Below are positions 1 through 64,000 of a stretch of DNA of 64,000 bases, piece by piece. The notes under the pieces are model-generated. The model worked only from the letters and a program-made list of their open reading frames with translations. It was not told the DNA's origin and did no database searches. Position numbers and translations under genes: made by a program. The first letter of the stretch is position 1. Each line of letters opens with the position of its first letter. This DNA is from Liolophura sinensis (taxonomy: Eukaryota; Mollusca; Polyplacophora; Chitonida; Chitonidae), in assembly GCF_032854445.1 (NCBI RefSeq), contig NC_088302.1:3464023-3528022 (forward strand). The letters are read 5' to 3'.

Positions 1-1068
1 AAGAATACATGATGTCATGTTTGTGTATGAAAACTGGAAGAATACATGATGTCATGTTTGCGTATGAAAACTGGAAGAACACATGATGTCATGTTTGTGT
101 ATGAAAACTGGAAGAACACATGATGTCATGTTTGTGTATGAAAACTGGAAGAATACATGATGTCATGTTTGCGTATGAAAACTGGAAGAACACATGATGT
201 CATGTTTGTGTATGAAAACTGGAAGAACACATGATGTCATGTTTTTGTATGAAAACTGGAAGAACACATGATGTCATGTTTGTGTATGAAAACTGGAAGA
301 ACACATGATGTCATGTTTGTGTATGAAAACTGGAAGGACACATGATGTCATGTTTGTGTATGAAAACTGGAAGAATACACAATGTCATGTTTGTGTATGA
401 AAACTGAAAGAACTCATGATGTCATGTTTGCGTATGAAAACTGGAAGAACACATGATGTCATGTTTGCGTATGAAAACTGGAAGAATACATGATGTCATG
501 TTTGTGTATGAAAACTGGAAGAACACATGATGTCATGTTTGTGTATGAAAACTGGAAGAATACATGATGTCATGTTTGTGTATGAAAACTGGAAGAATAC
601 ATGATGTCATGTTTGTGTATGAAAACTGGAAGAACACATGATGTCATGTTTGTGTATGAAAACTGGAAGAATACATGATGTCATGTTTGTGTATGAAAAC
701 TGGAAGAACACATGATGTCATGTTTGTGTATGAAAACTGGAAGAACACATGATGTCATGTTTGTGTATGAAAACTGGAAGAACACATGATGTCATGTTTG
801 TGTATGAAAACTGGAAGAATACATGATGTCATGTTGTGTATGAAAACTGGAAGAACACATGATGTCATGTTTGTGTATGAAAACTGGAAGAACACACGAT
901 GTCATGTTGTGTATGAAAACTGAAAGAACACATGATGTCATGTTTGTGTATGAAAACTGGAAGAACACATGATGTCATGGTTGTGTATGAAAACTGGAAG
1001 AACACATGATGTCATGTTTGTGTATGAAAACTGGAAGAATACACGATGTCATGTTTGTGTATGAAAGC
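1..1068. repeat. 37-bp minisatellite, about 29 copies, open at left edge
   Basis: Tandem units of 37 bp (core ATGATGTCATGTTTGTGTAT) run from the first base to about 1068, with mostly single-base differences (AATACAT/AACACAT, TTGTG/TTGCG) and a few 36-bp units. The array continues beyond the window. It lies just inside the putative intron after the minus-strand exon at 1250-1802. Read on that strand each unit contains TGTGTTCTTCCAG, which resembles a 3' splice site; whether this matters is unknown. Confidence 0.97.
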
Positions 1069-1249
1069 TAGAGATGGATGGTGCAACAGTGTTAACGTAT
1101 TCGTATTGGTATTTTAAGTGAATAAAATGATAGATCCCCAGTTTCAGTTGTGTACATGTATCAGTGGAATAACTGTGCATATCACATGCTCTAGGGGAAC
1201 TGTTCAGTTCACATGGTTGATGGGTATGTTTGTATAAAGACTGGCATAC

Positions 1250-1802
1250 CTTGTAGCTTTTGCTGCAGCCTGGCCACCTCTGCCTCCAAGTCCTCTCTGG
1301 CCAGTTTCTCCAGGTGTAGCCTGTTCAACATGTGCTGGAGGAGCTCCTTGTTGGGGAAGTCTGTCTCCTTGTAAAACTTTGCAATGTGCCTAGTGAGGTT
1401 CTCAAGGTGGAGGAACCTCTGCTCCAGCTCCAACCTCACCGAAGCCTCGTGAAGCAGAGAATGCTGGAACTTTCTCTCGGCTTCTTGGATCAGTGTCTGG
1501 CATTGTTGCAGGCTTTCTGCCACCTTCTTGTCGCAGAGATCCTCTGTGTTGTGGGCAGTGTTAGGGCAGTGGGCCTGAAGGGAGGCCATGGGTACCTGGA
1601 TGGTCAGGGAACATGGCTGCTGCTCTGGTGGCTGACGATGTCTCTCACCTAATACAGCCTTATTGTACATGTAATCCCCAGAATACCATTGTTGTCCTAT
1701 CTTCTTGTCAGTTTCACCCACTTTGTTTGCTTTTTGTTGACAGAAAATGCTGATATCATTGAGCACAAAGAACACAGATACAAACAAAGTGTAATTCACC
1801 AT
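1250..1802 (-). CDS. First coding exon of a secreted coiled-coil protein (partial, unidentified)
   Basis: On the minus strand an ATG at 1802 opens 184 codons that end at a good donor (CAAG|GTATGC) after 1250, leaving phase 1. The N-terminus looks like a signal peptide: MVNYTLFVSVFFVLN, then ISIFCQQ and a polar stretch. From about residue 80 onward the chain is a heptad-rich coiled coil (segments such as RLELEQRFLHLENLTRHIAK and LAREDLEAEVARLQQKLQ). Invertebrate proteins of this plan often carry a C1q, fibrinogen-like or lectin domain after the coil, but no such exon is in the window, so no family is assigned. The antisense frame is also open, as is common for coiled-coil sequence. The gene lies antisense, upstream of the first visible FOCAD exon, and may be nested in a FOCAD intron. 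A shorter exon starting after the AG at 1649-1650 is possible. Confidence 0.6.
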
Positions 1803-2491
1803 TTTCTGATAGTAACAGTTTCCATACCGTATGAAAATGTTGGATCTTTTGTCGCCGTGACCTGCTACATTTACATGCACACTTCATAATAAGGAGATAT
1901 ACACATGCTATGAAACTTGATAACACATGTAAACATAGGCTGTGACAGTAAGGCAAAAAGAGAGTCAGATTACTTCAACTTCTTCAATGGAGGAGTATTG
2001 TGGCAGAGATAATTCTGGCATAGGGATGTAATTGTGTCATTGATAGATGGTAATGGCAGAATGGTGTGGCCAGAGCGAAGTGAAGAACAGTACCAGGATC
2101 TGTTTTGGGGTCAAAGATTCTTAAAAGTTTTACTGTTAAATCGAATTAAATTGATCCTGCGTGTTATTACTAAAACAAGCATGTTGATCAGTTACATACA
2201 TGTATTTACTAGGTATCAGTTGTGCCATTGGAATTGTAACAGATACCTATTCATAACATCACACTTTTATAGAAATCAACATATTTGCTAACTATTTTAA
2301 TAACCCTTAAGGTGTATAAATAATTAAATCAGGCAGGTATAAAATTGTCCACAACCTTGCAGGATCTGGAGATGCATGTGATTCTCTCTGTATCTATGTT
2401 TGTTCATCATAATTAGGACACACTTTTCCTGTCAGTTACTGTGTGATTTGAACAGCGCCATCTGTGCCATAATGAGTGACTGTATTTTCAG
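1803..2491. other. No gene seen
   Basis: This AT-rich stretch between the minus-strand secreted-protein exon and the first FOCAD exon would hold the upstream sequence of the minus-strand gene. I see no convincing TATA box, repeat family or exon in it. Confidence 0.5.
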
Positions 2492-2580
2492 GGGAGAGAA
2501 GCTGAGATTGAGCTACAGGCACGACATGAACAACTTCATCCAGATGACGCGTTGGAAAAGAAAAAATCGGCGTGGCTTTG
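2492..2580 (+). CDS. FOCAD: FOCAD exon (first in window)
   Basis: Acceptor TGTATTTTCAG, donor TTTG|GTAATT, 89 bases, starts in phase 0. The peptide reads GREAEIELQARHEQLHPDDA then LEKKKSAWL, with the split codon TG|G giving W. Confidence 0.75.
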
Positions 2581-5500
2581 GTAATTCCTTTTTTGTATTG
2601 CTGTCTGGTCCACTTGAAATCACTATGCCACCTTGAGATGTGGTTTCTGTCCCATTATTCGATTGGGAAAGATTCTCCAGCTTTCACTGCTCTTTGGGGA
2701 AAGATTGAATCAGTCAACAGCATTCTCATGGAGACACAGACTGACCCGAGTGACACAAATGAAAACTACTACTCGAGTTTAATAAATTTGATATCGAGGG
2801 TCACAAATTTCATATCCTATTTATCCCATAAATGTAAATTTATAGTGGAAAAAATCATTACGATTTTAACTTTCAGAAACTGCGCCGAATCTGACCGTGA
2901 AGTGATATCACATATATAGGTCAAGTGAAGCGTCACCAGTGTGTGACAAGTACATAGTGGAGTATAATACAGTACAGACAAAATTTCTTTACATAACGAC
3001 TTTTTTATACCATAGACGTCAAAGTTTGCTTCATACAAGATATCGTTCAATCTGTAATAGTTATAACAAGAAAATTACATTTTACCACAGAAAGTATTAC
3101 TGTCGAAAAATAGACAAATTTCACATGCGCTCAGTACACGCAATGCAACCTTCAAAAAACCACTGACAGTTTAACCTGATGTAGGTTGAACAAGCGAAAC
3201 AGTCTACAGAGAATTTAAGTACGGTAGATATTGGTTTCAGCCGGATAATGTCAGAATTAGTGAAGTTGTTAATACTCTCACACAGGTCAGCTGGAAAATG
3301 AAGAAACTCTATTGTTGCATGCTTGGGAAAAAGGTTACATGTAACTTACTTTTTTTAATGAAATAGTCTTTGATATAATTCATTTTAACTTAATTACAAA
3401 ATGAGTAGTGTTGTGTGTGGCCTTTTCTGATAGTGAAGAAAAATAATGGCCTACCCAATGCTTCCGTTCTAGAGATTTGACTTGGCCTTTGTGGTGACAG
3501 ATCTATGTCTTAGTCAGTGCCAAGGATTTCCACATTGATTTGATTACCTCTTGTCATATTCATAACTCTGGTGCGTCCATTTTTGTCAATTTTTGCGGTA
3601 TCTGCTGGTTGAAAGTTGGCCATGTTGACATTTGCAGACGACAAGAAATAGTTGTAAAAAAAAGGTACTGTACAGTCGAGCTGTAACTTTTGATTGGTCG
3701 ATTTGATGAATGAAAAGATACACGGACCAATCAAAATGTTGGAATTTATATTACACATGGGGCTTCTGTGACTCCATTAGTTAGTGCGTTAGTCCAGCGT
3801 AATGACCCAGGAGTCTCTCACCAATGCGGTTGCTGTGAGTTCAAGTCGAGCTCATGCTCGCTTCCTCTCTGGGCGTACGTGGGAAGGTCTTCCAGCAACC
3901 TGCAGATTGTTGTGGGTATCCCCCGGGCTCTGCTCGGTTTTCACCAACCATAATGCTGGCAGCTGTCGTATAAGTATGGTGTAAAACACCAATCAGACGA
4001 ATAAATAAATAAATATATTACACGTGGTGCATATCAAAACGATATGTCATGCCTTTATTACCCGGAAAAATAACATTCATGGGATAAATCCTCATTGGTC
4101 ACACTTAGCAACAGTCACCAGCATAACTTGCTAAAGTTTAATGGTTTACTCCAGACCCACTGACTTTTTATTATCTGCGCAAAAACAACATCAACTGACT
4201 AACAGATTGAATTGATATCGTAATAACTATTGTAATGAAATATATTCAGTCTTTGAAATTGATCAAGTCCTTTACAGCAGAAGAATATGTGTGCATTAAT
4301 CAGTTTGTCATGTATGTGGTTTTTCTGTCAGGCCTGAGCAAGTTTGTATTTATTCTGAATGTGTTTGTGTGTTTTCAGGGCAAGGGACTTGTTAGTTGAT
4401 TCCATTAGAGGAGCATCAAGGTACGCAATCAACTCTGATTGTTCTAGAAGTAATACCTGTGACAGCACTAGAGCAATTTAATTGTATAATACACATTCCT
4501 TGAGCTTGAACACAATGCTGTGTAATTGTAATTTGTCATTTGATGTGTACTTGTAAATAAAGCAATCATGAAGTCTGAAGGTACATGTTAAAGGAGAAGA
4601 AAAGTTAAAAACATGACACTGTAGGCTTGGAAAGAGCACATTTTTTCCTAACCTCCTAACACAGAAGACTTCATCACTAGTTCTTAGGCAAAATGTCGCC
4701 CACAGTGGATTTTGGCGCTGACTTTATTTATAATTTATCAGCTTGAGGTACATATTACAATTTTTTTATGGCATGCACCTGCAAGGAAATGCATATTCTT
4801 TTCAATGGTATTTGATTGATATTTAAATTTTCTTCTCCTTTAAATAAAGCAATTGTGAAGTCTGAAGGTCCATGTTAAATATACTAGAACCATGCACACA
4901 AACCTTTACCTAATAAACTCCTTTTCAAAAGATGCATACACATATGGCATGCATACACATATGGCATGCATACACATATGGCATGTATGGTTTATATTGT
5001 TTTCAAAATTTTACTCAGTTTGCTGCATCTGCCTAGGAGAACTGTGTCAGTACAAGTACAAGGGGCTGCAGGTATCAGTTTCAGATTGCCAACATTAAAT
5101 AACACAAAACAAATTTTGTTTCAGAGGCAATCCAACCTGTCAAGCCAACTGTGTATTTGCCTTAGCTGGGTTGACAGCCACAGTGAATAACTATTCTACT
5201 GGTCTGGATCCAGAAGACTTAAAAAATGTCAGCCACGAGCACATGAGCCATTCTCATTGGTTGGCTGTTGTCATGGATACCCTGATGTCCTTGATGGATG
5301 TAAAGTTTCAGCCAAGTGGTCAGCTACTGGGCATGTGTCAGCAGGTGGGAATAATGTCGTGTGCCTCCTACATTGGTATTAACTTCGCATTCAGTGCTTT
5401 TGTTTGTTTTCTGTGTCTGTTTCTAAATTCAGGATTTGCTTAGAATGCTAAGAACTTACTGCATGGCCAGAAAACTGTGTGGTTTGTCATGTACCTGGTA

Positions 5501-8500
5501 AAGGGTGGTGGTTTCCTCTGAGCATCATGGTTTCCTCTGAGCATCATGGTTTCCTCTGAGCACCATGGTTTCCTCTGAACACGCTGGTTTCCTCTGAGTA
5601 CCCTGGTTTTCTGTGAGCACTCTTGTTTCCTCTCGGCACTCTCATTTCCTCCCGGCACTCTCGTTTCCTTCCTGCACCCTCGTTTCTGCCACCCATTGTT
5701 ATTCAGAGGAGTCTAGGACATTGAAATGAACAAATATATATGGATAGTATAATCTTGTGTCTTAAGTAAAAAGTTTCAGGTAAAAACGATCGGGGAACAA
5801 AACAGCAAATGGCATGTGTTCTTAGAATATTTATGTTTACATTAATAGTGTTTAGAATGTAAACTTGGCTGAGTGTTTAGACTTTTTTTTAGAAGTTGAG
5901 TTTATGAATTCACCGCATAAAGGATGTTCCCCTTTGAAAAGTGCCACTCACGTTGAGTGCAGATAAATATTTCCTATTGTCAGAGAGGTGTCATTGACCG
6001 ACAGGAGGCCAGTGTGTTGGCAAGATCCGCTGCTAGTGTGGCAATCGCACAGGTCATCCCAGCGGTAATGACCTTTGACACAGACAGAATATACAAGATG
6101 ATAGACATGCTGAAGGCGGGGTTACCAGGCCGTGCCCCTGGCAGCCTGTCAGGAGTCTTACAGTCTTACAGTGGGCTGGGCTTGGGGATGCTTCTGGCTC
6201 GACTGTTTGAGGAACACTTCACTGATGTGGGAGGCACAAAGGTATGTCTATTTTAATAAATATGTGTTGATTGCTGTGCTGATTGGATGAGGATATTTTT
6301 TTTTGTATGCCAAAGCTTTACTTTTAAACTAATTTTATCAGAAGAGAGTGGATATGATATAGTGTAAGTTTTAAAGAATTCTACAGACTTTAGAAGATCA
6401 GATATTTCTGCAATGTAAACATAACAATCACTTACTGAGAATGTTGTCTTTCCAACGTTCTAATATTTATTAATGATCTCACCTCCCCTTCTCGCTTCTT
6501 CACTCAGGGAATGACAGAGGTGTGGAAAGCTCTGGATGTTCTGGAACAGTGCTGTCTACAGTCTACAGCTGACCACAGGTAGGATATTAGGCATTTCATG
6601 TTCTAGAACAGTGTTGTCTGCAGTCTACAGCTGACCACAGGTAAGACATTAGGCTGCATGTTCTAGAACAGTGTTGTCTGCAGTCTACAGCTGACCACAG
6701 GTAAGACATTAGGCTGCATGTTCTGGAACAGTGTTGTCTACAGGTGACCACAGGTAAGACATAAGGCTCTGGATGTACTGGAACGGTGTTGTCTGCAGTC
6801 TACACCTGTCACCTGGGTCTTCCCACTATCACCCGGGTCTTCTCGCTGTCACCGGGGTCTTCCCACTGTCACCCGGGTCTTCCCACTGTCACACAGGTCT
6901 TCCCACTATCAGCCGGGTCTTCCCACTATCACCCGGGTCTTCCCACTATCACCCCGGTCTTTCCACTATCACCCCGGTCTTCCACTATCACCGGGGTCTT
7001 CCCACTATCACCCGGGTCTTCCCACTATCACCCTGGTCCTCCCACTATCACCCTGGTCTTCCCACTATAACCCGGGTCTTCCCACTATCACCCTGGTCTT
7101 CCCACTATCACCCAGGTCTTCCCACTATCACCCCGGTCTTCCCACTATCACCCAGGTCTTCCCACTATGTGTACTGGTACACACTGGGTGGGCCATTACA
7201 TATCTTGACTGCATGTGTTTCCAGCATGCATAAAGTCAGTGTAAATATGTTAGCATCTGGACTGGCCTGCAAGGATATACCATCTTATGAAATGACAGAG
7301 ATCCTGACATAACATTACAACTATGAGCATACTTTACATGTTTGTTTGGGGCCTCCGTGTCTCAGTTTGTTGGCGCGCTGGCACAGTGTAATGACCCAGG
7401 AGTCTCTCACCAATGCGGTCGCTGTAAGTTCAAGTCCAGCTCATGCTGGCTTCCTCTCCAGAGTTGGTCGTGGGTTTATCCCCAGTCTCTGCTCGGTTTA
7501 ATTCCTCCCACCATAATGCTGGCCGCCATTGTATAAGTGAAATATTCTTGAGTACGGCGTAAAACATCAGTGAAATAAATAAACATGTTTGTTCTTAGTC
7601 AGGGTATAGTGTACTTAGGCTACAATATGCCTACATATATGTTCACATCTCACTGTACAGTGTGTGTGTGTTTGTTCCCAGACAAGGCAGCATGCTTGGT
7701 CTGGGCGTGGCCTTGGGGTCTCTATGTGCTGATGGGAGGACAGATTCCAGAGTCCATGTTCTATCACTACATGATAAACTGTCGGCCATGTTGGATTCTC
7801 TCTCAACCAATGAGGACACATTTCAGGTGGGATGATGTTCTGTTCATGTTCATCAAAGTTATACCAAGAATTTGTCATTGTTGTGTTCGCAGTCAATAAA
7901 GTTGTTCAAAAGTTGATTTAAAGATTTAAAACAAGTACTTTTCTGACAAGATCACAGCATGTACAAACTTTTGGTCATTTTTCATGAAAATTATAGACAA
8001 CATTGATTTCTTGAGTTTATGCTCTCTACTCATATCAAAGTGTGACATTTTCACAGGAACAGGTTAAATGAATTTGAATTTGAGTCAGCTAAAGCTCCAC
8101 GTTTCATCATTAGTTGAGCAGATAATATTATAGCCATATGTTTGTAGAGCTACTTGTACTTTTCTCTCTGTCCGTGTATTTGCACCGATCCACCATTTTG
8201 GGGTGGATAGTAAGAATATTGGTTGTGTGCTGATCAGATATCAAACCTCTGTTCAGACCTGCTGTGTTTCTCTGGCCACTTTGAGTTCCTCAGCATTTTC
8301 AGCCAATATCTTATCATCTGACAATGTAACAAAGGTGTTGGAGAAGTTAACATCTCTGAGTGGGAAACATTCCAAGGTAGGTCAATAAAATTTGTATTTA
8401 TATCCAGGGCATTAAGAAGTTTTTCACAAGTACTATATTCAGTTAAAACAAAATCTGCATGTAGAGTTACTCATTTTCAAAAATCATGATAGACCTTCTT

Positions 8501-11500
8501 GATATTTCCAGTTTTATTGCAGCGTCATAACATCAGCATCATTGCAATTGTGTCGGTTGTGGTGACTTCACACTCTTTGTGACACTCTTTGTGACGTCAC
8601 CTTGGGACAGCATTTCAACGTGATGAGTTCAGACCTTGGGCACACATAATTATTTGCATACATTAACCCCATTTTACATCTGTGTCTGGTCTGCATGAAG
8701 TATTTAGAGGAATCCTGATACATAGAACCATCCTGTACCCCACTGCAGCTCTGCTGTAATATGTTTAGACAAATAAATAACTAGGTTATGCTCCACTCTT
8801 CCTGTACACCCTAAATTGTTTCAACTCCTCACAGGTTAATACATCATGTTCTTGTGGTTTTCCAGAATGCTGGTTTGTGTCTCTCCGTTGGCATGCTTGG
8901 CTATAGCCTTGCTGTAAATGGTCATCCAGCAGCAGCGTCAGGCAATGAACAGCGAGCCCTGGAATGGCAGAAGCAGTTGTCTGCAGAGGTAGAAACCTGA
9001 TTGGGAATGATATTTAGAAATGAAAACAGGATACAATATGACTAATCTAACTCAATACATTTTCTGACTGTCTCTTTGAAATGACCTGCGGATGCTCAGG
9101 GGTTTCCACATACAGAGCCCGGTTTCCTCCCACCATAATGCTGGCTGCATCATATTCTTGAGTACGACATAAAACACCAATCAAATAAAATAAATAAAGA
9201 AATAAATCTTTTTGAAATGTCTGGCAGTTCTACTTTAGCTTAAAATGGAAAAAACGTCATTTTAGCTTAGCTTTCGTTTTGTCTGTACCAAGTATCGATA
9301 CATAATATTTTTACGTAATGTCCACCCGGTTGAATAATTGATTACAATAACAAGTGTAATGCAGGCACCAGCTGTTCAGACCGGTTTTCTTCTGTTTGTT
9401 GTGTGTTGTATTTTCTCCTTGGTGCATACTTTGACAGATGACAGCAGGCCTCTTTCCCTCATAATCAATGTTACTGTTCAAGATGTAATGTTTATTCTGT
9501 TGACAGGATGTGTCATCGCTGCAGAAGGTGGCAGTGTTGACAGGATTGACAGCGCTGTGTGGCTCAGAGAGGTTCTGGACACAGGTGAGGACATTCTGAA
9601 CACAGGTGATGACGTTATGGGCACATGTGTGGACATTCTGACTGACAATTATCATTCAAACATGGGACAAAAAAAAAACCTGGCGTTAACAATTCAGATG
9701 CAGTGATTTTGTTTGGCAGTTGCCGTTGCTGGCACAGTAATTAAAATACCTCTTTATCTCGCACTGTATTATGACTAAACTGACACAAGTATAAGATTGT
9801 AATTATTCCAGTTTTCTGTTCCTGAAAATGATTTTGAATCTTTCCTCTGAATTCTCTTTTGGGGGAAAACACATTTATCTGTAATAGGCTTTTCAAGTCA
9901 GAAGTTAGAGATTAGCTCTTCCTTCAGTTAGAGTGTAGACGTATGCTACTATAGCGTTGTTGATGTAGATCTAGGGTTGCGATGACCAGAGACAAATCTG
10001 CGTCATGTTGCTGATGAAAAATGCATTTACCATAAATATTGGTGCTCTGATCTAGGAATTAGTGGATAGTTATTTATTTATCTAAAGTTTGCTAAAAATG
10101 CTTTAATACACTGACAATTAACATATACATTAAACTGTCATCAGAATGGAAAACACTTATGTAAATCTAATGTTGGATTGTGGAGACATGCTGTTCAAAA
10201 AATATACATATTTTATTCCTGGAATACACAAATGGGCCCGGAATCAGTCAGTAAAAGCTTCATCCTGCTTTAATACGGTAAATGTATATATATCTGATGT
10301 ATAATAATGTTTTCAACAGTCTCTTTCTGATTTTCAGGTTTCAAGTTCTGGTGCTTCAGAGGTGAAGGACACATATTCTGCTGATGTCATCAGTATGTGT
10401 AGACAGATAGTTGAGAGTCATGGAGATCTGGGTATACAGGGAGCTGGAGCCTGGCTGTTAGGACATCTCCATTTATCAGCCTGTAATGTCACAGAAACAA
10501 GGACGAGTGGTAAATACTTACTAGGTGGTAGTGTTTTTTTCAATGATCCCAATAATGACAAACCATTTATTCTAATGTAAATTACGGGGGCCTCCGTGGC
10601 TCAGTCGGTTAGCGCGCTAGCGCAGTGCAATGACCCTGGAGTCTCTCACCAATGCGGTTGCTGTGAGTTCAAGTCCAGCTCATGCTGGCTTCCTCTCTGG
10701 CCGTACGTGGGAAGGTCTGACAGCAACCTGCGAATGGTCGTGGGTTTCTATAAGTGAAATATTCTTGAGTACGGCGTAAATCACCAATCAAATAAATAAA
10801 ATAAATAAATAACTAATGTAAATTAACTCTTGATACAGTGATGACAAGACGCACATGTACTAGCTGATGTGTGCCTCTAATCCCGGGAGAGTTACAGCTG
10901 AAGAGATTAATCAACATTAATGGTGTTTATACCTGAAATAATAATGGTTGTCAGAGCTACCAATCCCACAGGTGTTAAATTGTCAGAGTTCATAACATTA
11001 GTTCTAGTGAGCTTTATTGAGGTACTGTAGTGAAAAAAGTTAGTAAAATAGTAACTGTTAGACACTTTTCTGTCACAACAGAATATATGTACCTGTGATG
11101 TGTACCTCCAGCTTCTCTTGCCTGACAGAAGTGTGATCAGAGCATGTTATAACCTTTTAGACAGACACTTTCTTGCCATCACTGAATATATGTACCTGCC
11201 TTCTCTTACCTGCCTGACACTAGTACGACCAGAGCATGTTATAACTAAAAGCTGTTAGACAGACACTTACCTGTCATCACAGAATATATGTACCTGTGAT
11301 GTATACCTCCAGCTTCTCTTACCTGACAGAAGTGTGATCAGAGCATGTTATAACCTAACTTTTAGACAGACACTTTCCTGCCATCACAGAATATATGTAC
11401 CTGCCTGACACTAGTATGACCAGAGTATGTTATAACTGACATCTGTTAGACAGACTCTTACCAGTCATCACAGAATATATGTACCTGTGATGTGTAGGTT

Positions 11501-14500
11501 TATGTTTCAGCCCCATCCAGCTTCTCTTACCTGCCTGACACTAGTGTGATCAGAGCTGTGGTAGACTTCCTGCTTGAGGCTGGCAAACAAGGTAACTTTA
11601 TTAGTTTATGTATTATCTTATGTATTACTGCCTTCATAGTCCATAACTTTGGCCAATATTGTTTTAGTTGTCCATTCTTCTGTTCATCACTATTTTAATC
11701 AGCTGTAGCTAGTGGGGATTTCCTTTTTGCTCAGTTCTAATCATCACTATTTTAATCAGCTGTAGCTAGTGGGGATTTCCTTTGCTCAGTTCTGTTCATC
11801 ACTATTTTAATCAGCTGTAGCTAGTGGGGATTTCCTTTTTGCTCAGTTCTGATTATCACTGTTTTAATCAGCTGTAGCTAGTGGGAATTTCCTTTTTGCT
11901 CAGTTCTGTTCATCACTATTTTAATCAGCTGTAGCTAATGGGGATTTCCTTTGCTCAGTTCTGTTCATCACTATTTTAATCAGCTGTAGCTAGTGGGGAT
12001 TTCCTTTTTGCTCAGTTCTGATCATCACTGTTTTAATCAGCTGTAGCTAATGGGAATTTCCTTTTTGCTCAGTTCTGTTCATCACTATTTTAATCAGGTG
12101 TAGCTAGTGGGAATTTCCTTTTTGCTCAGTTCTGTTCATCACTATTTTAATCAGCTGTAGCTGGTGGGGATTTCCTTTGCTCAGTTCTGTTCATCACTGT
12201 TTTAATCAGCTGTAGCTAATGGGAATTTCCTTTTTGCTCAGTTCTGTTCATCACTGTTTTAATCAGCTGTAGCTAGTGGGGATTTCCTTTTTGCTCAGTT
12301 CTGTTCATCACTATTTTAATCAGCTGTAGCTAATGGGGATTTCCTTTGCTCAGTTCTGTTCATCACTATTTTAATCAGCTGTAGCTAGTGGGAATTTACT
12401 TTTTGCTCAGTTCTGTTCATCACTATTTTAATCAGCTGTAGCTAATGGGAATTTTCTTTTTGCTCAGTTCTGTTCATCACTGTTTTAATCAGCTGTAGCT
12501 AGTGGGGATTTCCTTTGCTCACTTCTGTTCATCACTATTTTAATCAGCTGTAGCTAATGGGGATTGCCTTTTTGCTCAGTTCTGTTCATCACTATTTTAA
12601 TCAGCCATAGTTAGTGGGGATTTCCTTTTTGCTCAGTTCTGTTCATCACTGTTTTAATCAGCTGTAGCTAGTGGGAATTTCCTTTTTGCTTAGTTCTGTT
12701 CATCACTATTTTAATCAGCTGTAGCTAATGGGGATTTCCTTTTTGCTCAGTTCTGTTCATCACTATTTTAATCAGCCATAGTTAGTGGAGATTTCCTTTT
12801 TGCTCAGTTCTGTTCATCACTATTTTAATCAGCTGTAGTTAGTGGAGATTTCCTTTTTGCTCAGTTGACATTGTGCTGTATTTCGGAAGATAAATAGAGT
12901 TCAAATCCATGCATGACTCACATCTGTCAAACCACTACGCATGTATAGCTTGTAGACTAATGCACTGTTTCAAAATGTTTTTATTATTTCATCCAAAATC
13001 TCCTGGAGAGCTGGATGACTTGAGATTCTAATTTATGTGATTCTGTGGTTCACCCATTCAGCAATTTCTATATTGTAACAGCCGTAACCTGGTCAGAGTG
13101 TGATGTATCCAAAACTAAGTGAAAAACCTTTCTTCTGGATAATTTTTCTTACTGACTCTTAATAATCATAGATGAGATATGAATCGTGCTGACATGTTTA
13201 TCATGCCATGGGAATAAGACAGGAATTATTAGGAATGTCTAATATCTTTTAAGGACCAGACGTCATTCCATCAAAGTTAGTGGAAATTTGCCTTTCCTCA
13301 CTGCTGGAAAATGTGAAGCAGGTGCTGCCCCCTGTCAACTGGACTGGGCTCCTCTCCCCATTGATGAGGTGGAACTTTGGTAAGCTCTGTCCCTCGCCAT
13401 AATACTGGCCGCCATTGTATAAGTGAAATATTCTTGAGTATGGCATAAAACACTAATCAATAAATGAAAAAAAAAAAAATAATATCCAGCTAATTTAATT
13501 TTATTTAATCATGGTCAGTGGTCCCATAGTGGAAAATCACTGGCCTGAGCTGTGTGATTGTAGCTGTTTACTTTCAAAGGCATAAGCCTGCTATTAGTGT
13601 ACCACTTATCAATGATCTGCCTGATACAGGGATGAGGATTTGGCCAAGTGGTTAAGATGCTTTTCTTTTATTATCACTAGGACACAGTAGCTGTGGCTTC
13701 AAACTCAACTTTCTAGATTTGGTCAATCTCATTATTTCTGGGACCTCAGTGGCAATAAGCAATAAGATCTATATGTTACAAGTGAAAATGTTCATCTATG
13801 TTTAAGAGTGGCTGCATGTACATGATTATCTCCAGGGGAATTCTTCACTGTTTTCAGGCGGCAACATTGCCTGTCATTGCCTAATACTTATTACGTGTAC
13901 ACCTCACAGGTAAATTTTTAAATGTTTTTAGGTGGCAACATTGCTTGCATGTCCATGCCTAAAACCTTCAATGCCTGAGGTAGAACCTTTCACTGTTTAT
14001 TTGTAGGATGCAACACCTATCTGTGCATAAACTTGGCTATATCTCAAAGAGAATGTTTTGCTGTTTCTTTTCAGGTGGCAATGTTGCCTGTCTATGCCTA
14101 AGACTGGCTATATCACAGAGCATTGCATCCTCTGCAGCTGCCTTGTTCGTCACCACCTGGCTGGCACAGTCTCTTTTTAACTCTTTACATGTGAGCTGAC
14201 ATTTTTCAGACAATTCCATCTAACAGATATGTGCCAATTGATTTTTGTTTCTGTAACATGTACGTGCACATAGACAAGGTATGTTCAAAGTTCTTCACCT
14301 ATGCTGATTGACCTGGGTTCTGCCATGATGTTATTGTAAAGCCTTTCTTAAGGATACAGGTTAAAATTGAATACCTCTTTCTTGAGGTATTTTTTTTAAC
14401 AACCTTAAATGTTCATGTATATGCAAATATGTAATCTTTTATTTTTTTCCCTACCTGAAATCACACCAGTCCATCAGGATTTCATCAAGAAAACACTAAC

Positions 14501-17500
14501 ATGAAATATATGTCAGATGAAAGTCCACGGAAGTAGTTGGCTCTGGTTTTTTTTTTAATTTTTTCAACCCAGGAAAATACATTTGGAACTTGGGATTTTA
14601 TGGATATCTTACCTCACCACATTGTTACCTCACATCAGGTTTTTGCCACTCAGCAAACATACACCGCTGGATTTCATCATTTTAATTGCATATACATGCA
14701 GATCCATGAATGCACTAGCCGAATGTACTCTGAAATGAACTGCTTCAAGGAAGAAATATAGATACGACTGTCCCTGACACACACTGGCTCACTGAAGACC
14801 GCCATAGAATCTGTTGTTTTAAAACTATTTTATTTCATTGGAAAAATTTAAAAAAATTAATGAAATTATTTTCATGCACAATTTTTAATGTTCTTTCACC
14901 CTATAAACACTTCATTTTAGTGTTTTCTTTGCCTTTAAATATAAGTGGTATAGTCATAGTTCAAGCATCCAGGTTACATGTAAGGAGCAGGATATTTTTT
15001 GCCAATTTGTAACGTTTAATGTACTACAGGAGACCAAAACTATATTTGAAGGCTTGTCACATATTTCTTTCAGGAGGAATTTCTTACCCAAAAATTGTAT
15101 TTTTCATGTTTTTATGGTAAACTCAAATTCAAGGCCTATCTCACCTGGGTTAAATTCAACTCCAGTTTTCTAATTACGTGAATAAAGGGTTCGCTGATGA
15201 TTTGCACAGAGAAGCTATGACATCACTGCAAAACTACAAATTATACAGTCTGTTTATTAAGCTGTGTGAACACAGAAGTGTAGTACCTGTATGTATTTAC
15301 CTGTGTGTTGTGTGTCCCCAGGAAACCTGTAAACAGGCAGTGTTTATCTCCTTACCCAAGCTCATCAAGTCCATCTCACCCTCCATCCTGAAGAAGTTCT
15401 TGGTACGCCCATGTGCTGAACAATTCACAGCAAGCCCACCCAAAGGGGAGAACTGTCAAGTGATTCTGCAGGGTCTTCTTGGGGCTCTCCAAGTACCAGA
15501 TCCTCCTGAAGCAGTTACCTCCCTTCTGTATGAAGCTACAGAACTGTTCTACAGCATCCTACCCAAAACTTTGCAGGTAATGCCTACAGATACAGCGATG
15601 CATTTAGAGATGACTCCATGCATTTTTGTACAGTGCAGCACTTTACACATTGGTATCACCTGGTCATAATTTGGTTACTTGTTTCAATTTCTGCTATGCT
15701 CTTAAATCTGGTGGACCTATGTGTACAGGATTTTAAAATCCATCTACTGCGATTTTATGGTGAAAGATTTCTTAAAATTGGAGTATTAAACTGTGAAATA
15801 GCCACAGTAAGAAATAGGTATATATACATGCAAAAAAGCCTGTATTGATTCCTGTTTCCTTCATCCTGTTTTAAAGTGTTGTTATCTTTCTCATCCTTTG
15901 ATCAGACCCATCTTGTTTTCCAGCATATAGCCATCATATCATAAAAAGGGGCCTCCATGGCCGAGGGGGTTACTACGCCACCACGGTGCTATGACCCAGG
16001 AGCTTCCCACCAGTGGCGTTTCTGTGAGTTCAAGTTCAGCTCATGCTCACTTCCTCTCCGGCCATACGTGGTAAGGTCTGCCAGAAACCTGTGGATTGTT
16101 GTGAGATTCCTTCAAGCTCTGCCTGGTTTCCTCCCACCTTAATGCTGGTCATTGTCGTATAAGTGAAATATTCTTGAATATGGTGTAAAACAGCAATCAA
16201 ATAAATAAATATAATCACATCATGAAACATGATAAATAAAAGTAAATATCCTGAAATCTGTTGATATTTTCTCTGCAGCTGGGCATGTACAGTCTGATGT
16301 GTGACTGTTTGGCTGAGTTACCAGATGAACGCTTTGACCTAATTGTTGTCGAGGACTTTACTGATCCAGCCAATCATATCAGAGGAACATATGTACGGTG
16401 CCACCTGGTGGCCAAAGGGAAACAACCTGTAGCTTTACTGAATGGCTGCATTGATGCCACCATGAATATTCCTCAGTGGTAAAGTATCTTTTTCCTCATT
16501 CAATAGCTGCCATTGGTACCAGTTTGAACTATGATAGAGAAACTTCACCTCAGGCCTTGACCTTATTGTGTCCTGTACGTGGGAAGATCTGCCAGCAACC
16601 TGAGTATGGTCGTGGATTTCTCCCAGGTTCTGCCAGGTTTCCTCCCAACATAATCCTGGGCGATGTCATATAAGTGAAACATTCTTGAGTATGGTGTAAA
16701 ACACCAATCAAATAAATAAATAAATATAGTGTTCCCTTAATCTTAGTTGGTGAGCTTGTCTTTCTTGGACTGAAGTATGTGTTGATCTTACAGGTAGTTA
16801 CAGCTACATGCAAGGCTGTAAAGCGTTAAACATTAATGAGCTCCATTAGTGATGTATGTGGTTTTACTTTTCAGTAATAGAGGGTTTGGTTTCCTCCCAC
16901 CGTAATGTTGGTTGCCATTGTGAATATTAAGTGAAATATTGTTGAGTATCGCTTAAAACACTATTCAAATAAATAAATAAATAAATCAGTCTTAGTAGAT
17001 CGGCCTTGCTGACTCAGATTGTTAAGGTGTAAATGGTGTTTTGTGTACAAATGGAGCTCTTTCCTATTTTGCCCCACAGGAGTCAGGAGGTTCAAGTAGG
17101 TAAGTGGCAAAGATCAGTTGTTTACAGCAGAGACTGGCTTTGCCGCAAACAAACCTGAGCGCCATCAAACAAGTGAAAAATCTTAAGCACTGCAATAAAC
17201 AGTAATCAATCAGTCAGTTTTAGAGTGTCTGCCTTGCAAGGTTAATGAACACTTTGCCAAGTCTCAATCTTGAGAAAGGTCCTACCTGAAACCTTGAAAT
17301 CAGCCGTTGTGTTACTTCACTGATGGACTCAAGCACTGGAAATTGACCATTTTGTTACTTCACTGATGGACCTGAACACTGGTTGACCTGTGTCAGTATA
17401 GCTTCTTTCAGAGGCATTTAGGAATTGGGATGGTATAGATTGACAGAGGCATTACTTATGGATAATCAATAAATCAACCTGTGTCAGTATATTTAGTGTA

Positions 17501-20500
17501 CACGGACAGTGTTGGCAGGTCACGTGGTGACTTCAGCATAGTGAGGCAGTGAGGAAGCACTATACATAGGTCAGCACTGGGACTGGCCTACCACAGTAAA
17601 ACTTTGTTGTTGCGTGGGCTTATAAAGAAGCAGTTACTTTCTTTGTTTGTGCAGTGACAAGTGTACCGTATTGAGCATGTTGGCTCAGTGCTTTTACCAG
17701 ACCTCTCTGACAACTGTCCAGATGACATCAGCCATACCCAGGCTCCAGTGGCTCTTAGAGCTGATGGGGCACACAAAGAATATAGCTGTGGAGGCTTTGC
17801 CCCTCAGAGTGGAGAACAGTGACCAGGCACTACCACAGGTAACTTCTGGATAGGCTGTAGCCTGCCTAATTCATCTACTACGTGTATGTACCTTCACTGT
17901 CATGATATTAAGACACCAAAATTAGCCTCTTTGTATTTTATCCCATTACTTAAAGAACTTCAAATGTATATGAATTAACTTAATATTAAAATTGCAAGTT
18001 TTGTGGCTGTTAAAATTGTGATTTCAAACAAAACAATATATGTCAGCAATTTTAATTTGTCATATTTCCAGGTATCACAAATAATGGGTGAATTTGATTT
18101 TGTGGATTTTAATTGTAAGGTAGAAAACATGTTAATCGCAACCAACCGGTCTACCAGGCCATGGACCAGTCTCTAAAGCAGCCAGTCCCTCATTCAGCAC
18201 ACCCCTAAATATCTGTTTCAGGCTGTAGAGTTTGGTCTCCAGTGTGTGGCAGCAGCAATATGCTTGTGGACATCCCCTGTGTTTGGAGGAGTGGTTGGTG
18301 TACAGTCAGGATGGTTCTCCTCTCCATCACCAGGGGTCCAATCAGATGTGGAGTGTGTGAACTATGACCCCAGTTTACCTTACTTTCCGGCACTACTTCC
18401 AGCATATATTGAGCGTTTCAACAGAGCACCTTGGGATCAGATTCTTGGAAAGGTAATAACATGTACAGTGATAGAAATCAGTAAAATAAATCTTTGTATC
18501 GTTTGTAAGTGTGAGTGCATGGCAGCAGTCCCAGTGTCAACAAATACACACACTTCCATACCCCTCTCAATGTAAGTGTCAACAACTACAATTTTTGACC
18601 ACACTTCCATACCCCTCTCAATGTAAGTGTCAACAACTATAATTTTGGACCACACTTCCATACCCCTCTTAATGTAAGTGTCATCAACTGCAATTTTTGG
18701 CTACACTTCCATACCCCTCTTAATGTAAGTGTCAACAACTACAATTTTTGACCACACTCCCATACCCCTCTCAATATAAATGTCAACAACTACAATTTTT
18801 GGCCAGTACACTTCCATACCCCTCTTAATGTAAGTGTCATCAACTGCAATTTTTGGCCACACTTCCATACCCCTCTCAATGTAAGTGTCAATAACTACAA
18901 TTTTTGGCCACACTTCCATACCCCTCTTAATGTAAGTGTCAACAACTACAATTTTTGGCTACACTTCCATACCCCTCTTAATGTAAGTGTCATCAACTAC
19001 AATTTTTGGCCACACTTCCATACCCCTCTTAATGTAAGTGTCAACAACTACAATTTTTGGCCACACTTTCATACCCCTCTTAATGTAAGTGTCATCAACT
19101 ACAATTTTTGGCCACACTTCCATATCCCTCTTAATGTAAGTGTCAACAACTACAATTTTTGGCCACACTTCCATACCCCTCTCAATGTAGGTGTCAACAA
19201 CTACAATTTTTGACCACACTTCCATACCCCTCTTAATGTAAGTGTCAACAACTGCAATTTTTGACCACACTTCCATACCCCTCTCAATGTAAGTGTCATC
19301 AACTACAATTTTTAGCCAGTACACTTCCATACCCCTCTCAGTGTAAGTGTCAACAACTACAATTTTTGACCCCTCTTCCATACCCCTCTTAATGTAAGTG
19401 TCAACAACTACAATTTTTGACCACACTTCCATACCCATCTCAATGTAAGTGTCATCAACTACAATTTTGGTCAGTACACTTTCATACCCCTCTCAATGTA
19501 AGTGTCATCAACTACAATTTTTGACCACACTTCCATACCCCTCTCAATGTAAGTGTCAACAACTACAATTTTTGACCAGTACACTTCTATACTCTTCTCA
19601 GTGCAGGTTTCAACAACTGCTATTTTTAGCCACACTTCCATACTCCCCTAAATGCAGGTTTCTACTACGGCAATTTTTTGAACACACTGCCACATTCCCC
19701 TTTTTCAACGGCTGTAATTTTTTTTTGACACTTTGGGGAACTCTGTACATTTGATTGATCGTTGATTTATACTGTATACATGTATGAATTATACACCTGT
19801 GGTCAGGTTACTGTGAAGAGAGATCCAGGGGCCAGTCTTATAAAGCTGCAGCCACAGCAGCAGCAGCATGTGCCTGACGGAACCACCATAACAATGCAGT
19901 GAAGAACCTGCAGATGGTCGTGGGTTTCTCCTGGGCTCAGCCCAGTTTTCACCCACCACAATGCTGGCCACAGTCGTATAAGTGAAATATTCTTGAGTAC
20001 ACCGTAAACCACCCATCAAATAAATAAAAGATACAATGAAGAGATATTATGTCAAAATGGTAAATGTGCTTGACGTTGGGATGTGACAGTTTTGTAAGAT
20101 GGGCCCCAGAGCACCTATCCTAGTGTGTGATTTCGATGGAATCTGGTAGAATTGGGCAATATTTCTTGGCCTTACCTCATTGGTGATTGGATGATTGGGT
20201 TATTGGTTGATTGATTGATTGGGTGATTGGATGCTTGTTTTGCCTACAATGTATTCAGTTAGCACTTTGTTTGTAGGTGTTGGACTGGCTGTGGGTATTC
20301 TCCCAGCTGCCAGATCAGAAGCTCTCCCCTGAGAGTAAACAGCACTGTGTAGGTAGGTACATACATTGTAGATGTACCTGTATACTTAACTCTGGCTGCA
20401 CAAACTATTGGCTCTTACGCAGAGCCCTCTAGCGTCAAGATTCCATCATGAGCTTTGTCATGTACCTGATCAGGTATGACTTCCTGGACAACAGGCTTTT

Positions 20501-22496
20501 CACAGTGTCATCCACAAAATAAGCTCATCATCGACACTATTAAGCGATAAGGATGTTTCAGTCTGTTAAGTATCTTCTGGAATAGATTTTCTTGGAAGAA
20601 AAAGTTGAGCTGTAAACATGTGCATCAGTAAATTTTGTATCTGGCTTTTGTCTGTTGACCGTCCCAAACTTAAAAACCATTTTCTGAAGAAAACATATGA
20701 CAGGTAATGCTGTTAAATGAGGAATTATACAGATGGTTTTAGCACAGAATTAAGACTTAGTTTGTAATGGTTTGTCCGACCTTTATTTTGCCATCTTGTT
20801 ACATTTTCTTTATTTATTTGATTGGTGTTTTACGCCATACCCCAGAATATTTCACTTATACAATGACGGCCATCCGTGGGTTGCTGACAGACCTTCCCAC
20901 GTACAGCCAGACCTGTTACATTTTGCTTGAGTTTCCAGTTTTCAAATATTCAATGTGGTATCCTGTATTGATCACATGCATGACTTTGTCCGATAATTGT
21001 GTCTGGGGGAAGTTCTTGTAATCATATATATAATAAAGCCGTCTTAAGTTTACTGGAAATAGCACTAGAGTCGAAGGATAGCCAGTTTTGATTTCACTTT
21101 GAAGAGCTTGTTAGGAATTGGTCCCTTGATGTAAAGCCAATACGCTTATTCCATTTTCATGAAATATCATCAAATCTTCACTGTTCAGAGGCCTTCTCAT
21201 CTTTCTCTGTAAAGCTTGTTAAACATGTATCGTTTTGTTGTGATGGATACTGTTATGCTTTTGAATACCTCTATAAGGCCAGCTGCCGGGAAAGGGGGTT
21301 AAAGAATTTCACTAGCTTGCCTGTACAAATTACATGCATAGCTAATGTCTTATGCTGAGTGTTGGCGTTGCCTATGGGATCCAGTAACAGTGAAAGCAAT
21401 GCTAAGGCTTGTATTTTCAAAAGTGTTGACTGGCTTGGTTTGGGTTTCCCCGGAACTCTGCCCAGTTTTCTTCCAGGATAATGTTGGGGGCCCTCATGTA
21501 AGTGAAATACTCTTGAGGAAAGGATAAAATGCCAATCAGATAAATGAAAAGGAACGCATGTATAGAGTAGAGGTTTTGGTTACATGAAGAGCTAAATAAG
21601 ACGAGATAGGTAATTCATCAGTGATGTCCCCATGCATATCAATAACCATAAAAATGCAAAATTCACAACTTGAGTGTCGTCTGTGTAATAGAATCATTGT
21701 TAAGGGCAAAGACCACTCTAAAATGAAGTATTTATCAGATTAAAGACCATTAAAAACTGTCCAGGAAAATAGTTGGATTTATTATTTTTAGAATTTTTCT
21801 ACCCAATAAACTTGTGTTAAATGATCAGATTCTACGGTGGTCTGTTGTGACCCAGAAGGTTTCATTTACGTCACATGTATACTTTTTTCCTAAAATAATT
21901 GATTTAAAGATCAAATCAGCGAATGCATTTATAGCTCTATATGTATATGCATTTTGAATTATGAAATGTAGCCAGCTAATGCACGTTAACTAGCAAAAAC
22001 CTTATGTGATCTCACTGGTCCCGTTGTGGTCAGAAAACGCCACCATAGAATAAAACATTCCAATGCAGTTTTATAATACTAAGTTATTTAAAATACAAAT
22101 TTTGAAAAAATAAATCCAGCTATTTTCCTGGACAGTTTAAATAGGTGTTTCATCTGATACTTACTCCATGTTTTCTTTGCATTTAAGGTAAATGATAGGA
22201 GTTGTTTCTTAAAAAGTACTCTATGATGTCTGTGTATTGAGCTCAGGTTTTGCATAGTTCTAAAGCATCCTGGGTTTTTCTGAGGCTTTGTTCTTAATAT
22301 TCAGAGAATGGAATCACCTCTACAGTGCAGAAATTTTCAACTGATTCCTTTATGTGCATGTAATACCAACTTTAATTTTATTTCTGTTGTAGCTGCCATG
22401 TTGGCATTGCGACACACTCAGGATTTTAGGAAAAATGTGACGTGGACGAAAGTGTTGGTGCAAACAAAAGGAGACACCAAAACTGACTTATTTTAA
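2492..22496 (+). CDS. FOCAD: Focadhesin homologue, C-terminal 19 exons
   Basis: Nineteen exons join into 2691 bases (896 codons plus TAA) with every junction GT-AG and all phases consistent: 2492-2580, 4379-4420, 5125-5344, 5984-6241, 6508-6578, 7682-7826, 8257-8376, 8866-8988, 9507-9584, 10338-10509, 11511-11591, 13254-13379, 14075-14190, 15322-15576, 16279-16478, 17655-17838, 18222-18452, 20277-20352, 22393-22496. The product is a helical, HEAT-repeat-like chain with no enzyme motif. Segments I recognise as focadhesin-like include SLSGVLQSYSGLGLGMLLAR, GSMLGLGVALGSLCADGRTD and LPPVNWTGLLSPLMRWNF. Vertebrate FOCAD has about 1800 residues, so roughly the C-terminal half is here and the rest lies to the left. 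FOCAD is known as a focal-adhesion-linked protein and has been reported to stabilise the cytoplasmic SKI RNA-decay complex. Identification is by recall, not search. Several introns carry tandem copies of neighbouring exon edges. Confidence 0.8.
3759..4017 (+). mobile_element. SINE, near full length, diverged
   Basis: Starts GGGGCTTCTGTGACTC and has the head, the GCAGATTGTTGTGGGTATCC middle, the CATAATGCTGGCAGC core and a GACGAATAAATAAATAAAT tail. Lies in FOCAD intron 1 of the visible set. Confidence 0.9.
4379..4420 (+). CDS. FOCAD: FOCAD exon 2 of 19
   Basis: Short 42-base exon with acceptor GTGTGTTTTCAG and donor CAAG|GTACGC. It adds ARDLLVDSIRGAS in the frame carried from the previous exon, and has split codons on both sides. 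Confidence 0.75.
4588..4843. mobile_element. TTAA-flanked MITE-like element, 256 bp
   Basis: Begins TTAAAGGAGAAGAAAA and ends TTTTCTTCTCCTTTAA, a perfect 16-base inverted terminal repeat that includes a TTAA at each end. TTAA target duplications are typical of piggyBac-type transposons. No coding capacity. The 35 bases on either side (AAGCAAT..GAAGTCTGAAGGT) are also direct repeats, so the insertion sits in, or created, a larger duplication. Confidence 0.65.
4935..4990. repeat. 17-bp triplicate
   Basis: Three copies of ATACACATATGGCATGC, each containing a CATATG/GCATGC palindrome. Confidence 0.85.
5125..5344 (+). CDS. FOCAD: FOCAD exon 3 of 19
   Basis: 220 bases, acceptor TTTTGTTTCAG, donor CAG|GTGGGA, ends in phase 0. 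The peptide contains ANCVFALAGLTATVNNY and HWLAVVMDTLMSLMDV, typical of paired helices. Confidence 0.8.
5507..5690. repeat. 19-bp minisatellite in FOCAD intron 3
   Basis: About nine diverging copies of a 19-base unit, GGTTTCCTCTGAGCATCAT. Later units decay (CACTCTCGTTTCCTCCCGG). Confidence 0.9.
5984..6241 (+). CDS. FOCAD: FOCAD exon 4 of 19
   Basis: 258 bases (86 codons), phase 0 at both ends, acceptor CCTATTGTCAG, donor AAG|GTATGT. It holds the most focadhesin-like segment of the window: LKAGLPGRAPGSLSGVLQSY followed by SGLGLGMLLARLFEEHF. Confidence 0.85.
6508..6578 (+). CDS. FOCAD: FOCAD exon 5 of 19
   Basis: 71 bases, acceptor TTCTTCACTCAG, donor CACAG|GTAGGA. The peptide is GMTEVWKALDVLEQCCLQST then ADH, ending with a split codon. 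The 3' part of this exon and its donor are tandemly copied downstream (6603-6777). Confidence 0.8.
6579..6777 (+). repeat. 60-bp tandem copies of exon 5 end plus its donor site
   Basis: The last 38 bases of exon 5 and the first 24 of the intron (6541-6602) recur at 6603-6662, 6663-6722 and, shorter, 6723-6777, with a further partial unit from 6778. The copies carry CACAG|GTAAGA, closer to the donor consensus than the true CACAG|GTAGGA. Reading through the true donor meets an in-frame TAG at once (CAC AGG TAG), so use of a copy would truncate the protein. Confidence 0.9.
6805..7168. repeat. 20-bp minisatellite in FOCAD intron 5
   Basis: About eighteen copies of CTTCCCACTATCACCCGGGT with variants CCCCGG, CCCTGG and CCCAGG. 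It abuts the exon-5-derived repeat directly, so the two arrays may have one origin. All forward frames are nearly stop-free, which explains spurious ORFs here. Confidence 0.95.
7348..7583 (+). mobile_element. SINE, internally deleted
   Basis: GGGGCCTCCGTGTCTCAG head with B-box-like AAGTTCAAGTCC, then a jump to the GAGTTGGTCGTGGGTTTATC middle, the core and an AAATAAATAAAC tail. FOCAD intron 5. Confidence 0.9.
7682..7826 (+). CDS. FOCAD: FOCAD exon 6 of 19
   Basis: 145 bases, acceptor TGTTTGTTCCCAG, donor TTTCAG|GTGGGA. The peptide includes QGSMLGLGVALGSLCADGRT and KLSAMLDSLSTNEDTFQ. The coding frame is not that of the longest local ORF; it is fixed by the phase of exon 5. Confidence 0.85.
8257..8376 (+). 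CDS. FOCAD: FOCAD exon 7 of 19
   Basis: 120 bases, 40 codons, phase 0. Of two AGs (at 8237 and 8256) only the second, in CAAACCTCTGTTCAG, keeps the phase of exon 6. Donor CCAAG|GTAGGT. Peptide TCCVSLATLSSSAFSANILS and onward. Confidence 0.8.
8866..8988 (+). CDS. FOCAD: FOCAD exon 8 of 19
   Basis: 123 bases, phase 0 at both ends, acceptor TGGTTTTCCAG, donor AGAG|GTAGAA. Peptide NAGLCLSVGMLGYSLAVNGH and onward, a Gly/Ala/Leu-rich helical repeat. Confidence 0.8.
9113..9206 (+). mobile_element. SINE 3' fragment
   Basis: AGAGCCCGGTTTCCTCCCAC, CATAATGCTGGCTGC, TATTCTTGAGTACG and an AAATAAAATAAATAAAG tail. The 5' half is absent. Confidence 0.85.
9507..9584 (+). CDS. FOCAD: FOCAD exon 9 of 19
   Basis: 78 bases, acceptor ATTCTGTTGACAG, donor ACACAG|GTGAGG. 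The coding frame reads DVSSLQKVAVLTGLTALCGS then ERFWTQ. The longer ORF covering it is in another frame and would break the phase. Confidence 0.8.
9575..9645 (+). repeat. Short tandem copies of exon 9 donor
   Basis: The segment TTCTGGACACAG|GTGAGGACA at the exon 9 boundary is followed at once by TTCTGAACACAG|GTGATGACG, then a decayed third (TTATGGGCACATGTGTGGACA) and the start of a fourth. The unit is about 21 bases. Confidence 0.75.
10338..10509 (+). CDS. FOCAD: FOCAD exon 10 of 19
   Basis: 172 bases, acceptor TCTGATTTTCAG, donor GAGTG|GTAAAT, ends in phase 1. Peptide contains ISMCRQIVESHGDLGIQGAG and AWLLGHLHLSACNV. Confidence 0.85.
10586..10811 (+). mobile_element. tRNA-derived SINE with intact head
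   Basis: Starts GGGGGCCTCCGTGGCTCAGT. TGGCTCAGTCGGTTAGCGCG is a perfect pol III A box in tRNA context, and GAGTTCAAGTCC is a B box. The core after GGTCGTGGGTTTC is deleted here; the tail is AAATAAATAAAATAAATAAA. This is the best reference head for the dominant family of the window. I cannot assign it to a named bivalve or MetaSINE family without a search. Confidence 0.9.
11045..11505 (+). repeat. About 100-bp repeats containing partial copies of FOCAD exon 11
   Basis: Four units precede exon 11. Each holds a decayed copy of about 40 bases of the exon (true exon: CCAGCTTCTCTTACCTGCC and on to GTGTGATCAGAGC) at about 11105-11143, 11198-11236, 11306-11344 and 11399-11427, followed by ATGTTATAACT, a GTTAGACAGACACTT spacer and CACAGAATATATGTACCTG. 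The last spacer leads into the true acceptor. Confidence 0.85.
11511..11591 (+). CDS. FOCAD: FOCAD exon 11 of 19
   Basis: 81 bases, acceptor GTTTATGTTTCAG, donor CAAG|GTAACT. Peptide APSSFSYLPDTSVIRAVVDF then LLEAGKQ, with phase 1 at both junctions. Confidence 0.8.
11675..12866. repeat. 51-57-bp minisatellite in FOCAD intron 11, about 21 copies
   Basis: Unit TGTTCATCACTATTTTAATC + AGCTGTAGCTAGTGGGGATT + TCCTTTTTGCTCAGTTC, with a length variant CCTTTTTG/CCTTTG. In the FOCAD sense every unit contains GATTTCCTTTTTGCTCAG, a strong-looking polypyrimidine tract plus CAG. I found no similarity to exons 11 or 12. Confidence 0.97.
13254..13379 (+). CDS. FOCAD: FOCAD exon 12 of 19
   Basis: 126 bases, acceptor AATATCTTTTAAG, donor TTTG|GTAAGC, phase 1 at both ends. 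Peptide contains KLVEICLSSLLENVKQVLPP and VNWTGLLSPLMRWNF. A SINE 3' fragment begins within the donor consensus. Confidence 0.85.
13384..13475 (+). mobile_element. SINE 3' fragment abutting FOCAD exon 12
   Basis: GCTCTGTCCCTCGCCATAAT, the GGCCGCC core, GTATAAGTGAAATATTCTTG and a TAAATGAAAA tail match the 3' half of the dominant SINE. Similarity starts at the +5 base of the exon 12 donor. Confidence 0.85.
13625..13720 (+). mobile_element. Possible tRNA-derived SINE head
   Basis: TGGCCAAGTGGTTAAGATGC resembles a tRNA 5' half with an A box, and GGCTTCAAACTCA resembles a B box about 55 bases later. It is not the dominant SINE family of this window. No tail or flanking duplication identified. Confidence 0.35.
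13850..14074 (+). repeat. Three decayed copies of the exon 13 acceptor edge
   Basis: Exon 13 starts TTTTCAG|GTGGCAATGTTGCCTG. Upstream are TTTTCAG|GCGGCAACATTGCCTG (exon-like start 13858), TTTTTAG|GTGGCAACATTGCTTG (13932) and TTTGTAG|GATGCAACACCTATCTG (14007). The last also keeps the exon's CTTGGCTATATCTCA segment. Spacing is 74, 75 and 68 bases to the true acceptor. Confidence 0.85.
14075..14190 (+). CDS. FOCAD: FOCAD exon 13 of 19
   Basis: 116 bases, acceptor GTTTCTTTTCAG, donor ACAT|GTGAGC, ends in phase 0. Peptide GGNVACLCLRLAISQSIASS then AAALFVTTWLAQSLFNSLH. Confidence 0.85.
15322..15576 (+). CDS. FOCAD: FOCAD exon 14 of 19
   Basis: 255 bases, 85 codons, phase 0 at both ends, acceptor GTGTGTCCCCAG, donor TGCAG|GTAATG. 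Peptide contains VFISLPKLIKSISPSILKKF and LLYEATELFYSILPKTLQ. Confidence 0.85.
15948..16213 (+). mobile_element. SINE, full length, diverged
   Basis: GGGGCCTCCATGGCCGAGGG head, AGTTCAAGTTCAGCTC B box region, TTAATGCTGG core, ATAAGTGAAATATTCTTG and an AAATAAATAAAT tail. FOCAD intron 14. Confidence 0.9.
16279..16478 (+). CDS. FOCAD: FOCAD exon 15 of 19
   Basis: 200 bases, acceptor TTTTCTCTGCAG, donor CAGTG|GTAAAG. Peptide contains LGMYSLMCDCLAELPDERFD and ALLNGCIDATMNIPQ. Confidence 0.85.
16570..16726 (+). mobile_element. SINE, 5'-truncated
   Basis: GTACGTGGGAAGATCTGCC through CATAATCCTGGGCG to an AAATAAATAAATAAATA tail, just inside FOCAD intron 15. Confidence 0.85.
16883..16987 (+). mobile_element. 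SINE 3' fragment
   Basis: GGTTTCCTCCCACCGTAATG, GAAATATTGTTGAGTATCGC and an AAATAAATAAATAAATAAAT tail. Confidence 0.85.
16988..17217 (+). mobile_element. Related SINE subfamily with AATCAATCAGTCA tail
   Basis: Weak tRNA-like head and GGTTCAAGTAGG B box, then TGCCGCAAACAAACCTGAGC, and AAGTGAAAAATCTTAAGCAC, which aligns loosely to the dominant SINE 3' end. The tail is AAACAGTAATCAATCAGTCA instead of AAATAAAT. Confidence 0.5.
17655..17838 (+). CDS. FOCAD: FOCAD exon 16 of 19
   Basis: 184 bases, acceptor TTTGTTTGTGCAG, donor CACAG|GTAACT, ends in phase 0. Peptide contains LSMLAQCFYQTSLTTVQM and LQWLLELMGHTKNIAVEA. Confidence 0.85.
18222..18452 (+). CDS. FOCAD: FOCAD exon 17 of 19
   Basis: 231 bases, 77 codons, acceptor ATCTGTTTCAG, donor GGAAAG|GTAATA. 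Peptide contains AVEFGLQCVAAAICLWTSPV and LPAYIERFNRAPWDQILGK. Confidence 0.85.
18555..19670. repeat. 51-bp minisatellite in FOCAD intron 17, about 21 copies
   Basis: Unit ACACTTCCATACCCCTCTCA + ATGTAAGTGTCAACAACTAC + AATTTTTGGCC (51 bases, some units 54 with an extra AGT). Because 51 is 17 codons, a minus-strand frame stays open through most of the array (repeating VDTYIKRGMEVWPKIVV); I take this as a by-product. In the FOCAD sense each unit carries GTAAGT, the consensus 5' splice hexamer. Confidence 0.97.
19899..20030 (+). mobile_element. SINE, 5'-truncated
   Basis: GAACCTGCAGATGGTCGTGG, CACAATGCTGGCCAC, GAAATATTCTTGAGTAC and an AAATAAATAAA tail. FOCAD intron 17. Confidence 0.85.
20277..20352 (+). 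CDS. FOCAD: FOCAD exon 18 of 19
   Basis: 76 bases, acceptor CTTTGTTTGTAG, donor GTAG|GTAGGT, ends in phase 1. Peptide VLDWLWVFSQLPDQKLSPES then KQHCV. Confidence 0.8.
20806..20908 (-). mobile_element. SINE, partial, antisense
   Basis: TTCTTTATTTATTTGATTGG, GTTTTACGCCATACC and CTTCCCACGTACAGCC are the reverse complement of the SINE 3' end and middle, with the core between them deleted. Confidence 0.8.
21437..21550 (+). mobile_element. Old SINE 3' fragment
   Basis: GGGTTTCCCCGGAACTCTGC, AGTTTTCTTCCAGGATAATG, GTAAGTGAAATACTCTTGAG and a GATAAATGAAA tail; strongly diverged. Confidence 0.7.
21700..22186. mobile_element. TTAA-flanked foldback MITE-like element, 487 bp
   Basis: Long imperfect terminal inverted repeats of about 90 bases. 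The best-conserved part is AAACTGTCCAGGAAAATAG near 21754 and CTATTTTCCTGGACAGTTT near 22120. The ends are TTAAGGGCAAAGA and TCTTTGCATTTAA, giving TTAA at both borders as in piggyBac-type insertions. No coding capacity. Sits in the last FOCAD intron. Confidence 0.65.
22393..22496 (+). CDS. FOCAD: FOCAD exon 19, C-terminal exon with stop
   Basis: Acceptor TTTCTGTTGTAG, then 104 bases ending in TAA. Peptide AAMLALRHTQDFRKNVTWTK then VLVQTKGDTKTDLF. The phase (two bases completing a codon begun in exon 18) and the total length divisible by three support this as the true end. Confidence 0.75.
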
Positions 22497-25340
22497 ATTT
22501 TATTGTGTGTGATGCATTCGCAGATATGCTGTACATATCAGAATATTTCTTGGACTAACTAGTTCATCCTGTGAAGGCAGTTGTATGTATTATCATCTTA
22601 ACTGAATGCTGGAGTTGTGTGGATGTTATCCTCTGTGTATTACTCACTGGCAGTATTTGTGTTCAGTCCTGAAAGCTATTTCAGGATTATAACACTTGCA
22701 TAACCAAACATGTAATAATAATGAAATAGTGTACATCTATGCTTAAAAGTGGGTAACAACTTCCTCTGAAATTGTTTTCATTTTTACAAAGAAAAAGTTG
22801 CATGTCCAGAATTGAAATCCATAAAGCTGGTGTTTTTATTGTACATGTACTTGTAGTGAAGCAGCACATCATGGAGTGTATCACTGTACTGTACATTCTC
22901 CCAGATTGTATACAGGAAGTTTCCCAATACAATTTAGTTGTCAACGAACTGACAATCATTGGCACTAATTTGAGAATTATTAAGTGAGTGACCCGAAACT
23001 TGTACAGTGGTTCATACGCAACATGAGGTTGATTTCGGGCATTTGTTGATTACATTGATCAAGTAGTCCGAACTGTAACTCAACACGCTTGCAATTGGTC
23101 GACTGCCTTCAAATTCAGGTTGTGTCTTCATTTCAGTGAAGACAATCCGGGGGTATATTTACGTGTACAGTTGTGTGGATAAACCATATCCGCTAGTGTG
23201 GACATCTTCCAGGTCATAACTTTGTAACCGACTGTCTTCAAACCAGAGCAGTCATGCGAAAACAGTGGATCAGAGGATGACGGGGATTGCCTGGATGTCT
23301 TCAGGGAAATTGTTACAACTGATGACAAAATGTAATAGCAGAGCACATGTATATGCACAAGGAACATATCCTTTTTATGGTACTTCCATTAGGGACATAG
23401 ACTTCAGTGGTGTATTTTGATAATTAATCATTTAATAACAAGTGACCATTGTGTTTATATGTTTGCGCACCTGCGTGTACTGTAAACCGACAGTGTAATT
23501 ACCGCTGATCATATGTGTACGATGCACGCTACCCATAGCAATATGAGCTTCCAAATGAGATTGTATCATTACAGTACTACCTACATGATCTAGGTAAAAT
23601 CTGCTTAGTTAGTGGTTGGATAATCGTCAGTAGTTATTGCACGGGTAATATTACCAGAAAAAATGTACCACAACAGTAACAAATAAACAGCTGAGTTGAA
23701 CGTATGTGCATCTGTTATATTTATTACACACTGTATTACAATATTGTGAATGCCTGTGAAGGTGTCACTAAAAATTGCATGAAAAATTGAACACAAAAAG
23801 ACACTTAAATACATTTCTCAAGTAAGTTTATGGACAAATAGTAAGCCCTCTTCGTGATAATGCATGTGATTTTACTGATCGTGTTGATCTTCATCTTCTT
23901 CATCATACCACACAATATTAAATGGATCAATCTGGGCTATCAATCACACCATAAGTGTGTATAATAATAACCATAGTAATAACGCCTGGAAGATGCAAAC
24001 AGTATTCAGTGTAAGAAAAAAGTCTCCATACATATTAAACCAAAATTATCAACAAGATTATGTCATTTGATCTGGATCGAGCAAGGAGTGTGTGTATGTG
24101 TTCTTGGTTGTTCTGTTTTTTGGGTTTTTTTGTTTTTTTTGGCGTAAAACAAACAAATTTATTCCATGTTGACAGTTTGTGTTTAGAGTTAACAGCTGTT
24201 TGTTTGAAAGAGTACTTAGTTGTGTTCTACAAGAGTTGATGTTAACTAACAATGTTAAACTGACAATGAAAGTAGGAAAACAATTATGTCCCAGAAATAT
24301 CAGAGAACGTTCAACTTAAGAGCCGATTGTTGGAGGTGAGAAACATGTCACAAGTTGAGGATATACAAGGATTTTCTTATCTTTGAAGTTCCAGAAATAC
24401 ACTCTGGAATAATTTAGTAGTGGAAGAGAAAACAAATGAGTGTAGAGCTTGAGAGCAATTTGATATATAAATGAGAAAATTGTGTGCATGTCCGATAGAT
24501 CGTGCGGGTAGCACGCCTGGGAAGAACTGTGACTTGCCAGCAAAATGACAGTAAATACAGGTATCACGTAAAAAAAACAAAGATTACTGCTACTTGGGAC
24601 CAAGTTGTTATATACCAGAAGTCTCCTCATCGTCATATATCAACAATGTTTTACAGAACAGTAATAGACATATCACAACGGAAAACATCCGTAGTTTGCA
24701 TAGAGTCTATAGAAATAAAGTCAGAGCAGACTGGGAAAAAACTGATACATTCGTGTATTTTGATAAAACGGTAACGTATGATTCTCTATGTTCTGAGAAG
24801 GTACATGTTAGACTTTACTTGACTGGGGTCTATACTGACCTTGACAGCATGGCTAACAGTCAGACAATAACGAATTGTCAATGCCTAGTCACGGGTTCAC
24901 AAACATGTCTTAAACTGATACTTAATGAGTGGTCATATTTGGATCTTAGGTTTTACCGGAAGCACTAATTTTCGCTATTGCGATGAGAGCGAACAACTTT
25001 ACATGTGACGAATTGAAAATGAAATAATTAGTGACAAATATCCTGCAGCAAACTTTTCTGAAATAAGTTTAGGCAGTCTCCAAAGTAAAGTCTCAGTTAG
25101 CTTTTTGATCCTGGGACCAAAAACTCATGGCTAACTGCACTTACAACCCGTAAATTAAGTTAGGAGTGGAGCGTGCTTTGATTATCTCCTGAAAAACAGT
25201 TTCGTTACTATCTGGGGAAAAAACCCGTATACAATGAAATCGTGATATGTATAAATCGACCAGAGGAACAAATTGTGTTTTACTGAACGTGCGAATTGGT
25301 GCTGAGAAAAATACTGCTACTTCTTACGAGATGACAGAGT
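22497..25340. other. FOCAD 3' UTR and intergenic sequence; no gene seen
   Basis: AT-rich. Open frames here start at TTG or are short, and I see no exon with good borders. AATAAA at 23682-23687 is one possible polyadenylation signal for FOCAD, about 1.2 kb after the stop codon; nearer signals cannot be excluded. Confidence 0.4.
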
Positions 25341-25734
25341 CTTCGCTCTAAAATACTATGAACCCCTGCCATTATCGCACTTGGACAGTAGGAGAAATAT
25401 GGAATTGGATGCTGTCACAGCATAGATCGTTGTTCGAACTCCAGTGCACCCTCGACAAGGGTTGGTGTCAGCAAGCCCTTGTGAACTATGCTGTTTTCGT
25501 TCTGCTCAAGAGACCGTCTTCAGCTCCGTCGCCTCACCACAGTAATTCTCACCACAGCCAATCACCCGATCAGCCGTGAGATCACAGGTTCGAATCCACA
25601 ATGGACTTTAAATGATTTGTACTCCTTTTTGTGTCATATCATTAGTGTATGTACTGCACTGAAATCACCACTGTTGTCATGTTTACCCAAGACAGACAAC
25701 AGTGACGCTGAACTTTGAACAGGAAATGAGACAA

Positions 25735-25905
25735 TATAGGCCAAAGTGAGCTGGATTTGAACACTCAGCCTTATTGGTGCGAGGTTACATCGTAGGCTCC
25801 ATCGATGGGGCTCTTGGGCATGACGGCTGTTTGTGGACACGGCTAGTTGTCCAAAGATTTCGCTTAGGGAAAAGCCAACTGTACTAACCGCTGTGTCCGT
25901 CAAAG
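25735..25905 (-). mobile_element. Possible tRNA-derived SINE head, antisense
   Basis: On the minus strand GGACACAGCGGTTAGTACAG resembles a tRNA A-box region, and GAGTGTTCAAATCCAGCTC about 120 bases later resembles a B box. Another isolated perfect B box, GGTTCGAATCC, lies near 25588 on the plus strand. No tail recognised. Confidence 0.35.
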
Positions 25906-27014
25906 TAGTAGTTAGAATACCGCAAATGACTGCTCTCAATCCAGGGCTTCCTTACATTTATTGCTCATGTCAGTATATGAATACCACCTTTCTAAATTGT
26001 GGCTCAATCACAAAACGGTAGCTTCTAAAACGGAAAAAGAGTTGCGCCCATCGTTTACAACAATCCTGATATAACTACCCCCTTGTGGCCGCACAAAAGG
26101 AATCCACATCAGAAGGGTATCATGCTGTCCTACTCTATGGTGAAGTTACTGTGCTCTAACCGTTGGACAGTCGAAGTTTCACGTCACTAAGCAACACGTC
26201 TGACTACCGAATGAATGTCAGTGTGGATCACAGCCTTGCTCAAATTTCTCCTTAGCATGGTGGTTAAGATATTCCAACCGTTAAACGGAAGAAAGTGAAT
26301 GCCATTTGATACCGTATATAACTTGCATATCCTACATATAAACATTTTCTTGGAAACCGCGTTCATTGAAACGAAAGTCCTCTATCAGAGTTTTGTGAGG
26401 CAGGACCGTCATTCCATATTGAAAAACAGTATCACCATGTTTAAATAAAAGACACCGAACGAAGATTGCCTTTCTGTTTGAACCTCCCTGACGAAATCTT
26501 TGGAAGTACTAGTCAGTATTGTGAAAACTATACAGGTTGTGGTATCCGGGGCAGTTCTGGTTCAGCTTTCATTTCCCGCCATTTCCTTCACATGGACGAC
26601 AAAACCCTATTGAAGAACCAGTTTGCATATTTCTCTTTTGTTTTGTTTTCCTTAAATGTCATATATCACGGATACAGCTGTGTAGATGATACTCTGTCCG
26701 CCACATACTCCTACACCAGTTGTTAGCGACGATAGACATGTGCATTGTCCGTTTGTGTTTGCTCAGCTACATTTCCAGCGTCACTTACAACGACAGCTTT
26801 AACTCTCAGATGATTTCAGATCATTAGCTTTATAAATCACACGACAAACAGCATAAGGAAAACAGCTTCCGCCTCCTGTGCACGTATCCCTCCAGGAGAC
26901 CATCGTCAGACAGTAACATGTTTTTCTCTGCAAAACCAAAGCAAACAGATGTTAGTCTAAGATACATTTAGTTGTCCACTCTTTCACCAAAGCATTGCTT
27001 CTCGTGCTCTGATA

Positions 27015-27310
27015 ACGATCCCTTCAGTGGCCAAATAGTTAGGGCGTCCCCCTCGAAGTCGGAAGACCTGGGATCAAACCCTGGAACGGCCAAACCAAAA
27101 TGGTACTTATTGCCCCCTCGACTGGCGCTCAGCACTGAGAGGTTAGAGCAAGGAAACAGGACTGGTTGGCGCACTGTCAGTATAATGTGATTGGGTTGGG
27201 TGTCATGTCTGCCACAATTGTAACACAGACGACGATGGTCATGATTACGGTTATACGAAACTGGAGTGAACCACCGTCCTTCGGCAGGCATCTGACAAAC
27301 CATCTGAAAC
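27015..27310 (+). mobile_element. Second SINE family (tRNA-like head)
   Basis: TGGCCAAATAGTTAGGGCGT and CCTGGGATCAAACCCTGG look like the A- and B-box regions of a tRNA-derived head. The body ACTGAGAGGTTAGAGCAAGG, GACTGGTTGGCGC and CAGTATAATGTGATTGGGT resembles a SINE body I associate with molluscs. It differs from the dominant family. Confidence 0.5.
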
Positions 27311-27344
27311 CATCAGCTTTCCCCACAGAAAATGGATGGTTGGC

Positions 27345-27595
27345 AAATTACCAAATGCACACTCCGTGTTCTGCAAACTTTGGTTCTGTACATTCCGTGT
27401 TCTGCACACTTTGATTATGCACACTTCGCGTTCGGCACACTTTGGTTGTGCACACTCCGTGTTCAGCACACTTTTATTATGCACACTCCGTGTTCTGCAG
27501 ATTTGGCTTAAGCACACTCCGTGTTCTGTAAAGCTTGGTTATGCACACTCCGTGTTCTACACACTTTGGTTATGCACACTCCGTATTCGATTTCG
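27345..27595. repeat. About 30-bp tandem repeat, 8 copies
   Basis: Unit close to TATGCACACTCCGTGTTCTG + CACACTTTGGT with frequent substitutions. It follows the second-family SINE directly. Confidence 0.9.
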
Positions 27596-28399
27596 CCGAT
27601 TGGTTCTTTAACGTCGTAATCACTTCTACGGTAATTTTATGGTAGGAAAGTGGTCAGTCTAAGGTAAACCACCGACCTTCTCGCTCAAATGTATTGTGCC
27701 TGTACTGTGTTTCACAGGTCATCAAATTAAAAAAAAACTACATACATGTAAGTGTTTAGGCTACGATTGAATGATATGTGTGGCACTACTGTGGAACCAA
27801 GCCGATTACATGTTCAACTTGGTGAAACATATTTGAGATTGGATATTATCGGTGCTTTATACCAGAATATACCTTCTATTTACTTGTAGCTAAATCACGC
27901 ACTGTATATTTGAACATGTAACACAGCAACTTTTGCCTTATGATTGCCCAGTGTGCCGCGTAATTAGGTAAGATTCCTAAAGGAATGGAGCTCTTGACAG
28001 AAAGATTTATTATCAGTTTGCCGTTACAGCCCAAGGCTGTTATACATTATCTGGTGGTTTGCTGTACCACGAAGACACGGCCTCGACTGTTCTGTCTTGT
28101 ACGTAGAACTGAAAGCTTTTCAACAACGGATGTTGTGAAAGGTGTAGTTACATGCGAACGTTTTGTAAGGCAGAAGTAATATGAATTTACTTCTGTGGGC
28201 GGAGAGCCGTGGGTGCTACATATGGCTCAGATTTCCAGATGATATGATTTGAGATTTTCCCTAAAGGTATATCACTGATGGTTTGCTTTCGTTAATAGGG
28301 TATGGAATCGGGGTCTGGTACAGGTCAAATCCTGAGGCAGTGACAGTTGAAGTGAGTTATGCAGAAAGGCTGGCATCGCTCGTGGAAGGCAAATGTCCA

Positions 28400-28794
28400 G
28401 TTACGTACAGGACTCTGCCTAAATTCAAACTTACGCGATATCGAACAACATGTTCTCTCTCCAGCCCTGGTTATATTGACCGAGTGGCTGTTTGTAGACA
28501 CGTATTCACACACGAGGCAAGAACTGTGTGGAAGATTTTCCATGTCTTAGCATGACGTGATATTCTGTATCCAGCCAGGCCAACACCCATACTGGGGTGT
28601 TACGTACAGGACTCTGCCTAAATTCAAACTTACGCGATATCGAACAACATGTTCTCTCTCCAGCCCTGGTTATATTGACCGAGTGGCTGTTTGTAGACAC
28701 GTATTCACACACGAGGCAAGAACTGTGTGGAAGATTTTCCATGTCTTAGCATGACGTGATATTCTGTATCCAGCCAGGCCAACACCCATACTGG
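28400..28794 (+). repeat. Perfect 196-bp tandem duplication
   Basis: 28400-28595 is repeated at 28599-28794 (period 199) without a mismatch that I can see. The copies contain identical open frames (GYIDRVAVCRHVFTHEARTV), but no family is recognised and no start or splice context makes them genes. Confidence 0.97.
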
Positions 28795-31700
28795 ACATTT
28801 TCTGTGTGCAGTCAGCTCCCTTCAGCCTGTCCACATTCAGAATGGATGGGCCTCTTATGACTACCCAATGAGTTTGCTAAAGTGTCACAGTTATTCTTCA
28901 AGGCTTGCAGATTTCACACACGGTATCATCATGCTGAGCATTATTCAGCAGTGAGGTTTTGTTTACATCTAGGTTAATCTCTGCCTGAAGATTTTGCTTG
29001 TTTGATTGATCGGAGTTTCGCGTCGTGTTCAACATTTATTTCGGTGATATCACGACTGTGCCTACTTGTACCAGGCTGGACTCAATGCAGCCTCACGGAA
29101 ACACTATACCAAAGACACCCGACACGACACCCGACACGACGCCCCACACGATCACGCTATACTGATAGAATCAAAGACGTACAGCATAGAGAGTAAAATC
29201 AGTGTATCGATAGGTGCCAAATGGTCACACGCAACCGGTGAAATACCGCCTCTTGTCAATTTACCTGAGTCAGGGTGTTATTTTAACTGTTGAGGTAAAT
29301 AAATAGTAGCAATTTACACGCCACTCCCCACCCCCACCCCCCGCAAGATGTAGTTGTAATTGATAGCAGGTCGCTGGCCTAGAATTACTCAAAATGGTGT
29401 GTTGTCATCACATTTAACATTTGACACAGGGCCGACTAGTGCTTTGTCTATACCCCTTACGCTGAGTGACTCGATCGGGTGTCCATGAAGAAGTGTTCCG
29501 GTCAGAAGCCTTTGGGTTCAATTACACCAGCTGCACAGAAGTGCCAAGCACTGTGGCGGCTCACGCACTTAATTTTAATGTAATTTTGATGTCCTTTTCA
29601 GCTTTAGCCCGTCTTGTATATTGCATATCAAAGGAAACAAAGCCGATTTTAATTCAAGAGATGCGAGGAATTTGAGTTTTCCTGTGTTCTGCCTTAAATG
29701 ATGAATCATAAAGAAAAGAATTGGTTACATAGTATCTGGCAATGATAAACTCATGCCAGTCTCGGAACATAGACCTTTGGTGTATGTGCACTCAGAATGA
29801 CCTCGGGAAGTACGCATATATATGGAATAATAAAACACTCGTTTAGAATCATCCTTGTCAATATGCACGATTGATTTTTTCCGTCATTTTTGCGCAGTCT
29901 GGAATAACGATGAAAATCCACCCTTATGACTCACTATAATGGAGGGTAATAACAACAGTGCAATCAGCGATTCCACAATCTCACTCTAGCGATCTCCACT
30001 TACAACTTCTTCGGTCGAGAATCCTCATTGTAAGTGTGCCGCCATTGGCAAAGAACAGTGTCTGAAAGTCTGTAAAATCCCGAGTAAATGCTAAATACCT
30101 GTATGTCATTATATCTAGCAAAGGAGTGACAGTGTATAGCTAATGGGGTAGCTTTGCCTGCCTGTTGGCGAACCTTGTTCCCATCCCAGCGCACGTTGCT
30201 CTTTTCATAGAGGATCTATGCCTTGTAGGTGACGCGTACAAAGAACCCCGCGTACAAAGTGCTAAGGTAAGAACGTCTACAGCATCCAAATGTTGGTCAG
30301 GAGGAACTCTTGTGAACGGGGAGATTTCGCAATGTTGAATCAAGAGTAAACCACAGGGTAAACTTGTCTACCGCCACCACACGTGGGGCATTGTCATGGT
30401 AATAACACTTTTTATAGATACGAAAAATGTTTCACTTCAAGAGTTTGACAACTAATTGCTTTCATAATGCACTCTTGTCTAAGCCGATGGGTATTTCATG
30501 AGGCCAACAACCAAGAAAGTGCGACATAGATGTGTAATGGTTGGAGAATTTACTTTGCCTTCGCACCACACTTGTACCGGTGTTTCCCGGAAATGGAAAC
30601 ATTAGGCTTCCTAAGGGACTACTTAGCGCTGAAGGAGTTCTTCATGGCTTCCCACCAGACAATTGGATAGAATCGTCCAAATAAGAAACAAAGCGTCTAT
30701 TCTGTACATATGGGATAGAGTGCACTACCAAATACAGAATTATAGGCCCTATTAATTACTTTTTTTACACAGACATTTAATATTTTGATTTGCATTCCAG
30801 GATGGTATTACGAGATAGGACTGACAAAAACGTTGAAAAAAATCATGTATCATGTGTTCTGCGATCGCATATAGTCACAGATAGTGAATGGTTGATTTTC
30901 CAAAATTTACACCATCATGCAAATGTAACATACCAAAATCACTGGACAGAGCAGGTCGGGCCTCCGTCAAGATTTTCTCCAATTGCTGAATGTCGCTGAC
31001 AATTGAAACAAAATTTAGGGAATTAATACAAGCATGCGTCATTCAGTTTTTATACATAGTTTGTTCCACACACAGTGAGTTCTGCTCTGGTGACACATTA
31101 CATTCCGTGGTTGGCCTTAGTTACGGTAAGGATGGAAGGCATATTGAGGAAATGAACAAGCATATATACGCTATCGGTATTCAGTTTATATGTTTTGATT
31201 TCTACAAAATAAATTCAGTAAGATTTTCGTCTGCTGGATGCTGTGTCCGTTGCCGAGATTTAATATATACCTGCTGACTGTTCTCTCTCACCAAAACTCC
31301 TCGTCATCGATCCAGAGGGGCAGTGAAGCAGTTGTCGGTATATTGCAAACGTGTAAGTTAACAGATATCCATATATCGTATACATAATACGACACGTATA
31401 CAGACATGTTTCCGCTTTATTGCCACTGTGTACATGACAATGTAGAGGTAGAAATCAAGCGCGGACCGCTATATTAACATGCCTACTGAAGGGATACAGG
31501 AAATGATTACAGATGACAAACTGTGCCAGTAACAATAAGGTGTGACTTCCTGGCGTTTGTCATAATAATATATAGCGTTCTTCACTGGGAGTGTGTTGCG
31601 TGTCAGAACGGGTTCACATGAATATCGGCCGCAGTTCACCCCAAGAAAAAAAACATGAAATTCCCACTTTGCCTTGAACCTAGCTACAGTCATCCCGTAA

Positions 31701-31955
31701 GTGAACAAAATATTTGATAAACGGCTTATTACGGGCGTTCTGCTTAGTACAAACATTGCCATCATGTTAAGTCGCCTTGCATTATCTCAGTGTATCGAAT
31801 ATTTAATGTGTTTGGATGCAGTTTATGTGTGTTAACAATCTGGAAATAAAATTGTGCAGAGCAAGGAGCTGCCTTGGTGATACAAAGGGGTTTCGCTGCA
31901 AGCCCTTGTACAATGGCGATTGAGGGTCTGATATAGCCATTACAATTGAAAAATA
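28795..31955. other. No gene seen
   Basis: Sequence without recognised exons, SINEs or arrays. It has somewhat more CpG than the FOCAD introns. Open frames are short and lack supporting context. Confidence 0.4.
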
Positions 31956-32130
31956 AAATAAATAAATTTATTTATCTATTTGATCGGCGTTTTACGCCGT
32001 ACTTAAGAATATTTCACTTATACGACGACGCCCAGTATTATGGTGGGAGGAAACCGGGCACGGGCAGAGCCCTGGGGAAACCCGCGACCATCCGCAGGTT
32101 GCTGCGAGACCTTCCCACGTACAGCCGGAG
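31956..32130 (-). mobile_element. SINE, 5'-truncated, antisense
   Basis: AAATTTATTTATCTATTTGA, GGCGTTTTACGCCGTAC, CCCAGTATTATGGTGGGAGG and CTTCCCACGTACAGCCGGAG are the reverse complement of the SINE tail, core and middle. Confidence 0.9.
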
Positions 32131-32804
32131 AAAATAAATAAATATAAGACTGGTAAGAAGACTACTATCAAAGTGATTTTTTTTATTGGGGGGGGGGGGG
32201 GGGCGTCACTATAGAAGGCTTATACATATGCATATTCCTATTGAATAATCTGACCATGTGCGTGCATAAACGAAGACAAAGGTAAATATGTACATACCGC
32301 CATGGTTAATGTTATAAAACTGGTTAATTTAGTATTTAGTAAAATGTATTTCTTACCTGTCCAGGTTGTCAGATTCCCGCAACAAACCCAATCGATCGTC
32401 GAGAGACGAGTTAGACCGACCCACAGAGAAAATACTGGAAGTTTTCTGATGAGCTGAAAGACATTATTTATTTTATTTATTTATTTATTTATTTTACTGT
32501 TGGTACAGGTCGTTTAGCTATCCTTGTCCGATTTATTGCCATGAAGGCGGACTGAAAGATTCCAGAATCGAAAAGAATCCTCCATAGGCCAAACTGTATC
32601 ACCAATAACCTGAGATACTGCTCGACATGCATGCCTCTGCTAAGAAAGGCATCGGAGTAAATCTTGTACTTTATATACGACTCCATGACATCTGTATATA
32701 TTCCACCTGTGAAATAATTGTAAAGGCCAGATTAACTAAGAATTTGCCATCACATTGCCTGAGAAAGCCACAGTACAAGGCCTAGATACAAAAGTAATTT
32801 GATG

Positions 32805-34055
32805 CTCTGGCTGGAAGTCTTATCTGGCTTGAGGCTGAGTAACTGTCTGTATGCCTGCAAAACTGTGTAGACCTGGAAGTTTTATCTACCTTTAGGCTCT
32901 GTCACTGTCTGTATACCTGCAAAACTTTGTAGACCTGGAAGTTTTATCTAACTTTAGGCTCTGTTACTGTCTGTATACCTGCAAAACTTTGTAGACCTGG
33001 AAGTTTTATCTGCCTTCAGGCTGAGTCACTGTCTGTATGCCTGCAAACCTTTATAGACCTGGAAGTTTTATCTAACTTTAGGCTCTGTTACTGTCTGTAT
33101 ACCTAAAAAACTTTGTAGACCTGGAAGTTTTATCTAACTTTAGGCTCTGTTACTGTCTGTATACCTGCAAAACTTTGTAGACCTGGAAGTTTTATCTAAC
33201 TTTAGGCTCTGTTACTGTCTGTATACCTGCAAAACTTTGTAGACTTGGAAGTTTTATCTGCCTTTAGACTCTGTCACTGTCTGTATACCTGCAAAACTTT
33301 GTAGACCTGGAAGTTTTATCTAACTTTAGGCTCTATTACTGTCTGTATACCTAAAAAACTTTGTAGTCCTGGAAGTTTTATCTGCCTTCTGGCTGAGTCA
33401 CTGTCTGTATGCCTGCAAAACTTTGTAGACCTGGAAGTTTTATCTGCCTTTAGGCTCTGTCACTGTCTGTATGCGTGCAAAAATTTGTAGACCTGGAAGT
33501 TTTATCTGGCTTTAGGCTCTGTCACTGTCAGAATACCTGCAAAACTTTGTAAACCTGGAAGTTTTATCTAACTTTAGGCTCTGTTACTGTCTGTATACCT
33601 AAAAAACTTTGTAGTCCTGGAAGTTTTATCTGCCTTCTGGCTGAGTCACTGTCTGTATGCCTGCAAAACTTTGTAGACCTGGAAGTTTTATCTGCCTTTA
33701 GGCTCTGTCACTGTCTGTATGCGTGCAAAACTTTGTAGACCTGGAAGTTTTATCTGGCTTTAGGCTCTGTCACTGTCAGAATACCTGCAAAACTTTGTAA
33801 ACCTGGAAGTTTTATCTAACTTTAGGCTCTGTTACTGTCTGTATACCTAAAAAACTTTGTAGTCCTGGAAGTTTTATCTGCCTTTAGGCTTTGTCACTGT
33901 CTGTAAGCCTACAAAACTTTGTATACCTGGAAGTTTTATCTGACTTTAGACTCTGTCACTGTCTGTATACCTGCAAAACTTTGTAGACCTGGATGTTTTT
34001 ATCTAACTCTAGGCTATGTCACTGTCTGCATACCTGCAAAAATTTGTATTGGGTA
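32805..34055. repeat. 62-bp minisatellite, about 20 copies
   Basis: Unit GACCTGGAAGTTTTATCTAA + CTTTAGGCTCTGTTACTGTC + TGTATACCTGCAAAACTTTG + TA. A block of units around 33360-33560 recurs at 33610-33810, showing higher-order duplication. The segment TTTAGGCTCTG to AAAACTTTGTA resembles single-copy sequence at 35068-35110. Confidence 0.97.
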
Positions 34056-34179
34056 AGAAACGATATGTAAATTTGATCACACTAACAATTGGATTTAGCG
34101 TCTGCTGGTGTCATACAGAATTTTATTTTAGGTCAAGAACGAAATGAGATTACTAGCGATAGATTCTTTGATGATTGAC

Positions 34180-34845
34180 ATTAGGCTGTGTTACTGTCTG
34201 AAGGCCCACAGAACTAAACTAGATCCTTTACGAATAAACCCTGTACCATTGTCTGAGGACCAACAGAACTAAACTAGATCCTTTACGAATAAACCCTGTA
34301 CCATTGTCTGAGGACCAACAGAACTAAACTAGATCCTTTACGGATTAGCTCTGTACCATTGTGTCAAGGCCAACAGAACTAAACTAGACCCTTTACGGAT
34401 TAACTCTGTACCATTGTCTGAGGACCAACAGAACTTAACTAGATCCTTTACGGATTAGCTCTGTACCATTGTGTCAAGGCCAACAGAACTAAACTAGATC
34501 CTTAACGGATTAACTCTGTACCATTGTCTGAGGACCAACAGAACTAAACTAGATCCTTTACGGATTAACTCTGTACCATTGTCTGAGGACCAACAGAACT
34601 AAACTAGATCCTTTACGGATTAACTCTATACCATTGTGTCAAGGCCAACAGAACTTAACTAGATCCTTTACGAATAAACTCTGTACCATTGTCTGAGGAC
34701 CAACAGAACTTAACTAGATCCTTTACGGATTAACTCTGTACCATTGTGTCAAGGCCAACAGAACTAAACTAGATCCTTTACGGATTAACTCTGTACCATT
34801 GTGTCAAGGCCAACAGAACTAATCTAGATCCTTTACGTATTACTA
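34180..34845. repeat. 55-bp minisatellite, about 12 copies
   Basis: Unit AACTAAACTAGATCCTTTAC + GGATTAACTCTGTACCATTG + TCTGAGGACCAACAG, with alternating TCTGAGGAC and TGTCAAGGC variants. The first unit (TTAGGCTGTGTTACTGTCTG, AAGGCCCACAG) is intermediate to the 62-bp array and to 35068-35110, so the two arrays share an ancestor. Confidence 0.95.
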
Positions 34846-35029
34846 GTAATGTGTGAGTCAAAGCTTTGAAACAGACATCCCTATACCAGCCGTCAACCAA
34901 TAAGGACGTTCCAGTTCAATAATCGCAAGGCCAATTCCCATAACAACGTATAGCACAGGGAATTTGTATTATTTGTGGGTCAGGAAAGGCTGTGCCGCTG
35001 TCCGGAGATCTGTGCTTGGTGTACGATCA

Positions 35030-35110
35030 GGAATGATATGTGACTTACTGGATTCTTTGACGATTGGTTTCAGGCTCTGCCATTGCCTGAAGGCCTGTAG
35101 AACTTTGTAC
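35030..35110. other. Single-copy relative of the 62- and 55-bp arrays, splice-like on both strands
   Basis: GATTGGTTTCAG|GCTCTGCCATTG reads as an acceptor on the plus strand. On the minus strand AAGTTCTACAG|GCCTTCAGGC and CCTTCAG|GCAATGG read as acceptors, and AATCCA|GTAAGTCA as a donor about 45 bases on. It may be an exon of the minus-strand gene at 36.8 kb, but the frame does not join cleanly, so I do not call a CDS. Confidence 0.35.
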
Positions 35111-35458
35111 ACCGTCAAAAAGAACGTGGTGAAGCACATGCGAAGATCACTGTTGTCCAAATCTAACCATTCGTTGCTAAAAAAAAAGGCGACAGAGAAA
35201 CTTCACAACACCGTACTGCGTGTTCATCTAAGTGATAATTAATATTACCAGTATCCCTGTTCTGTTTTGAAGGATTCCTATTAATTTAGGCTTCAAAACA
35301 GACATCCCTGTACCAGCCCTCATTCAATATGAACGCAGGACCAATACCCAAAACGATTTTTAGCATAAACCACCAAAGGACTAAAGTATATACAGCACAA
35401 ATTTAGGATGGGATCTTAGAAAGAGAAGCAATTAACAGTTTCGAATTATGTTGTAACT

Positions 35459-35668
35459 GATTTATTTATTGATTTGATTTATCTTTTCACTTATTCCACG
35501 GCGGCCAGCATTATGGTGGGAAGAATCCGGGCAGAGCCCGGCGAAAACTCGCAACCATTTGTAGGTAGCTGGTAGATCTTCACACGTACAGGAGAGGAAG
35601 CCATCATGAGCTCGACTTGAATGACAGCGATCGCATTGTCGAGACGCTCCTGTGTCATTACGCCAACA
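35459..35668 (-). mobile_element. SINE, antisense, near full length
   Basis: TTTATTTATTGATTTGATTT, GGCCAGCATTATGGTGGGAA, GCTCGACTTGAA (B box region) and CTCCTGTGTCATTACGCC are the reverse complement of the dominant family. Confidence 0.85.
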
Positions 35669-35702
35669 CGTTATCTAGCAGGCCACTATGATATTATAGA
35701 AA

Positions 35703-35860
35703 ATTTATTTATTTATTTGATTGGTGTTTTATGCCGCATTCAGGGAGATCACTTATACCACGGCGGCCAGCATTATGATGGGAGGAAACCGGGCAGAGTC
35801 CGGAGGAAATCCACGCCTACCCGCAGGTTGCTGCAAGACCTTCCCGCTTACAGCCGATAT
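35703..35860 (-). mobile_element. SINE, 5'-truncated, antisense
   Basis: ATTTATTTATTTGATTGGTG, GGCCAGCATTATGATGGGAG, CCGCAGGTTGCTGCAAGACC and CTTCCCGCTTACAGCC. Confidence 0.9.
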
Positions 35861-36119
35861 TATAGAAAGGCGGATGGAATGTTCTACGCGAATGAATGAA
35901 AATATTATTAAAATCATGCAACGTGCTGATATATAAGTTGCCAACAATCAAACTATATTTATGCATCTCAGTTGCGATATGATTGCAAATGTCCATATAT
36001 CCAACGTAGCGATCTAATTCAACACGATGGATATACAGCTCCCAGCCCCGATGTGAAACGTTATTCTTGGATCACTTTCTCAAGAGGCTCTGTTTCTTTG
36101 AGTATATGATATTGAAATT

Positions 36120-36345
36120 TTCGTCACTATGCTTACATGTTTGACCATCGTCACTATGCTTCCATGTTTGACCGTCGTCCCTATGCTTCCATGTTTCACC
36201 ATCGTCACTATGCTTCCATGTTTCACCATCGTCACTATGCTTCCATGTTTCACCATCGTCCCTATGCTTCCATGTTTCACCATCGTCACTATGCTTCAAT
36301 GTTTCACCATCGTCACTATGCTTCCATGTTTCACCATGGAGCATT
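36120..36345. repeat. 27-bp minisatellite, 8 copies
   Basis: Unit CATCGTCACTATGCTTCCAT + GTTTCAC. Being nine codons long it leaves several frames open on both strands; I do not take these as genes. Confidence 0.95.
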
Positions 36346-36786
36346 GCACACATTTTGTATTCGACATGAAGAAGTTCATTATATTTAGTTCTGTGGATAC
36401 AAAGCACGTCTTCACACTGCCTTCCAGTTACAATGGGTCAGACAGCAGTTACAGGATTGCTATAACCAGCAATGCATGGATCTAGCACACCCGATGCCCC
36501 ACCACCCTTCTCGTCACAACCTTACTTTTCATTAAATTACTGGTAAAAGCAGTTATGAAATATGTTGATATCGATTGAAAGATTGAACATTTGTAACCAA
36601 TGTGTGGGACATCCGGTTTGCAACAATGCTGCTTATGATTGGTCATTTGCGGGCTCTTGACTGACAGTGTGGAAAGGTCTATCGCGATCAGTAAACTGGA
36701 TATGACTGATTCTTGCCCTGACATAACTGATTTGCTCCCCCTGCTCCCCCACAATCCTTGCTCATCCTGGACGACCGACTTACCTG

Positions 36787-36954
36787 TTAGCGGCGTTGAT
36801 CAGGTACACGGACAGAGCGGAGGCGTACTTCACACAGTTACCCCCGAATCACCTCCACTTCCTGCTCCAGGAATTTAGAATCCCGCTCTCTGTTCCCAAC
36901 CTGCTGGAGTTTGGTGTAAAGTCGTGCGAGCTGCATGTTCAGGTCACGTAATAT
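36787..36954 (-). CDS. Coiled-coil exon of an unidentified minus-strand gene, with a frame break
   Basis: Minus-strand acceptor GCGTGTTGCAG|ATATTACGTG at 36954. The frame reads ILRDLNMQLARLYTKLQQVG then NRERDSKFLEQEVEVIR, a heptad-rich coil, to a run of five G at 36841-36845. Next comes an in-frame TAA, or a weak donor (GG|GTAACT) that would end the exon at 36842. Past the G run another frame stays open for about 20 residues (CVKYASALSVYLINAAN) to a consensus donor AACAG|GTAAGT at 36787. Either the exon stops at 36842, or a one-base change in the G run breaks a longer exon. No other exon was found with confidence. The adjoining array (36955-38880) is built from this acceptor. Confidence 0.45.
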
Positions 36955-37960
36955 CTGCAACACGCAACAACGAATAACCTGATTTGAGTTCGTCACGTAA
37001 TATCTGAAACACACAGCAATAGCTGATTTAAGTGTGTTACGCTCTGGCCGTACGTAGGAAGGTCTGTCAGCAACCTACGAATTGTCGTGGGTATCCCCTG
37101 TGCTCTGCCCGGTTTCCTCCCACCATAATGCTGGCCGCCCGTCGTGTAAGTGAAATATTCTTGACGGTGTAAAACACCAATTAAGTAAAATAAAATAAAT
37201 AAGTTTGTTACGTAATATCTGAAACATGTAATAGAGATAACCTGGTTTAAGTTTGTCACGCAATATCTGAAACATGTAACAGAGATAACCTGATTCAAGT
37301 CTGTCACGTAATATCTGAAACATATAATAGAGATAAACTGGTTTAAGTTCGCCACGTAATATTTGAAACACGTAACAACGATAACCTGGTTTTAAGTTCA
37401 CCACGTAATACCTAAACCACGCAACAACGATAACCTGATTTAAGTTATTCACGTAATTTCTAAAACATGTAATAGAAATAACTTGGTTTAAGTTTGTCAC
37501 ACAATATCTGAAACATGTAATAGAAATAACTTGGTTTAAGTTTTGTCACACAATATCTGAAACATGGTAATAGAAATAACTTGGTTTAAGTTTGTCACAC
37601 AATATCTGAAACATGTAATAGAAATAACTTGGTTTAAGTTTGTCACGCAATATCTGAAACGTGTAATAGAAAAAACTTGGTTTAAGGTTGTCACGTAATA
37701 TCTAAAACATGCAACGGAGATAATCTTTTTTACCTTTGTCACTTAATATCTGAAACACGTATTAGCGATTAGCTGATTGCCACGTAACATCTTAATAACT
37801 CAGCAGTGATAACCTGATTTAAGTTTGTCGCGTAATATCTGAAACACGTAATAGAGAAAACCTGGTTTAAGTTTGTCACGTAATATCTGAAACACACAGC
37901 AATAACAAGCTGATTAAAATGGAAGTTAATATAACATATCCTAGTGGTAGCTATATTAAA
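36955..37960 (-). repeat. 47-bp array made of 3' splice-site copies, about 16 units
   Basis: Read on the minus strand, the true junction is CGTGTTGCAG|ATATTACGTGAC. The units repeat (C/A)(A/G)TGTTTCAG|ATATTRCGTGAC, preceded by CAGGTTATCTCTATTA and followed by AAACTTAAAC. A 5'-truncated SINE sits inside (37041-37202). A minus-strand frame (NLNQVISITCFRYYV) is open in places only because units are close to 48 bases. Confidence 0.93.
37041..37202 (+). mobile_element. SINE inserted in the splice-site array
   Basis: GCTCTGGCCGTACGTAGGAA through CATAATGCTGGCCGCC to an AAAATAAAATAAATAAG tail. AAGTGTGTTAC before it and AAGTTTGTTAC after it look like an 11-base target duplication with one mismatch, although both are also array sequence. 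Confidence 0.9.
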
Positions 37961-38019
37961 ACTTATCACCTAATACCAGTAACACAGACAAATATACCCT
38001 GGAACCAGACTGTACGTAA

Positions 38020-38880
38020 CGCGTGAAAGTCACAACAGCGATAACCTGATTAAAGCTTGACACGTGATACTGAAACTATCACCAGCGATCACCTGATTAA
38101 AGCTTAACTCGTGATACCTGAAACAATCACCAGCGATCACCTGATTAAAACTTAACTCGTGATACCTGAAACAATCACCAGCGATCACCTGATTAAAGCT
38201 TAACTCGTGATACCTGAAACTATCACCAGCGATAACCTGATTAAAGCTTGACACGTAAAACCTGAAACAATCACCAGCGATAACCTGATTAAAGCTTAAC
38301 TCGTGATACCTGACATACACAATCTACGATACTTTAATCAGCGATAACCTGATTAAAGACTGACACGTGATACCTGAAACTATCACCAGTGATAACCAGA
38401 TTAAAGCTTGACACGTAATACCTAAAACAATCACCAGCGATAACCAGATTAAAGCTTAACTCGTGATACCTGAAACTATCACCAGCGATCACCTGATTAA
38501 AGCTTGACACGTAATACCTGAAACAATCACCACCGATAACCTGATTAAAGCTTAACTCGTGATACCTGAAACAATCACTAGCGATAACCTGATTAAAGAC
38601 AGACACGTGATACCTGAAACAATCACCAGTGATAACCAGATTAAAGCTTAACTCGTGATTTCTGAAACTATCACCAGCGATAACCTGATTAAAGCTTAAC
38701 TCGTGATACCTGAAACTATCACCAGCGATAACCTGATTAAAGCTTGACACGTAATACCTGAAACAATCACCAGTGATAATTTTATGAAAGCTTGACATGT
38801 GATACCTGAAACAATCACCAGTGATAACCAGATTAAAGCTTGACACGCGATACCTAAAACGCGCAGTAATGATAACCAGA
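38020..38880 (-). repeat. 48-bp array, about 18 units, related to the 47-bp array
   Basis: Minus-strand unit CAGGTTATCGCTGGTGATTG + TTTCAGGTATCACGAGTTAA + GCTTTAAT. It aligns with the neighbouring 47-bp family at CAGGTTATC, TGTTTCAG and the CACG that follows. At 16 codons per unit a minus frame (SFNQVIAGDCFRYHEL) stays open for up to 170 codons. Confidence 0.95.
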
Positions 38881-41465
38881 CCAAACCAAATGGCAACAAA
38901 AGTGAAAAGTGTGCTGAGCGTTAGTAGAGCTTCTTCATTGCCTCCGCCTGTATCCTTTTATCGACCATCGCGATTGTGTTATATCCACATGTGTTTATCT
39001 AGTCTCTTTATGCCTATGTTCATATCTACTGTACCATTTGAATCTTTGCCACTCTTTGTGTATTGTGTCGGTTTGTGAACACTTCACTGTTCTGATTATT
39101 AAGTAACGTCGATAAGCTACATATATAATGTGTGTGTCTGAAAATGTTTATTGGTCAAAATACATTTTAATGTGACAACACTTCATGTAAGCTGCAACTG
39201 CTTGTATCGGTCTGCAAAAATGTTTCCCATCGAACGCAGTAATGGAAAACAATGATGCAGGACGCGCGCTCGTGTGCTAATTACCGGGTCGAATGCTAAA
39301 ATTTGACAGTGACAAAACGTTTTGGCCGGAAAATGTTAACACCATATCAGCTATCGTGCTCAGATCAAAGAACGGAGAGAGTACATATTCCCAATTCTAT
39401 ACGTCTGTAAGCAGGAATGGTAGCTGATACTCGGGCACATGTTCATTTGACCAGTTGAAGACAATACCGGTATCTGGTTGGATAGTCTGCAGTGCTTGCT
39501 GAAAACATCAGTATCGTAGATTGTGTATGTCATACGTTTTATTGTAAACAAATTTCCCCGAACAAACTTTGGCTAATTGCGGCTTTGGGCGAGGCCGATG
39601 TCTTAAGTAAGCATTATGTGTAAAAGTTGTATTGTTGGAAGAGGGTGAGATATTTAAGCTGCTACAATGCTGGATGACAAGAACATGTTGTGGCTTATAC
39701 ATTGTAAAGGCATTCAATTACGGCGCTGTGTAACTCGGGTCAATAGAACGTGGCTGTTTAGGAGCGAAACCAAGACAACGGGATGTTCCATAAACATTAT
39801 ATTCCTGTAAGACGTCTCTGTCTTTTTTTTTTTCAAATTCTAACCATCGCCTGTCGATCAGTGTGCAAGGGCAATTAAGTCTTGTGTGGTATCCCATGCA
39901 AGGGAATTGCCATCCTCTAGAAAAATGATGATTAAAAAGCGTAAATGTAAGTCAGAAACCAGGAACCTTGTCCTGCTTAGTCTCTTAGCGATAGTCTCCC
40001 AAGACATGCAGCATTCAGCTGGCACCCTGTATTTGTCTGTTGCATAGCTACATTAGCCTAGTGCAAAAACACTTGAATAAGTGAATGATTATGGCTTCAC
40101 GTCACTCCGACAATATTGCAGCCATATAACCACTGTCTTTTGAAGCTAAGGTGGAAGATGGAACAATCAGGCGGTAATTATTTTACGACACCCTGCTTGG
40201 ATGACTGGTATATTGCGGGATTGTCCAATTTGATTCTTTAGTATTAATATACAGATGAAACTTATTTGTCCATGTACAGATGTTTCAATCAAACGAGGCG
40301 CGAACCAATCAAACCTAGCCTTTGCAAAGGGAATGTGTAGACCCCCGCTCTCATTGTTAGTCTTGGTGACAAAAGGCGAACAAAGACGCTCGTGTGACGG
40401 TTTGTGCCCTCAGATGCTCATTGAATACCATTCATTTTCTGTCGATATGGTACGCATATCTGTACGAAACCTTGGGATCGATGTCATTCAAAAACGGTTT
40501 CAATGACAAGTTCAGTGATATACCGGTGCATTCCATTACCTGAGAATAGTCTGCTGGTATTGGCTCAACATATCGTGTAATGTATAATTCAATGCAGGTA
40601 TATCAAACTAAAGTTTTAGTCCTTCATTCTTTCTGAAATGCCATATGTATTGCAATGTAGTTGTCCCTGAATGGTTTTAGCGGATTTATCAAATTCAGCT
40701 TCTTTGTTTTTCAATCTTTAATTGCCTTCCTTCAGAATCGATGTGGCCCAGGATTCCTAGTGAAAACTCTTGCCCCGGGCTTGTGACTCTGCTATAAACA
40801 GTAAAGTAGCTTGAATTCCATATATAGGAAGGCTGATTGCAACTGTATCGCCTGACGTAAGCGTACAGGTGTGAAATGTAGCATACATTTGTCAGGGATG
40901 AAGAGTTCCTGGTGGAGCAGGGTATGAACCCCAAAAATAACGATTTAACAACTGGTAACAAACGACTTCACCCTGCTTGAACCCAAAGTCTTTCTGCAGA
41001 GTGTGCCGACACGAATTACCCAATTACCCCTGGAGAGTGTTAGCCGGAAGTCGGTAATCGATGTCCTTAAGCACCTTAGCCGTAGCTACTCTGGCTTACT
41101 AATTACATTGTAAGACAGACTGGTCTCTAGGTAATGGGCCGTGCTAACGAACTACACCGACGGTACCAACAATGACACTCTACTGCTGGATGCGATAAGC
41201 CAAGCTGTCATTGTTCGCTTGTTATCGCCTATGTTTGAACAACGCGGATTTGAACAGTGAACAACCACACAACTACATACTATCTCAAAGCTAGCATATC
41301 ACCATTTTAACTTCGAGTTAAAGAAATTACATGTACATAAGTAAGTTCATATTTTGACACAAGAAATATATTTGAAATCGGCTCTTGGTCATGATAGTAG
41401 CTTTCGACTCGTGTCTCAATGAAAGATGATATCCAAAATTGTCCAATAACAATGCGACAACAACA
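38881..41465. other. No gene seen
   Basis: No confident exon, array or SINE. Open frames are short and unsupported. Confidence 0.4.
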
Positions 41466-41469
41466 CAAA

Positions 41470-42005
41470 CCATATAAACTTAGATTCCACAGGTACGTGT
41501 GCATGTGTGACACAATAAGCTACCAACCATACAAACTTCGAGTGCACTGGTACGTGTACATGTACAATACAATAAGCCACTAACCATACAAACTTCGAAT
41601 GCTCTGGTACGTGTACATTTCTAATACAATAAAGGGCCAGCCATACAAACTTCGAGTCCACAGGTACGTGTACATGTCTAATACAATAAAGGATCAACCT
41701 TACAAACTTCGACTCCACAGGTACGTTTACGTGTACAATACAATAAGCTACCCACTATACAAACGTCCAGTGCTCTAGTACGTGTACATGTACAATACAA
41801 TGAAGGACCAACCATACAAACGTCGAGTGCTCTGGTACGTGGACATGTACAACACAATAAAGGACCAACCATACAAACTTCGAGTGCTCTGGTACGTGTA
41901 CATTTCTAATACAATAAAGGACTAACCATACAAACTGAAGTACTCTGGTAGGTGTACATTTCTAATACAATAAAGGACCAACCATACAAACTTTGAGTGC
42001 ACTGC
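41470..42005. repeat. 60-bp minisatellite, about 9 copies
   Basis: Unit ACCATACAAACTTCGAGTGC + TCTGGTACGTGTACATGTCT + AATACAATAAAGGACCAACC. Being 20 codons it keeps minus frames open (HSKFVWLVAYC); I consider these artefacts. Confidence 0.95.
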
Positions 42006-45000
42006 TCTACGAAATGGGGCACTTGTTTTAACCGCAAAACATCTATTGTGTTTTACAGATATTCGGTTAAACTGAAAATCATGAAATTACGTCCTTGCAT
42101 TCAAGTTCATTTGTCAACGGACTTAGGTTCAAGACATCCTACGAAATTGATTGATCAGCGTACCGTTGCATTGCTCATTCAGAGACTTCTAACAACAAAC
42201 ACACAACAGTGAACACGTCTTAGCTGGAATTTATAACGCTGTCCTGCAGCCAAGTCTATTAGCATGCATATGCTTGAAGCGAGGTAGGCCTACTCATTTC
42301 ACGTATAAAGCAATTAAATTTTAGAGGTCTTGTTTTTAATAAAGCTGATTCCTGTTTAATGCCTGTGTGAAGTATACAGGACTTCAGTGTTTCAAGGCAT
42401 AAAATAACAAATCTAAATGTCAAAAAATATATTACAGTACTCTGGTATTGCTATTGGGAAAATGAATGCCTAAGCGATAATCCCTGCATATTTACACGAG
42501 TTGAGTATTGTTTGACTTTTCCCGACTGCCGGTATGAGGTACACAATGATACAGAAAATTACTTAATATTGCCATCGAAGTGTTCATCGCAGAAGACATT
42601 ACTCACACTGGAAATGAAATCTACCTAACGAACCATGGCTTATGGCTATCGTATGTAGCTTACTGGTTTGCCTCAGATATTAATAATTATGCATGATTAT
42701 TATCATTTTAATTCTAACACCAGGTTTCCATCCGCTTCCGGTGTATTTCAACATTTAAAGTACTATTATTTCAATGCGCTGCCAAAAGACGCAATCTATG
42801 GAACCCATGAATGCAATTCCCATTAATCCTCTATGTCTTCTTTATCTCAAGACGCCTTGCATCGTTATGGTTATTGACATCCTCCTCCTGGTGATTAACA
42901 CGCTCTCGTGCTATTGATGCACACACATAGCTGGTGCTACATGGTCCCTTCTCTTAAACATCTGACTGTACGACGACGACACACCGGCGCACGTTTGCAC
43001 CTATACAAATACTCACAGGAAATACACATGTACATCTTTTTGACGGACCAAAATACCTTTACCCGAGGGAATTGATTTTCCTTCTCCAGTACAAATTATA
43101 TTTACCGAGCTCTCTGTAGACATCTACCCGACGTCTTCACTGGTCAAAGTCATATTAACATCGGGAATTGGATCTGCTAGATGGTACGGAAGAAAGGTCG
43201 TTTTCAGTGTTCTGGACACGGTTTTATTCTGGGACTTGTAACATGCACTCCGATGCTTCAGATGCGCTAGCGGACCTACAAGTTTATCTCAAATAAACAA
43301 TTTGACAGCTAAGGCTCCCTGTTCCATTTAATTTCGATATTGCCCTCCATTCAAATTGCAGCAGACAATAGATCAGCCTGTGGGGAACCCCCACCGGTAT
43401 GTACATGATAGTGTACTGATGGAGCTAATGATTGCTGTGAAGCCTGGCTTATTATGTTGAGACAATACAATACCCACTGCAATCAGTCATCATATAAACA
43501 TTAAGTCCAATTAACAAATGTTTACTCCAGAAAACATTTACTCGTGAAAGCCTTGCATAGTTACCTATGGGAAATCGAAGGGTCTCGCCACCGCCAGCGA
43601 GAATTGAGATTGTGGTCAGAGCTTCCCTTTTTTTCTGGTGAGAAAGTATGTATTCATCAAACAGTTCGGCATAATGATAATTCGTTCATAATCAAAATTA
43701 CCCATCGGCAAACCACAATTAAAATCGGATAACCACAACTGAAGTGGGGCTGCTAGTTAGAACAGTAATTTCATAAACAACAATATTTACAATGTTGTGG
43801 ACAGTAAATTGAATTCATCGTTTTCTACGGAAATATCTCATATATATCTCCACAATGACTGCCACAGGTAGCCGCTAGATCTCCCACTAATTAATAACAG
43901 AGTACCATTCTTACCTTCTGTGTCATTATGTTTGTGACCGTACATCACCAGTTTTCTCTGCCGAAGTAACGCGAATAGAGCTGACAAAGTATATTTCGTT
44001 TGATAACAATGCTGCAAGAGCGAGATGTAATCAAAGGTGTATGGACAGGCACAAAGAGGATATACAAACGTACAACATGTACTGGATGAATCAAACATAC
44101 TTGTCAGTACTAAACTGCTACTTGCAGAATAGGAACTTTACTGTCAGGATGTCGCAATTATACAACGCGGTTATACGATTATGATAAAAAGAAGAAAAAA
44201 GAAACACGAATTACCTGAACCGAAAACTATAGTGAGCTTGTATTCCATTATATACGACATGCTTCACGAGAACAATCTGCCGAATTGGCCAGTGTTCCTC
44301 CGTTAGATCCAAAGGTAAAACAAACAGACTTTAGGGTCGTATTCTCCTGGTGTATCACCGCACTGAACGGTATGGGATCATTTCCAACATCGCAACCATC
44401 TTTCACGCGATAAAAGCACTTTTCTTCCTTGAGTAGACTTACATACGGCGATTTAGAGAGCAAACTTGCGATGCTGTCAGATACACACCCTATACAGCAT
44501 ACCAATGTATCTGAGGTGTGCTGTTTCATTTTGAAGTTTGAAACAGATTATTTATTCAATGATTTTTTTTGATGGAAATCTACAAAACATAACAGGCCCG
44601 TACGTGACACATAAAAGATTACCTAACCCACCCCTAACCGTCTTGTATTCTGATCCCACTTGTTTTATATTTAATCTTGGCTTATTTTTTAGAAATTAGG
44701 CACCGTTTTAATTTGGCCTATATTAAATATGAAAGAAAGCAACATGGACAGTAAAACCAGAGCATCGACGACAGTGTGTGATAATTGGCAAATGGCCACA
44801 AATAACCTCTTTTTAATTTACCTCAATTAGGTTCCTATTCTAGATGCTTAAAAAGTAGCAGTCGATATGTCCCCAGCACCATGGCCTAAGCAGAGCTACA
44901 TGCATAGGTAAAATACGCAATGATGTTGTTAGCAGTTTATTACACGTAACATTAATTTTCTATTTTTGAAAAAGACACTCCTGTATTTGTTTGTAAAGCG

Positions 45001-45165
45001 AGACAGGTCTACCACCTTCTTTAAAGTGAACATCATAATGGGATATAGCAAATATTTTATTCCGTGAGGTGGCACTAGTGTGAAGCATTGCACATATATG
45101 GTTTTGCAACGTATACAATACAATCGGTACATTGTATGAGTTTCTAGTGTAATGTGGTACTGTAT
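42006..45165. other. No confident gene
   Basis: Mixed sequence without arrays. A 93-codon ATG frame on the minus strand (44248-44529) is the best open frame, but it has no recognised family or splice context. Confidence 0.4.
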
Positions 45166-45171
45166 TCCATG

Positions 45172-45321
45172 TGACGTCACTATGATGAGCTGGAAAAGGA
45201 ACGTTCCACATTGATCACTGAATAAATGACGTCTGCCGGATCATCATTAATTCGCGAATACATGACGTAAATGATTGTGACGTTTATACATGCCTTTCTT
45301 ACGTTTACATTTATGACGTCA
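45172..45321 (+). promoter_or_regulatory. Cluster of five CRE-type TGACGT motifs upstream of the kinase gene
   Basis: TGACGTCA at 45172-45179 and 45314-45321 (full palindromic CREs), TGACGTAA at 45263-45270, and TGACGT at 45227-45232 and 45278-45283. All lie within 150 bases, ending 44 bases before the predicted start codon. CREB/ATF-family bZIP factors bind such sites. This is a regulatory inference from motif density. Confidence 0.6.
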
Positions 45322-45365
45322 CATTACAAATGCGCAATTAACATTTGGAAGAGGTATTTTCTAAT

Positions 45366-45476
45366 ATGTCACTGACTGTACACGAACAAGACATGACTCC
45401 TGAGAAAACAAACCATTTTAACGAGGCGACGTTGTCTCCCGGATTGTCAACTCCGTGGGGAGTTCTCCCTTTCAAG
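45366..45476 (+). CDS. Kinase gene exon 1
   Basis: 37 codons from ATG, MSLTVHEQDMTPEKTNHFNE then ATLSPGLSTPWGVLPFK, ending at CAAG|GTAAAT in phase 0. The intron is 290 bases. The ATG follows the CRE cluster by 44 bases. Confidence 0.6.
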
Positions 45477-46990
45477 GTAAATAGTTGAGCTTTACTGCTT
45501 AACCCATGTTAGAAGGGAAACATTCCAATCAGCTTTGCGGCAGTGTGAATAGTTTTCTAGGGTTTTGTTATAGAATATGCTTCTTGTAAGTTTCCTTTTC
45601 CAAAGACTTTGAAGATGAACTAAATGCAGCAGACTTCATTCAATACTTGGCTTTGACTCTAAAGCGAGATTTAAGTTAAGTCTTGTTCGAGAAATGACAT
45701 TCAGTTACAGGTTTAGATTACAAGAGCAGTTTTCTAAATAGATTGGATGTTTGTGTATTAACACAGGGTTTCATAAACGCTCCCTCAAGTTGGAACAATG
45801 GTCTGCCTTCTACCTTTCGAGCTCTGGAGTGGGCGTACCCAATGTGTCGGTGGGGAGAGAGGATTGGCCTGTTTGAATGTCTGCTGGAGAGTCAGGAGTC
45901 TCGACATGATCACGTGTATATGTGGAGGCTGGGGGATTCCACCGTAATCATTACTGGCCGTCCTCAACACGTCCTTCCGCCACAACCTTCCCCGGAGAAA
46001 GAGAAGAGACAGAGTAGAAACTCTGCTGGATACAAAGAGCCAAGCGAGAACACCCCTGTGTCATTCTATCAGTTGGGAGCGTGTATCATCCAGAGGTATT
46101 ACTATGGACTAGAGAAGCAAGAAGTAACAGAAAATGTAAAAAACGCCCAAACAACTGACAACCATCCGTGTGTCGCCCCATTCTCCTTGCCTGACACCCC
46201 AGAAAATGATGATGGGGGAATTTGGTGGACTAAGCTGCAGACGCCTACAGACCTATCCAAACTCGATGTACCAATTCTCTCCCACAGGCATCTGTCCTCT
46301 GAAAAGACAGTCGTCGGAGAAGGAGCATTCGGTACAGTATCCCTCACAATTTTGGCCGGCATCAAACAGGTCGTCGTCAAATCGTTCTACGATGACCATT
46401 CCACGTCTGAGGACATTTTACAAGAGTCTAAGCTCCTGTATTACCTAAGCGATACAGGTTTTGTGCCTCAGTTGTTCGGAGTATCGTACGGCCCGGACTT
46501 CCGGGTATCCATTGTACAGGAGTACTGTGCTCAAGGCGTAACATTGTACGATGTATTGTATGGCTTCTACAACTTGTCCAACGAAGCCTGGATGAAGATC
46601 ATCCGGCAACTGGCTAATGGGGTAAAAGCGATCCACTGTAAAGCCGTACTGCTCAATGATTTAAAGGAAGACAACATACTCGTGGATTGTCAATCCGGCA
46701 ACTTCGAGGTCAAGTTTATAGACTTTGGTTTGTCCACATTCAAGGAAAGCCGAATTTACCACGTTATACCTGAAGAGAGACACATGCGAGCGCAGCTAGC
46801 ACCGGAAGTTATATACGGACAGCCAACGAGACCATCCTCAGACATTTACAGTCTGGGTAAAATACTGGACAACATTTCTTACCAATGTGGTACACGAGGA
46901 CTTCGTGAAATAGCGGAGGTCTGCCTGGGTCCCGTGGATAAGCGACCCTCAATAGACAGTGTCATCCAGATGATTTCAGATCTCGACTAG
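45366..46990 (+). CDS. Protein kinase, two exons, 444 aa
   Basis: Exon 1 (45366-45476) and exon 2 (45767-46990, stop TAG) join in phase 0 at CAAG|GTAAAT and TAACACAG|GGTTTC. The large open frame has no ATG at its 5' end (it begins at a TTG and first meets ATG 33 codons later), which is why the upstream ATG exon was sought. Residues 1 to about 215 match nothing I recognise. The kinase domain follows: glycine loop GEGAFG (221-226), VVVK lysine (242), alpha-C glutamate near 257, catalytic loop LLNDLKEDN (catalytic Asp 335), DFG (356-358), LAPEV and SDIYSLG. The usual HRD is replaced by LND, so this is a non-RD-type kinase with all catalytic residues present. Family unknown; a lineage-expanded invertebrate kinase is my guess. 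Confidence 0.8.
45767..46990 (+). CDS. Kinase gene exon 2 (kinase domain)
   Basis: Acceptor TGTATTAACACAG, 407 codons and TAG. It contains the whole kinase domain without an intron, a layout often seen in retro-copied or lineage-expanded kinases. Confidence 0.85.
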   Translation, partial: GFINAPSSWNNGLPSTFRALEWAYPMCRWGERIGLFECLLESQESRHDHVYMWRLGDSTVIITGRPQHVLPPQPSPEKEKRQSRNSAGYKEPSENTPVSFYQLGACIIQRYYYGLEKQEVTENVKNAQTTDNHPCVAPFSLPDTPENDDGGIWWTKLQTPTDLSKLDVPILSHRHLSSEKTVVGEGAFGTVSLTILAGIKQVVVKSFYDDHSTSEDILQESKLLYYLSDTGFVPQLFGVSYGPDFRVSIVQEYCAQGVTLYDVLYGFYNLSNEAWMKIIRQLANGVKAIHCKAVLLNDLKEDNILVDCQSGNFEVKFIDFGLSTFKESRIYHVIPEERHMRAQLAPEVIYGQPTRPSSDIYSLGKILDNISYQCGTRGLREIAEVCLGPVDKRPSIDSVIQMISDLD

Positions 46991-47103
46991 ATTATGACAA
47001 CCCATTCAATACTTTCTGTCTTATTTTTATTCATGTGAGTCAGAATTTATAAAATGTCCAATTTAAGACGTTGTTTACACAACTGTATCTATTTACTGAC
47101 AAA

Positions 47104-47109
47104 AATAAA
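47104..47109 (+). terminator. Probable polyadenylation signal of the kinase gene
   Basis: AATAAA 114 bases after the kinase stop codon, followed by T-rich and GT-containing sequence (CTTGTTTTCATC, GTGTTTCTTGTTATG). Confidence 0.6.
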
Positions 47110-50100
47110 CACGCCATCTTGTTTTCATCACTTGAAGTGTTTCTTGTTATGTTTATGCCATTATTCACCGTTTTTCTTGCTTCAGTTTAAAAGTGTCTTT
47201 TTCTCCCCATCTTTGCTGAGTGCCTAATGCATCATTATGAATTTACGCCGCTCTCATTAGCTGGACAGTAACGCACGCTACGCTTGGAATAAAGCGCTTA
47301 AGCACTAATCTGTAATGGTAGAGATATAGCGGTTCTCTATACGCATGTATAGCCCAGTGCCCTCTACCCACCTCTCCGGCCACCGTGAACACGAAATAAC
47401 AATGAAGTAACCAAACATGATAAAGCACTCAGCAAATACATAAATGATTAACAAACATACCCAGTTATATATGTTATTCCATATATATCTGGTGTGATGA
47501 CAGATATCAGCCATTATACGCCATGGCCATAATAAATCAGAAAAACGTACGCAAAACGTGAGTAATCAACTTCCGGAAGGCTGATGGGATGAAAACGTTC
47601 ACAGTAAAGAAAGCTTTCCGATATCAAATTAATCTATCAATATAACAGTGCATGGATGTTCTCAGTTCATAGCATCTAATTAACACTGATGGACGGCAGG
47701 TGTTGCATGTGATCAGTCAGATTAGTATCTTTCTACATCCATACACGGCGTAATATACGTGATTTCATAATTGGTTAGAAGAACAAATGCATAACGAATT
47801 GTTAAATGACCCTAAGTTAGCAAAATGTAGGTTAAACAGGTGAATCGCATATTGCTTTCCTCCGCAAAGAGACACACTGGATAGACATATCACTCAGTAA
47901 AAAATAATTACCTCAGAGATAAATGAAACTCTTATTATCTCTTCATACGGAATATACTATGTGGCCTAACACATAAAAGTTCAAAAATCTTCTCGGCTTT
48001 CTTCTTGAGGTGTAAAAATGTCTGTAAACTCCCGTTTTTCTAAGGCCATGGGTGCCCTATCTCCGTATATTTACGACCACTTTACATTGACGGAAAATAT
48101 GCATAAAATAAAGGAGTTATTAAGACATATAAAATATGCCTCAAAAATGAGAAACAATAATTCTAACTTTGTTTGCCACATTTTTCAACCCTTTTTTTAA
48201 AAACCGTTTCATTGCATCTTTTCGCATATCCTTTAATTATTGAGATAAGGTGCATGGCTGCGAAGGTGTTTTTCTCACTGATAAAAATGAACAATGAGTG
48301 TAATTGACTTGACTCTGTTTGACCCTGACGCATTGCCTGTCGACAGTGTCCGTAAGAATTGCTCCTACAGATATTAGGAGAGCGTAATAGATAAGCTGGT
48401 AATCAATGGTATTTTAAGCTGTATAAGCTCAAGGATGAACAATACGACGTCCACTGCTATCAAATTAACCTCTGCTGTATGAGCTTAGAGGAAAGCAAGG
48501 TGAATTGGATACGAAACTAGACAATTCTGGACTGAAATCAGCTTGTACATGCATGAGTGATTGATGTTCTTCTCTCCACATTTATACATTAGATTCTGTC
48601 ACTATACATTTCACACATATTTATATTCAGGTTATTATATACATGTAATTACCTCAATTCGTCAATGTTTTTTCCTATGCACATACATTCGCTGCAGAAA
48701 AAAAAGCCACTGATACTATCATCTCACTCCGGCTGACATTCTTTGTCCCTAATAATTTATGCCCATGCGGCTACATTTCCCCCAGTTATTTATGCTGCAC
48801 CTTCATTGCACATGTACATACATGTATAGGTTCATTCTACGGAACTTGCCGTCGATCATATCCATATTTTTGGACGTATCGAGTGTCCCACTTTAGCATT
48901 TTAAGAACCAAACAGAAATCGTCTTTCAAAGCCTAAACGGAAGCTGAGAAATAATATTTAGCGTACTGTTGCGACGCTATTAAACCGCTTCTTTCCAGAA
49001 TTTAGAGGTAAGGGTCTTTTTTGTCACAAACTATATCCAGTGAGAAAGGGTTGACATCTTAACTGGGATGTGAGAATCATACATTTTCCGTTCGCTGATT
49101 GCAAACCCGCACAAAGCGTGCATATTAAACTTGTGTTCTCACAATATTTAAGAGGCTGTACTCAATTTTTTTGGCCCAAAAATCCGCATATGCAATTCAA
49201 ATCAAACGGTCTGTACTTGCCAAGAATAGCTCAAATTATTGCTTCGCATGGAGTCTGTCCGGTTTTCTCCCACCATGATTCTGGCCGCCGTCGTATAAGT
49301 GAAACATTCTTGAGTACGGCAAGACACCAATCAAATTATTGCTTTACTACATATATTGTGTTCAACTGATTCAAAAGTTTTAAGGCGACTCGTATTATAA
49401 AGTTTAGGGGCGTTATCATGGATTTTGAACGGCAACACGTGCACAGATGAGCTTGATATTTTGTGACAGGTAACTATTTGGGCTGTTATAAAATCAAAGC
49501 AAAAATTCGATTGAATTTGCGCTGATCGATTTTTTGCCAAAAATTTCTCGAATGGCTTGTTCAAAAACCGATTTACACTGTATTCAAATGCTAAACCATG
49601 CCTTATTCCAAATGCCTGGATGAAATGTGACATTGCCGGTTTCTGTATTACGTAACAGGTAAGATTTCAACAGTCGGTCTTTCATTATACTTCGTTAACT
49701 CGGAGACAGTATACACTTGCATAAAGTTACTGGAATGATTCCCTATAAACGGCAGTAAACAACTTACTAGTTATGCAAAAAATTACATCAAAGGTAAAAA
49801 AGGGTAAAAGTGACAATGCATTCGTGAGGTAATACAGATGAAATTAGATTGACACAATATGATAAACATTAGAATTAACATCGTAAAGCTAACGGACCAA
49901 GACTATATATATTGTTTAATGGCAGCCCCATTCTAACGAATGATTTGTGCCATAGCTCAGCCATTAGTACCAGTAGGTACATGTATGTACTGTAATAAGC
50001 ATATGCATACGCACACATATGTATACTACACACAATTTTTCCATGTCTGGGTTTTCTGAGTTTGTCTCAGTAAATTCACACCGCCAACCAGTCAAATACA

Positions 50101-50920
50101 AATAACTAAACAACATAACTCTTGAGGAGGGATATTCACAGAGGACCCGGAGTCACAAGGTAATTATTAGCATGAGCCCGAGAGCATCGAGTCCGTGTCC
50201 TATATCGGGCTCTTTACATAGAAATCTCTATCATTACACAGCAGTTGTCAGCTATTTGCAAATTATTTGCACCTTGTTTAACAGAAGTTTTACGTGAAGA
50301 TGAGCTACTTAAACCGTCTTCTGGTCAGTTATTAAAGATACCCCCCTGAGGTTGGTGAATGAGCATATTGTGCTAGTGACCAGTATACGTGAAGGGATGT
50401 GCTAAGTGCACCCGGAAGCTTGGAACCATGAACGAATATTTGCGCGAAAAAATATTTGCAAATATGGTGTTTAATATATTTTAAGTTTTTTTCTTTCATG
50501 AGAAAAGTTTTTGAAAATATTTTTGTATGGTGGGTATTTGGGACCATCTTTTAGTATATATAATCTTTGCATGATAATGTCCCAAATAAGGATGTGATGC
50601 ATGTATTTACTTGATGGTAAATTTTTTGTTTATATATCAGCACATGCATTTAACCTGAATTATGACAATATTTATAAATATATTAAAAATATGATCAAAA
50701 TCCAAGTTGAACACATTTGTTGGCAACTTTATGTAATTTTAGATTAGCTCCATGAGTACAGTTGAAGCTAATCAATCTTAAAGCATCTTTATTTTGTGAA
50801 CACAGAGCATATCACACTCAACATTGATGTGGAATAAGAGAAACTGAGCATAACAGTCTGGTACCAAGAAGTCATATGTGTGCTTCAAAAGTGTACTTCT
50901 TGTAATAAATCAGTACTTTC
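47110..50920. other. No gene seen; one SINE remnant
   Basis: AT-rich intergenic sequence apart from the SINE fragment at 49258-49342. No exon with credible borders found. Confidence 0.4.
49258..49342 (+). mobile_element. SINE 3' fragment
   Basis: CCGGTTTTCTCCCACCATGA, TTCTGGCCGCCGTCGTATAA, GTGAAACATTCTTGAGTACG and ACACCAATCAAATTA, without a proper A-rich tail. Confidence 0.8.
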
Positions 50921-50924
50921 CCAT

Positions 50925-53240
50925 TGGACCAGTCCTCTCTGTATTAGATCAGTCCTCTCTGTATTGGATCTGTCCTCTCTGTATTGGATGCAGTCGTCTC
51001 TGTATTGGATTTGTCCTCTCAGTATTGCATTTGTCCTCTCAGTATTGGATCAGTTCTCTCTGTACTGGATCAGTTCTTTCTGTATTGGATTTGTCCTCTC
51101 TGTATTGGATCAGTCCTCTCTGTATTTGATCTGTCCTCTCTGTATTGGATCAGTCCTCTCTGTATTTGATCTGTCCTCTCTGTATTGGATGCAGTCGTCT
51201 CTGTATTTGATCAGTTCTCTCTGTATTGGATCAGTTCCCTCTGTATTGGATCAGTAATCTCTGTATTGGATGCAGTCGTCTCTGTATTGGATTTGCCCTC
51301 TCTATATTGGATTTGTCCTCTCAGTATTGGGTCAGTTCTCTCTGTATTGGATCAGTTCTCTCTTCATTGGATTTGTCCTCTCAGTATTGGATCAGTTCTT
51401 TCTGTATTGGATCAGTTCTTTCTGTATTGGATTTGTCATCTCTGTATTGGATCAGTCTTCTCTATATTAGATCAGTCCTCTGCGTATTGGATGCAGCCTT
51501 GTCTGTATTGGATCTGTCCTCTCTGTACTGGATCTGTCCTCTCTGTTTTGGGTGCAGTCCTCTCTGTATTGGGTGCAGTCCTCTATGTATTGGATTTGTC
51601 CTCTCAGTATTGGGTCAGTTCTCTCTGTATTGGATCAGTTCTCTCTGCATTGGATTTGTCCTCTCAGTATTGGATCAGTTCTTTCTGTATTGGATCAGTT
51701 CTTTCTGTATTGGATTTGTCATCTCTGTATTGGATCAGTCTTCTCTGTATTAGATCAGTCCTCTGCGTATTGGATGCAGCCTTGTCTGTATTGGATCTGT
51801 CCTCTCTGTACTGGATCTGTCCTCTCTGTTTTGGGTGCAGTCCTCTCTGTATTGGGTGCAGTCCTCTATGTATTGGATTTGTCCTCTCTGTATTGGATGA
51901 GTTCTCTCTGTATTGGATTTGTCCTGTCTATTGGATCAGTCCCCTATGTATTGGATGCAATCCTCTCTGTATTAGATCAGTCCTCTCTGTATTGGATCAG
52001 TCCTCTCTGTATTGGACGCAGTCCTCTCTGTACTAAATCAGTCCTCTCTGTATTGGGTGCAGTCCTCTCTGTATTGGATCAGTCCTCTCTGTATTGGATG
52101 CAGTCCTGTCTGTACTAGATCAGTCCTCTCTGTATTGGGTGCAGTCCTCTCTGTATTTGGATCAGTCCTCTCTGTATTGGATGCAGTCCTCTCTGTACTA
52201 GATCAGTCCTCTCTGTATTGGGTGCAGTCCTCTCTGTATTGGACCAGTCCTCTCTGTATTGGATCAGTCCCCTCTGTATTGGATGCATTCCTCTCTGTAT
52301 TAGATCAGTACTCTTTGTATTGGATGCAATCCTCTCTGTATTAGATCAGTTCTCTCTGTATTGGATCAGTTCTCTCTGTATTGGATCAGTTCTCTCTGTA
52401 TTGGATTTGTCCTGTCTGTTGGATCAGTCCCCTCTGTAATGGATCAGTCCTCTCTGTATTGGATCAGTCCTCTCTGTATTCGATCAGTTCTCTCTGTATT
52501 GGGTGCAGTACTCTCTGTATTGGATCAGTCCTCTCTTTATTGAATGCAGTCCTCTCTGTATTGGATCGGTCCTCTATGTATTCGATCAGTTCTCTCTGTA
52601 TTGGATTTGTCCTGCCTATTGGATCAGTCCCCTCTGTAATGGATCAGTTCTCTCTGTATGGGATCAGTCCTCTCTGTATTCGATCAGTTCTCTCTGTATT
52701 GGATTTGTCCTATCTATATTGGATCAGTGATCTCTGTATTGGATCTGTCCTCTCTGTGTTGGATCAGTGATCTCTGTATTGGACCAGTCCTCTCTGTATT
52801 GGATCTGTCCTCTCTGTATTGGATCAGTCCTCTCTGTATTGGATTTGTCCTCTCTGTATTGGATGCAGTCGTCTCTGTATTTGATCAGTTCTCTCTGTAT
52901 TGGATCAGTTCCCTCTGTATTGGATCAGTAATCTCTGTATTGGATGCAGTCGTCTCTGTATTGGATGCAGTCCTCTCTGTATTTGATCAGTCTTCTCTGC
53001 ATTGGATGCAGCCCTCCCTGTATTGGATCAGCCCCCTACGCATTGGATGCAGTCCTTTCCGTATTAGATCTGTCCTTTCCGTATTGGATCAGTCCCCCCT
53101 TTATTAGATCTGTCCTTTCCGTATTGGATCAGTCCCCTCTGTATTAGATATATACCATCTGTACTGGATCAGTCCCCTCTGTATTAGATATATACCATCT
53201 GTACTGGATCAGCCTTTCTTGTATTGGACCTACCTGTACT
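50925..53240. repeat. 20-bp minisatellite of 2.3 kb with higher-order repeats
   Basis: About 115 copies of TCCTCTCTGTATTGGATCAG with variants (GGATGCAG, GGATTTG, GGATCTG). As 20 is not a multiple of three, each forward frame reads the same 20-residue cycle (ISPLCIGSVLSVLDQSSLYW) and stays open for up to 283 codons. These frames are array by-products. A 283-bp block at 51311-51593 is repeated almost exactly at 51594-51876, and a block at about 51188-51290 recurs near 52861-52970. Confidence 0.98.
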
Positions 53241-56200
53241 GAATTATGATCCGGTGGGGAACCTCTCCTTTCTAAAGTACTTCGAACCTTAGTTTTGTAG
53301 TGCATTATTCACCCCGGCGTTTGTGCTGAAGTTTTAAGTGTACACCGACAGCTGTAGCCCTGTTAAGCTTGACATATGCAAGAGAGGCAATTTTCAATTC
53401 AAATTAGACCCGATTGGCCATTGCACGAGAAAAGCTTCCCTCTCGTACCTTCTGCTAATTATAAGACTTCTTGAAACTTGGCGGCCACCGGCAGAATAGA
53501 CTGCGTTAAGCTCACTTTTGTCTTTCTTTGACATAATGGATACTTTTTGCTCTGAAGCGATATGTTATTGAATCGAGCCTAACGTTTAATTCAATATTGA
53601 GCAATCGCCCTCAGTAGTGACAGAGACTTCATTTGTCGATTGTCCGTTGTGACTAATCTGTAAATCGGCTATGTTCAATCAGAAAAAAACATATTACAAC
53701 CTAAAACACGTAATCCGGACATTTAAGAGGTAAAACAGCCAGTATTCTCCCGCCATTCCACAAAATAATATCTGCTCAACTCTAGGAAAGCGGCTCAAAA
53801 CAAGGAAGTAATTCGGACAGCTTTATCTCGAGGGAACATATATATCAGTGCCGATGCTTCCGGAGCTATCCAGTGATTGAGAAAGTGTGCCACTGAACTT
53901 CATTATTTAAGGATGATAATCTAGGTTGTCTGTTCTAGACGAGCGGCGATTTCATGTAGTATGGTTTTAGGTCTGATTCACGTTTTTGGTCTTGGTCATT
54001 TTTTTTCTGAGGGCAGTATCAATGATAGCTATCGTCGGATAATAATTAGTGAAAATATCATTCTTTCCTTACTGACCTTTGAACATTGTGATATGGCTGA
54101 AATATAAGCTATAATCATTCATTCGAACATTGCGAGAAACACTAATATATTATATAACGACAATCAAATAAGTTACGTACCTTAGCACGGTTGTTTTTGT
54201 GGACTTCTAGTGTTGCAGAATGGCCAGCATTTACAATTGGCGAAACCTTGAAGTCACATGAAAACAAGGTACGATTTCTAGATTGGGTAACGACAGTTGC
54301 GTCAGAACCTTGTGGAGAAAAGGGACGCGTTCTGGTTTGGGCCAAGCCGGCAGCTGACTCGAGTTGTGAAGGGGACGTTGTCATCGAGGACGATACTCTC
54401 TGCTCTCTTCACCAACCCGACACAATCGATTTCCGCGCTTGTCCTCAGATAACCTCAGGTCTTCGGTTCACAGCTGACACCGTTGGCATGGCTTGGGCAG
54501 CTCGGTGAAAAATGACCCTTGAGCACATGTAAAGCATCATGCAAACAATCGGTGCTCGGCTAAAACGTCGTGTTGTCGGCGATGGGATTGAGGTAGAATG
54601 ACTGCTGTCCAACTCACCCGACATATCCCCTCCCGGCAACGCGAGATAACCGTGCCACCCTTGCCACAGTCATTTAGACCCCGGCTTAGTGGCTGTTCAA
54701 CCGGTAGACTTATCTTGCCCCATGCCTGTAAGCTCCAAGGAGTCCTCTTGATGAATGGAAATACGAAAATACTTAGCCTACTGCTTCCTTCTGTCTGCCC
54801 CTCTCCTCACGTGATGAAGGCCTCTTCGGTTTTGGATGAAGCGGGGAGTATTTGTACCCCGCGGATCCACTTAGCATATACCTCCGCACGAGGGTGGCGC
54901 GATTAGCCTGGGTAATGACTTTCCGGTGCCGCCAAGGACCCAGGTAATCTGTGAGCAAGTCGAGCCGAGATCCTCGGTGATAATGGGACAACTCCAGCAC
55001 GCGTCTACATGTCCGCACCGTGTAGCATCCACCGAGCATTGTCAATGTTTACTCAACGTTTATCGCAGAGAAGCCCGCTATATCGCCGATAACGCCACGT
55101 ATTTATAATTGCGCGAGACTTGCTGGGAAACAAAGCCCTCTGATAGCATCGACAGGTTGATCATCATCGTATCGCATGAAGCAAGGAGGCAATTGATCGC
55201 CACATACGAAACAATGACATAAGGTTTCGAAGGGTAAATCTGGTGGATCTGCATCTGCACGATATGCGGATGTTCTTATTGTGATGCTTGTATCATTAGT
55301 GGAAAACTCCAGTAATTTAACAAGAACTCCATATGTTAAGTGAGGGCTTCCATTGCGCGCTCAGAACCACTGCATATAGTGGTTACAGAGCCGTGGCACT
55401 CTAAATGTGTAGCCATGGGCTAAGCCGACGCATACACGATAGCACAACTTAATGTGGTTTAGGTGTACCCTAGATATTTCTGCACTGCCGATATTTACAA
55501 GTTAATCGGTTAGATATCACACAGAGCTGATTATGTCACATAAATTCGCTTTCAACATATGTCCTATAGACTGAGACAGGATAGGCTTTTGGGTGACATT
55601 TCGTACTGACTTGAATTCTAAAGTGAACAATATGGCCGGCCAGACGATCATTCCGAAGATTTCTTTCCTAAAAGCGCGAACTTTAAAAGGAATGCTTCAT
55701 TACATTACTAACTATCTTACTTAAATTACACGTTCTTGTGACTCGCGAGAATTTGTGGTGAAACATTCAGCTCCACTGTCGCTTGAAATTATTGAGGTTT
55801 CTGTCACCGAACATGTTTTTCTGTATCATTTTGGAGATGGCTCCAAACATTTTTTTTTATTTAGATGTTCTATTTATACCGATTTCAGTTCAGAAACCTT
55901 TGCGATTTTATAGGAAAAGTTAATTGATAAAGATCGTGATTATCTGGGTGCTCTGATAATTTTGATTATTTTGCTGGGTATCTGTTCCTGTCCTTACCGA
56001 TAGCAAGTAAACAGAAGCTTTCAATCGTTTACTGTAGTAAGCTATAGATGGTTTAATATGGCAGCCGTCTTTGAGGTAAGTTTGTATACATTGTCCACTG
56101 TATCATTCCTGTCAGTTACTGCACATATCTGGTGCTTAATGTAAGTTACCGGGAAAATAATCAAACCAAAAAAGGAAGCAATCTTGTTCGTTTATATTTT

Positions 56201-59200
56201 GTTAAACTTTATAAGTCTTTTAAGTCTTTATAAGTATAATAATAAAATATGCATCAATCATACATTATGTACTTTCAATGAAAGCTCAACATAGCTAGTA
56301 TAATATGTACATTGCGTTCCTACCATCCACCTATAATGTTAGGTCGCTATAGTATTGCGCACTCTTTAGTCTTTAGGACAGCTTGTACAAATAGTAGATC
56401 GGGGTTGATTCTTTGGGAATTAAATAACGTATAATTGTCCATGGCACAAAGAAATTCTTGCCACCAATATTACTAAAAAATGCATCGATGTCTGTGAACA
56501 ACTCAAGCGAGAATTCTTGTCTAATGTCACAAAACATCTAGTTCCAATGTCACCCTGGAATTGGGCCTACTTGCCCCCCCCCCCCCCCCCCCGAGGTAAT
56601 AAGGAATTAGTGTCACCGATGTCGCCCAACATTTATATGCCATGTCACTCAGATTTTCTTCCATATAAGTCTCCGAATCTTGCAACATCATGTTAGCGCG
56701 AATTCTTTTCGCTTATGTCTCTGAAAATCAAAATCCCATGTTACTTGGGATTTCTTAAATGGTGTTCTTTAATTGTTATGCCTCTACAGAAACTGTTATC
56801 ATTTGACGGCAGTCGTTGCTTGGCGAGCAGCTTTGTATACTTCCTTCACTGTCACTTTTGGGCCCTACAAGTATTAACTTATTTAGATATTACATTTGAT
56901 CGTGCATATGACGGTGGTCTGATTGATGGGTGGAGGAAACGAGACAAACTTGGAGGGAATCGGCTACAAATCGCTTAAAATCAAACCTCCCAACATATGG
57001 CCGAAGTAAAGTCACTGTTAAGCAAGCGGGATTCCCACATCGAGAGTGGGTATTTACCAGTATTGTAGACAAGTGTTTAAACCACGTGACAAGAGATAAC
57101 CCAAATTTACTCTTTTCGCGTTCTGGTCAACCACTTCGTCAAGATAACCAAGACTGTCACGGTGAATTGATCTTAATACTGTCATCGCATACCTTAATTT
57201 TATCCCATAACAAAAGCATACATCTGAACAACTTCATTCAAAGATGGCAAGACCACTTCGTCAAATTCTCGGCTTTTCTCTCCTACTCGTTAGACCGGCC
57301 TCACCATACCATTAACATTTCGTCAAAATTTGATAATTTTTGAACTGTCGTACTTCTTCACTTGGCGTGCAGCAAGCTAACGATCTTTGTAAAGTGGTGC
57401 TAACTTAGTATGTTCAGAATGAGAGGAGCGGAAATGTTATAGATTCATGACTGCGCCCCCCCCCCCTCCCCACCCCAGCCCCCACCAAGCCTCCCTCAAG
57501 TCTGCCATGCTGCCCCAGTCTTCCAGGGGTTTCACACCAAAATTCAGATTCCATGCTGTGGCAATATTACAGAAACACCAGGCCAAATAGTCTATTTGCC
57601 AAGTGCTAAGAGACCACACATCATGTGAATGATGCTGAAATAAGAAAAAACGATAAAAAATTGATACGCTACTTTGTGCTAAACAAATAAGTCAATCGTA
57701 TCGATCAAATATAATACGTAGATTTATTTTCAGAATGCTTCACAAAAGCAGTTCAGAACATAGTCCAATGGCGCAAATCAAGTCGACAAAGTGTTCCCCG
57801 TGTTGGACAGTCAGAACTGTAGTAGTCATAATAAAAACAATTGTCATATAGATATCCGGCATACCACTACAGAACACTATCTCTACATACATGTATATCA
57901 AATATTATATTTTGGCATTCTGCGCGACTAGTGAGTCCATATCACTGATTTATGAGAAAAGCCACCACTGAATCAGGAAGTTTTCTGAAAGTGGACCGAT
58001 CGTGGATCAAAACAGATTCGTTGGTTTGCTTTGAAAGGGTAGCCTTTAACAATATGTCCGTCATATCAAGACAATGTCTCCTTGTGGCTGTTGGCCCAAT
58101 GCTGACATGTTTGAACTGCTGTCGCATGACGCCCAAACTATGTCACCGACTGTCTTAACTTTGTACACGAAAAACAAAGAAGAAGAGACTTGGTCAGCAC
58201 ATAGTTTGGGCATTTCAACTCCATGTTTTTGCATGCTGAAGATCTTTGAACGTGTTCAAATAAATTAAGTACAGACACCTGTACTGGGACAGTATTGCAC
58301 TGGATCTAGACAGCTTCAGGGAAAGCATGATATACGATAAACTTGACCCAAATCACAAGCAGTTACCATTCCCCACACCGTGACTAAGCACATTGGCCTG
58401 TCGCTTTGAAGGTTTGAAATAAAATGTTTTCTCAAACTGTCCACAGTGCCTCCAGTCGAACTAAGGCTTCTCTGTTTGGGCAAGTGAAATGACCAGTTAC
58501 TTAATTTCACTTCAGACGATTGTCATGAAATGACTGTTTCACCTCTGAGGTTGAAGACAGGTGTTACTTCCTATCTAATAATTGACAAATCAGTATACAT
58601 GTTATAGGGTGCAGTAACTAGATGTGACATGAGTAAGATTATCGTATACAGTCACCACATCTCCCACAGACGTAAAGTCTTAGCCGGTATGCTTATCAAG
58701 CCCAACACTGTGACAATATTCAATTTACAGAAAATAGTATTGCTGTTTATTTTTAGTTAGCAAACAAATATTGAGTATTTTAAATATTTGGAACAATCAA
58801 AAATAAATAATATCTCCCATCATTTAGCAATGATGAGACAGATATGTTACAACCCAGATAAATCCCTCAGTATCTTACATCAGGTTGATAGTTGTAACAC
58901 TCATCATTATCTCATTATTGACATATCGTGTGTATTTCAGCATGAATGTAACAATATCGCATGAAATCAGAGCTTTCCTGAAGACTGACAATACCTGTCC
59001 ACACCTGGCTGGATCAGTTATCTACATGTGTATCACACATCATGCTAAACCTACAGTGTAGCACTGTTTTTTTCACAATGCACTAATTCCAATAGACACT
59101 TTAACCTGGCCTCATTCCCAGTTATTACCATTAGTATTGGTTATTAACATTTCAGCAATCCATGTCTTGCGACATCCTATTGCCAATAGCTGTGCATTTG

Positions 59201-59425
59201 TGTATCAGGAACATGTTCATCTCAATTTAAACATGTCAATGTGACACATCAGTATTTGACCATGTGTCACTGGTTATGCGCACAACACTGTCTGGTATCA
59301 GGATGTACGTTCGTTTCTGGTTCCTATTTCTGTCCTTCACCATGCTTTGTAACACTCTTCCTTTGGTCAGAGATTCTTTCTTTAGGTTTGTCTCATACCA
59401 TGCATCAGTGACGATATATTCCACC
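53241..59425. other. No confident gene
   Basis: Mostly AT-rich. The part at about 54200-55100 is richer in G+C and CpG, with open frames on both strands (plus 54191-54508; minus 54773-55039 behind a TATAAATA at 55100-55107), but no family is recognised and no splice model holds together. Confidence 0.35.
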
Positions 59426-59428
59426 TCG

Positions 59429-59927
59429 TCTATCACCCATCAGTATCTCAGTCCACATTTTATCACATATCTTTATCTCACATGATATATCATCCATGAG
59501 TTCCTCAGTCATATTTCATCAGCTATACTTATCTCTCATCATACAAGTATATCATCCATCAATATCTCAGTCCACATTTCATGGGCTATACCCATCAGCT
59601 ACACTCATCTCACATCATACACGTATGTCATCCATCAGTATCTCAGTCCACATTTCATTCGCTATCTTCATCTCATGTCATACAAGTATGTCATCCATCA
59701 GTATCTCAGTCCACACTCCATCAGCTATCTATGTCACATGATATATCATCCACCAGTTCCTTAGTCCACACTCCATCAGATATCTTTATCTCACATGATA
59801 TATCACCTATCAGTATTTTGGTCCACATTCCATGAGCTATCTTTATGTCACTTCATATATCATCCATCAGTATCTCAGTCCACATTCCATTGGCTATCCT
59901 CATTTGAGATCATATATCAGCAGCTAT
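59429..59927. repeat. 57-bp array spanning the JTB stop codon, about 9 copies
   Basis: Plus-strand unit TATCTCAGTCCACATTCCAT + GAGCTATCTTTATGTCACTT + CATATATCATCCATCAG. Its last unit includes the final JTB codons and stop (minus strand GATATATGA). The array then extends through what should be the JTB 3' UTR. Units become more diverged away from the gene. Confidence 0.9.
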
Positions 59928-60072
59928 CTGCCTGTCAATCTTCTCTCGCAGCATTCTGTCTAGCCTGTGTTGTCTAATGACCACCAGCCCGTAGGACAGG
60001 ATGCCAATGGCAAATGTCACTCCTTCAAATATCCAGAAGTTCCTTTCCTCTAACCATTGCGTCCCTGAGCAC
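59910..60072 (-). CDS. JTB: JTB exon 5 (membrane span, tail, stop)
   Basis: Minus-strand acceptor TATGTTCTGTAG, 163 bases to TGA. The first base completes the ATG codon split with exon 4. Ends DRQIAADI. Confidence 0.92.
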
Positions 60073-63000
60073 CTACAGAACATAGACCACAATCATGAAG
60101 CAGACTAACACTAAAGATGAACATACCCATCCACAGCCAATGATATGATGCTGAGTGAAGAGTAAAAGTGGGGTTGACTGGCGTGGTTACAAATAGTGAA
60201 TAACCTGCACAAACCAGTTGATGTGTTTCTAGGAAGGGGAGATAACTACATTACTGGCCAGTCTCCCTTTTTAACACCAATCTCATTGTTTCATAATTAG
60301 TTAACAGAAATGTGTTATGGACAGGTAGACATCGTGATGGATATCTGTATACCAAATCTCTACCAAACATTGACTAAATTCCTTGGTAACTGAAGACTAG
60401 TTCCCAACTATTCCTGAAAGATACAGGAACTTATCCCGGTAAAAAGGTAAAAGACAGGCTGTCAGCGTTTTTGAATGCATGTCACACTTTAAAGAGGCTA
60501 TGCCAGAGCGTTTTGGCAAAAATACATCTTCGCCAATCAACTCAAAGGGTCTGTATTTACAAAGAATAGCTCAATAAATTGCCTTTCAGCAAATATCAGA
60601 CTTCTATCTGTGCTATTTACGGTGTTCAAATGAATTAAAAAGGTTGAAAAAATGATCATGTGAACCACTTTATACATTTTAGGAAGAAATGCCAAGTTTG
60701 AATGGTAGCACATGCAGAGAGGAGGCTGATATCTAGTGAAAGGTACATTATTTAGGCTATTAAAATATCTAAAATATTGGTGGAAGGTAAGCAGTCTTAG
60801 ACTGCAAATGCAGTCACACATGTGTCCTTGACAGCATATTGTCAGTAAGGCCTCAGAAAGAGTGCTTAGTCCAAGGACAGTTTTGAACCCACTCACATGT
60901 GTCCTAGCACTTCTTACAATTGGACGATAGCTTACTCCCTACATGTATTTAACAGGTAACAATAATCCATTTAAGTGATACACATGGTTAGTCATACAAA
61001 TGCACAAAAGGACACCCTATATTTTAAACTCAGCTGCCCCTTCACAGAAAAAAAAGCACCCAGAAGAATATGACAGTTAAACATCCATAATGGACATGTG
61101 CTGGAAACTACTTGTGCTTTAACTGCAGAACCTGAGAGTGGGTTAAACTAAAACATACATGCGCATAATTTTGGTGCCATCTTCACAAGCTACGACAGTT
61201 CTGAACCCCGTTTCTTGACAGTACTTCTTCTCACTGAACTGCAAAAAACAAATTGCCACATCAAAAACTCCAATGGACTGAAGGATGTTCTTGCTTCCAA
61301 ATTTCCACAAGAATGTCACAAGGCAATGACAATAAAAACATACTAAATAGGTGCAGCTGCATGTAATAAACAATACGTAGATGATCTATCTGCATTTTTG
61401 ACACATTCTTGTTGTGATGTCAACTTCATAAATTCGTGGTTTTCTACATAAAGTTACCATGAAAAACTTAGAACATAAAATCTTAAAGATAACACTATGA
61501 ATGATCAGCCACACTGTTTTCTTTTTTTGTGTGTGATATTTTCCTTCTTTTTTTTCTGTTCTGAAACCTTGGGACAGCCTGTTAGACTGACAACTTTTCT
61601 TTCTTGGTCTTGGTTAACATGGATATCCTGCACACTCTAAACTCATCTTTTGGTGAATGTCTATAAGTATGTTACAGGTATTACAAGTATTTACAACTCA
61701 CCAGTTCATCAGCTAGACACTCCCTACAACTTTCCACAACCTTTTCTTTTCCAAGTTTACATGTTTCATTTGAATCTGAAAATCATGGTGTAAAAACATT
61801 TTGATCATACAGTGATTATGTTTCTAAAAGAAACTGTTTGATAATTAAAAAAGGCAAGCCAGATTAAAATGAATATGCTATTTCAAAAAAATTCTGGAAC
61901 CACTAATACAATTTAGTACTTTTTATTTTGAACTTAAAATTGCATTTGGTGGGTTGATAAACTCACCACACATACAGTCAGTCTATTTGCAAGAAATATT
62001 TGTACGTCAAGAAATATATCAAATAAGGGTACTGTACTATTAAAGCACAATAAGCACAAAATTTTGTGTAGCTGTGGAGCTTTGTTTTCAGACATAACAA
62101 GACTTCATACCAACCTCCTTTACCCTTTCTTGAAATTTCCTTAACTTTATGCTGAGCTGACCACCTTGTCTCTAGCACCACACTTACTACTGATATTCTG
62201 ACAAACAAATAAAAATACACTTGCTACACATATAAATAAAAAATAAATAATTATCTGAATGTACATTTCACGTCTTCTTTTTTTCCAGGCACAACCTTTA
62301 CCTCAAATGACACAAGACCTTGTACATTTACTGTATGTAGATGTATGTAAACTTCGAGTGTTGTGAAGACAAGGTTGATCCCTTTCTCCATTGTTGGTCC
62401 ACTTTTCAGATGTTCAATGAGGAAAGCTCTTGAATGAATTGAAGTCACTCTACGGGGCCTCCGTGGCTCAGCGCAGCGTAATGACCCAGGAGCCTCTCAC
62501 CAATGCGGTCGCTGTGAGTTCAAGTCCAGCTCATGCTGGCTTCCTCTCCGGCCGTAAGTGGGAAGGTCTGCCAGCAACCTGCGGATGGTCGTGGGTTTCC
62601 CCCGGGCTCTGCCCGGTTTCCACCACCATAATGCTGGCCGCCGTCGTATAAGTGAAATATTCTTGAGTACGGCGTAAAACACCAATCAAAAAAAAAAAAA
62701 AAAAAAAAAGTCACTCTACCACGTGATATCAAGCTGAAATTTGCATTCATTATAAAAGTCTGTTGAGATGATACGGCACAGTGTCTGTGCTAAGATTTAA
62801 CGTCATGTCACGAGACGTATCAGTGATCAATGGCCTGTAAGTAGAAACATTTGTTCTTGTAGTAACATACATTTAATAACACATCATCAGTGTCACGGAA
62901 AGAATAATGAAAATGATTTTCAAACAGATGTTTTCAACACAAGCAAGATCAAGGACAAAGTAAGGGAATAACTGCTTCACATTAAAAATGACAACTTGCA

Positions 63001-63172
63001 AACCATAGTGACCAGTGTATTCCACTTGATAAATCCACAGATACCTCCATGATATATCAAATGTCATGTAGTCGGCTGCTGTCGTACTGGTGAAGGCATG
63101 TTTTTGTCTAACTTACGTAACTAAAGTGAAGACAACCGCCAGCATCCGCTTCTTGGAACAAAACTCAATCAT
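59910..63172 (-). CDS. JTB: JTB homologue (jumping translocation breakpoint protein), complete, 148 aa
   Basis: Five minus-strand exons: 63117-63172, 62124-62197, 61702-61775, 61159-61238, 59910-60072. Phases agree at all joins. A type I membrane protein: signal peptide with core LAVVFTLVTISVVSVVL, a Cys-rich ectodomain (ETCKLGKEKVVESCREC, KKYCQETGFRTVVAC, MCSGTQW), then NFWIFEG leading into one membrane span (FAIGILSYGLVVI) and a short basic tail RQHRLDRMLREKIDRQIA. Human JTB has 146 residues with the same cysteine spacing, the FW.FEG motif before its span and the RQ.(Q/H)LDR tail, so identification is strong. JTB is reported to act in cytokinesis with the chromosomal passenger complex and to influence mitochondria. 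The 3' edge of exon 2 is the least certain junction. Confidence 0.92.
61159..61238 (-). CDS. JTB: JTB exon 4
   Basis: Acceptor TGTTTTTTGCAG, donor GCAT|GTATGT, 80 bases. Peptide FSEKKYCQETGFRTVVACED then GTKIMR. Confidence 0.92.
61702..61775 (-). CDS. JTB: JTB exon 3
   Basis: Acceptor ATGATTTTCAG, donor ACTG|GTGAGT, 74 bases. Peptide SNETCKLGKEKVVESCRECL then ADEL. Not visible as a long open frame; found from splice sites and cysteine spacing. Confidence 0.9.
62124..62197 (-). CDS. JTB: JTB exon 2
   Basis: Acceptor TTTGTTTGTCAG. The donor AAAGG|GTAAAG is chosen because it gives the phase exon 3 needs; GGAG|GTTGGT nine bases further also fits. Peptide ISVVSVVLETRWSAQHKVKE then ISRK completes the signal-peptide region. 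Confidence 0.7.
62454..62708 (+). mobile_element. Young SINE copy with poly-A tail and target duplication, in JTB intron 1
   Basis: GGGGCCTCCGTGGCTCAGCG to GCGTAAAACACCAATCA followed by a run of more than 20 A. AAGTCACTCTAC precedes it (62442-62453), and AGTCACTCTAC follows the A-tract (62709-62719), a target-site duplication. The core matches the deduced family consensus best of all copies. It lacks the GTCGGTTAGCGCGCTA part of the A-box arm. Antisense to JTB. Confidence 0.95.
63117..63172 (-). CDS. JTB: JTB exon 1 (start codon, signal peptide)
   Basis: ATG at 63172, MIEFCSKKRMLAVVFTLV, donor GTTAC|GTAAGT leaving two bases. The basic n-region and hydrophobic h-region fit a signal peptide that continues in exon 2. 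Confidence 0.85.
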
Positions 63173-63456
63173 TGTGCATTAATCAAACCCTCTTCATTTC
63201 AACAAGTTTAAGATGCTCAAAGATCGGTGTACACAGTGTTGACGTTTAAAATGACGACATCTTCATGGCGTTGTGGTGGTATTGTGTACTTCCTTCTCGC
63301 TCTCTCCTAGTGTCGACAAAGTGGGAGATGCTGTTAGAATAAAACAACCATCCTGGCAACAGCCGACTTGACGGAGAGTACTCGACGGCAAGTGCACCCT
63401 GGGATAGAGACAGTCTGCCATTTTGTGTGGAGCACATTTGAAGGTCGTCAGGCAAA
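63173..63456. promoter_or_regulatory. Shared head-to-head promoter region of JTB and the mitochondrial-protein gene
   Basis: Only 284 bases separate the two divergent start codons. No clear TATA box on either side. The interval must contain both 5' UTRs and core promoters, as in typical bidirectional housekeeping promoters. Confidence 0.6.
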
Positions 63457-63535
63457 ATGCTTCGTGCAGCAATTCAGCGGGCAAGTTTGGCTGTGCAGAC
63501 AACCGTGAGACAGTCATGCCGACGGCAAGTGGCGG
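63457..63535 (+). CDS. First exon of a probable mitochondrial protein (partial)
   Basis: ATG in CAAAATGC context, 26 codons plus one base to donor GGCGG|GTAAGC: MLRAAIQRASLAVQTTVRQS then CRRQVA. Many Arg, Ala, Ser and Thr residues, no acidic residue and an amphipathic pattern fit a mitochondrial targeting presequence. The rest lies beyond the right edge, so the protein is not identified. The open frame past the donor is intron read-through. Confidence 0.65.
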
Positions 63536-64000
63536 GTAAGCAAAATCACAATAGATTTGTGTACCAGGAGTTTGGAGCACGCCACTCATTTTTACCAAGT
63601 TGTTTCTGTATTTTTCTCGATTTCAACAACAACGCCTTTAGCTGAGAAATCATTGCCGTGACGACTTTATTATTCGGGGAGTTGCGAAGCTGAACATTGT
63701 AAACTTTGTCATTGATGACTTTATCATGTGCTCAGAAAGCAGATTCGTTTATGAGCTGACATTATCATGGTCATGCGAATTCTGCCAGCAAAGAATTATT
63801 TATTTTGTCTCTGTGGACTGTCTTGCAAAGATGCTGTTGCCATTCCCGGACATGTAGCCACAAATTAGCCTTACGTGAAAACAGCTCTTGATGTCATTCC
63901 CTTATTTGATCTCATATCTGCAAGGTTGCCCTTTAGTTCCAAAAGTCCATTGTGGATGCGATCAAATTTACATGCAAATTTTTAAAATTCCTCACAATCT
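63536..64000 (+). other. First intron of the mitochondrial-protein gene, to window end
   Basis: Follows the donor GTAAGC. AT-rich; no repeat or exon recognised. Confidence 0.5.

Follow-up and report, generated by a model that had tools for sequence, protein, structure and literature searches.

Our results show that minisatellite arrays run across exon edges in many unrelated genes of the chiton Liolophura sinensis. In a genome sample of four protein families, 13 of the 372 exon edges (3.5%) lay inside an array that continued into the intron, and both edge types were affected, with 8 of the 186 donors and 5 of the 186 acceptors crossed. An earlier note, made on the window (the whole 64-kb stretch of DNA that was analysed), had suspected a genome-wide habit, and the sample bears this out. 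The chiton arrays are probably mirage minisatellites, that is, ordinary tandem duplications that extended across an exon edge and were tolerated there.

The genome was sampled through the Pfam families Myosin_head, Kinesin, Pkinase and Cpn60_TCP1, for which the matches listed (best candidates only) numbered at least 81, 132, 135 and 44, respectively. From the 392 listed matches we used 204, excluding those with internal stops and most of the long or apparently intronless frames, and took each with 620–650 bases of flank, which gave 167 loci. A matrix derived from the focadhesin exons served to place the splice sites, and 36 of the 408 edges were dropped for weak scores. By position, the 13 crossed edges belong to 12 gene loci, two of the edges being 2.5 kb apart on C12. 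All 13 were inspected by eye, four of them whole (L002, L030, L034 and L076) and the other nine in part. For instance, a kinesin donor (L002) lies in an array of 11.3 copies of a 63-bp unit, a myosin acceptor (L034) in 20.6 copies of a 32-bp unit, and at a CCT donor (L104) 97 exon bases are inside a 109-bp unit. Arrays detected by TRF made up 10.0% of the 269,728 sampled bases. In contrast, the table of the assembly paper gives 0.08% for its class of simple repeats, microsatellites and RNA (PMC11068029); most of the TRF arrays may sit in the 14% listed as unclassified in the same paper.

The main gene of the window, focadhesin, lies on the plus strand. The 17 modelled exons span 2492..18452, with more exons outside this range, and are placed at 2492-2580, 4379-4420, 5125-5344, 5984-6241, 6508-6578, 7682-7826, 8257-8376, 8866-8988, 9507-9584, 10338-10509, 11511-11591, 13254-13379, 14075-14190, 15322-15576, 16279-16478, 17655-17838 and 18222-18452. 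Every border of this model has the expected AG or GT, the joined exons translate into 837 amino acids without a stop, and the product matches the Pfam family Focadhesin with E=9.9e-105. An edge of focadhesin was regarded as copied when its best 40-mer copy agreed at 25/40 positions or more, a level reached in 0.4% of 3,000 unrelated 1-kb trials.

At the exon 5 donor, TRF found 4.7 copies of a 60-bp unit at 6532..6808 (plus strand). Exon 5 ends at 6578, and the first 60-bp copy contains its 47 terminal bases. The best copy of this edge matched at 32/40, and three decoys read CAGGTAAGA, against CAGGTAGGA at the real donor. At the exon 9 donor (exon end 9584), 3.2 copies of a 21-bp unit lie over the donor at 9573..9640 (plus strand, TRF), with a best copy of 28/40; here the real site outscores both decoys. 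Copies of the exon 13 acceptor, located at 13840..14074 (plus strand) upstream of the exon, are degenerate and have no TRF row. The best of them matched at 27/40; two reached at least 17/26, and a third was recognised by eye. The earlier note had picked out these three arrays, and judged by the 25/40 threshold all three are real. The array that it had related to the body of exon 11 is real as well. TRF places this array 5' of the exon, at 11060..11493 on the plus strand, where it holds partial copies of the exon body; its unit aligned to 11528-11559 within the exon with a score of 44, compared to a maximum of 26 in 40 shuffles. The exon 11 acceptor proper matched at 24/40, narrowly below the threshold.

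On the minus strand, TRF and alignment of the unit delimit an array at 36955..38860 that adjoins the acceptor (36954/36955) of a candidate exon at 36.95 kb. It includes 48-bp TRF arrays at 37200-37894, 38036-38313 and 38339-38860, with 14.6, 5.8 and 10.9 copies, respectively. The 48-bp unit aligned to 36943-37011 with a score of 87 (shuffled maximum 26), and edge matching found 22 copies, 20 of which kept the AG. The array was thus rightly related to this acceptor in the earlier note, but the ~34 copies reported there come down to ~31. The candidate exon had also been taken for part of a second gene with splice-site copies, on the opposite strand to the first. Focadhesin stands as a gene, but the 36.95-kb exon is not confirmed as one by Pfam, where nothing exceeded the cut-off (the best match, Laminin_II with E=0.012, reached 16 bits, with the cut-off at 33); no frame was found to be open throughout this stretch. 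A further candidate exon on the minus strand, at 35049..35176, has AG before it and GTAAGT after it, and a Pfam search gave no match. Two neighbouring arrays at 32.8–34.8 kb, both absent from the earlier note, match this exon. The 62-bp array at 32811..34048 (minus strand, 20 copies) resembles the exon body with a score of 40 (shuffled maximum 27). The resemblance of the 55-bp array at 34195..34842 (minus strand, 11.8 copies) is marginal, with a score of 28 against a shuffled maximum of 26; the stretch 34130-34240 at the edge of this array aligned to the exon with a score of 43.

A non-splice form was described for JTB, which lies on the minus strand and whose last coding exon, at 59910..60072, is identified by its reading frame and by a Pfam match to JTB (E=2.8e-12). 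The array past the coding end, at 59429..59919 on the same strand, consists of TRF rows at 59517-59919 and related copies at 59431-59510. It is real, and with its end at 59919 it covers the stop codon (59910-59912) as claimed, but the overlap with the exon is slight, at ~7 bases before the stop.

In the 64-kb window as a whole, TRF gave 41 array rows that cover 19.4% of the sequence, and the longest array measured 2,306 bases. We aligned 17 array units to the 1.5 kb on each side, using shuffled units as a control. Within this distance, the arrays at 1, 5509, 6809, 11678, 27355, 36121 and 50923 had no match over the shuffled maximum. Two large minisatellites, at 50923-53228 (20 bp, 114 copies) and at 1-1066 (37 bp, 29 copies), are among those with no outside match within 1.5 kb. 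At 28400-28794, a 199-bp unit is present in two copies, and their 100% identity indicates that this is probably a very recent tandem duplication. The window also contains a single open frame of 430 amino acids with a protein kinase domain (45698-46990, plus strand; Pfam Pkinase, E=3e-26), which is apparently intronless. Copies of an interspersed element were seen by eye at about 3760, 7350, 10590, 15950 and 62458. The element starts with GGCCTCCGTGGCTCAG and ends with AAATAAATAAA, and from its sequence it looks like a tRNA-headed SINE.

Tolerated tandem duplication could produce the edge arrays as follows. Duplications of ~20–110 bp would arise, presumably via slippage or unequal exchange, in a genome that is rich in arrays. 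Where the duplicated unit spans an exon edge, the exon-proximal copy would still code and splice, and the remaining copies would be intronic. With the extra copies placed in the intron the mRNA need not change, so that the array would be tolerated and may grow to 20 copies or more. The spliceosome would choose the exon-proximal site, i.e., the first donor after the exon or the last acceptor before it. Exon definition is an established concept, and it predicts use of the exon-proximal copy, whether the site is a donor or an acceptor.

The position of the edge within the repeat unit did not appear to be fixed. The exonic share of the unit varied from 0.08 to 0.89, which in this small sample was not detectably different from uniform (KS p=0.31, n=13); at the locus with the lowest share (L116), inspection by eye showed that the unit includes more exon than TRF reported. 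The earlier note had proposed that slippage begins at the exon borders. Seeding at the border would fix the position of the edge within the unit, and in view of the varied phase this proposal is without support. In unit length, the edge arrays were not detectably different from 66 arrays at other loci (p=0.34), and the same was true of identity (p=0.69). They did contain more copies (8.1 vs 3.2, p=0.002), although the limits of the fetched sequences may clip the other arrays, which may explain part of this difference.

An alternative explanation, in keeping with the earlier note, might be that exon edges are true hotspots, at which the splice-site sequence, a co-transcriptional structure or a step in base composition triggers duplication. 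This would be in line with the density of array ends near exons. Exon-facing array ends were tallied according to their distance to the edge and pooled per free base. Within the exon, 12 of them lay at 4–50 bases, a bin that leaves out L104 with its 97 bases, and 36 lay 96–446 bases into the intron. The rate per 10 kb of free sequence was 7.1 in the edge bin versus 3.1 in the far intron, a ratio of 2.29 with a gene-clustered 95% interval of 1.16–3.96 (one-sided binomial p=0.015). Random placement would yield ~5.2 crossings in the edge bin, so that pure randomness is a poor fit to the 12 observed. With plain pooled weighting, the expected number was 4.7 and the ratio 2.55 (interval 1.27–4.52). 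When rates were averaged per flank over free positions, 12.5 crossings would be expected and the ratio became 0.96 (interval 0.46–1.86); this scheme was replaced by pooling because such an average is dominated by flanks that offer few free positions. These weighting choices, per-flank or pooled, were made after the data had been seen.

The edge excess of array ends is modest, a grade that we chose because the distance bins, too, were defined with the first cases already in view. Array ends were also enriched in the first 100 intronic bases, at 1.65 times the far-intron rate (p=0.04 by a cruder count). This enrichment might be counted in favour of a hotspot, but it means that the excess extends to nearby intron without a splice site, and the edge excess may in part reflect array ends piling up near exons. 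Moreover, a trigger residing in the edge itself is at odds with its lack of a fixed phase in the unit and with the involvement of donors as well as acceptors. Taken with the late choice of bins, these observations make a true hotspot unlikely. Next to tolerated duplication, the approximately twofold excess suggests an additional tendency of exons to retain or attract array ends, possibly because arrays could drift as far as an exon yet not across it.

A different measure was provided by copy coverage, in which 30- or 40-mers centred on the edge were compared with the next intron. In focadhesin, 2 of the 17 donors and 1 of the 17 acceptors had an intronic copy, compared to 19–22% of ~2,300 intronic positions. 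Likewise, with 40-mers in the first genome sample, copies were found for 3/102 donors and 2/99 acceptors, compared to 9–10% of control positions; with 30-mers, the numbers were 5/102 and 2/99. The earlier note had named such a comparison of edge copies with random intronic oligomers as one that could refute it, and the outcome went against it. We rejected the apparent depletion at edges as biased, because arrays can reach intronic positions from afar, whereas they reach an edge only from the last exon bases. Array-end density was judged to be the fairer measure.

The edge arrays are rich in potential splice sites. We surveyed 17 loci (the 13 sampled edges, three in focadhesin and the one at 36.95 kb), where a copy was defined by at least 17/26 matches to the edge. 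AG or GT was retained in 145 of the 155 copies, a proportion that is favoured by the choice of copies on likeness. The prediction of decoy splice sites in the earlier note was therefore correct. Compared by locus, decoys were on a par with real sites in score (Wilcoxon p=0.18). The best decoy equalled or surpassed the real site in 13 of the 17 loci, and no decoy did so in L002, L123 and focadhesin exons 9 and 13. In 15 cases (the 13 sampled edges and focadhesin exons 5 and 9) we followed the frame for a switch to the next decoy. Such a switch would introduce a frameshift or a stop in 12 of them and would leave the frame open in the other three (L166, L087 and L167). In-frame use of the decoys was considered and rejected, as a length divisible by three was found in 5 of the 13 units, about the number expected by chance. 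With decoys as strong as the real sites and a damaged frame in most cases, position must help to decide where splicing takes place.

The intact state of the decoys, which score like real sites, might instead point to selection that keeps the arrays, with the extra sites serving in back-up, regulated or recursive splicing. We consider this improbable. Choosing copies by likeness favours intact ones, recent amplification likewise keeps copies alike, and use of the next decoy would mostly harm the frame. It is very improbable that the arrays are assembly artefacts: the assembly paper states a read coverage of just 14x, but also a mean HiFi read of 8,347 bases (PMC11068029), which exceeds the longest array in the window, and the copies diverge, with 74–97% matches in the main TRF rows of nine edge arrays.

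The earlier note knew of no standard name for these repeats, but one exists. In the lancelet globin paper, intron-exon boundaries duplicated in the manner of a minisatellite are called mirages, which the paper cites from Adh3 (PMC3087553), and mirages were further found in the PGBD5 and troponin C genes of lancelets (PMC3902484). In the sections of these papers used here, the lancelet mirages (Adh3, BflGb6, BflGb9, troponin C and PGBD5) consist of tandem copies across an exon-intron boundary, at the 5' or the 3' side, with AG/GT in many copies (PMC3087553, PMC3902484). The chiton arrays agree in all these respects. Their units span the boundary (13 of the 372 sampled edges, and focadhesin exons 5, 9 and 13), either boundary can be involved (8 donors, 5 acceptors), and AG/GT persists in many copies, though not in all (145 of 155 likeness-selected copies at 17 loci). 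They differ from the lancelet mirages in their mollusc host, their presence in many unrelated genes and the availability of a sampled rate. Conversely, allelic and somatic length variation and undisturbed splicing, the latter suggested by RT-PCR (PMC3087553), are features described from lancelets, whereas the chiton arrays are known from the sequence of one assembly.

The chiton arrays also resemble the Rogers model of intron gain, in which splice signals are copied when an AGGT segment undergoes tandem genomic duplication (PMC3443670). However, that model, as outlined in the portion of the paper drawn upon, turns a duplicated exon segment into a new intron, whereas the chiton arrays lie in introns that seemingly existed already. 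Exon 4 duplications in an earthworm metallothionein gene are a further related case; in the account at hand, its repeats are not described as exon-edge copies. In the literature searched, which included mollusc work and was covered partly by excerpts, we recognised no report of mirages outside lancelets. The type of phenomenon is already known from lancelets, and new here are the mollusc host, which represents a new phylum, the sampled rate and the strengths of the decoys.

Our findings imply that many good-looking false splice sites adjoin the real one, and that the cell must disregard them. If ~3.5% of the exon edges carry intact decoys, site strength alone would hardly set exon borders in this chiton, and position with respect to the exon would have to count. 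More tentatively, exon edges might be preferred anchors of minisatellites in chitons, at about one edge in thirty, with strict exon definition ignoring up to ~20 near-identical sites; the arrays would then amount to a natural experiment, across the whole genome, on how splice sites are chosen, and could be a standing source of shifted borders and new introns. We regard this wider reading as possible rather than likely. Public RNA-seq data exist for Liolophura, with five transcriptomes (SAMN35319765-69) given in the assembly paper (PMC11068029), and bear directly on the question which copy is spliced. Exon-edge repeats, known from lancelets, are now placed in a mollusc, and the habit may therefore track the minisatellite load of a genome and not its lineage.
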